This document shows positions 1 to 32,238 of a stretch of DNA of 32,238 bases, piece by piece; the first letter of the stretch is position 1; each line of letters begins with the position of its first letter. A program made the position numbers and the translations under genes. Source of the stretch: Treponema sp. (GTDB taxonomy: Bacteria > Spirochaetota > Spirochaetia > Treponematales > Breznakiellaceae); assembly GCA_009784775.1 (NCBI GenBank), contig WQXQ01000015.1, positions 1 to 32,238 of the forward strand. Reading direction: 5' to 3'. The notes below the pieces were generated by a model that was not told the origin of the DNA, did not search any database, and worked only from the letters and a program-made list of their open reading frames with translations.

Positions 1-49
1 CGGGCAGCATTTTTATAAGCTGGGTAAATCTATTCTCTTCCCTTCCCAT
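1..49 (-). CDS. N-terminal fragment of a gene leaving the left edge
   Basis: A minus-strand ATG at 49 opens a frame of 16 codons (MGREENRFTQLIKMLP) that runs off the window. I do not recognise the family from so few residues. The main support is the promoter: a -10 box TATACT ends 6 bases before the ATG, with TTAACT 17 bases further up. AAAGGA touches the ATG directly, too close to work as a normal Shine-Dalgarno site, so this looks like a leaderless start. Confidence 0.45.
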   Translation of the reverse strand, partial: MGREENRFTQLIKMLP

Positions 50-55
50 TCCTTT

Positions 56-84
56 AGTATAGCATTATTTTATGCTTAAGTTAA
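56..84 (-). promoter_or_regulatory. promoter of the left-edge gene (leaderless type)
   Basis: On the minus strand the -35 TTAACT (79-84) and -10 TATACT (56-61) are 17 bases apart. The -10 ends 6 bases before the ATG at 49, so transcription should start at or next to the start codon. Confidence 0.45.
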
Positions 85-288
85 CGCATATGCAGGGTAC
101 GGCCAAGCCGCAATGAGGAATGAGAATCGTTGTCCGTCGGCATTGCGGGTTACCAACACGCACCGATTACAAACAACGCCCCTTTTCTCATTTTTCTCCC
201 TTCTCTTCCTCATTTATTTGTTTGTGATAAAAAAACAACCTAAAAGCATCAATATTTCATAGAACCATTAAAATAAGGAAAGTAAATT
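85..288. other. intergenic stretch with an inverted repeat
   Basis: No convincing gene is seen. CCGCAATG (108-115) and CATTGCGG (141-148) form a perfect 8-bp inverted repeat around a 25-base loop. The left arm runs into an AATGAGGAATGAG stretch (112-124) of the short repeat family found at other gene ends in this window. A pyrimidine-rich run lies near 183-213. Function unknown. Confidence 0.4.
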
Positions 289-461
289 ATGTTATGTCCA
301 AAAATAACAAATGTAGAGCCTATTGATAATTATACATTAAAATTATACTATGAAAATGGTGAAAAAAATTATTTAATGTTTTACCATACATATCGGGTAA
401 ATGGTATGAAGAATTGTATAATGATTATTTTAAATCGGTACATTTAGTTTCAAATGGGCAA
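289..461 (+). pseudogene. frameshifted DUF2442-type gene
   Basis: The frame from ATG 289, after AAGGA, reads MLCPKITNVEPIDNYTLKLY and stops at 447. This is the usual beginning of small DUF2442 proteins. Near 391-397 the matching protein jumps to another frame, which reads GKWYEELYNDYFKSVHLVSN and gives the rest of the domain. One base appears to have been lost. The tail after the NGQ codons is replaced by a copy of a folC segment. DUF2442 genes often sit in toxin-antitoxin-like pairs; none is seen here. A sequencing error could mimic the frameshift, but the replaced tail also argues for decay. Confidence 0.6.
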
Positions 462-489
462 GCCTTTTTCCCGGCTTGTTTCCAATGCC
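453..489. repeat. copy of a folC 3' segment (left direct repeat)
   Basis: Positions 453-489 match 2114-2150 inside folC in the same orientation: nine identical bases (AATGGGCAA), three mismatches, then 25 identical bases (465-489 against 2126-2150). The three mismatches fall on exactly one folC codon (CAG against GGC). The two copies lie about 1.66 kb apart and flank the Bro-N and GNAT genes. The segment can also fold as CAAGCC-loop-GGCTTG. Confidence 0.75.
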
Positions 490-491
490 CC

Positions 492-547
492 TTGACTAAA
501 TTCGGCTCAATCCGCTATACTATACAAATGTTTACTTTGACAGGAGG
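492..547 (+). promoter_or_regulatory. promoter and ribosome binding site of the Bro-N gene
   Basis: TTGACT (492-497) and TATACT (516-521) are 18 bases apart, followed by AGGAGG (542-547) 6 bases before ATG 554. This is a conventional leader of roughly 25 bases, unlike the leaderless starts elsewhere in the window. The -35 box begins just after the folC-like repeat. Confidence 0.6.
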
Positions 548-553
548 ACATCT

Positions 554-1396
554 ATGGAAAAATCTCTAAGCAAGATAAAACTTTTTGAGGAACAGCAGAT
601 TCGCTATGTTTGGGATGAAGAGGCTGAAAAATGGTGGTGGTCGATTATTGATGTTATCGGTATTTTAACGGAACAACCAGATTACGACAAAGTAAGAAAT
701 TACTGGAAATGGCTAAAAACCAAGTTAAAAGAAGAAGGTAGCCAACTGGTTAGTAATACTAACCAGTTGAAATTACTCGCTCCAGACAGCAAAATGCGCC
801 TCACCGATGTTGCCGATACAGAGCAAATTCTGCGTCTTATTCAGTCCGTTCCCAGTAAAAAAGCGGAACCTTTCAAAATGTGGCTTGCCAAAGTGGGAAG
901 TGAGCGAATTGATGAAACTGTTGACCCTGAACAATCAATCGAGCGCGCTATTCAAAATTACCGCCGTTTAGGATACAGCGAAAATTGGATAAACCAGCGC
1001 ATTAAAGCAATCGAAGTCCGCAAGGCTTTGACAGATGAATGGGATAAAAGCGGCGTTAATAAAAACAATGAATACGCTGCTCTCACAGATTTAATGAGCA
1101 AGACATGGAGCGGCATGACTACCCGCGAATATAAAAAACACAAAGGCCTAAAAAAAGAAAATCTGCGCGATAATATGACCAACACTGAATTGGTGCTTAA
1201 TATGCTTGCCGAAGTTGCCGCTACGGATATATCAATTATTCGTCAGCCCAATGGATTTAACGAAAACGCCGAGGTCGCCAAAGAAGGCGCAAAAGCGGCA
1301 AAAGTTGCGCGTCAGCAGATAGAAAAAAGCACCGGAAAATCAGCAGTCAGTAAATTGAATGCAAAAAATACAGGGCAACGGCGTTTGAAAAAGTGA
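554..1396 (+). CDS. Bro-N domain protein (antirepressor-like)
   Basis: The 280-residue protein begins with a Bro-N-like domain: residues 1-110 include KIKLFEEQQIRYVWDEEAEK, then WWWSIIDVIGILT. This fold is shared by phage antirepressors and baculovirus BRO proteins and is thought to bind DNA. The C-terminal half is helical and charged, like the longer bacterial relatives of DinD type. The start is fixed by AGGAGG 6 bases upstream. It stands alone, with no phage structural or integrase gene in view, so it is a cargo or orphan gene rather than part of a visible prophage. It has its own promoter. Family placement is fairly sure; the cellular role is not known. Confidence 0.75.
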   Translation: MEKSLSKIKLFEEQQIRYVWDEEAEKWWWSIIDVIGILTEQPDYDKVRNYWKWLKTKLKEEGSQLVSNTNQLKLLAPDSKMRLTDVADTEQILRLIQSVPSKKAEPFKMWLAKVGSERIDETVDPEQSIERAIQNYRRLGYSENWINQRIKAIEVRKALTDEWDKSGVNKNNEYAALTDLMSKTWSGMTTREYKKHKGLKKENLRDNMTNTELVLNMLAEVAATDISIIRQPNGFNENAEVAKEGAKAAKVARQQIEKSTGKSAVSKLNAKNTGQRRLKK

Positions 1397-1408
1397 CAAA
1401 CTGTTTAG

Positions 1409-1471
1409 ACAAATGGGAGGGTGCCAGTTACCAGCCTTGGGCTCCAGGTATAAACTGGCGATGCCATTTGT
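1409..1471. repeat. long imperfect hairpin after the Bro-N gene
   Basis: Nested inverted repeats share one centre: ACAAATGG (1409-1416) with CCATTTGT (1464-1471), GCCAGTT (1423-1429) with AACTGGC (1453-1459), and AGCC (1433-1436) with GGCT (1440-1443). The bulges between them are unequal. No T-run follows, so it is not an ordinary terminator. It is either a structured RNA end or a recombination-type site. Confidence 0.5.
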
Positions 1472-1529
1472 ACACATACTGGATTGTAAAGAATAATATA
1501 AAAATATGTAAACGTTTGTTCTGGAATTG

Positions 1530-1558
1530 TTGAGCATATTTTGAAAATATAGTATAAT
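1530..1558 (+). promoter_or_regulatory. promoter of the GNAT gene (leaderless type)
   Basis: TTGAGC (1530-1535), a 17-base spacer and TATAAT (1553-1558) form a near-consensus promoter. The -10 ends 6 bases before ATG 1565, so the first transcribed base should be at the start codon. No Shine-Dalgarno sequence is present. Confidence 0.65.
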
Positions 1559-1564
1559 TATATA

Positions 1565-2044
1565 ATGGAAATAAAAGAATACTGTGAGAAATACTTTAAT
1601 GGTATTTATGAGGTTATCCATAAAACAATAGAGGAAATCTATCCAAAATATTACCCAAAAGAAGCCGTCGATTTCTTTCATAATCATCATTCTAAAGAAA
1701 ATATGAAAAAACAATTGCCAAATGAGTATACATTGGTAATATTTGAAAACAATATCATAATTGGGACTGGCTCATTATCTGCAAATGAAATTAAACGGTT
1801 TTTTATATTACCTGAATATCAAGGTAATGGTTATGGTAAAATATTGTTAAAGGAACTTGAAAAAAATATAAACTGGGAAAAATATGATACATTTATATTA
1901 GATTCATCATTGGGCGCTGTTAAATTTTATGAAAAAAATGGTTATGGATATAAACAATATATGACAATAGATTTACCCAATGGTAATGCATTATGTTATT
2001 TAGAAATGGAAAAATGGATAAAAAGGAACATCAAAAATAATTAA
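1565..2044 (+). CDS. GNAT family N-acetyltransferase
   Basis: The 159-residue protein has the GNAT acetyl-CoA binding signature at about residues 78-100: IKRFFILPEYQGNGYGKILL, with the (Q/R)xxGx(G/A) core QGNGYG. It is followed by the typical AVKFYEKNGY strand. Such enzymes move an acetyl group from acetyl-CoA to an amine; the substrate here cannot be told. The length is normal for a single-domain GNAT. The N-terminus matches where family members begin (MEIKEY), which supports the ATG just after the -10 box. The gene is much more AT-rich than the pyr genes next door, suggesting recent acquisition. It converges with folC across a 12-base gap. Confidence 0.85.
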   Translation: MEIKEYCEKYFNGIYEVIHKTIEEIYPKYYPKEAVDFFHNHHSKENMKKQLPNEYTLVIFENNIIIGTGSLSANEIKRFFILPEYQGNGYGKILLKELEKNINWEKYDTFILDSSLGAVKFYEKNGYGYKQYMTIDLPNGNALCYLEMEKWIKRNIKNN

Positions 2045-2056
2045 GAAATAAAATAA

Positions 2057-3418
2057 TTAATCATTCACTTTTTTTCGCACTTCTGAGACAAGGTAAAATG
2101 ATCCGGTGCAGAGAATGGGCAACTGTTTTTCCCGGCTTGTTTCCAATGCCTGTTGTATTGCTTTGTGCGTATCTTTGATAAATAGTGTTTTATCCGATAA
2201 AAATGCCTCGTATACTTTTTCCGAATCACTGGCTCTAAAACTTCCCGGCGTGGTAATGATAATGTGCGAAAAATGGGGCAGTACCATTGCTGCCATCGCG
2301 ATGGCATTTTTGTCGGCGGCGCAGCCAAACAATATTAGCCCCCCCTCGCCGTACAGCGAGCAAAATGTTTCGGCGCAGAGTGAAACACTTTCCGGCGTGT
2401 GAGCGCCGTCGATGATTACGGGGGGGGCATTGGCAATTTCAATTTTTTCAAAGCGGGCGGGAATTTGTATGTTTGCAAGCCCGCGACGAATGGCATCATC
2501 TCCAATGCCGGGGAATGCGGTTTTAAGCGCTACTACCGCAAGGCCGGCATTTTCAGCCTGAATCATTCCCGGTATCGGAATCGAAAGTTGCAGCGGCGAA
2601 TCTTTTCCATGTACTGCCAAAGAAAAATTCGTACCGCCCTGATGTATACTGACATTTGTAATTGATGCAATAGCGGGAAAGTATATCAACTGGCTGTTTT
2701 TTTCGGCGGCCCGTTTTTTGAACACCTCAAGCGCTTCAGCGTTTTGCCGCGCAAGAATCAACGGTTTGCCAGGCTTGATGATGCCTGCCTTTTCCCCTGC
2801 CACTGCTGTAATGGTATTACCCAGAAAAGCCGTATGCTCAAGCTCGATAAACGTAATAACTGAAACCAGCGGATCGACAATATTGGTGCAATCCAGCCGC
2901 CCCCCCATGCCGGTTTCCACAACCATAACATCGCAATTACCGGCGCGGGCGCAAAGGAAAAAAAACAATGTTAACAATTCAAAAAAGGTAAGCGCTTCGC
3001 CTTCCTCGCTGGCAGGATCGAACAGAGTATTGTTAAGAGATGGTATGATATGTTCCGCCACATTGCGCAATTCATCACCGGCAGTGCAGTACACCGCTTC
3101 GTCAAAAAACGCATTGCCCAAACACACCCGCTCACGAAAATCGCTGATGTGCGGCGACATATACCGCGCCACCCGGCGGCCATCCGCTTCCAGCATTGAT
3201 GCAATCATTCCCGTCAACGATCCCTTGCCTTTGGATCCCGCAATGTGAATAACCGGCGCACAGCGTTCAGGATGCCCGGCAAGCTCCGCCAAAATCTCCA
3301 TGCGATCCAGCCGGTAACTTTTGGGAATCCGGGGAATCTGCCCGCTTTCCAAATTGATAAATTGCGAAAGCCACGCAAAAATTTCCGTTGACGATGAAAA
3401 ACGCTTCTCAACTGGCAT
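2057..3418 (-). CDS. folC: folylpolyglutamate / dihydrofolate synthase
   Basis: FolC adds glutamate to folates (and in many bacteria to dihydropteroate) using ATP. The 453-residue protein carries the P-loop GSKGKGS at residues 61-67, the following MSPHISDFRERV segment and the VVETGMGGRLDCTNIVDP block that binds magnesium and folate. The C-terminal Mur-ligase domain has IIDGAHTPES. Length is normal. The start lacks a Shine-Dalgarno sequence; TATAGT ends 5 bases before the ATG, though no good -35 is visible, so a leaderless start is possible. A stretch near the 3' end (2126-2150) is duplicated at 465-489. With metF and glyA nearby it belongs to one-carbon metabolism. Confidence 0.93.
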   Translation of the reverse strand: MPVEKRFSSSTEIFAWLSQFINLESGQIPRIPKSYRLDRMEILAELAGHPERCAPVIHIAGSKGKGSLTGMIASMLEADGRRVARYMSPHISDFRERVCLGNAFFDEAVYCTAGDELRNVAEHIIPSLNNTLFDPASEEGEALTFFELLTLFFFLCARAGNCDVMVVETGMGGRLDCTNIVDPLVSVITFIELEHTAFLGNTITAVAGEKAGIIKPGKPLILARQNAEALEVFKKRAAEKNSQLIYFPAIASITNVSIHQGGTNFSLAVHGKDSPLQLSIPIPGMIQAENAGLAVVALKTAFPGIGDDAIRRGLANIQIPARFEKIEIANAPPVIIDGAHTPESVSLCAETFCSLYGEGGLILFGCAADKNAIAMAAMVLPHFSHIIITTPGSFRASDSEKVYEAFLSDKTLFIKDTHKAIQQALETSREKQLPILCTGSFYLVSEVRKKVND

Positions 3419-3450
3419 GATTCACTATAGCGTGTATTCGGGTTAATGTA

Positions 3451-3469
3451 TATAATGACTCAGGAGTTA
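3451..3469 (+). promoter_or_regulatory. -10 box and ribosome binding site of the VOC gene
   Basis: TATAAT at 3451-3456 is followed by CAGGAG and then ATG 3472. This implies a short leader of about 9-10 bases that still contains a Shine-Dalgarno site. No clear -35 is seen. The region is shared with the divergent folC start. Confidence 0.4.
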
Positions 3470-3471
3470 AC

Positions 3472-3939
3472 ATGGCGGGATTATTGCAAACGAATGCGAT
3501 TGTGCAGGTTGGTTTAATTGTTAAGGATGTGGAAAAAACAAAACAGAAATGGGCGGCTTTTTTGGGGGTGCCGGTTCCACCGACCATTCCCGCCGGAGAT
3601 CATGCGGTTACGCAGACAAAGTATAAAGGGAAATCTGCGCCCAAAGCATCGTGCCTTATGGCTTTTTTTGATGCAGGACCAAATATGCAGTTGGAGTTGA
3701 TCCAGCCGAACGGCGAAAAAAGTACCTGGCAGGATTTTCTTGACAAGAAAGGCGAGGGGATTCACCATATTGCGTTTCATGTTAATGGCATGAAAAAAAT
3801 TATCGAAACCTGCGAGGAAGCAGGACTAAAATGCATTCAGCAGGGTAACTATGGCGATGCCAGCGGAGAGTATGCATACCTGGAAGGCACAAAAGACTTC
3901 AAGTGTATTATCGAACTTTTGGAAAGTTATTCAAAATGA
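3472..3939 (+). CDS. VOC (glyoxalase-fold) protein, epimerase-like
   Basis: The 155-residue protein has the paired beta-alpha-beta-beta-beta modules of the vicinal-oxygen-chelate superfamily: IVQVGLIVKDVEKTKQKWAA near the start, QLELIQP in the middle and GEGIHHIAFHVNGMKKIIE near residue 100. The order resembles methylmalonyl-CoA epimerase and lactoylglutathione lyase relatives. Candidate metal ligands are the His in HHIAF, the Glu in MQLELIQP and the Glu near the C-terminus (KCIIELLE). The substrate cannot be assigned. It stands alone on the plus strand and its last 9 bases overlap the 3' end of metF on the other strand. Confidence 0.75.
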   Translation: MAGLLQTNAIVQVGLIVKDVEKTKQKWAAFLGVPVPPTIPAGDHAVTQTKYKGKSAPKASCLMAFFDAGPNMQLELIQPNGEKSTWQDFLDKKGEGIHHIAFHVNGMKKIIETCEEAGLKCIQQGNYGDASGEYAYLEGTKDFKCIIELLESYSK

Positions 3940-4797
3940 ACTATCGTGGATGCCCGCCGTTTTCAGTATCTCGGTGATTTTTTTCCATTTGTTTAGTGTG
4001 TACAAATGCAAACCATTGATGCCCGCCGCAATGAAACGATGAATTTGGGTTACCGTATATTCCGTGCCGGCTTTCGTAAAACTTTCGGGATCATGCTGGT
4101 ATTTACCAAAAATGGAAGCAAGTTCCGCCGGAATGGAACAGCCGTTATAGATGGTCATGCGGATGGTCGGCTCGGCGACCAGCACCGGCATGATTCCCGC
4201 CACCACCGGAATGGTGATACCCGCTTTGCGAATCTTTTCCAGAAAACGTTCAAAGGCCGTTACATCATGGCACAGTTGGGTCATAAGGAATTGCGCGCCG
4301 CGATCCTGTTTTAAGCGCAAATGGGCAATGTCCATTTCCATTGAAGGAGCGCTGATGTGCTTTTCCGGATACGCCGCCGCTGCAAGACACAGACCGGGAA
4401 ACTCAGCGCCTAACAGGCTGATAAGATCACTGGCATAGGAAAAATCGCCTCTGGTTCCTTCCCACCCGGCAGGAAAATCACCGCGCAATGCAAGCACATT
4501 TTCAAGCCCCATCGCCGCATATTCTTTGGCCAAAACCCTGATGTCATCGCGGCTGTTTCCAATGCAGGTAAAATGAGGCATCGCCAAATGTCCGCTTTTT
4601 TGCACCGCAGTGCACACCTCGATATTTCGTCCCCGGCTTGAACCTCCCGCGCCGTAGGTACAGCTGATAAAATCCGGTTTAAAATCGTACAAGCGGGAAA
4701 GAGTCTCTACAATTCCGTCCATGGGAATATCGGCCTTGGGAGGAAAAACCTCAAAAGAAAGGGTTCGTTTTTTCTGCAACAATTCCGCAATTTTCAT
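3931..4797 (-). CDS. metF: methylenetetrahydrofolate reductase
   Basis: MetF reduces 5,10-methylene-THF to 5-methyl-THF with FAD, feeding methionine synthesis. The 288 residues match a bacterial MetF barrel. LSFEVFPPK has Glu16 at the place of the catalytic Glu28 of E. coli MetF, followed by FISCTYGAGGSSR near residue 45, ALRGDFP near 103 and the C-terminal LHLYTLNK. The gene starts 21 bases after pyrD and could be read through from it. It also has its own promoter (4804-4832) ending 6 bases before the ATG and no Shine-Dalgarno site. In acetogenic treponemes MetF also serves the Wood-Ljungdahl pathway; nothing here decides that. Confidence 0.93.
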   Translation of the reverse strand: MKIAELLQKKRTLSFEVFPPKADIPMDGIVETLSRLYDFKPDFISCTYGAGGSSRGRNIEVCTAVQKSGHLAMPHFTCIGNSRDDIRVLAKEYAAMGLENVLALRGDFPAGWEGTRGDFSYASDLISLLGAEFPGLCLAAAAYPEKHISAPSMEMDIAHLRLKQDRGAQFLMTQLCHDVTAFERFLEKIRKAGITIPVVAGIMPVLVAEPTIRMTIYNGCSIPAELASIFGKYQHDPESFTKAGTEYTVTQIHRFIAAGINGLHLYTLNKWKKITEILKTAGIHDSSF

Positions 4798-4803
4798 TGT
4801 AAT

Positions 4804-4832
4804 AGTATAACATACAATTTATGTATTGCGAA
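4804..4832 (-). promoter_or_regulatory. promoter of metF (leaderless type)
   Basis: On the minus strand TTCGCA (4827-4832), 17 bases, TATACT (4804-4809), then 6 bases to the ATG at 4797. It lies across the last codons of pyrD, so metF may be expressed apart from the pyr operon. Confidence 0.5.
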
Positions 4833-5733
4833 GGGAAAGTTTTTCCACAGAGGCAATGCCAGAACAACGTAAATGGCTCTCAAGCCCTTCAATAATTTCG
4901 ATCATTGTTGCGGGGTGGGCGAAGGTTGCGGAGCCGATCTGGACTGCTACTGCGCCGGCGATGAGGAATTCCAGGGCGTCTTCGGTGGTGGCGATGCCGC
5001 CCATGCCCACAACGGGAACCTGCGATCCAAGCGCGGTGCAGAGTTCCCACACCATACGCAGGGCGATGGGTTTAATGGCCGGGCCGGAAAGGCCTGCGGT
5101 GATATTATCAAAAACCGGTTTGCGCTGGTGTATATCTATTGCCATTGCCTTGAATGTATTCACCAGCGAAAGGGCATCGGCGCCGGCATTAACGCAGGCG
5201 CGGGCTACGGCGATTAAATCCGGCGCGTTAGGCGAAAGTTTTACCATAAGCGGTTTGCCAGTGACGGTATTGCGCACCTGGCTGGTGACCGCCGCCGCCG
5301 ATTCGGGATCAAGGCCAAAAGCCATACCGCCCGCTTTGACATTGGGGCAGGAAATATTCAGCTCGATCATATCAACAGAACTTGCGTTTAACAGCGCCGC
5401 ACCTTCGACATATTCCTCTACGGTGGAGCCGGACAGGTTGGCGATAACCACCGGGCCTAGTGTTCGCAAATAGGGTAATTCATTTTCGATAAAGGCGGGG
5501 ATGCCGGGATTTTCAAGTCCAATGGAATTCAACATTCCTGCCGGAGTTTCCCATACGCGAATGCCCGTGTTTCCCGGCCGGGGATTCAGGGTGAGCCCTT
5601 TCGTACAAATGCCGCCGAGACGCGACACGTCAATAATGCCCGCATACTCTCTGCCATAACCAAAAGTCCCCGATGCGGCGATAACGGGATTTTGAAAATG
5701 CACGCCGGCAATAGTAACTGCAATATTAGCCAT
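4819..5733 (-). CDS. pyrD: dihydroorotate dehydrogenase, catalytic subunit (class 1B)
   Basis: PyrD oxidises dihydroorotate to orotate, the fourth step of pyrimidine synthesis, with FMN. Starting at ATG 5733 (MANIAVTIAG) the protein has 304 residues, the usual size. It has NPVIAASGTFGYG at the N-terminus, the active-site LNISCPNVKAGG with Cys129, and the flavin-binding GMGGIATTEDALEFLIAGA near the C-terminus. The frame is open further upstream, but 5733 fits the family and overlaps the pyrK stop by 8 bases (ATGGCTAA), typical of translational coupling. The partner PyrK directly upstream marks it as the NAD-dependent class 1B type. Confidence 0.94.
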   Translation of the reverse strand: MANIAVTIAGVHFQNPVIAASGTFGYGREYAGIIDVSRLGGICTKGLTLNPRPGNTGIRVWETPAGMLNSIGLENPGIPAFIENELPYLRTLGPVVIANLSGSTVEEYVEGAALLNASSVDMIELNISCPNVKAGGMAFGLDPESAAAVTSQVRNTVTGKPLMVKLSPNAPDLIAVARACVNAGADALSLVNTFKAMAIDIHQRKPVFDNITAGLSGPAIKPIALRMVWELCTALGSQVPVVGMGGIATTEDALEFLIAGAVAVQIGSATFAHPATMIEIIEGLESHLRCSGIASVEKLSLRNT

Positions 5734-6625
5734 CGAATATAACCTCATTTGCATTGAAGATAGGCCCATCGGCACAGCAGCGCCGGTTGCCATTGACGGT
5801 TTTTATCGTGCAGCCAAGGCAGGCACCCACACCGCAGGCCATTCGCTGTTCCGTACTGATAAAACAGGGAACCCCTGCCGCGATACATTTTGCCGCAACC
5901 GCTTGCAGCATTAGTCCCGGCCCGCACGCGCACACTGCCGCATACTTTTCCGGTTCCAAAAAATCGGGGATGCGGCCCTTGTGTCCCGCTTTGCCATCTT
6001 CCGTTGCGAGAGTGACACTCTCCGCTTCAAGATAAGCCACCCCCAGCAGCGCGTGTTTTTCTGTATCGTCTTTAAAGCCAGTTCGAAAACCGGCGTACAC
6101 ATTAAAAATATGTCCCGGCGATTCGCATAACAAGGCATTCAGCGGGGCAATCCCCAGACCGCCGCTTATCAAAGCAATTGGTTTTCCGCCTTCCTGCACC
6201 GCAGGTAAAAAATCGCTCCAGGCATTTCCCAACGGCCCAATCAATTCCGCTTCTTCACCAATGCGCATGGAAGCCAATTCTTCCGTTCCCTTCCCTCGCC
6301 GCTCAATCAAAAAAGTGATGGTATCAGATTCCAAATACTTCCCCGTCAAATACCTTTGATACGGCGTGCTTTTATTCCGTGCTTTTCTGCGGATATAATC
6401 TTTATCTTCTACCGCCGGTTCCCACTTCGCCACACTGATCGGCCTGCCCAGAAAAATGGCACTCCGCTTGGGTTTAATCATAAAAAACTGCCCCGCCTTT
6501 GGCGCAGTGAGTTTTACGTTTCCGGACTGCCACACAAAATCCATCCGAAAAACTTCTTTGTTTATAAAATCATTCCGTATCAACTCACCGCTTACACCGC
6601 AAGGCTTACATTCCTCACACCTCAT
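5726..6625 (-). CDS. pyrK: dihydroorotate dehydrogenase electron-transfer subunit
   Basis: PyrK carries electrons from PyrD's FMN through a [2Fe-2S] cluster and FAD to NAD. The ferredoxin-reductase-like body includes GRPISVAKW (FAD), LIGPLGNAW and ALISGGLGIAPL (NAD). The C-terminal cluster motif MACGVGACLGCTIK, with the later RRCCADGP, supplies the iron ligands. The 299 residues are somewhat longer than many PyrKs. The first dozen residues (MRCEECKPCGVS) come from a GAGGAATG repeat that also forms the Shine-Dalgarno site. A TTG start near 6583 is an alternative. It sits between pyrF and pyrD in the operon. Confidence 0.93.
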   Translation of the reverse strand: MRCEECKPCGVSGELIRNDFINKEVFRMDFVWQSGNVKLTAPKAGQFFMIKPKRSAIFLGRPISVAKWEPAVEDKDYIRRKARNKSTPYQRYLTGKYLESDTITFLIERRGKGTEELASMRIGEEAELIGPLGNAWSDFLPAVQEGGKPIALISGGLGIAPLNALLCESPGHIFNVYAGFRTGFKDDTEKHALLGVAYLEAESVTLATEDGKAGHKGRIPDFLEPEKYAAVCACGPGLMLQAVAAKCIAAGVPCFISTEQRMACGVGACLGCTIKTVNGNRRCCADGPIFNANEVIFDG

Positions 6626-6640
6626 TCCTCATTCCTCATT
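6609..6640. repeat. short tandem repeat CATTCCT(C) at the pyrF-pyrK junction
   Basis: Seven-base units (ATTCCTC, on the minus strand GAGGAAT) are repeated here with one CTCACAC variant. The repeat contains the pyrF stop codon, the pyrK start codon and a usable GAGGA 7 bases before that start. A 16-base part (6613-6628) recurs inverted at 22943-22958 upstream of pheS. Confidence 0.7.
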
Positions 6641-7544
6641 TTTTCGCCGCTGCCAATATCGCATCACGCATCGTAATCGTTGCACGGCGGGCCGCCTCTG
6701 CGGCAAATTCAATAGTGGCCGCCGATTCATCGGCGCCGCCGCCACCGCCGGATACCTTTAACTCCTCACTCCACGCTTTGAGGATAGATCGCGAGGCATT
6801 TACCACACCGCCGTTTCCTTCACGAAGCAGTAATGCCGCATCATCCGCCGCGCCGCCCTGCGCGCCATAACCGGGAATAAGGAAAAATAAATTGGAGTAC
6901 TGTTTACGAATTTCGGCGGCCTCATCCCGCTCGGTGCAGCCAACAACCGCGCCAAATGCTCCATAGCCGCATTTGCCTGAATGCGCGGCAGCAAGCCCCG
7001 CAAGCTTATCCCCAACCACATGGTACACACGCTTTTTCTCTGATACTTCCAGATACTCAAAATCGCGCATACCTTTATTGCTGGTTCGCATCAATACAAA
7101 GGCCCCCTTGCCATTACTTTCGGCATAGGTGAGCCAGGGTTCAATGGAGTCCATTCCCATGTAAGGAGAGAGGGTGACAAAGTCCGCCTCGAATTCTCCC
7201 GCAAAATGCGCTTTCGCATAACGCAGAGCGGTATCGGCAATGTCGCCGCGTTTAATGTCAGCGATAACAATGCCGCCTTTTTCACGGATATAATGTAAGG
7301 TTTTGGCATACGTGGAAAGGCCGGCGATTCCCATTTCTTCATAGTAGGCATTTTGTACCTTGTAACAGGCGGCGACATCAATGGTGCTGTCAATCAGCGC
7401 CTGATTAAACGCAAAAACCGCTTCGGCATCTGATCCAGCCCGTCGCCGTTCAGCAGAAGGAATATATTCTGCCGCAGTATCAAGGCCTACGCACACATGG
7501 CCTTTTGCGGCAACCGATTCAAAAAGTCTGTCGATGTTATACAT
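6636..7544 (-). CDS. pyrF: orotidine 5'-phosphate decarboxylase (subfamily 2)
   Basis: PyrF decarboxylates OMP to UMP, the last step of the pathway. Starting at ATG 7544 (MYNIDRLF) gives 302 residues, the longer subfamily-2 type rather than the 230-residue E. coli type. Visible motifs are VCVGLDTAAEYIP and the catalytic IADIKRGDIADTA with Asp96, Lys98 and Asp101, then FFLIPGYGAQGG for phosphate binding. The start is set by AAGGAG 8 bases upstream and lies one base after the pyrC stop. The stop codon falls inside the GAGGAAT repeat. Confidence 0.93.
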   Translation of the reverse strand: MYNIDRLFESVAAKGHVCVGLDTAAEYIPSAERRRAGSDAEAVFAFNQALIDSTIDVAACYKVQNAYYEEMGIAGLSTYAKTLHYIREKGGIVIADIKRGDIADTALRYAKAHFAGEFEADFVTLSPYMGMDSIEPWLTYAESNGKGAFVLMRTSNKGMRDFEYLEVSEKKRVYHVVGDKLAGLAAAHSGKCGYGAFGAVVGCTERDEAAEIRKQYSNLFFLIPGYGAQGGAADDAALLLREGNGGVVNASRSILKAWSEELKVSGGGGGADESAATIEFAAEAARRATITMRDAILAAAKK

Positions 7545-7545
7545 T

Positions 7546-8853
7546 TTATACTCCTTCAAAAACAATTCGCCCGGCATTCAGCGTCATACGTATTGTACCC
7601 TGTAATGCTTTGCCTGCAAAGGGGCTGCACTTGCCCCGCGACTTAAACGATGCCGGATCAATTTTTTTCGTTTCATCAATATTAACAATAACAAAATCGG
7701 CACGTAAGCCTTCTGCAATACGGCCTCTGTCATTTAAGCCAATAATCTGCGCCGGATTGCAGCTCATCAGCGCAGAAAGACGCTGCAAATTGGTGCTAGG
7801 CACTTCAGTGCCCGGCAAGTGTGAACGGCAAACGGCAAAGGCGGTTTCCAGGCCGCTAAAGCCCGGCGCACCGGCAGCCTTGTCTATTTCGCTGTGCGGC
7901 GCGTGGTCGGTGGCAATAGCGTCAATGGTTCCGTCACCAATTGCGGCAATAATCGCCTGCCGATCTTCTTCGGTTCGCAGCGGCGGATTTACTCTGCCGA
8001 AATTTTCATCGCCCATGCGCTGCGCATCTGTTTCAGTTGCGCCAATGTGGTGGGGCGTTGCCTCGCAGGTCAGGGAAAAACCAGTATCACCCGCAATATT
8101 TTTTTTCGCTTCGCGGATTATTTCGATGGCCTCTTTGGTTGAAACATGGGCAATGTGAATATGGCAGCCCGCTTTTTTTCCCAGTTCAATCGCGCGGCGA
8201 GTGGCATTATTTTCCTCGATGCGTGACCATTCAACTCTGGGGCGGCCTGCCGTTTTTGCAGTTTCCGCTTCTGATCCGCCAAATTCGCAATGGCAGGAAA
8301 CCGGAATCCCCAGCCGTTTTGCTTCGCCCATTGCGGCAAGGAATAATTCGTCATTCGACACATCTTTGCCGTCCTCGGAAAGCAATAACGGTAACTGAAA
8401 ATTGCTGCCGGCAGGCAAGTCCTTAATCCCCGAAAGTTCCTGCCCTTCCATATTTTTTGTCAAGGACAAAACCGGATACAAGTCAACCAGACCAAGCGCA
8501 TCGCTGCGGGTTTTAAGGGCTTTTGCTTTTTCAATCGTATCAATCACCGGATTGGTATTTGCCATACACACAACGGTCGTAAAACCGCCCGCCGCAGCAG
8601 CCAAAGAAGCAGACTCTAAATTCTCTTTTTCAGGAAAACCCGGCTCCCTAAAATGCGCATGCAAATCAACAAACCCCGGCATCAACACCGCAGACGATCC
8701 AAAACCCCGCCCATCAACAACAACATCCGCCCCAGAATCATTAGTGGCATCAGTAATAATCTCTTGAATAACACCATTCTCTATAATTATAGACCCAAAA
8801 AAATCCCTCTCAATATCAACAACCCTAAAATCCCTTAATACAACCCGCCCCAC
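7546..8853 (-). CDS. pyrC: dihydroorotase
   Basis: PyrC closes carbamoyl-aspartate to dihydroorotate. The 435 residues, with the zinc-binding DLHAHFREPG (His65, His67) near the N-terminus and ATDHAPHS near residue 307, match the class I dihydroorotases of about 430 residues. The start appears to be GTG 8853: the frame is closed just upstream by TAG and the N-terminus (MGRVVLRDFRVVD) is placed as in relatives. GGGGGTT lies a few bases before it. It is the third gene of the operon, one base before pyrF. Confidence 0.93.
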   Translation of the reverse strand: MGRVVLRDFRVVDIERDFFGSIIIENGVIQEIITDATNDSGADVVVDGRGFGSSAVLMPGFVDLHAHFREPGFPEKENLESASLAAAAGGFTTVVCMANTNPVIDTIEKAKALKTRSDALGLVDLYPVLSLTKNMEGQELSGIKDLPAGSNFQLPLLLSEDGKDVSNDELFLAAMGEAKRLGIPVSCHCEFGGSEAETAKTAGRPRVEWSRIEENNATRRAIELGKKAGCHIHIAHVSTKEAIEIIREAKKNIAGDTGFSLTCEATPHHIGATETDAQRMGDENFGRVNPPLRTEEDRQAIIAAIGDGTIDAIATDHAPHSEIDKAAGAPGFSGLETAFAVCRSHLPGTEVPSTNLQRLSALMSCNPAQIIGLNDRGRIAEGLRADFVIVNIDETKKIDPASFKSRGKCSPFAGKALQGTIRMTLNAGRIVFEGV

Positions 8854-8885
8854 TCTCTAACCCCCATTTTTGTTCCCAGCCCTTT

Positions 8886-8934
8886 CCTCATTTCTCAAGG
8901 CCTTCGGCAACTGCGTACCTAATTCCTAATTTCT
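8886..8934. repeat. degenerate CTCATTTC / CCTAATTCCTAATT repeat between pyrI and pyrC
   Basis: The 72-base gap between pyrI and pyrC contains CCTCATTTCTC and CCTAATTCCTAATT. These are variants of the seven-base repeat at 6609-6640. As at pyrF, the repeat overlaps the stop codon of the upstream gene (pyrI, TAG at 8926-8928). Confidence 0.5.
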
Positions 8935-9363
8935 GAAGTCCCCCGCCGCCCTAATGTCATCGCAATATTCGCAGCGGTAGGTTTGCATTTCCTGATTTTC
9001 AAGATGAAAAACATGGGCAACATATTTTTCCGTTGAGGTAATGCAACGCGGATTTTTACAGATCAGCACATTTTCGACCTTTTCGGGAAGCTGGAGTTTT
9101 ATTTTTTTGAAAATTTTTTGATCTTTAATAACATTTACCGTTATATTGGGATCGATAAGTCCAAGAACATTAAAATTAATCGTCATAACATTATCTATTT
9201 TGATAATATCTTTTTTACCCATTATTTTTGAATTTGCGTTTACCACAAAGGCTACCGTATGCGGCGCTTTATCAAGGCCAAGCCAGTTAAAAATACGGAT
9301 GCCTTGCCCCGCTTTGATATGATCAATAACTATTCCGTCTTTAATTTTATCAATGTTAAGCAT
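8926..9363 (-). CDS. pyrI: aspartate carbamoyltransferase regulatory chain
   Basis: PyrI binds nucleotides and makes aspartate transcarbamoylase allosteric. The 145 residues include the N-terminal nucleotide-binding fold (VIDHIKAGQGIRIFNWLGL) and a C-terminal zinc domain with four cysteines: Cys102, Cys107, Cys131 and Cys134 (CKNPRC and CEYC). It starts one base inside the pyrB stop (TAATG) with AGGAG 8 bases before, so it is translationally coupled to pyrB. Its presence implies feedback control by pyrimidine nucleotides as in enteric bacteria and archaea. The last residues (DFRN) abut the intergenic repeat. Confidence 0.95.
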   Translation of the reverse strand: MLNIDKIKDGIVIDHIKAGQGIRIFNWLGLDKAPHTVAFVVNANSKIMGKKDIIKIDNVMTINFNVLGLIDPNITVNVIKDQKIFKKIKLQLPEKVENVLICKNPRCITSTEKYVAHVFHLENQEMQTYRCEYCDDIRAAGDFRN

Positions 9364-10283
9364 TACAATACTCCTAATATAGACGCCAATAATGCCATGC
9401 GTACATACATTCCGTACTTTGCCTGTTTGAAATATGCCGCCCTTGGGTCACCATCCACCTCAACGGCAATTTCGTTAACGCGGGGCAGTGGATGAAGGAT
9501 GATAAGATCGTTTTTACTCAATGCCATTTTTTCTTTATTGAGTACATACGTGTCTTTCAGGCGGATATAATCTTCTTCGTTGAAAAAACGTTCTTTTTGC
9601 ACGCGAGTCATGTACAGTACATCAAGTTGGGGTATGGCTTCTTCAAGGCTTCTGGTTTCAGTAAATTCTATATTGTGTTTTTGCAGATGGCGGGTGATGT
9701 ATTCGGGAATAATCAATTCTTCCGGCGAAATAAATATGATGGTGATTTTTTCATACCGCGCCAGCGCCTTTGCCAGTGAATGAACAGTCCGTCCGAATTT
9801 AAGGTCGCCGCAAAAGCCAACGGTAATGTTTTTAATATCACCCCGCAGCCGCCTGATTGTCAGTAAATCGGTCAAGGTCTGGGTGGGGTGATGATGGCCG
9901 CCATCACCGGCATTAATTACCGGAACTGCCGAATAGTTGGACGCAAGCAGGGCAGCCCCTTCCTTTGGATTGCGCATAACAATCGCGTCGGCATAACTTG
10001 CCGCCATCCGCACCGTGTCGGCAAGGCTTTCGCCCTTAACCGCAGAACTTGAACCGGGATCGGCAAAACCAAGGCAGCTCCCCCCCAGCCGCAGCATTGC
10101 CGCCTCAAAACTCAGGCGCGTTCTGGTGCTTGGCTCAAAAAAAAGCGTTGCCAAAAGCTTTCCCCGGCAGCTTTCCCGCAGGTATTGTTCGTCGGATTCG
10201 ATTTTTTCAGCCAGGGCAAACAGGCCATCTGTCTCTTCAAGGCTAAAATCGGCAGGTTCAATCAGGGATCGTCCTTTCAACAT
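9363..10283 (-). CDS. pyrB: aspartate carbamoyltransferase catalytic chain
   Basis: PyrB joins carbamoyl phosphate and aspartate, the committed pyrimidine step. From ATG 10283 ([10 protein letters not shown]) it has 306 residues, standard for the family. The carbamoyl-phosphate site FEPSTRTR is at residues 49-56, with HPTQTLTDL near 134 and HPLPRVNEI near 266. The frame is open further upstream but 10283 fits the family and follows GGGGGAAG. It heads the pyrBICFKD operon; the promoter predicts a leader of only about 11 bases that begins in the G-run. Confidence 0.95.
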
Positions 10284-10299
10284 TATCTTCCCCCATATA

Positions 10300-10328
10300 T
10301 GTATAGCATAATGGAGGGCCTCGGTCAA
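10300..10328 (-). promoter_or_regulatory. pyr operon promoter
   Basis: TTGACC (10323-10328), 17 bases, TATACA (10300-10305) on the minus strand. Seven bases downstream the template enters GGGGG (10294-10290), which is both the likely first transcribed bases and part of the pyrB ribosome binding site. No PyrR-type antiterminator, leader peptide or terminator hairpin fits in the roughly 11-base leader. Confidence 0.65.
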
Positions 10329-10343
10329 CCTGTTATTGTATAC

Positions 10344-10372
10344 TTGTCTATTTTTTCTTTTTTTATTACAAT
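10344..10372 (+). promoter_or_regulatory. promoter of the LEA2-like lipoprotein gene
   Basis: TTGTCT (10344-10349), a T-rich spacer of 17 bases, TACAAT (10367-10372). A leader of about 40 bases follows, with AAGGAG (10403-10408) 10 bases before ATG 10419. It is divergent from the pyr promoter, with about 15 bases between the two -35 boxes. Confidence 0.5.
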
Positions 10373-10418
10373 GGTTCCATATCTTAGCCATAAAAATATG
10401 TTAAGGAGACACATACAT

Positions 10419-11660
10419 ATGCGGAAACAAATAAGCACAAAAATGGGATTTATTGCGGCATTTCTAGCCCTCATGACTTTGACCACTTGCCAGACACTGG
10501 GTTCGCTTGTCACAGAACCGGTGGTAACACTGCATTCGGTAGAGGTGACAAACATCAACTTTACAGGCGTAGAGATTCTCTGCAAAGTGAATGTGCAAAA
10601 CCCCAATTCTGTTGATGTTCCGTTTCCGGAAATTGACTGGGAATTTTTTATCAATGCCAATTCTTTTGTGAAGGGCCAAATAAAGGCCGGCCGGGCAATA
10701 AAGGCGCGCAGAACTACAACCGTAGAGGTGCCGTTGAGCTTAAGCTATCTTGAAGTTTTCAACACCTTTGCATCGTTGAAGGGAACCAATCAAGCCGATT
10801 ATAAAATAGCATTAGGCGCTCGATTTAATCTGCCCATTCTGCATGACAAGACATGGCAGTTTGAACACGAAGGAACTTTCCCGGTGCTGCAGATTCCCAA
10901 ATTGAGCGCGCCTTCCATGAAGATAGACCAGCTGGATTTTACCAAAGCTGAATTACTTTTTACAATAGATGTAAATAATCCCAATCCGTTTGAACTGCCA
11001 TTCCCTCAAATGGCTTATGATTATCTGGTGAATAATAATTCGTTTATAAAAAATTCAGTTGGTATTGCAGCTCCCCTTGCCGCCGCTGCGATTACTCCTG
11101 TGCTGATAAAATTGACGGTAAACTATGTAGACCTGTATCAGGCTTTTCAGAATTTAAGAAATGCAAACGAAGTTCCTGGCCTATTGTCTCTAAAAACTGA
11201 TTTTGGCATTCCCGCTTTTATTGATGAAGTAGTTTCAACGCAAGCAGCAGGTTCTTTACCGCTGCTCAAAATACCTTCGCTCAATTTCACCGGTATACGC
11301 GTAAAGAGTACCTCTTTGACCAAAATAGATTTTGAAGTTACATGGGAAATTGAAAACAATAATGGTTTTGCCATGAATTTAAGAGACCTTTCCTATAACC
11401 TTGCGGTAAACAATTCTCAGTGGTCAACCGGAAAGATTCCCGGCTCTCCGCAAATTGCAGCAAACAGAAAAACGCCTGTCTCCATGGATTTTTCACTCTC
11501 AAGCCTGAATATGGTTAAAGAGATTACCGAAATTATTACCAGAGGGACAGATGTTTCGTATCTCTGCAGCGGAAACATAAGTCTTGGCGCCGCTTTACCT
11601 GGTTTGGACTCGTTCAATCAGCCTTTTAACTTTAGTGGAACTACAAAGATTAGAAGGTAG
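10419..11660 (+). CDS. lipoprotein with three LEA2/WHy-like repeats
   Basis: The 413-residue protein starts at ATG 10419, chosen for the AAGGAG site and signal peptide. Its lipobox-like LTTC places Cys24 as the lipidation site. Three segments of about 120 residues each resemble the LEA14/WHy fold: EVTNINFTGVEILCKVNVQN then PNSVDVPFPEIDW; LDFTKAELLFTIDVNNPNPF then ELPFPQMAY; and STSLTKIDFEVTWEIENNNG then FAMNLRDLSY. The NPN...PFP hallmark is clear in the first two and blurred in the third. In plants and archaea such domains are linked to desiccation and stress. Here it is probably an envelope protein in the periplasm or on the outer membrane. It ends 7 bases from the convergent HAD gene. Confidence 0.75.
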   Translation: MRKQISTKMGFIAAFLALMTLTTCQTLGSLVTEPVVTLHSVEVTNINFTGVEILCKVNVQNPNSVDVPFPEIDWEFFINANSFVKGQIKAGRAIKARRTTTVEVPLSLSYLEVFNTFASLKGTNQADYKIALGARFNLPILHDKTWQFEHEGTFPVLQIPKLSAPSMKIDQLDFTKAELLFTIDVNNPNPFELPFPQMAYDYLVNNNSFIKNSVGIAAPLAAAAITPVLIKLTVNYVDLYQAFQNLRNANEVPGLLSLKTDFGIPAFIDEVVSTQAAGSLPLLKIPSLNFTGIRVKSTSLTKIDFEVTWEIENNNGFAMNLRDLSYNLAVNNSQWSTGKIPGSPQIAANRKTPVSMDFSLSSLNMVKEITEIITRGTDVSYLCSGNISLGAALPGLDSFNQPFNFSGTTKIRR

Positions 11661-11667
11661 GTAAATC

Positions 11668-12510
11668 CTAAAAAAACAATTCCTCCAGGAAAATTGCCAG
11701 GCCTTCTTCGGCATTGGAGCCAAAAATAAAGTCGGCTGCTGCACGGACTTTTTCTTTGGCGCTGGATGGGGCTGCCGAAAAGCCGGCAACGGTAAACATG
11801 GGCAAATCGTTTTCTTCATCGCCAAAAGCGATTACTTCTTCCGGTTTGAGGCCCCGGTAATCCATAACGATTTTGAGGCCCTCACCCTTGGAGACTCCGG
11901 CGTTCATTATTTCCAAAAAAGAAGGATAGGTGTTGACGATATACACACGGTTGCCAAAGCGGTCGGTCATCGCGCGGCGAATTTCGGGATGCAGCGCAGG
12001 GTTGGCAATAAACATCGCCTTGATGACGCCTTGCAGTCCCGGCGCGGCAATGGCTGCTTTTAGATCGGTCACAACCGGAAGTATGCTCGTATGTTTGTGA
12101 TACATCTCCGATTCCGGCCTTTGTTTTTCAACAAGCAGCGCCCTTTTGCCGTCGGCCTGTGGAGGTAAAAATACCTGAAAATGAATATTCATGCGGTGAG
12201 CCAGATCAATGCCAAAATCAACGATATCAAGACTCAGCAAATTGGAACTGAGCAATTTGACTTCCGGCACATCCGCCACTTCGGCGCCGTTGAAAAATAC
12301 CATTGGCCCATCCGCGCCAAGAGCGTTGTAAAAACGAGCGGCCGATTCAATGGCCCTGCCGGTGCAGAGTATCAATTGTATCCCGTTGGCTTTCAGCCTT
12401 TTCAGGCATTGGATGGTACGTTCGCCCAGGCTGGAATCGGGCAATAAAGCAGTGCCGTCAAGGTCAATAGCCAGCGCTTTTATTGTGGTAATATCGATTT
12501 TTTTCTGCAT
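11668..12510 (-). CDS. Cof-type HAD hydrolase
   Basis: The 280 residues form a HAD phosphatase of the Cof/IIB class. Motif I is AIDLDGT with Asp16 and Asp18, motif II is LILCTGR near residue 60, and the C-terminal motif IV is VIAFGDEENDLPMF. The cap between them is the large C2 type. Such enzymes remove phosphate from sugar phosphates, pyridoxal phosphate or flavin precursors; the substrate cannot be read. No Shine-Dalgarno site precedes the ATG, and TACACT ends 5 bases before it. The upstream region is shared with glyA, transcribed the other way. Confidence 0.88.
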   Translation of the reverse strand: MQKKIDITTIKALAIDLDGTALLPDSSLGERTIQCLKRLKANGIQLILCTGRAIESAARFYNALGADGPMVFFNGAEVADVPEVKLLSSNLLSLDIVDFGIDLAHRMNIHFQVFLPPQADGKRALLVEKQRPESEMYHKHTSILPVVTDLKAAIAAPGLQGVIKAMFIANPALHPEIRRAMTDRFGNRVYIVNTYPSFLEIMNAGVSKGEGLKIVMDYRGLKPEEVIAFGDEENDLPMFTVAGFSAAPSSAKEKVRAAADFIFGSNAEEGLAIFLEELFF

Positions 12511-12515
12511 GGGTC

Positions 12516-12565
12516 AGTGTATCCTGAAATCAACGCTTGAAACAACAGCCCGTCCGGTGTATTAT
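12516..12565. promoter_or_regulatory. interleaved divergent promoters of the HAD gene and glyA
   Basis: For glyA (+): TTGAAA (12537-12542), 17 bases, TATTAT (12560-12565), then 5 bases to ATG 12571. For the HAD gene (-): TTGTTT (complement of 12540-12545), 18 bases, TACACT (complement of 12516-12521), then 5 bases to the ATG at 12510. The -35 boxes overlap, so the two promoters should compete. The glyA side is convincing, the HAD side weak. Confidence 0.5.
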
Positions 12566-12570
12566 AGGGC

Positions 12571-14082
12571 ATGAAAACAAATCCCGTAACCGCCTATCTT
12601 ACATCTACTCCGCCGGAAAAAGTAGACACCAACCTTTTGGCCTATTTGTGCAATCTGACCGAGATCGCCAAAACCACACCGGAAATAGCCGCTTCCATTG
12701 TCAAGGAACTGGAAAACCAGCGAAAGCGGATAAAGCTTATTGCCAGCGAAAATTACTGCTCCATGGCGGTACAGCTTGCGATGGGAAACCTTTTAACCGA
12801 CAAGTATGCCGAGGGTTATCCCCAGCATCGTTTTTACGCGGGCAACGAAAATGTGGATGCGATTGAATCGCTTGCGGCGGCGGAGGCTTGTAAGCTTTTT
12901 GGCGCGGAGTATGCCAATGTGCAGCCTCACTGCGGTGCGGATGCCAATGTGCTTGCATTCTGGGCAATTCTTGCAACACGGATCGAAAAACCCGCGCTGG
13001 AAAAATGGAAGGAAACCAACCTCTACAAACTGACCGATGACCAATGGAATGAGCTCAAGGCCGATATGGGAAACCAGCGCTTGTTGGGGCTGGACTATTA
13101 TTCCGGCGGCCACCTTACCCACGGGTATCGGTATAATATGTCCGGCAGGATGTTTGATATTTATGGCTATTCGGTTTCCAAAGAGACCGGTGTTTTGGAT
13201 TATGACCAAATTGAAAAACAGGCCATCGAAGTGCGTCCGTTGATTCTGCTGGCGGGTTATTCGGCCTATCCCCGTAAAATCAATTTTAAGCGAATGCGGG
13301 AAATTGCCGACAAGGTCGGCGCGGTTTTTATGGTTGATATGGCCCATTTTGCCGGCCTTATCGCAGGCAAAATTTTTACCGGTGAATACGACCCCGTGCC
13401 CTGGGCGCACGTCGTCACCACTACGACCCACAAAACCTTACGCGGCCCCCGCGCCGGAATGGTACTCGCAACCACCGAATTTGCCGAAGCGCTGGATCAT
13501 GGCTGCCCCCTCACTATGGGTGGCCCCTTGCCTCACGTCATTGCTGCCAAGGCGGTTGCCTTCCGTGAAGCTGCCGCGCCGGAATTTAAGGATTATGCGC
13601 AACGTATTGTTGATAACTGCAAGGCATTAGCCGACTCCTGCATGAAAAATGGCCTTGATGTACTTACCGGCGGAACGGATAATCACCTGTTATTGATTAA
13701 TGTGCATAAGCTGGGTCTTACCGGCAGACAGGCCGAAAGCGCCCTGCACGAGTGTCGCATAACACTCAACCGGAACAGCTTGCCCTTTGATCCCAATGGC
13801 CCCTGGTACACTGCCGGTCTGCGGGTGGGAACAGCCGCTGTCACAACCCTTGGAATGGGCAAAGCCGAAATGGAGGAGATAGGATCGATTATAGCGCTGG
13901 TACTCAAAGGAACCAGCCCGGCACCTACGGAAAAAGATCCATCGGTAAAAAGCAAGGCCAAATACCTGATTGAACCGGCGGTAAAAGCAGAAGCGCTCGA
14001 TCGCGCACAAAAAGTGCAGGATCGTTTCCCCGTATATCCTGAACTGGATTTACCCCTGCTCAAAAAGGCTTTTGTCGATTAA
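12571..14082 (+). CDS. glyA: serine hydroxymethyltransferase (long form)
   Basis: GlyA interconverts serine plus THF with glycine plus methylene-THF, using PLP. The 503 residues exceed the usual 410-430. The extra length is an N-terminal extension of about 40 residues and an insertion near residues 130-205. Long forms of this kind are known in treponemes and chlamydiae. Key blocks are IASENYCSMAV, YAEGYPQHRFYAGNENVD, MVDMAHFAGLIAG and TTTTHKTLRGPRAG with the PLP lysine at Lys288. The ATG lies 5 bases after the -10 box with no Shine-Dalgarno, so a leaderless start is likely. It heads the run glyA-rmuC-DUF2156-rlmB. Confidence 0.94.
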   Translation: MKTNPVTAYLTSTPPEKVDTNLLAYLCNLTEIAKTTPEIAASIVKELENQRKRIKLIASENYCSMAVQLAMGNLLTDKYAEGYPQHRFYAGNENVDAIESLAAAEACKLFGAEYANVQPHCGADANVLAFWAILATRIEKPALEKWKETNLYKLTDDQWNELKADMGNQRLLGLDYYSGGHLTHGYRYNMSGRMFDIYGYSVSKETGVLDYDQIEKQAIEVRPLILLAGYSAYPRKINFKRMREIADKVGAVFMVDMAHFAGLIAGKIFTGEYDPVPWAHVVTTTTHKTLRGPRAGMVLATTEFAEALDHGCPLTMGGPLPHVIAAKAVAFREAAAPEFKDYAQRIVDNCKALADSCMKNGLDVLTGGTDNHLLLINVHKLGLTGRQAESALHECRITLNRNSLPFDPNGPWYTAGLRVGTAAVTTLGMGKAEMEEIGSIIALVLKGTSPAPTEKDPSVKSKAKYLIEPAVKAEALDRAQKVQDRFPVYPELDLPLLKKAFVD

Positions 14083-14084
14083 AT

Positions 14085-15413
14085 ATGGGTACATTACCGG
14101 TAATACTGATAGTCATCGGTGCAGTAGCGGCGCAAATAATAGCCATTGCGCTTGTGGTACGATTGAAACGCAGTTCGAACACAGGTGCGGCTACGAGCGT
14201 GGACACGCAGGACAAAGTATTGTCTCTGGTTCGCGAAGAAATTGCAAAAAACCGCGAAGACATGATCCGCTCAATGAGAGATTCACGCGACGAACTTACA
14301 AAAGTATTCATTGATTTTTCCGCCATGCTGGACAGGAAAGTGAACGCCATGCAGGAAATGGTGCATAATTCCGCCAGAAGCAACCGCGATGAACTTTCAG
14401 TCTCGCTTAAAACATTTGGTGAACAGTTTGCCGTTAATGTGAAATCGTTTAACGATCTGCAAAGAGAAAAATTCAATGAGTTGATTACCGGCAATAATAC
14501 CAGACTGGAAAAAATGCAGGAAACTGTCGACGAAAAACTCCACAAAACGCTTGAAACCCGCCTGGGCGAATCGTTCAGGCTGGTCAGCGAACGGCTGGAA
14601 ATGGTGCAGAAGGGCTTGGGCGAAATGCAGGGGCTTGCCAACGGCGTAGGCGATCTGAAAAAAGCATTAACCAATGTTAAATCAAAAGGCATTTTGGGCG
14701 AGTACCAGCTTGGCGGCATTCTGGAACAGATTCTTTCGCCTACCCAATATGCCCAAAATGTAAAAACCAGGGCAGGCAGCGCGGACAATGTTGAGTTTGC
14801 CGTAAAAATTCCCAGCAAGGAACATTCAGCCAAAACAATCTGGCTGCCGATTGACGCCAAATTCCCCACCGAAGATTACGAGAAACTCAATGCCGCCTAC
14901 GATGCCGGCAATACCGGCGAAATTGAACATTATAAAAAAGAACTGGAAAAAAAGATTAAGTTATGCGCAAAAGATATTAAAACAAAATACGTAGAGCCTC
15001 CCAACACTACCGATTTTGCCATAATGTTTTTGCCCTTTGAGGGATTGTATGCAGAAGTGCTGCGTTTACCCGGCCTTTTGGAACTGATACAGCGGGACTA
15101 TAAAATCAGTATAACCGGCCCCACTACCATTGCGGCTTTTTTAAATACATTGCAAATGGGTTTCCGCAGTCTTGCCGTAGAAAAACGCACCAGCGAAATA
15201 TGGGAGCTTCTGGGCGCGGTGCGCGCCGAGTTCGGCAAGTTTGGCGAAGTGCTGGAAAAGACCAAGATAAAACTTGATCAGGCAAGCAAGGAAATTGATA
15301 ATGCCGGCACCCGTTCCCGCGCCATTGAGCGGAAACTCCGTGATGTGCAAATTCTGCCTGAGACGCAGGCGGAAAAATTATTAGGCGATATGACTATCGT
15401 TGAAGATGAATGA
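14085..15413 (+). CDS. rmuC: RmuC family protein
   Basis: RmuC proteins limit certain DNA rearrangements, and the domain is related to restriction-type nucleases. The 442 residues begin with a membrane anchor (LPVILIVIGAVAAQIIAIAL), then a long coiled coil (about 50-190), then the RmuC domain. That domain shows SKGILGEYQLGGILEQIL near residue 200, IDAKFPTEDYEKL near 265, FLPFEGLYAEVL near 315 and GPTTIAAFLNTLQMGFR near 345. It starts 2 bases after the glyA stop without a visible Shine-Dalgarno site, so translation probably depends on glyA. The last bases overlap the next gene. Confidence 0.9.
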   Translation: MGTLPVILIVIGAVAAQIIAIALVVRLKRSSNTGAATSVDTQDKVLSLVREEIAKNREDMIRSMRDSRDELTKVFIDFSAMLDRKVNAMQEMVHNSARSNRDELSVSLKTFGEQFAVNVKSFNDLQREKFNELITGNNTRLEKMQETVDEKLHKTLETRLGESFRLVSERLEMVQKGLGEMQGLANGVGDLKKALTNVKSKGILGEYQLGGILEQILSPTQYAQNVKTRAGSADNVEFAVKIPSKEHSAKTIWLPIDAKFPTEDYEKLNAAYDAGNTGEIEHYKKELEKKIKLCAKDIKTKYVEPPNTTDFAIMFLPFEGLYAEVLRLPGLLELIQRDYKISITGPTTIAAFLNTLQMGFRSLAVEKRTSEIWELLGAVRAEFGKFGEVLEKTKIKLDQASKEIDNAGTRSRAIERKLRDVQILPETQAEKLLGDMTIVEDE

Positions 15414-16317
15414 AACTATGTCCGTTCCCTGTTACCCCGATTTTGTACCTTTGTCGCTTGAGTTAATGAACACCCTGCATCCGCGACTCTCGCTTACGGC
15501 GGACGGTGTTTCCGAATTTACATTTTCCTGTTTATACCTTTTTAGAAACCGGTATAACTACCAAATTTCACGTAACGGGCCAAATGGCGGATTTATTATT
15601 TCGGGCAAGCAACAGGAAAAATTTTTCATGACTCCCTGCGAATCCCCTGACCGTGATATCCTTGAATCGCTTTTTAATACCCACGATTACTGGAAAAATA
15701 TTTCCGAAACAATACTTGAATCGTCACAGGCACAACTTGCGGAATGGGGCATAACCATTACCGAAGATCGCAATAATTTTGACTATCTTTATTCCCGTGA
15801 TGAGCTGGCAAAACTATCGGGGAAAAAATTTCACAAGAAAAAAAATCTGGTAAACCAGTTTCAACACGCATACACCCACGAACAGCGTCCCCTGACAAAA
15901 GAGCTTGTTCCTCAGGCGATGGAGATTTTGGATCAATGGCGGCAGGATAAGGCATTCAGTCAAACCGGTAATGACGGTGACTATTGGGCGGCAAAAGAGG
16001 CGCTGGACTTGCTTGATATTTTGCCGTTGCGGGGGTATATTTATTTTGCCGATGGCAAGCCGGCGGCATATTGCCTGGGTGAAAGCGTTGCCAAAGGAAA
16101 AATGTTTACCATTCATTTTGAAAAAGCAATCGATCATTACAAGGGAATTTATCAATTTATGAATCAGGCATTTGCCATAGCACTACCCCGCTTTTTCACC
16201 TATATCAACCGCGAACAGGATCTTGGTGATGAAGGTCTGCGGCAGGCAAAAATGACATACCGGCCGTCGGGCTTTGTACAAAAATATTCGGCAAGGAGAA
16301 CAACATGCATTTTTTAA
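15406..16317 (+). CDS. DUF2156 (phosphatidylglycerol lysyltransferase-like GNAT fold) protein
   Basis: The protein of about 303 residues matches the DUF2156 family, related to the soluble C-terminal domain of MprF aminoacyl-phosphatidylglycerol synthases. Seen are the N-terminal SEFTFSCLYLFRNRYNYQIS, the DYLYSRDELAKLSGKKFHKK segment with NLVNQF, and GIYQFMNQAFA followed by YINREQDLGDEGLRQAKMTY. No membrane domain is present. It could transfer an amino acid or acyl group to lipid or peptide; the substrate is unknown. ATG 15406 overlaps the rmuC stop, and ATG 15418 is an alternative. It overlaps rlmB by 13 bases. Confidence 0.82.
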   Translation: MNETMSVPCYPDFVPLSLELMNTLHPRLSLTADGVSEFTFSCLYLFRNRYNYQISRNGPNGGFIISGKQQEKFFMTPCESPDRDILESLFNTHDYWKNISETILESSQAQLAEWGITITEDRNNFDYLYSRDELAKLSGKKFHKKKNLVNQFQHAYTHEQRPLTKELVPQAMEILDQWRQDKAFSQTGNDGDYWAAKEALDLLDILPLRGYIYFADGKPAAYCLGESVAKGKMFTIHFEKAIDHYKGIYQFMNQAFAIALPRFFTYINREQDLGDEGLRQAKMTYRPSGFVQKYSARRTTCIF

Positions 16318-17039
16318 CCGGATTTCACGCTATTGAAGAACGGATTAAAGCAAGTAAAACCAGCGGCCGATCCTGCGGCCCATTGCTTATGGCAAAGGCA
16401 GGCCCACGAGCCAAGGAGCTGGTTAATCTGGCTGTGGACTGCAAAATCCGCGTGGACCGGGTGGGAACATTTGAACTTGATCACCTTGCGCCGAATAACC
16501 GTGGCATTGCCCTGCAGGTGGAAGACCTGAGCGATGATAATAGCGACATTACCGTGGACGAATTTTTAGAGAGAATTGGCGATCGTGAAAATGCTTTGGC
16601 GGTTATTCTTGACGACATTACCGATCCTCACAATTACGGGGCGATACTCCGTTCCTGCGATCAATTTGGCGTGGATTTGGTGATAAGCCGCAACCGCCGC
16701 AATGCCAAACACGCCGATGTCATTTCCAAAACATCAGCGGGAACGGTATCATGGGTGCCGCAGGCGGAAACGCCAAACATTGTGCGGGCAGCGGAGCAGC
16801 TGAAAGACGCGGGCTTCTGGCTCTACGCTGCCGATATGCTTGGGGACCCGGTACACACCAAAGACCTGCGCGGCAGAGTAGCCCTGGTGTTGGGCAGCGA
16901 AGGAACCGGCATTTCCCGCCTGTTAAAGGAGGCTTGCGACGGCATGGTGGCGATTCCTTCGTATGGCAGAATCGATTCACTTAACGTATCCGTTGCCGCC
17001 GGAGTGCTGTTATACGAAGTGCGGCGGCAACGGGGGTAA
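16305..17039 (+). CDS. rlmB: 23S rRNA (guanosine-2'-O)-methyltransferase
   Basis: This is a SpoU/TrmH-family enzyme of 244 residues. An N-terminal substrate-binding part (HFLTGFHAIEERIKA) is followed by the knotted SAM domain with three classic motifs: DPHNYGAILRSCDQFGVD, LVLGSEGTGISRLLKEACD and SLNVSVAAGVLLYEVRRQ. RlmB methylates G2251 of 23S rRNA; TrmH-type paralogues are hard to tell apart by eye, but the N-terminal domain favours RlmB. AAGGAG lies before the ATG, inside the end of the DUF2156 gene. It converges with the next gene across 4 bases. Confidence 0.85.
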   Translation: MHFLTGFHAIEERIKASKTSGRSCGPLLMAKAGPRAKELVNLAVDCKIRVDRVGTFELDHLAPNNRGIALQVEDLSDDNSDITVDEFLERIGDRENALAVILDDITDPHNYGAILRSCDQFGVDLVISRNRRNAKHADVISKTSAGTVSWVPQAETPNIVRAAEQLKDAGFWLYAADMLGDPVHTKDLRGRVALVLGSEGTGISRLLKEACDGMVAIPSYGRIDSLNVSVAAGVLLYEVRRQRG

Positions 17040-17043
17040 TACA

Positions 17044-17976
17044 TTACCTGCGCACCACCCGAAAACCAATATCATTCATCGCAATATATGGAGGACAATA
17101 AGACCAGCCAAATGAACGAAGGTATATTTCATTGGAATACCATGATCCGCCGCATATCACACGGAAAGCGCCAGACACTGGTCCCAAAGGATTTACTTGC
17201 ACCTCATTGGGGTACTTTCCGCCTACGTCCCAATTCCAGCACCATTCAGACACATTTCCGCTCATGTCGTATATCCCCAAGCCGTTAGGAGCTTTGAGTC
17301 CCACTTCGTGAGTTTGTTGACTGCTATTGCTCCTACACCATGCCACCGGTTCAAGGTCGTTGCTTCCCGCATACACATATTGTCCCGGTGAACCATTACC
17401 CCCAGTAGCCGCATATTCCCATTCAGCCCAGGTTGGCAAACGGTAACCCACAGAAGAATCATTCCGTGTTACCAACCACTTCAAGGCATCTGATGGATGT
17501 ATATTATTTGTATCACTGCCAATAGTCTTGTCGATGGTATAATAAGGCGGCAACCCTTCCATTTCACTGAGCTTGTTGCAAAACTCAACCGCACTATACC
17601 AGCTTACTTTCTCAACCGGACGGTTTCTGTCCGTTTCTCCTTTCATTGACGGTTTGCCTTTGGTCGTTGCAAATTCACTGGGGTTGGTTCCCATAACCGC
17701 ATGATATTGCGCTTGTGTTACCGGATACTTGCCGATATAAAAGCCGCTCACCGTTGTATGAAGACCGCCAGAGCCAAAACCCTCACCCATGTTGAAACTG
17801 CCTCCCGGCACCCAAACCATTTCAACCGGCAGACCCGAAGGCTCCTCGATCGCGGAACCGATGATGTCTCCATCGTTCCCGCAGGATACAAATACGATTG
17901 CCATAACAAAGACGACAACACTCAACAACGGCACAATGTGTGCTGACGCAATATGCGTCTTGAAAATGTTCTTCAT
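17044..17976 (-). CDS. lipoprotein with formylglycine-generating-enzyme (SUMF1) fold
   Basis: The 310-residue protein has a lipoprotein signal ending FVSC (Cys32), then an FGE-sulfatase domain from about residue 52 to the end. Typical landmarks are MVWVPGGSFNMG, PVEKVSWYSAVEFCNKLSE, YRLPTWAEWEYAA, GIYDMSGNVSEWCWN and the C-terminal CGGSWYSNEIYLRSF with DIGFRVVRR. Most bacterial members do not activate sulfatases and are thought to bind or structure envelope components. No sulfatase is nearby. The start follows AAGGAG 6 bases upstream. A weak TTCCAA-16-TATAAA promoter lies upstream. Confidence 0.9.
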   Translation of the reverse strand: MKNIFKTHIASAHIVPLLSVVVFVMAIVFVSCGNDGDIIGSAIEEPSGLPVEMVWVPGGSFNMGEGFGSGGLHTTVSGFYIGKYPVTQAQYHAVMGTNPSEFATTKGKPSMKGETDRNRPVEKVSWYSAVEFCNKLSEMEGLPPYYTIDKTIGSDTNNIHPSDALKWLVTRNDSSVGYRLPTWAEWEYAATGGNGSPGQYVYAGSNDLEPVAWCRSNSSQQTHEVGLKAPNGLGIYDMSGNVSEWCWNWDVGGKYPNEVQVNPLGPVSGAFRVICGGSWYSNEIYLRSFGWSYCPPYIAMNDIGFRVVRR

Positions 17977-18031
17977 AAAGAACTCCTTCTCGTGATTATT
18001 TATACGCCTTATACAAGACGTTGGAACCAGA

Positions 18032-19186
18032 TTAAAATATGTGCATTTTCAAAAACAACAACAACGGCAAATGATCGCTTAAACCGGATCCGGTTCGTGG
18101 GTTATACCCGACCGGAAATCCTCTTTCATTGGCAAAAGGCGGAATGTTAACTACCTTACAGGTGTCAAAATACCAGCCAGTTTTTTCAAACAATTGCGTT
18201 GAAAGTAAAAAATGGTCGATAGTTTCCCAATTGTTTCTGTAGTAATAAGAACCGTCCTCCAATTCATTCGACCAGGGCGAGTACAAAGTTAAAACGCCAT
18301 CAGGAAAATATCGGGCAGAAGGCGGTTTATTTTTGCTGAGAATAATAAAATCCTTTTGCAATTCACGTATCAACACGGCAGTTTCCGGATTATTTCCGTC
18401 AAGGCCGTACAGTCCTGTAAACTCCGCCGCGCGGGGATCATCGGGAAGCAGAGCGCTGATTATTGCTCCGCTGCGGCGATAAAACTCATCATGATTCTCG
18501 TTCAGGTCACCCATGATGATCACCGGAAGATGCGGATCGGTTTCCATTAGTTCCCTTATTCTGCGAAGAATAATTCGGGCCGATGCCCTGCGGACACTTT
18601 CCGTTGCATCATCACCGCCGAGTTTTGATTTCCAATGGCAAACAAAAAGCGCCAAAGAAACATCTTCTGCATCAATATGCGCTTCCAACATGGGCCGAGG
18701 TGCAATGTCGCCGTTAACATAAACCGAGTGAGACTTTGTTTCGCTTAATGGAAATCGGCTTAACAGCCCAACACCCAAAGCCATATCAGGAATTTTGGAA
18801 AAATGGGTCCAGCGATAACCATGCGCCGAAAGCACAGCGGCAAGATCAATGACAACATGCGCCGATTCAATTTCCTGCAAACCAATAATATCCGGCCTTC
18901 GTTCCATTTCACTAATGGCTTTGGCAATAACATTCAACCGCCCCCGGTACTTCTCTATCGTCCAGCCAGCCGATTCCCGGTACTCATCGTATTCGGTTCC
19001 GTCTTCAACCCCGTCAAAAAGATTATGGACATTCCAGGTCATAATGACGAGCGCATTGTCCTTTACAGAAGGGTTTCTTTCCGCGCCGGAAATATTGCAG
19101 CCGCCGCACCCGGCAGCCAACACCAGCAGCAACACCGCACCGCACAAGCCCTGCACCGATTTCCAATTTACATAATTTCTTTTCAC
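18032..19186 (-). CDS. endonuclease/exonuclease/phosphatase-family lipoprotein
   Basis: The EEP fold is clear: MTWNVHNLFDG, then DIIGLQEIESAHV with the metal-binding Glu, FVCHWKSKLGG, IIMGDLNENHDEF with the catalytic Asp/Asn pair, and the C-terminal SDHLPLLLFL. A lipobox LAAGC places the Cys at residue 27, so it acts outside the cytoplasm, possibly on nucleic acid or phosphorylated ligands. I chose GTG 19186 because GGAG lies 6-7 bases before it. The in-frame ATG at 19198 has no such site and adds only four residues. A perfect 18-bp palindrome covers the region just upstream. Confidence 0.88.
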   Translation of the reverse strand: MKRNYVNWKSVQGLCGAVLLLVLAAGCGGCNISGAERNPSVKDNALVIMTWNVHNLFDGVEDGTEYDEYRESAGWTIEKYRGRLNVIAKAISEMERRPDIIGLQEIESAHVVIDLAAVLSAHGYRWTHFSKIPDMALGVGLLSRFPLSETKSHSVYVNGDIAPRPMLEAHIDAEDVSLALFVCHWKSKLGGDDATESVRRASARIILRRIRELMETDPHLPVIIMGDLNENHDEFYRRSGAIISALLPDDPRAAEFTGLYGLDGNNPETAVLIRELQKDFIILSKNKPPSARYFPDGVLTLYSPWSNELEDGSYYYRNNWETIDHFLLSTQLFEKTGWYFDTCKVVNIPPFANERGFPVGYNPRTGSGLSDHLPLLLFLKMHIF

Positions 19187-19194
19187 ATTTGTCT

Positions 19195-19212
19195 CCATAT
19201 AAATTTATATGG
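19195..19212. promoter_or_regulatory. 18-bp perfect palindrome at the start of the EEP lipoprotein gene
   Basis: CCATATAAATTTATATGG reads the same on both strands and overlaps the GGAG site and the upstream ATG. It could be an operator or an RNA hairpin that hides the ribosome binding site. The right edge is about 9 bases upstream of the GTG. Confidence 0.5.
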
Positions 19213-19356
19213 CGGAAACATACGTTTTGCATTAGTGTCAATTCATTTTTTTTCTATCTATTTACATATAAAAATGAATGAGTACCAATAGAAAAAGAGT
19301 TAGTTACATATGGAAGTTTGACACTTTCCCGGCAAACGTGCTGAGTATGGGAAGCA

Positions 19357-19372
19357 AATTGTTGCAACAATT
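19357..19372. repeat. 16-bp perfect palindrome after pheT
   Basis: AATTGTTGCAACAATT lies 28 bases past the pheT stop in a roughly 190-base gap (19213-19399) that holds no gene I can support. No T-run follows on either strand, so it is not a standard terminator. Confidence 0.45.
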
Positions 19373-19399
19373 GAGCTGGTTACATCCTATCCATTTCCC

Positions 19400-21256
19400 C
19401 TACCCCATCAACGCATCCAGATCGAACTCGCCTGCGGTGCAGGGGACGGTGATGCCCCAGTTTTCCAGTGCTTCGGGGTGGATTTCGCCGAAGACGCCGA
19501 TTTTTTTGCCTTTGTAGACAATAGCGGCGGCGCGTCCTGGAATGAAGCGAGGATCTTCGCCTCCAAAGGAGGCCAACTCTTCCACATCGTATTCGCGGGA
19601 AAGGTAGTAGAACAATGTTTGCAGCTGGGCGGCAGCGGTGTTGAAGTTGGCTTCTTTGTCGGCGTGAAGGAAGCCGGCATACTGGCGGGTTAATGCGCCG
19701 TAGTTGTCGTCTTTGTCTTTGTAGGCAATTTTGCCAACTTCAAAAATTTTGTGCGGATATACCGAATGGCCGGAAACGGATTCGCTTATCATCAGCGATG
19801 CAATGATCGAATCGCGGACGTATTCGTAATTTTCGGTCATGGGGTTGGCTATGCGAATAATGTTTGTGCCTTCGCCGCGCATATTTTCGACCAGGTCTTT
19901 GCGGGAACCAAGGTAATTGTAAATCATTTCCTGATAGCCCAAACCGATAAAAATTTCTTTTACTTGACGGCTGAAAAAAGTGATGGGACTCAAGCGGCCA
20001 ATGGTTGAGTCGCTGGGACGTTCCGGCTTGAACGAACCAAGGCCGCGGCCTATCATTACATCTTCGGCGACATCGGCGGCGTGGAGAAAATCGTTGCGGT
20101 ATTCGGGCGGCCAGGCGAGGACACCTTCGGTGTTGACGCCTGCGGTGGCACCTTCGGTGTTGGCGCCGCGTTCCACAGACATGGTCGCTTCAGCCTTTAC
20201 TCCCATGCGATTCAGTGCCTGCACACATTCATCGGCATTGAGTTTTTCGCCCAGGAATCGTTCGATTCTGGCCAGGGAACAAAAGACTGGTTCCTGGAAA
20301 TAATAGGGGTAGACAATATTTCTGCCAAAGGGTGTGTCGAACTCGTACTCTATCTCCACGGGTTCAATGGTAAAACCGTTGTCGGCTAAATCGCAGGCAA
20401 TGATTGACGTAGCCAATGTTACCAGAGCAATGTCCGTTCCGGTAAGCTCTACAAAAATGTCCGTGTCGCCAACCTGCACTGCGCCCAAATCGGCGGAGTT
20501 GATAATCGGCGGGTAGGAGAGAATATTATTTTGTGAGTCGGCGAGCAGTGGGTGAATGGGTTCATGTTCCTGGATAAAGGCAAACTCTTTTCCCTTGGGA
20601 TGCTGTTTCAGAATTTCCCGCAGGGTCAGCGAACCGAAGGGCTGTGCCTGATCCTTGCCAAGGGTCAGACCATCTTTGCCAGGGGTCAGACCATGGTCTG
20701 GCCCCTGGAGCGGTACAAACGACACACTGTCCGGATCAACGCCCTTGTAAACGATAGGCCAGTTGATTTTTGCAATGCGGTATACTCCCATGGAAACCGT
20801 GCGCCGCTTGCGCCCAAAATTCCAGGCAAGCTTTTCCTGGGTTTGAATTATGTCGCGTAAGGCCGGATCGGAAATGGCTTTTCCGCTGGCAATAAATCCC
20901 GCAATGTACGGGCGCACTTGCTGAACACTTTTTTCCGCTTTTACTTTGTGTCTTGCTTTTTGCACATTGCCACTGCGCGAAAAAAATGAATACTCATTCT
21001 TTGTACCGCCATAGTACACCCGCAATTGCCGGGCGCAGCCAGCAGTTCCCCACAGATCGGGGCGATTGGTATCGTTCAATTCGATTTTAAGCACACGTTC
21101 TGATTCAGGCAGACTCTTGTCGCTGTCTTCATCCAGTTCTGCCTTGGCGCAGCTGAGGGCTTCTTCAAACGCATCTTTGCTGGTCCAGTATTGGTTTCTA
21201 CCATCGGGACTCGCCAGTGCATAAAAAACTGATTCGTTAACTTCGATTTTAGGCAT
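19400..21256 (-). CDS. pheT: phenylalanyl-tRNA synthetase beta subunit (archaeal type)
   Basis: PheT forms the alpha2-beta2 enzyme charging tRNA-Phe. From ATG 21256 (MPKIEVNESV), after AAAGGAA, it has 618 residues. It lacks the N-terminal tRNA-binding EMAP domain of bacterial PheT of about 800 residues. That, with the MPKIEV start and the FDTPFGRNIVYPYYF block, marks the archaeal/eukaryotic type known in spirochaetes. The B5 domain and catalytic-like fold (VAEDVMIGRGL, YQEMIYNYLGS) are present. Two oddities are a 7-residue repeat with a palindrome (GLTPGKDGLTLGKD, 20655-20708) and a 9-residue tandem repeat (20122-20167). It starts 4 bases after pheS. Confidence 0.92.
   Translation of the reverse strand: MPKIEVNESVFYALASPDGRNQYWTSKDAFEEALSCAKAELDEDSDKSLPESERVLKIELNDTNRPDLWGTAGCARQLRVYYGGTKNEYSFFSRSGNVQKARHKVKAEKSVQQVRPYIAGFIASGKAISDPALRDIIQTQEKLAWNFGRKRRTVSMGVYRIAKINWPIVYKGVDPDSVSFVPLQGPDHGLTPGKDGLTLGKDQAQPFGSLTLREILKQHPKGKEFAFIQEHEPIHPLLADSQNNILSYPPIINSADLGAVQVGDTDIFVELTGTDIALVTLATSIIACDLADNGFTIEPVEIEYEFDTPFGRNIVYPYYFQEPVFCSLARIERFLGEKLNADECVQALNRMGVKAEATMSVERGANTEGATAGVNTEGVLAWPPEYRNDFLHAADVAEDVMIGRGLGSFKPERPSDSTIGRLSPITFFSRQVKEIFIGLGYQEMIYNYLGSRKDLVENMRGEGTNIIRIANPMTENYEYVRDSIIASLMISESVSGHSVYPHKIFEVGKIAYKDKDDNYGALTRQYAGFLHADKEANFNTAAAQLQTLFYYLSREYDVEELASFGGEDPRFIPGRAAAIVYKGKKIGVFGEIHPEALENWGITVPCTAGEFDLDALMG
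20122..20167 (-). repeat. in-frame 27-bp-spaced direct repeat in pheT
   Basis: A 19-base sequence at 20122-20140 recurs at 20149-20167 with one change. The 27-base period gives two nine-residue units, GANTEGATA and GVNTEGVLA. The stretch is low-complexity compared with its surroundings, which suggests slippage-born expansion in a surface loop. Confidence 0.65.
20655..20708. repeat. palindromic element inside pheT
   Basis: Two 19-base copies with one mismatch lie 21 bases apart (20655-20673, 20676-20694). The second is the left arm of a 30-base near-perfect palindrome (20679-20708) with the core GGTCAGACCATGGTCTGGCC and a single T.G pair. The reading frame is kept and gives GLTPGKDGLTLGKDQ. 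The GGGGTCAGACC core resembles REP-like repeats seen in other genomes (from memory, not searched). Confidence 0.75.
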
Positions 21257-21260
21257 TCGT

Positions 21261-22901
21261 CTATTCCTTTGCGCGACGCAGGCGCACATTTTCAATATCG
21301 TAGCTGAACAATTCCCGCAGATCGTTAAGGCCCAAAGCCATCAACGCCATGCGATCAATCCCAATACCCCATGCGGCAACCGGCACATGCACTCCCATGC
21401 TTTCGGTTACTTCGGGCCGGAAAATGCCGGAGCCGCCCAGTTCAAACCAACCCAACACCGGATGTTTGATATGCACCTCCACCGAAGGCTCGGTAAAAGG
21501 GAAATAACCGGGAACGTATTTGACTTCTTTGGCGCCGGCAACTTCGCAGGCAAACATTTCCAGCATACCCAATAAGGTACGCAGGTTGACATTTTCACCT
21601 AACACAATACCTTCGGTCTGATAAAAGTCCGGCAGATGCGTCGCATCCACCCGGTCATACCGGAAACAGCGGGCAATGCCAAAATACTTGCCGGGGATTT
21701 TTGCCGTGGGCAACATTCGCGCGGAAAGCGCCGTACCCTGGCTGCGCAGTATCAGCCGCTTGGTAAAATCTTTGTCAAACGCATAACTCCAGCCGCGGCT
21801 GCCGGTTTTGCCGCCGTGGGTGTGAGCCGCCGCCACATTGGAAAGCCACGGCTCTTCGATGGTTTTTGCGCTGGCAACACCGTTTGGATCGGCAGAATCG
21901 GCAATGCGGTAGCTGTCGTGAATATCACGGGCGGAATGGAATTGCGGCATAAACAAGGCATCGGAATTCCAGAATTCGGTTTCGACTAACGGTCCGTCAA
22001 ACTCTTCAAAGCCCAGCGAAGCAAGTTTGTCTTTGACGTGCTCAAGAAATTGTGCGTAGGGATTACTGCGCCCCGGAGTCAGCCGCACCGGCGGCGTTTT
22101 AACGTTATACGATCGAAATACCTTGCCTTTCCAGCTGCCCGTTTCCAGCATCTGCGGCGTAAGGGTGCCAATTTCATCACCCGTGATCCCCGCGGCATTC
22201 AGCGCCGCTGCTGCAGCCTCGGCAGGAACCGAACCGTCTTCTGCAACAGCAAAGCCGTACACCACCGTTTCCCGCTCGAACTGGCGGAAGGCAGCATCGG
22301 CAGCGCCGCGTTTTTTGGCAATGCCGGCCATGATCTTTTTCTCTGCGTCACTCAGCGAAACCTCGGCAAGCAAGCCGCCTTCGGTCACCACTTTTATAAG
22401 CAAGCCCTTCATCAACCTGAAGTGGGCAAGTATTGGATTTTTATCAGGATCATCAAGATGATCCAACGGCAGGGTTATAACGACCTTTTTATGGTCATCC
22501 ATCGACAATACGCCCAGTTTGGACAAACTGCCAAAGGCGCTGCCAATATCTTTATTTTCCATTTTGAGCGCTTCGGCAATATCGGGCAAGCGCGGCCTGT
22601 CCTCCGCCCGGTTGATCCTTTCCCGTATCAACGCAAGGATTCGCTCTTCGGGGCTGCCCTTTTCTTTCCATTCCTGCCCCAGACCCGTTATCTCGTAAAA
22701 GACCGCCGTCTCGCGCCGAACCTCGTTAATCAGCCCCTTCCCCGCCAGCCACGACAGCGCCTGGTTGCCATTGCCCGGCTTAAAGTCCAGTTCCTTTTCA
22801 ACCTTTTCGATGGTCAGTTCATCACCCTTTTTGTAGGAAAGGATGATTCGTATTTCCAGCGGATGCAGGTTTTTCACCGTGTTTTGTATATCAATTGCCA
22901 T
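21261..22901 (-). CDS. pheS: phenylalanyl-tRNA synthetase alpha subunit (archaeal type)
   Basis: The 546-residue protein has N-terminal winged-helix domains (LHPLEIRIILSYKKGDEL, then ALSWLAGKGLI) as in archaeal PheS, and is far longer than the 330-residue bacterial form. The class II catalytic core holds motif 2 (CFRYDRVDATHLPDFYQTEG) and motif 3 (GGSGIFRPEV, then GIGIDRMALMALG). The promoter TTGAAC-17-TACAAT ends 6 bases before the ATG with no Shine-Dalgarno, so translation should start on a leaderless message. pheT follows in the same operon. Confidence 0.94.
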   Translation of the reverse strand: MAIDIQNTVKNLHPLEIRIILSYKKGDELTIEKVEKELDFKPGNGNQALSWLAGKGLINEVRRETAVFYEITGLGQEWKEKGSPEERILALIRERINRAEDRPRLPDIAEALKMENKDIGSAFGSLSKLGVLSMDDHKKVVITLPLDHLDDPDKNPILAHFRLMKGLLIKVVTEGGLLAEVSLSDAEKKIMAGIAKKRGAADAAFRQFERETVVYGFAVAEDGSVPAEAAAAALNAAGITGDEIGTLTPQMLETGSWKGKVFRSYNVKTPPVRLTPGRSNPYAQFLEHVKDKLASLGFEEFDGPLVETEFWNSDALFMPQFHSARDIHDSYRIADSADPNGVASAKTIEEPWLSNVAAAHTHGGKTGSRGWSYAFDKDFTKRLILRSQGTALSARMLPTAKIPGKYFGIARCFRYDRVDATHLPDFYQTEGIVLGENVNLRTLLGMLEMFACEVAGAKEVKYVPGYFPFTEPSVEVHIKHPVLGWFELGGSGIFRPEVTESMGVHVPVAAWGIGIDRMALMALGLNDLRELFSYDIENVRLRRAKE

Positions 22902-22907
22902 AGGGAT

Positions 22908-22936
22908 ATTGTAACAAAATTACGAAAAGGGTTCAA
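22908..22936 (-). promoter_or_regulatory. pheST promoter (leaderless type)
   Basis: TTGAAC (22931-22936), 17 bases, TACAAT (22908-22913), then 6 bases to the ATG at 22901, all on the minus strand. The bases between -10 and ATG (ATCCCT) contain no ribosome binding site. Confidence 0.65.
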
Positions 22937-22942
22937 GAATGG

Positions 22943-22958
22943 GGAATGAGGTGTGAGG
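22943..22958. repeat. inverted copy of the pyrK-start repeat
   Basis: GGAATGAGGTGTGAGG is a 16-base exact reverse complement of 6613-6628. It separates the pheS promoter from the decayed nucleotidyltransferase region. Confidence 0.65.
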
Positions 22959-22963
22959 CGCTG

Positions 22964-23029
22964 TTAGTAATCTCTACAAATAGTTTCTTTTTCACCAATG
23001 TTTTCATTTAATAATTTTTCAAAATCCAT
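22964..23029 (-). pseudogene. possible remnant of an MNT partner gene
   Basis: Below the MNT stop a short frame reads MDFEKLLNENIGEKETICRD and one more residue, then TAA, followed at once by the 22943-22958 repeat. MNT nucleotidyltransferases are usually followed by a HEPN gene of 110-140 codons; this could be the stub left after deletion. It could equally be chance sequence. Confidence 0.25.
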
Positions 23030-23045
23030 TTTTGTTTTTGCATTT

Positions 23046-23339
23046 TCATCCAATTTTAACGACCTCTCCTATTTTATTTAACATTGTATAAAAATCATAA
23101 TTTGCATCAAAATCAACAAGATCTATATTATTATCAAAATTAAAGTAGATTTTTGAATATATTTTGAAAAAATTTCCTTTTGGATATCCTTTTATGCCAA
23201 TATCTATATCTGAATTTTCATTTATTTTTCCAGTAACTAATGATCCAAACAAATAAATTTCTTCACAACCCTCATTTTTGAGCAATTTAGTTACATTTTC
23301 TATATCTTGACGATATTTTACAGGTACATTTATATCCAT
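23046..23339 (-). CDS. MNT-domain nucleotidyltransferase (MntA-like)
   Basis: The 97-residue protein has the minimal nucleotidyltransferase signature: YLFGSLVTGKINENSDIDIG with Gly32-Ser33 and the metal-binding Asp44 and Asp46, and a later Asp in NNIDLVDF. MNT proteins of this size usually act as antitoxins that AMPylate a HEPN toxin, or as orphan nucleotidyltransferases. No full HEPN gene is next to it. The gene is strongly AT-rich, unlike pheS. TTGACT-16-TATAAT ends 8 bases before the ATG and there is no Shine-Dalgarno, so it is probably leaderless. Confidence 0.82.
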   Translation of the reverse strand: MDINVPVKYRQDIENVTKLLKNEGCEEIYLFGSLVTGKINENSDIDIGIKGYPKGNFFKIYSKIYFNFDNNIDLVDFDANYDFYTMLNKIGEVVKIG

Positions 23340-23347
23340 AATATTAT

Positions 23348-23375
23348 ATTATACAAAAATATATATTTAAGTCAA
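23348..23375 (-). promoter_or_regulatory. promoter of the MNT gene (leaderless type)
   Basis: TTGACT (23370-23375), 16 bases, TATAAT (23348-23353). A second, overlapping TATAAT at 23343-23348 has no -35 at a proper distance. Confidence 0.55.
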
Positions 23376-23398
23376 TCTATTAATTTGCTGCATTACTA

Positions 23399-23448
23399 AA
23401 AAAGGTGTCCGTCACTGGTCACTGCAAAAGTGTGATTGACACCTTTTT
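23399..23448. repeat. REP-like hairpin element
   Basis: AAAAAGGTGTC (23399-23409) and GACACCTTTTT (23438-23448) are perfect 11-base arms around a 28-base loop that can fold further (CACT with AGTG). It abuts a truncated reading frame. The T-run at the right end would also let it work as a terminator on the plus strand, and the A-run on the left does the same for the minus strand. The AAGGTGTC/GACACCTT arms resemble REP-type elements in other bacteria (from memory). Confidence 0.6.
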
Positions 23449-23451
23449 CTT

Positions 23452-23601
23452 GATATTGCACCATATCGTCTATTTTTTGAAGAATCAAATATAGAGAATG
23501 ATAGATTATTATCTATGTACGAAGAAAAAAAACAGAAAATTAAAACAATGTTAATTGATAATGTTAATCAAATTTGTTCTTTAATTGATGATCAGTACTA
23601 A
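23452..23601 (+). pseudogene. C-terminal fragment of an unknown gene
   Basis: An open frame of 49 codons reads DIAPYRLFFEESNIENDRLL, then a lysine-rich helix, and ends LIDDQY at TAA 23599-23601. It has no start of its own near the 5' end and begins right at the hairpin element. It looks like the tail of a longer AT-rich gene cut off by an insertion or deletion. The family is not recognised. The last 4 bases overlap the 3' end of the gene on the other strand. Confidence 0.4.
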
Positions 23602-24314
23602 TGTACCGCAAACGGAATAATTTCGGTGATTTGTATGCGGAAGCGGGCAGAGGCGACCCATTGGCCGGATTGAATAAAAAAGCGGGGGAAGGAGGCAAGG
23701 CTGATAATGCCGGTTGCTTCTTTGGGGCGGTTGCGTTCACTGCTGCGCAGTATTTGCCGGACGGCGGCTCTGGCGGCGTCTTGCAGGGCGGCGTTTCGTA
23801 TGTCCAGCCAGCCGGAGTCCGGTGAAGGGCCGTGCAACGGACAATAGCCCAGAGCCTGAGCATTACGATTCATTCCCATTCGCCATATCTGCATACGCCT
23901 TTGTTGATCGCTGCTCAATTCATAATCAGCCCAAATTCGCAGTTGCGTACCGCGGTTTTCAACTTCAGTCACTTTAAGCCGGGGATCTCCCCAGCGTATC
24001 TCGCCCATTGGTTCAAACACACCAAAATCTTCGGCAATGCCCCTGGCCCGCTCTCCAATATCATAATGAAAAGACCAGCCGTAGATCATGCCGGAAAAAT
24101 ACAGAGCTGCTTCCTGCAAAGCCCGCCTGCCTGCAGTATCTCTGCTCAGCGGGTACTCAGCATCAACTCTGTCACCGTAAATCGGCTCAACATCTACCCA
24201 CACTTCGCCCCGGAGCACTAACGGGGTATTTCCCGGATCATGCCCCTGCGCCAGCACCGTCCAAGACTGGCATATGATGAAAAAGAGAAAAATGGGGAAA
24301 ATCCTGCGGGTCAT
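23598..24314 (-). CDS. secreted protein of unknown family
   Basis: From ATG 24314 (MTRRIFPIFLFFIICQ, ending VLAQ) the protein has 238 residues with a clear signal peptide and no lipobox. Regions such as WVDVEPIYGDRVDAEYPLS, GRRALQEAALYFSGMIYGWS and WLDIRNAALQDAARAAVRQI have the alpha-beta look of spirochaete envelope proteins, but I do not recognise the family. GATAAT ends 6 bases before this ATG, which favours it. An alternative ATG at 24380 overlaps the uraA stop (TGATG) and would add 22 residues ahead of the signal. It lies downstream of uraA on the same strand. Confidence 0.65.
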   Translation of the reverse strand: MTRRIFPIFLFFIICQSWTVLAQGHDPGNTPLVLRGEVWVDVEPIYGDRVDAEYPLSRDTAGRRALQEAALYFSGMIYGWSFHYDIGERARGIAEDFGVFEPMGEIRWGDPRLKVTEVENRGTQLRIWADYELSSDQQRRMQIWRMGMNRNAQALGYCPLHGPSPDSGWLDIRNAALQDAARAAVRQILRSSERNRPKEATGIISLASFPRFFIQSGQWVASARFRIQITEIIPFAVH

Positions 24315-24342
24315 AGTGTCATTATCGGCATAAATCCGGCAG

Positions 24343-24369
24343 TACTGTGGGGGTGTCAAACCCACAGTA
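24343..24369. repeat. 9-bp-stem hairpin after uraA
   Basis: TACTGTGGG (24343-24351) pairs perfectly with CCCACAGTA (24361-24369) across a 9-base loop. It lies just past the uraA stop and ahead of the next gene on the minus strand. No T-run follows, so it may be a processing or mRNA-stabilising hairpin rather than a terminator. Confidence 0.5.
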
Positions 24370-24379
24370 TGGTTCTGCA

Positions 24380-25678
24380 TCAGGAACCTGCTTTAGCCGT
24401 TTCCTTGCTCATGGGGAAAACCAGATTCAGGATTATGCCCACAACGGTGGCAAGGGCAACATTGGCAAGACTAAACGAGAGGTCTTCTGTGATATTAAAA
24501 GTAAGTAAACCGCCGCCAACGCCAATGACCAGCATGACCGAAGTAATGGTCAAATTGCGTTTGTCTTTGAAATTGACTCCGCTTTCCACAATGGTGCGCA
24601 GACCGCTTGAAGCGATTATCCCAAAGAGCAGCATGGAGATACCTCCCAGTACCGGGGTAGGAATAGTCTGAATCAAAGCGCCGAATTTCTGAAACAGCGA
24701 CAGAAACACCGCAATAACCGCAGCGCCGGCCATAACCCAGACAGAATACACGCGGGTGATCGCCATAACGCCAATGTTTTCGCTGTAGGTAGTATTGGGC
24801 GGTCCTCCCCAAAGTGCAGCCCAGACAGACGCAAGACCGTCACCGGTTAAGGTGCGGTGCAAACCGGGGTTCTTGTAGAAATCCTGGCCGACAACTTTAC
24901 TGACAACGACCATATCGCCCAGGTGTTCGCAGATAGTAGCCAGAGACACAATGATAAATGTTAAAATCGCTATAAAGTTAAAAGCCGGCACTTGCGGTCT
25001 GGGAAAACCAAACCATGCGGCGTTCTTAACAACTTCAAAATTGATAATGGCATAAGCGGGCAAAAACAAACCCATAATAAACGTAAAAAGATACCCTGAC
25101 ACAAGCCCAATAAGAATGGGAATAGCAGCAAAAAAACCCTTGAAAAAGATATTGGCTATTATCGTTACCGCCAGAGTAAATGCCGCAATGGAAAGGTATA
25201 CTAAACTGTACGTTTCCGAATCACCCGGGTTTGTACGAGATGCCATGTTCATGGCAATTGGTGCCAGATACAAACCAATAATCACGATAACGGAACCGAT
25301 GACCACCGGGGGCATTGCCCTGTCCAGCCATTTAGTGCCTGCAAACCGTATAATCAGAGCTACCAGACAATAAAAAAGACCGGCTGCAATAGCGCCGCCC
25401 ATGGCATACGCTACCCCGTAACTGCTTGATACACCGATGAGCGGCGGAATAAAGGCAAAGGATGAACCCAAAAAAGCGGGTATCTTGGCGCCGGTACACA
25501 GAATGTAAATCAAAGTACCAGTACCAGCGGTAAACAGCGCAGTTGAGGGGCTTAACCCTGTTAAAATAGGGACCAAAATGGTTGCCCCAAACATGGCAAA
25601 TACATGCTGCAAGGAAAGGGGTACCCAATGCCTCAGGCTTGGTTTGTCCTGTGGACGAAGTTCTTCTTTAATCGGCAT
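24380..25678 (-). CDS. uraA: NCS2 family uracil/xanthine permease
   Basis: The 432-residue protein is a many-helix NCS2 transporter. It opens with LRHWVPLSLQHVFAMFGAT, has the family motif with the conserved Glu (SLATICEHLGDMVVVSKVVG) near residue 265, and then GGPPNTTYSENIGVMAITRV near 305. Those features fit proton-coupled uracil uptake by UraA; xanthine transport cannot be excluded. ATG 25678 follows GGAGG by 7 bases. It would supply the salvage side to the pyr operon 14 kb away, but sits among envelope genes. Confidence 0.9.
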   Translation of the reverse strand: MPIKEELRPQDKPSLRHWVPLSLQHVFAMFGATILVPILTGLSPSTALFTAGTGTLIYILCTGAKIPAFLGSSFAFIPPLIGVSSSYGVAYAMGGAIAAGLFYCLVALIIRFAGTKWLDRAMPPVVIGSVIVIIGLYLAPIAMNMASRTNPGDSETYSLVYLSIAAFTLAVTIIANIFFKGFFAAIPILIGLVSGYLFTFIMGLFLPAYAIINFEVVKNAAWFGFPRPQVPAFNFIAILTFIIVSLATICEHLGDMVVVSKVVGQDFYKNPGLHRTLTGDGLASVWAALWGGPPNTTYSENIGVMAITRVYSVWVMAGAAVIAVFLSLFQKFGALIQTIPTPVLGGISMLLFGIIASSGLRTIVESGVNFKDKRNLTITSVMLVIGVGGGLLTFNITEDLSFSLANVALATVVGIILNLVFPMSKETAKAGS

Positions 25679-25750
25679 AGTAATCCTCCGGCCTTTACTA
25701 TACATCAGAGAGATAAAATAGGGAACCAGTAACCGCGTTTTTTAGAGAGA

Positions 25751-26977
25751 CTATTTTTTCTCCGGTACCAACCGGGCAAGATAATCTTTTAGGACATTTG
25801 CGTAATCCTGATTAATTTTCCGCTCTGTAGCGGCATAGGCGCGGTTTTCAGCTTCTGACACGGTAGTATGTCCCTCCCGTGTATTGAAATTGAAGGGCAG
25901 TATGGTCACGCCATTGTCCTTAAGATTTGCGGTAAGCTCGATTCGCGCAAATTTATTCGGATTGTTGGGATTATCCACCGGGTTAACCGTTACATTTGCA
26001 TCAAGTATATACCGTGCATTGGCTCCGCCGCTCCTGAACCCCAAATCGGAGAGAGCCTTGGCAAAAGCGCCCTGGATTCTTCCTGCTTTATCGTTCGCTA
26101 CCCGAATACCAACCGGAATTGCCTGAGTAATGTTCCGCGCTTCACTACGATAAAATTCACCCGACACCAGCCCATCAGGAGGCGTGGCGTCTATTTGCTT
26201 TAACAGATTGCCATACGAAACATTCATATCCGCCACTGCCGCCGCAAATTGATACCGGGAAAACCCTTCCAGTGAATTTTTTTCCGTTGGGCTCATGGCA
26301 ATAAGGTTTGCGATCATGGTCTGGTTCGCTCGTATCATGTCGGTGTATATCCGGGCAGTTCTTGCTTTTTCCATAACAGCCGCCGCGAAATAGGTGTTTC
26401 TTGAGTCAAACCACACTTCCCTTATTTCCGCTCCAACCAGACTATCCATGGAAGCCGATATCTGTATCGTATTTTTCATGTTGATATCATCAACCCAGCC
26501 CGCAACGGCGCCGCTGCGTATCGTTTCCTGATAGGTATTGGTAATGGTTTGATCCGCATATATTGATTGACCAAAAATAGCAACAAGATTGGCAAGGGCA
26601 TTTCTTTCCGCCATTGTGCGATCAGAGGCATGACCCACTGCAGCAACAAATTGCGCCCTATTGTACGATGAATCAACTGAATCAACCCAGGCGGGCTTGC
26701 TTCTGCTGGTGTTCACCGCCACCGATGCCTGCTGCTGCTGCTGTTGCTGCTGCGGTGCAGAACCGCCGCCGCCCGAAGATGCTGCCGGAGCCCCGCCGCC
26801 GCCATCCATCCTGTTCAACGCCGCCTGTGCAGCGGCAATCGCATCGCCCGGATTGCCGGAATTACCGGAATTGCCGGAATTGCCGGAAGATCCGCCAGAC
26901 GAAGGAGCGCTTCCGCACGCGGAAAAAATGAAAAATAGACAAAAACACCACAAACCTAAAGATTGAAACTTACCCAT
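25751..26977 (-). CDS. LPP20-family lipoprotein with repeat linker
   Basis: The 408-residue protein has a lipobox ending FSAC (Cys21), then a low-complexity linker of GNS triplets, a Gly-rich run and eight glutamines up to about residue 85. The LPP20-like core begins PAWVDSVDSSYNRAQFVAAV, followed by GHASDRTMAERNALANLVAI. The second half (about 285-405) looks like a separate domain (GRIQGAFAKALSDLGFR, then ARYILDANVTVNPV). LPP20 proteins are outer-membrane lipoproteins in Helicobacter, and FlgP of Vibrio belongs to this group. GGAGG precedes the ATG. Confidence 0.78.
   Translation of the reverse strand: MGKFQSLGLWCFCLFFIFSACGSAPSSGGSSGNSGNSGNSGNPGDAIAAAQAALNRMDGGGGAPAASSGGGGSAPQQQQQQQQASVAVNTSRSKPAWVDSVDSSYNRAQFVAAVGHASDRTMAERNALANLVAIFGQSIYADQTITNTYQETIRSGAVAGWVDDINMKNTIQISASMDSLVGAEIREVWFDSRNTYFAAAVMEKARTARIYTDMIRANQTMIANLIAMSPTEKNSLEGFSRYQFAAAVADMNVSYGNLLKQIDATPPDGLVSGEFYRSEARNITQAIPVGIRVANDKAGRIQGAFAKALSDLGFRSGGANARYILDANVTVNPVDNPNNPNKFARIELTANLKDNGVTILPFNFNTREGHTTVSEAENRAYAATERKINQDYANVLKDYLARLVPEKK
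26729..26752 (-). repeat. CAG/CAA glutamine-codon repeat
   Basis: Eight consecutive glutamine codons (one CAA, the rest CAG) inside the linker of the LPP20 lipoprotein. Three-base units cannot switch the frame but can change linker length. Confidence 0.75.
26848..26887 (-). repeat. 9-bp tandem repeat coding Gly-Asn-Ser
   Basis: About four near-identical 9-base units (CCGGAATTG on the plus strand) encode GNSGNSGNSGNP directly after the lipidation region. The unit keeps the frame, so copy-number change would alter the tether length of the lipoprotein. Confidence 0.7.
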
Positions 26978-27014
26978 ACGTTAATCCTCCAAAAAATATA
27001 CATTGATTATATGA

Positions 27015-27821
27015 TTATTGAGACTTTTTGGCTATTGCCAAAGTCCACACTGTTTTCTCTCTGGGATCGACCCATGTATCCAGCACATAAAAACCAGTCA
27101 AGGTACCATACGAATAGATCGTGTTGTCATTGGATGTTTTATAGCCAAATAAACTAGTGGTAGTCTGATACAACAGGTCGCTGCTGTGGGAAGCCGTATT
27201 GACACTTCTGATGATCGCAAAAACGGCATTATTAAAAGAATTTCTATAGGTAGTTGCAAGAGAGGAATGACGACCGGCAAAGCCGACACCCACCTCATAA
27301 CCATCAATTTCAAAAGGAGGATCATCCACCCAGTCGGGTTTTTTGTTGTCCCCGCTGTATTTGGGGCGGAACCTTACCGGACTGGACAGTGCCGATGTAT
27401 ACGTGGTACGAACAAAAAAAGCATTCTCTATTTCCAGCGTATCGACATCCGCATCATATTGCAGGGAGTCCACATATTGATATGCTCCCGCTTCGTCATA
27501 TTGTAAAGACGTATAGGTGTTATGAGTATAATCAAACGCCCCGGAACCGACATTATTGATCGTCATATATTCGCCTGAAACTCTGTGGAACACGGCAATC
27601 TGCCGCGCCGCATCTTCCAGAGCAAACTGCAAGGTATCTTTGGGGTTTGACATTTTTCCGGAAACACCAATAAAAACAAGCCCGTCTCGTTCGGGCATGG
27701 AATTAAAAAAAGAGCCTTTGGCGGGGGCATTGCCCGTAAAAATCGAAGGCTTGCTCAAACAAGCTGCCGCCATAATGGATACAAGAGAAAGAATACACAC
27801 TACTTTGATTTTTTGCAGCAT
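27015..27821 (-). CDS. LPP20-like lipoprotein, two-module
   Basis: The 268-residue protein has a lipobox ending MAAAC (Cys21). Two segments look alike: DGLVFIGVSGKMSNPKDTLQ followed by FALEDAARQIAVF, and GYEVGVGFAGRHSSLATTYR followed by NSFNNAVFAIIRS. Each repeats the LPP20 pattern of a short strand, a loop and an alanine-rich helix, the second after PDWVDDPP. No Shine-Dalgarno site is seen before the ATG, and a terminator lies just upstream, so its promoter is unclear. Family assignment is by pattern only. Confidence 0.65.
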   Translation of the reverse strand: MLQKIKVVCILSLVSIMAAACLSKPSIFTGNAPAKGSFFNSMPERDGLVFIGVSGKMSNPKDTLQFALEDAARQIAVFHRVSGEYMTINNVGSGAFDYTHNTYTSLQYDEAGAYQYVDSLQYDADVDTLEIENAFFVRTTYTSALSSPVRFRPKYSGDNKKPDWVDDPPFEIDGYEVGVGFAGRHSSLATTYRNSFNNAVFAIIRSVNTASHSSDLLYQTTTSLFGYKTSNDNTIYSYGTLTGFYVLDTWVDPREKTVWTLAIAKKSQ

Positions 27822-27843
27822 TATTTATCCGTGGGAAGAAAGC

Positions 27844-27884
27844 AAAAAAACACATCCAGCACCCGCAATCGCAGGCACTGGATG
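27844..27884 (-). terminator. Rho-independent terminator after the third LPP20 gene
   Basis: On the minus strand a 14-bp stem (outer arms CATCCAG and CTGGATG, inner arms with G.U pairs) closes a GATT loop at 27853-27884. A run of seven T (27844-27850) follows after two bases. It ends the transcript of the LPP20 gene at 27898-28461. Confidence 0.8.
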
Positions 27885-27897
27885 AGCTTAGTTGATA

Positions 27898-28461
27898 TTA
27901 ATTATCAACCTGCATCGGCTTGTCATTTTTTGCAAGCTGGGCGTCCAGCATACCCAGAGCCTGACTGGCTTTGAACTGGGCATATTGGGCTTCTTGGTTA
28001 CCCAAAATACTGGCTACTGAACTTCTTGCATCAGATTTCTTGTACTCAACCAGATACCACCATGTTCCATCTGGAGCTTGCCAGCGCTTGATGGGCTTTG
28101 CACCAGAAACATCAACGTTGGTTACCTGACGGCTAACATCTTCCTGCATGGAAGCATTGGCCTGGTTGCCCGCATTGCCTGCATCAAGGTTATAGTCCGT
28201 AAACATGGCCTGTACCTTGGTGTTCAACTGACGAGCGATGGCAACTCTGCCACGAGCTTCAGCAGTTGTCATGGACATTGACGGGGAAGACTGCTTGGCA
28301 ATCCCGATACCCCACAGTGCATCTTCGGGTGGGAAATCATTGATCCATTCCGGTGAATTGACCGGGCCGGCGCCTGCGGATGTGGCAGGGGGGGTTGATT
28401 TACATGCAACCACCATCATGACAAGGGAGAGAGCCAAGATAATTGAACATACCTTTTTCAT
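27898..28461 (-). CDS. LPP20-family lipoprotein (FlgP-like)
   Basis: The 187-residue protein starts at ATG 28461 after AAGGAG. A lipobox VVAC gives Cys20. The core shows the LPP20 pattern clearly: PEWINDFPPEDALWGIGIAK, then MTTAEARGRVAIARQLNTKV, then a conserved WYLVEYKK strand near residue 140. FlgP of Vibrio and Campylobacter is built on the same domain and forms an outer-membrane ring with FlgO and FlgT. Here the flagella would be periplasmic, so a general envelope role is just as likely. A strong terminator follows. Confidence 0.82.
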   Translation of the reverse strand: MKKVCSIILALSLVMMVVACKSTPPATSAGAGPVNSPEWINDFPPEDALWGIGIAKQSSPSMSMTTAEARGRVAIARQLNTKVQAMFTDYNLDAGNAGNQANASMQEDVSRQVTNVDVSGAKPIKRWQAPDGTWWYLVEYKKSDARSSVASILGNQEAQYAQFKASQALGMLDAQLAKNDKPMQVDN

Positions 28462-28582
28462 ACAAAACACTCCTTCAAAATCATTTCTGAAGATATACAT
28501 CTTCATGAAAAGAATATACCACAAGTCCCGAAACATTTCAAGTATTCCCGGTACTTTTTTAGGCCTTTTTTACCTGTTATTT

Positions 28583-29233
28583 TTACAGCATAAAGCCTAT
28601 ACCGACCTTCATTAGGAAGCCGTGACCTCCCTTAAGTCCTAAATCGGCTTCCCCGCCGATAGGAATGGCACCGCCGTAAATCACATGAGTTCGCAGGAAT
28701 GTTCTATCGTTAAAGAATACATCCAGCCCCAGACCGCCACGAATCCAGAAGTCATGCCACCATGACCACCCGTCCCATGTTTCAGAGCTGGTGGTTATTT
28801 CCACATCAATTCCGCCGGTTGGAAAAAACACAAACATATCGGAAATAGGGATGGGATATTTAAAGTAAACACCAAGCTGTAAAGCTCCGGTACCTTCAAG
28901 ATCCATTTCACTGCCGCTTATTGTTTCTGTGTATCCTTCCGATGTTATGGTCATTTTATCTGGATTTTTATACAGAAAACCCAGATTCAGTTCAAGAAAC
29001 CGGCCCAGGCCGAAAAAGCCAAATGCGCCAAAACCGTTACGGGTCAATTTCCAGTCTGCATTAACAGAATACGTCTCATAACCATACGGACCATAGTAGG
29101 TGTCGGAAAAACTTACACGCCCGTTTGTAGTGGTATTATTATACATAATGCCAAATCCTACGTTCTTATCCATGGCGAAGGCTCCTGTTGCCACGATCAT
29201 CAGGCACAACGCCGCCATAACCAACTTTTTCAT
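28583..29233 (-). CDS. outer-membrane beta-barrel-like protein
   Basis: The 216-residue protein has a cleavable signal (KKLVMAALCLMIVATGAFA). Its body has alternating aromatic/hydrophobic strands and glycine-rich turns: GFGAFGFFGLGRFLELNLGF, QLGVYFKYPIPISDMF, IRGGLGLDVFFNDRTFLRTH. It ends in GIGFML, consistent with an outer-membrane barrel of eight or so strands. AAAGGAG precedes the ATG. An inverted repeat (29265-29283) lies in the upstream region. The precise family is not recognised. Confidence 0.75.
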   Translation of the reverse strand: MKKLVMAALCLMIVATGAFAMDKNVGFGIMYNNTTTNGRVSFSDTYYGPYGYETYSVNADWKLTRNGFGAFGFFGLGRFLELNLGFLYKNPDKMTITSEGYTETISGSEMDLEGTGALQLGVYFKYPIPISDMFVFFPTGGIDVEITTSSETWDGWSWWHDFWIRGGLGLDVFFNDRTFLRTHVIYGGAIPIGGEADLGLKGGHGFLMKVGIGFML

Positions 29234-29264
29234 TGTTTACTCCTTTAGAAAACAACTTATTATT

Positions 29265-29283
29265 TTATGGAAAACTTCCATAA
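29265..29283. promoter_or_regulatory. inverted repeat upstream of the beta-barrel gene
   Basis: TTATGGAA (29265-29272) and TTCCATAA (29276-29283) are perfect 8-base arms with a 3-base centre. On the minus strand a TAAAAT -10-like box overlaps the downstream edge, so this may be an operator. The -35 (TTCAGA) is weak. Confidence 0.4.
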
Positions 29284-29321
29284 TCTGAACCGGCTCCACA
29301 ACATGGGCCAGAATCATACAA

Positions 29322-30266
29322 TTAAAAGGACTCCGAAGCCATGGTGATAATTTCCGCGGTTTGTACATTCAGCGCTTTGGCCCGTAACCGCCTGGTGGAA
29401 CCGCTTCCGCTGACGCTTCCGGTAATAACGACATTGGCGCCCAGCATTTTTCCGATAGATACGGCCGAGTTATCATCAACATCCCCGGAGTACTGGAAAT
29501 TGGCTTCCGCCCGAACTGCGTCCAGACTCTTGCGGTCTACTACTCTGAATTTTCTGGTATCAACGAATAAGAAGACTATCTCTTCGATGATGAAATCAGC
29601 CATATCCTGATCGCTGCTCGCAATACTTAAAACCGCTACGGTGGTATTTTCGGGAAGGTTATGTATTAACGTATGGGCCGCTCTGATTACCGCATCCTCA
29701 AGCGGATTGCCTGAACTTCTTCTTGCAGGGGCTGCGGCGGCTCGGGGAGCGGGAGCAGCTCTGGCAGCAGGCGCGGGCGCGGGCGCAGCAGGGAGCGCCG
29801 CAATTGCGGCTGCGGCTGGCGGCGGTGGAGCCGCAGCAGGCGTAACGGCTCCGCCGCCGCCCACGGCCAGGGTATTCTGGATGTTCAAACTAACCAGCGC
29901 GCCATACCGCATGGTCATACCAACAATGGTACAGGTTGCGTTGGAACTGACCGTTATACTTCTTTTGGCGCCAATATTCCATGTGCCGCCCCGCGCGGTG
30001 GTATCAGCCGCTTCTACCACATTTTGCCCGTTGTGTACAATTATTTTTTCCCGTGTCTTTGGGCGCAGATGAGCAACGGTAACGCCATTGACCCATACCA
30101 CAATGTCTTTGTCTGCATTTTCCGCGTTAATGATTATTTCCGACTGGCCTGCGCCGGCTGAGGCGTTGGGATCGTTGGGTCCAGCCAGGCGCGTCTGGGC
30201 ATTAAGGCCTGCTATAAGACACAGGCCAAGAAATACCATAATGCTATTCTTCTGATATCGTTTCAT
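29322..30266 (-). CDS. secreted FlgO/CsgG-like protein
   Basis: The 314 residues start with a signal peptide (to about residue 24), then an N-terminal beta-rich part (about 43-125; IVVWVNGVTVAHLRPKTREK) similar in style to PEGA or carbohydrate-binding modules. An Ala/Pro-rich linker (about 138-185) follows. The C-terminal domain is FlgO/CsgG-like: NTTVAVLSIASSDQDMADFI, then FRVVDRKSLDAVRAEANFQ, SIGKMLGANVVITGSVSG and a final LNVQTAEIITM. FlgO and CsgG are outer-membrane assembly proteins. No lipobox is present. The promoter ends 7 bases before the ATG and its -35 lies inside an inverted repeat next to the XRE gene. Confidence 0.8.
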   Translation of the reverse strand: MKRYQKNSIMVFLGLCLIAGLNAQTRLAGPNDPNASAGAGQSEIIINAENADKDIVVWVNGVTVAHLRPKTREKIIVHNGQNVVEAADTTARGGTWNIGAKRSITVSSNATCTIVGMTMRYGALVSLNIQNTLAVGGGGAVTPAAAPPPPAAAAIAALPAAPAPAPAARAAPAPRAAAAPARRSSGNPLEDAVIRAAHTLIHNLPENTTVAVLSIASSDQDMADFIIEEIVFLFVDTRKFRVVDRKSLDAVRAEANFQYSGDVDDNSAVSIGKMLGANVVITGSVSGSGSTRRLRAKALNVQTAEIITMASESF

Positions 30267-30273
30267 AGTACCC

Positions 30274-30303
30274 AGTATATTAAAATACTTGACTATTTGT
30301 CAA
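30274..30303 (-). promoter_or_regulatory. promoter of the FlgO-like gene (leaderless type)
   Basis: TTGACA (30298-30303), 18 bases, TATACT (30274-30279), then 7 bases to the ATG at 30266. The -35 is inside the 30283-30309 inverted repeat, so a bound repressor would block it. Confidence 0.65.
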
Positions 30304-30309
30304 GTATTT
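30283..30309. promoter_or_regulatory. candidate operator for the XRE regulator
   Basis: Perfect 11-base arms AAATACTTGAC (30283-30293) and GTCAAGTATTT (30299-30309) flank a 5-base centre. A third copy of the half-site, AAATACTTGA, lies at 30703-30712 on the SH3 gene promoter. Spacing and symmetry fit a dimeric helix-turn-helix protein. Confidence 0.6.
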
Positions 30310-30360
30310 ATGAAATAAATCAACATTCTATACTATAAGTTATTAGTATCATGACTTTCA

Positions 30361-30387
30361 AGTTAGTAAGGTGATAAAAACCTAACT
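30361..30387. promoter_or_regulatory. second inverted repeat in front of the XRE gene
   Basis: AGTTAG (30361-30366) and CTAACT (30382-30387) are 15 bases apart and end just before the GGGTGG ribosome binding site of the XRE gene. It could be an autoregulatory site or an RNA stem; the sequence differs from the 30283-30309 operator. Confidence 0.35.
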
Positions 30388-30400
30388 ATTAGGGTGGAAA

Positions 30401-30712
30401 ATGACCGACCTAAGAAAGGTGCTGGCCTTCAATATGAAGCTGCACCGCAAAAAGCTGGGACTGTCGCAGGCAAGACTGGCAGAACTGGTAGATGTATCCG
30501 ATAACCACATTGCGCTGATAGAAACCGGCAGGCGATTCCCTTCAATTACCATGCTTGAACTGTTGGCTACTGCCCTGGAAATAGACATTATTGAACTGTT
30601 TTCAATAGAAGCTATTGCATTATCCGCCAAAAAAGACGTTAAAAACGCCATTTTGGCGGATATTGACCATATTCTGACTATCAGATTGCTCGAGAATATT
30701 AAAAATACTTGA
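30401..30712 (+). CDS. XRE-family transcriptional regulator
   Basis: The 103-residue protein is almost all helix-turn-helix: FNMKLHRKKLGLSQARLAEL, then VDVSDNHIALIETGRRFPSI and TMLELLATALEI (about residues 10-62). A short tail (LADIDHILTIRLLE) may dimerise. It lacks a sensor domain. It starts after GGGTGG and lies between the divergent FlgO-like gene and the SH3-M48 pair, with matching half-sites in both promoters. It is therefore a good candidate for a local regulator of both arms. Confidence 0.88.
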   Translation: MTDLRKVLAFNMKLHRKKLGLSQARLAELVDVSDNHIALIETGRRFPSITMLELLATALEIDIIELFSIEAIALSAKKDVKNAILADIDHILTIRLLENIKNT

Positions 30713-30736
30713 AATTTAGAAAAAAAGATGTATAGT
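30703..30736 (+). promoter_or_regulatory. promoter of the SH3-M48 pair with XRE half-site
   Basis: TTGAAA (30709-30714), 16 bases, TATAGT (30731-30736), then 6 bases to ATG 30743. The half-site AAATACTTGA (30703-30712) overlaps the -35 box and the last codons of the XRE gene. Confidence 0.55.
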
Positions 30737-30742
30737 GAATGT

Positions 30743-31195
30743 ATGCGAAAACTTATATGTATAATGGTGATGGCGCTCTGTATTAGTCCCCTGCTTTTTT
30801 CCCAAGCCGGGGGGAATATGCGCTATGTGGCGGTTCAAACCGCCGTTCTGAAAGATTCTACCGGGTTTTTTGCCAAAGATCTAAGGTCTCTTTCACTGGG
30901 GGATGCGGTAACATTTATCCGCGAAAGCGGCAAATGGACCGAAGTCCGGGTAGGTAATGTTACTGGCTGGGTAGCCTCATCAAGTTTGAGCGCCCGGCAG
31001 GTAGTTGCATCTGTTTCCTCTGTTTCAGTCAACGAGGTTGCACTGGCGGGAAAGGGATTTTCTGTGGATACGGAAATCGAATACCGGAAAAGCGGCTTGG
31101 ACTACTCTATGGTAGATTCAATGGAACGAACGGTTGTGCCTGGTGATGAACTTTTACGTTTTATCACTGAAGGCCGCTTGTCCAGGGGGGAATAA
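30743..31195 (+). CDS. secreted SH3-domain protein
   Basis: The protein of about 150 residues starts at ATG 30743, 6 bases after a -10 box and without a Shine-Dalgarno site. The upstream in-frame ATG at 30728 would lie before or inside the -10. A signal peptide (MRKLICIMVMALCISPLLFS) is followed by a bacterial SH3 domain: YVAVQTAVLKDSTGFFAKDL, then LSLGDAVTFIRESGKWTEVR and GNVTGWVASSSL. Such domains bind peptidoglycan or partner proteins in the periplasm. The stop codon touches the ATG of the M48 gene, so the two are translated together. Confidence 0.82.
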   Translation: MRKLICIMVMALCISPLLFSQAGGNMRYVAVQTAVLKDSTGFFAKDLRSLSLGDAVTFIRESGKWTEVRVGNVTGWVASSSLSARQVVASVSSVSVNEVALAGKGFSVDTEIEYRKSGLDYSMVDSMERTVVPGDELLRFITEGRLSRGE

Positions 31196-32092
31196 ATGCG
31201 AATATTTTTGGCATTAGTATGCATCGTGGGGTGTCTCCTTGTCCCGGCAGCGTATGCGGTAGGGCAGTCTCAGGGCAGCAATACCGGCTCACAGGCAACC
31301 GGCGCCCAAGGCGCTTTTGGCAGCGCTCTGTCCAATCTGGATAACGCGGTTAATACGGCGGATGCGGAATTTACTCCGCAGGATGAATATTATCTGGGGC
31401 GCGCGGTGGCAGCAAATATTCTGGCAGCGTACCGGCCCTACACCGCAAACCCGGAACTGACCCGCTATGTGAACCGTATTTGTCAGACCATTGTGATTAA
31501 CTCTCCGCAACCGGCCTTATTCAAAGGCTATTATGTGATGGTTCTTGACAGCCCTGAATTTAACGCGTTTGCTACTCCCGGCGGGCACATTTTCCTTACC
31601 AGAAAACTGGTAGAAACAGCCACTTCCGAGGATATGCTGGCGGCGGTTATTGCCCATGAGCTTGCTCATATTATGTTGAAACACAGCATTGCCATTATCA
31701 ATGAGATGCGGTTTATGGATGATATGTCGGCAACGGCAGGCCGGGCGGCGAATATAGCCGGTCAGCAAACCAACGCTGCCAAGCAGGCTGCGTATTTCCG
31801 CAATTCGGTAACGGCAAGTATTGATACCATGATCAAAAACGGTTATTCCCAGGAGCAGGAGTTCCAGGCAGACCGGATGGCGGCAGGCCTTCTGGCGGTT
31901 TCGGGGTATAACCCGGCAGCGCTGGTGGAAATGTTACGGGTACTGCAGCAAATGCAGTCTGCCCAAAGGGGCGGATTCAATACAACCCACCCTTCACCGG
32001 CTCAGCGTATCTCAAATGTGCAGGGAACGGCTAACCAATACCGGGTTCAGGATACCAGCGCTTCCCGCGCGGCACGGTTCCGGAACAAGTAA
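31196..32092 (+). CDS. periplasmic M48 family metalloprotease (BepA-like)
   Basis: The 298-residue protein has a signal peptide (RIFLALVCIVGCLLVPAAYA). The zinc protease core is HELAHIMLKHS with His154 and His158, and the third ligand is Glu222 in EFQADRMA. It has the M48 segments NAFATPGGHIFLTRKLVE and HPSPAQRI. No TPR domain follows, so it is shorter than E. coli BepA and nearer to LoiP/YggG-type proteins, which check outer-membrane protein assembly. GGGGGGAA precedes its ATG within the end of the SH3 gene. A terminator follows at 32122. Confidence 0.9.
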   Translation: MRIFLALVCIVGCLLVPAAYAVGQSQGSNTGSQATGAQGAFGSALSNLDNAVNTADAEFTPQDEYYLGRAVAANILAAYRPYTANPELTRYVNRICQTIVINSPQPALFKGYYVMVLDSPEFNAFATPGGHIFLTRKLVETATSEDMLAAVIAHELAHIMLKHSIAIINEMRFMDDMSATAGRAANIAGQQTNAAKQAAYFRNSVTASIDTMIKNGYSQEQEFQADRMAAGLLAVSGYNPAALVEMLRVLQQMQSAQRGGFNTTHPSPAQRISNVQGTANQYRVQDTSASRAARFRNK

Positions 32093-32121
32093 AAGCGGTA
32101 ACGCGTATGCAAAAACAAAGG

Positions 32122-32158
32122 GGCTGTCCGAGAAGTACATCTTGGGCAGCCTTTTTTT
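32122..32158 (+). terminator. Rho-independent terminator after the M48 gene
   Basis: GGCTGTCC (32122-32129) pairs with GGGCAGCC (32144-32151), with a small inner AGA/TCT extension, and seven T follow (32152-32158). It lies about 30 bases past the M48 stop. Confidence 0.85.
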
Positions 32159-32167
32159 ATTAAAAGA

Positions 32168-32196
32168 TTCCCAAAGATGAAAAGCCATGTTAGAAT
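32168..32196 (+). promoter_or_regulatory. promoter of the right-edge gene (leaderless type)
   Basis: TTCCCA (32168-32173), 17 bases, TAGAAT (32191-32196), then 6 bases to ATG 32203. No Shine-Dalgarno site is present. Confidence 0.45.
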
Positions 32197-32202
32197 CTTT
32201 AT

Positions 32203-32238
32203 ATGAGCAAAGGAAAAAGTGATAAAATCACCTACAAA
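32203..32238 (+). CDS. N-terminal fragment of a gene leaving the right edge
   Basis: ATG 32203 opens 12 codons (MSKGKSDKITYK) running off the window. The family cannot be told. Support comes from the promoter just upstream and the terminator before it. Confidence 0.4.
   Translation, partial: MSKGKSDKITYK

Follow-up and report, generated by a model that had tools for sequence, protein, structure and literature searches.

The 32,238-nucleotide stretch of Treponema sp. DNA analysed here (the window) poses the question of whether genes that open a transcription unit in this organism are read, as a rule, from messages that begin at the start codon itself. A first-pass annotation had claimed as much, naming leaderless transcription as the default for such first genes. 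We put at about 0.85 the probability of another reading, in which a substantial minority of transcription units would carry housekeeping sigma promoters fused to the coding sequence in a leaderless-like arrangement.

The nine cases that had been presented as well supported were reproduced exactly in their hexamers, spacers (16-18 nt) and gaps (5-8 nt). On the minus strand these are, given as -35, spacer, -10 and gap to the ATG, the left-edge gene, which leaves the contig (47..84; TTAACT, 17, TATACT, 6, ATG 49), metF (4795..4832; TTCGCA, 17, TATACT, 6, ATG 4797), pheS (22899..22936; TTGAAC, 17, TACAAT, 6, ATG 22901), the small nucleotidyltransferase MNT (Pfam Polbeta; 23337..23375; TTGACT, 16, TATAAT, 8, ATG 23339) and the 'FlgO-like' gene (Pfam CsgG, LpoB; 30264..30303; TTGACA, 18, TATACT, 7, ATG 30266). 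On the plus strand they are the GNAT gene (Pfam Acetyltransf_10; 1530..1567; TTGAGC, 17, TATAAT, 6, ATG 1565), which the model described below assigned to its -10 class with a probability of 0.99, glyA (12537..12573; TTGAAA, 17, TATTAT, 5, ATG 12571), the SH3 gene, whose Pfam SH3_3 match lay slightly below the cut-off (30709..30745; TTGAAA, 16, TATAGT, 6, ATG 30743), and the right-edge gene (32168..32205; TTCCCA, 17, TAGAAT, 6, ATG 32203). Shine-Dalgarno (SD) sites are absent from all nine, as had been stated: in a scan covering gaps 3-11 the best SD-like score was 1.9 (glyA) and the other eight were 0 or below, while clear SD genes under the same scoring reached 4.8-6.7 (34 window starts were scored; pyrK, the 10419 lipoprotein and DUF2156 were left out, their positions not being on start codons). 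An AAAGGA abuts the left-edge ATG at gap 0, outside the range of that scan. The SH3 gene has a further in-frame ATG at 30728, inside the promoter, and the right-edge gene has an identical copy on contig C111.

The weaker cases stood in part. Both folC (3416..3429, minus strand; -10 TATAGT, gap 5, ATG 3418) and the HAD gene (12508..12521, minus strand; -10 TACACT, gap 5, ATG 12510) have a -10 box at gap 5, but their -35 elements are poor (best scores 0.6 and 1.1), and the secreted gene at 24314 (GATAAT, -35 score -2.8) fails. Nor can metF be kept as a first gene, since its start lies 21 nt beyond the stop of pyrD, a gene of the same strand, and its -35 falls inside the end of pyrD, making it internal by position; the SH3 gene, which starts 30 nt after its neighbour, also falls under our 50-nt limit for first genes. 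The same geometry was found at 492..569 on the plus strand (TTGACT-18-TATACT-6-ATG, the ATG at 528), where it precedes a 13-codon ORF overlapping the SD-led Bro-N gene at 554. This ORF is a candidate leaderless upstream ORF or a product of chance; as ATG 528 is not the start of the gene, geometry alone proves no single gene.

In the fused-promoter reading, the housekeeping sigma factor would transcribe from a -35 element, 16-18 nt and a -10 element, with 5-8 nt (most often 6) between the latter and the start codon. Because transcription by sigma70 polymerase usually sets in about 7 nt past the -10 box, the predicted 5' end of the mRNA is the start codon itself or lies 1-2 nt ahead of it. Initiation would proceed without an SD site, presumably with the 5'-terminal AUG recognised together with fMet-tRNA. 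Where the transcripts begin and how they are translated we infer from the sequence. The claim of leaderless transcription holds in so far as a sizeable class of genes has no SD site and promoters that put the predicted +1 on the start or no more than about 2 nt from it, but not as the default.

Two genome samples were analysed, one of 403 kb (window included; 159 first genes) and one of 320 kb (124 first genes), with genes and starts taken from a simple caller of our own (299 and 255 genes, respectively), the first version of which missed the GNAT gene, and with 50 nt from the neighbour as the limit for first genes. Choosing starts by coding score alone cut off signal peptides, and a latent-start model was used instead, in which the -10 class has a box 4-9 nt before the start; G138, which yielded a single 11-kb contig, did not enter the model runs. 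The shares quoted rely on fixed generic matrices, because -10 matrices left to train freely degenerated into meaningless motifs, both in E. coli and in some of the internal sets. The gap, described earlier as constant, does have a mode of 6 but is a distribution, with values of 5, 6, 7, 8 and 9 in 6, 21, 7, 15 and 4 of the 53 genes assigned with P >= 0.8 across both samples; ATG was the start codon in 47 of these 53, in a tally that left 93 of 272 labelled genes as 'unsure' and dropped 11 of 283. An in-frame start with a strong SD closely downstream was alike in frequency in this confident class (3/53) and in the SD class (7/121). It might be argued that the promoters are real and the transcripts short-leadered (3-10 nt) rather than strictly leaderless. 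We regard this as fairly unlikely: gaps of 8-9, seen in 19 of the 53 confident genes, would imply leaders of about 1-3 nt or longer, but the modal gap of 6 predicts a +1 on the A of the ATG, given the usual start choice of sigma70, and short-leadered and leaderless messages are functionally hardly distinct.

The -10 class made up 29% of first genes in the 403-kb sample (bootstrap 22-37%), against 4-10% in shifted windows, and 33% (25-43%) against 6-15% in the 320-kb sample, or about 22% net of background. About one in five genes opening a transcription unit has a promoter so near the start that its message probably begins at the start codon. The argument that the spacing goes beyond chance was borne out, with 22 strong -10 matches at gap 5-8 among 87 SD-less first genes and 5.7 expected from gaps 30-79 upstream; the shifted windows and the 320-kb sample agree that -10 hexamers are in excess at this distance. 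In operon-internal genes the class reached 12%, against 2-9% in shifted windows, which reflects either real internal promoters or noise. It is nevertheless very improbable that first genes are leaderless by default. A hand count in the window did give convincing fusions of promoter and ATG in 8 of about 23 first genes (metF would have been the ninth), and the raw model weight of 29-33% points the same way, but the window may be richer in fusions than the genome, and SD starts outnumber the -10 class in both samples. Their share of first genes was 57% and 44%, with a posterior of at least 0.5 for SD in 98/159 and 56/124 genes and for -10 in 43/159 and 38/124. SD-led starts are the commonest class among first genes, the leaderless share falls short of the more than half that would mark a leaderless-default genome, and fused promoters are a real but minority mode. 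SD-positive genes lack a -10 box at gap 5-8 mostly by construction, because both motifs share one place.

The -35 element, which was not used in the selection, peaks at spacers of 16-18 nt. In the 403-kb sample the mean best TTGACA score at these spacers was 1.46 (-1.32 to 0.14 in 14 other windows), and 12 of the 43 selected genes scored 3 or more (0-5 in other windows); the 320-kb sample was weaker, with a mean of 0.49 (-1.15 to 0.11 in 10 other windows) and 7 of 38 genes (0-3). In whole-genome counts, which extend beyond gene starts, TTGANN/TATNNT occurred 78 times at gap 5-7 and 31 times at gap 11-13, with 15 and 10 in the reversed controls, and TTGNCA gave 80 against 18 reversed and TTANCA 26 against 26. 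The excess is present in relatives of the same order (tallied over 59 of the 296 genomes searched in the phylum), while genomes beyond the order do not all share the pattern: G057 has 160 matches at gap 5-7 but 214 at gap 11-13.

Orthologues of two of the window genes add to this. For glyA, 30 loci were tried, of which 11 were dropped for an uncovered N-terminus and one for a short upstream region; the 18 scored were leaderless-like in 14 cases, SD-led in 3 and other in 1. Among readable same-genus loci, window included, 14 of 15 had TANNNT at gap 5-6 and no SD, and in these 14 the -35 letters were conserved at T 1.00, T 0.71, G 0.50, A 0.79, A 0.93 and A 0.36, compared with a spacer mean of 0.46. 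For pheS the best 80 of 503 relatives were taken, two of them too short, giving with the window 79 labelled rows, some of them with uncertain starts: 30 leaderless-like (9 of these resting on gaps 5, 7 or 8), 30 SD and 19 neither. In the 49 SD-less rows TANNNT stood at gap 6 in 21 cases, and no other gap had more than 7. The metF comparison (a match in 9/29 genomes; 11 loci tried, 4 dropped, 7 scored) is uninformative, with 3 leaderless-like loci (window included; two weakly), 3 other and 1 SD.

On a quick tree, pheS required at least 16 changes between leaderless-like and SD states, and the starred branches alone force at least 10 changes for the leaderless-like label and at least 12 for the SD label, each taken against all other rows. 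The leaderless-like label took 20 changes (shuffled mean 24.3; as low in 16/500) and the SD label 17 (shuffled mean 24.1; as low in 2/500), so that rows with the same label group only loosely on the tree, and noise in the labelling may account for some of the apparent switching. A matching promoter was clear in three of seven aligned groups (L084/L080/L082, L066/L073/L090 and L056/L064/L067), and the other four had no clean matching promoter. Comparing L084 with L080 and L082, the -35 and -10 stay put and an SD-bearing leader lies between promoter and ATG in the leadered relatives. We propose, tentatively and as something short of an even chance, that in Treponema-like spirochaetes it is the promoter that is conserved and the leader that comes and goes, pheS having switched between the two states many times, in some cases by gain or loss of an SD leader of 20-odd nt, with glyA leaderless genus-wide.

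These observations also bear on whether the AT-rich hexamer before the ATG could be a translation signal, either an S1-type or a Bacteroidota-like AT-rich non-SD site, rather than a promoter. Such upstream signals are used by other bacteria (PMC9581028, PMC5397173), but here a -35 peaks only at 16-18 nt spacing, the promoter is unmoved behind the SD-bearing leader of L080 and L082, and bS21 is present and SD in wide use, all of which make this explanation highly doubtful. The SD matrix retains the consensus AGGAGG at gaps of mostly 4-7, which suggests an intact anti-SD; 16S rRNA had no match in this assembly.

The negative control, 200 kb of E. coli MG1655, gave a -10 class of 8.7% against 3-12% in shifted windows. 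This is no clear excess, and it puts the floor of the method at about this level. With the columns of the -10 matrix permuted, the class still takes up 4-20% in the 403-kb sample and 4-13% in the 320-kb sample; certain permuted matrices can fit the real motif in a shifted register. Chance, by which AT-rich upstream regions and selection by the reader would produce the pattern (these regions are 62% A+T in first genes, so TANNNT is common), may account for single genes such as those at 24314 and 528, but is hardly credible for the class in view of the shifted windows, reversed patterns, 320-kb sample, -35 spacing and glyA orthologues.

The first-pass annotation knew of no description of such genes in spirochaetes, which is wrong at the level of the phylum, since PMC5243855 and PMC3160421 both report leaderless genes. 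In Leptospira interrogans, the primary transcription start of about 440 genes is no more than 10 nt away from the start codon (Zhukova et al. 2017, PMC5243855). The likeness lies in a spirochaete with many primary starts 0-10 nt away; there they were measured by dRNA-seq, with no known promoter motif besides sigma54 sites, whereas the Treponema cases are predicted from sequence, have clear TTGACA/TATAAT-like elements and belong to the Treponema side of the phylum. Leaderless genes were also predicted in 6 of 18 spirochaete genomes, at a mean of 3.9% and a range of 1.8-6.9% (Zheng et al. 2011, PMC3160421), a range which, as given there, covers all genes by another method and is not directly comparable with our share of about 22% of first genes. 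Spirochaetes are listed there among the phyla with TA-led leaderless genes, marked by TANNNT about 12 bp before the start; here TANNNT likewise lies about 12 nt before the start beyond chance, with a -35 at normal spacing and no SD. Mycobacterium and Deinococcus, as cited in PMC5243855 and PMC5397173, have leaderless messages beside SD-led genes too, but belong to other phyla and are supported by RNA data. A literature search limited to open-licence papers, mostly at the level of titles and listings, found no report of leaderless genes in Treponema; 'leaderless' in the Treponema literature found referred to a GeneMarkS-2 citation or to leaderless peptides.

We therefore read the finding as a new instance of a known phenomenon, with useful evolutionary detail. 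It carries leaderless starts beyond Leptospira to the Treponema side of the phylum, with comparative evidence, and suggests that start callers relying on SD sites only may put the start in the wrong place for about one first gene in five there. Among the pheS relatives there are sister genes whose promoters match but of which some have a leader and others none, and these could serve to measure what a leader costs and what it brings. If promoters are indeed conserved while leaders come and go, leaderlessness would be a gene-specific, selectable setting.

Transcription from sigma70 promoters usually begins about 7 nt past the -10 box, and leaderless initiation rests on a 5' AUG and fMet-tRNA. 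For the genes considered here, a sigma70-type holoenzyme would bind the -35 and -10 boxes and transcription would begin at the start codon, giving an mRNA predicted to lack a Shine-Dalgarno (SD) site, whose initiation would rely on the 5' AUG and fMet-tRNA. Read from sequence, such promoter-fused starts appear to be a real and conserved, though minority, class in this genome. The first-pass annotation knew of no description in spirochaetes; leaderless transcripts are, however, reported to be common in Leptospira interrogans (Zhukova et al. 2017, PMC5243855), and Zheng et al. 2011 (PMC3160421) list leaderless genes for 6 of 18 spirochaete genomes. No report on Treponema was found by title in the open-licence literature.

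It had been proposed that about a dozen genes of the window carry a sigma70-like -10 box 5-8 nt before the start and no SD. This held for nine (left edge, GNAT, metF, glyA, pheS, nucleotidyltransferase, FlgO-like, SH3 and right edge), in all of which the -35, spacer, -10 and gap (nt between -10 and start codon) were as quoted and the best SD-like hexamer at gaps 3-11 scored at most 1.9; folC and HAD have the -10 but a poor -35, and the gene at 24314 fails. Clear SDs (scores 4.8-6.7) precede the Bro-N, VOC, SUMF1, uraA, two LPP20-like and OMP genes. At 492-569, TTGACT-18-TATACT-6-ATG starts a 13-codon ORF, possibly a leaderless upstream ORF, which overlaps the SD-led Bro-N gene (554) out of frame. 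The metF promoter (4804-4832) lies within and just past the pyrD end, so that metF, although internal to the operon, may be transcribed separately as a leaderless message. The stretch 32111-32212, comprising a terminator-like hairpin, promoter and right-edge gene start, has an identical copy at C111:1-102 of the same assembly, while four further contig places hold a part of it 38-46 nt long; this repeat is a point where contigs break and perhaps a mobile element.

The assembly, of which the window is contig C15, comprises 2.40 Mb in 153 contigs (completeness 92.7%). Using our own gene caller, we defined first genes as those at least 50 nt behind a same-strand gene or at least 30 nt from an opposite-strand gene. 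With starts chosen blind to the -10 and the expectation taken from gaps 30-79, 87 SD-less first genes gave 22 strong -10 matches at gap 5-8 (5.7 expected), as against 6 versus 3.7 in E. coli, and 9 versus 1.5, 8 versus 0.6 and 6 versus 1.4 in the relatives G019, G063 and G302. A mixture model with latent start and fixed generic matrices assigned 28.8% of 159 first genes to a -10 class at gap 4-9 (22-37% in 60 bootstrap resamples), compared with 3.7-9.8% in five shifted control windows; a second sample (320 kb of other contigs, n=124) gave 33.0% (25-43%) versus 5.6-14.5%. Subtracting the shifted-window mean leaves about 21-22% in both. The class reached 20.1% in G019 (shifted, 4.0-12.5%), 26.6% in G063 (2.8-7.2%) and 18.3% in G302 (3.5-12.4%), and in E. 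coli 8.7%, inside the shifted range of 2.8-12.2%. As the SD class took 57% and 44% of first genes in the two samples, the suggestion that leaderless starts are the default is not supported.

Since genes were selected without the -35, its scores are independent of that selection; TTGACA-like scores had their peak at spacers of 16-18 nt in each sample, though the second showed it less strongly. Genome-wide, the full promoter pattern was found 78 times at gap 5-7 versus 31 at gap 11-13 (2.5-fold). Such an excess was present in every one of the order's 59 genomes, the set tallied out of 296 searched; our genome ranks eighth by this ratio and so is not peculiar. Outside the order it is absent in some genomes (G057, 160 versus 214). 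Against reversed patterns, TTGNCA was found 80 versus 18 times and TTANCA 26 versus 26, and TTCNCA forms a second -35 flavour before promoter-fused starts (23 versus 10). Six of the 80 TTGNCA matches belong to a dispersed, MITE-like repeat opening with TTGACACTTTCACTTGAAAC or a close variant (loci L151 and L152; contigs C13, C43, C129, C131 and C136; a divergent copy in L153/C92), which carries promoter-like boxes of its own, followed in L151 and L152 by AATGAG/CTCATT inverted stretches. CTCATTCCTCATTCCTCATT, at the pyrF/pyrK junction (6621-6640), resembles these stretches.

TANNNT at gap 5-6 without an SD was found at 14 of 15 readable same-genus glyA loci, the window included (75-86% protein identity to the window), the remaining one being classed as other; all three readable orthologues from a different family within the order (G019, G031, G056) have an SD. 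Because the -10 letters T, A and T were set by motif choice, only -35 conservation counts, and with the loci aligned on the -10, four of six -35 letters lay far above the spacer mean of 0.46. For PheS, the best 80 of 503 relatives from named genomes were retained (69-84% identity to the window), all titled Treponema, Spirochaetaceae, Spirochaetia, Spirochaetes or Gracilinema; many of these bins presumably originate from termite guts. Among 79 pheS rows, 30 were leaderless-like (TANNNT near the start, no SD), 30 SD-led and 19 neither, and 21 of the 49 SD-less rows had TANNNT at gap 6. At the place of the TTCNCA-type -35, several relatives carry CTTCTCAAA or CTTCCCAAA, with TTGCTATTCT or a near-match at the -10. 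On a quick tree the leaderless-like and SD-led states require at least 16 changes, with 29 of 76 inner branches open; as the labels are also only loosely clustered, part of this switching may be noise. Locus L084 and its two sister loci, L080 and L082, share -35 and -10 letters at different distances from the start, which is preceded either by 6 nt or by a stretch 22 nt longer containing GGAG; a matching promoter with and without a leader was clear in three of seven aligned pheS groups. This variation in how pheS starts, set against the constancy of glyA, is the newest aspect of the finding.
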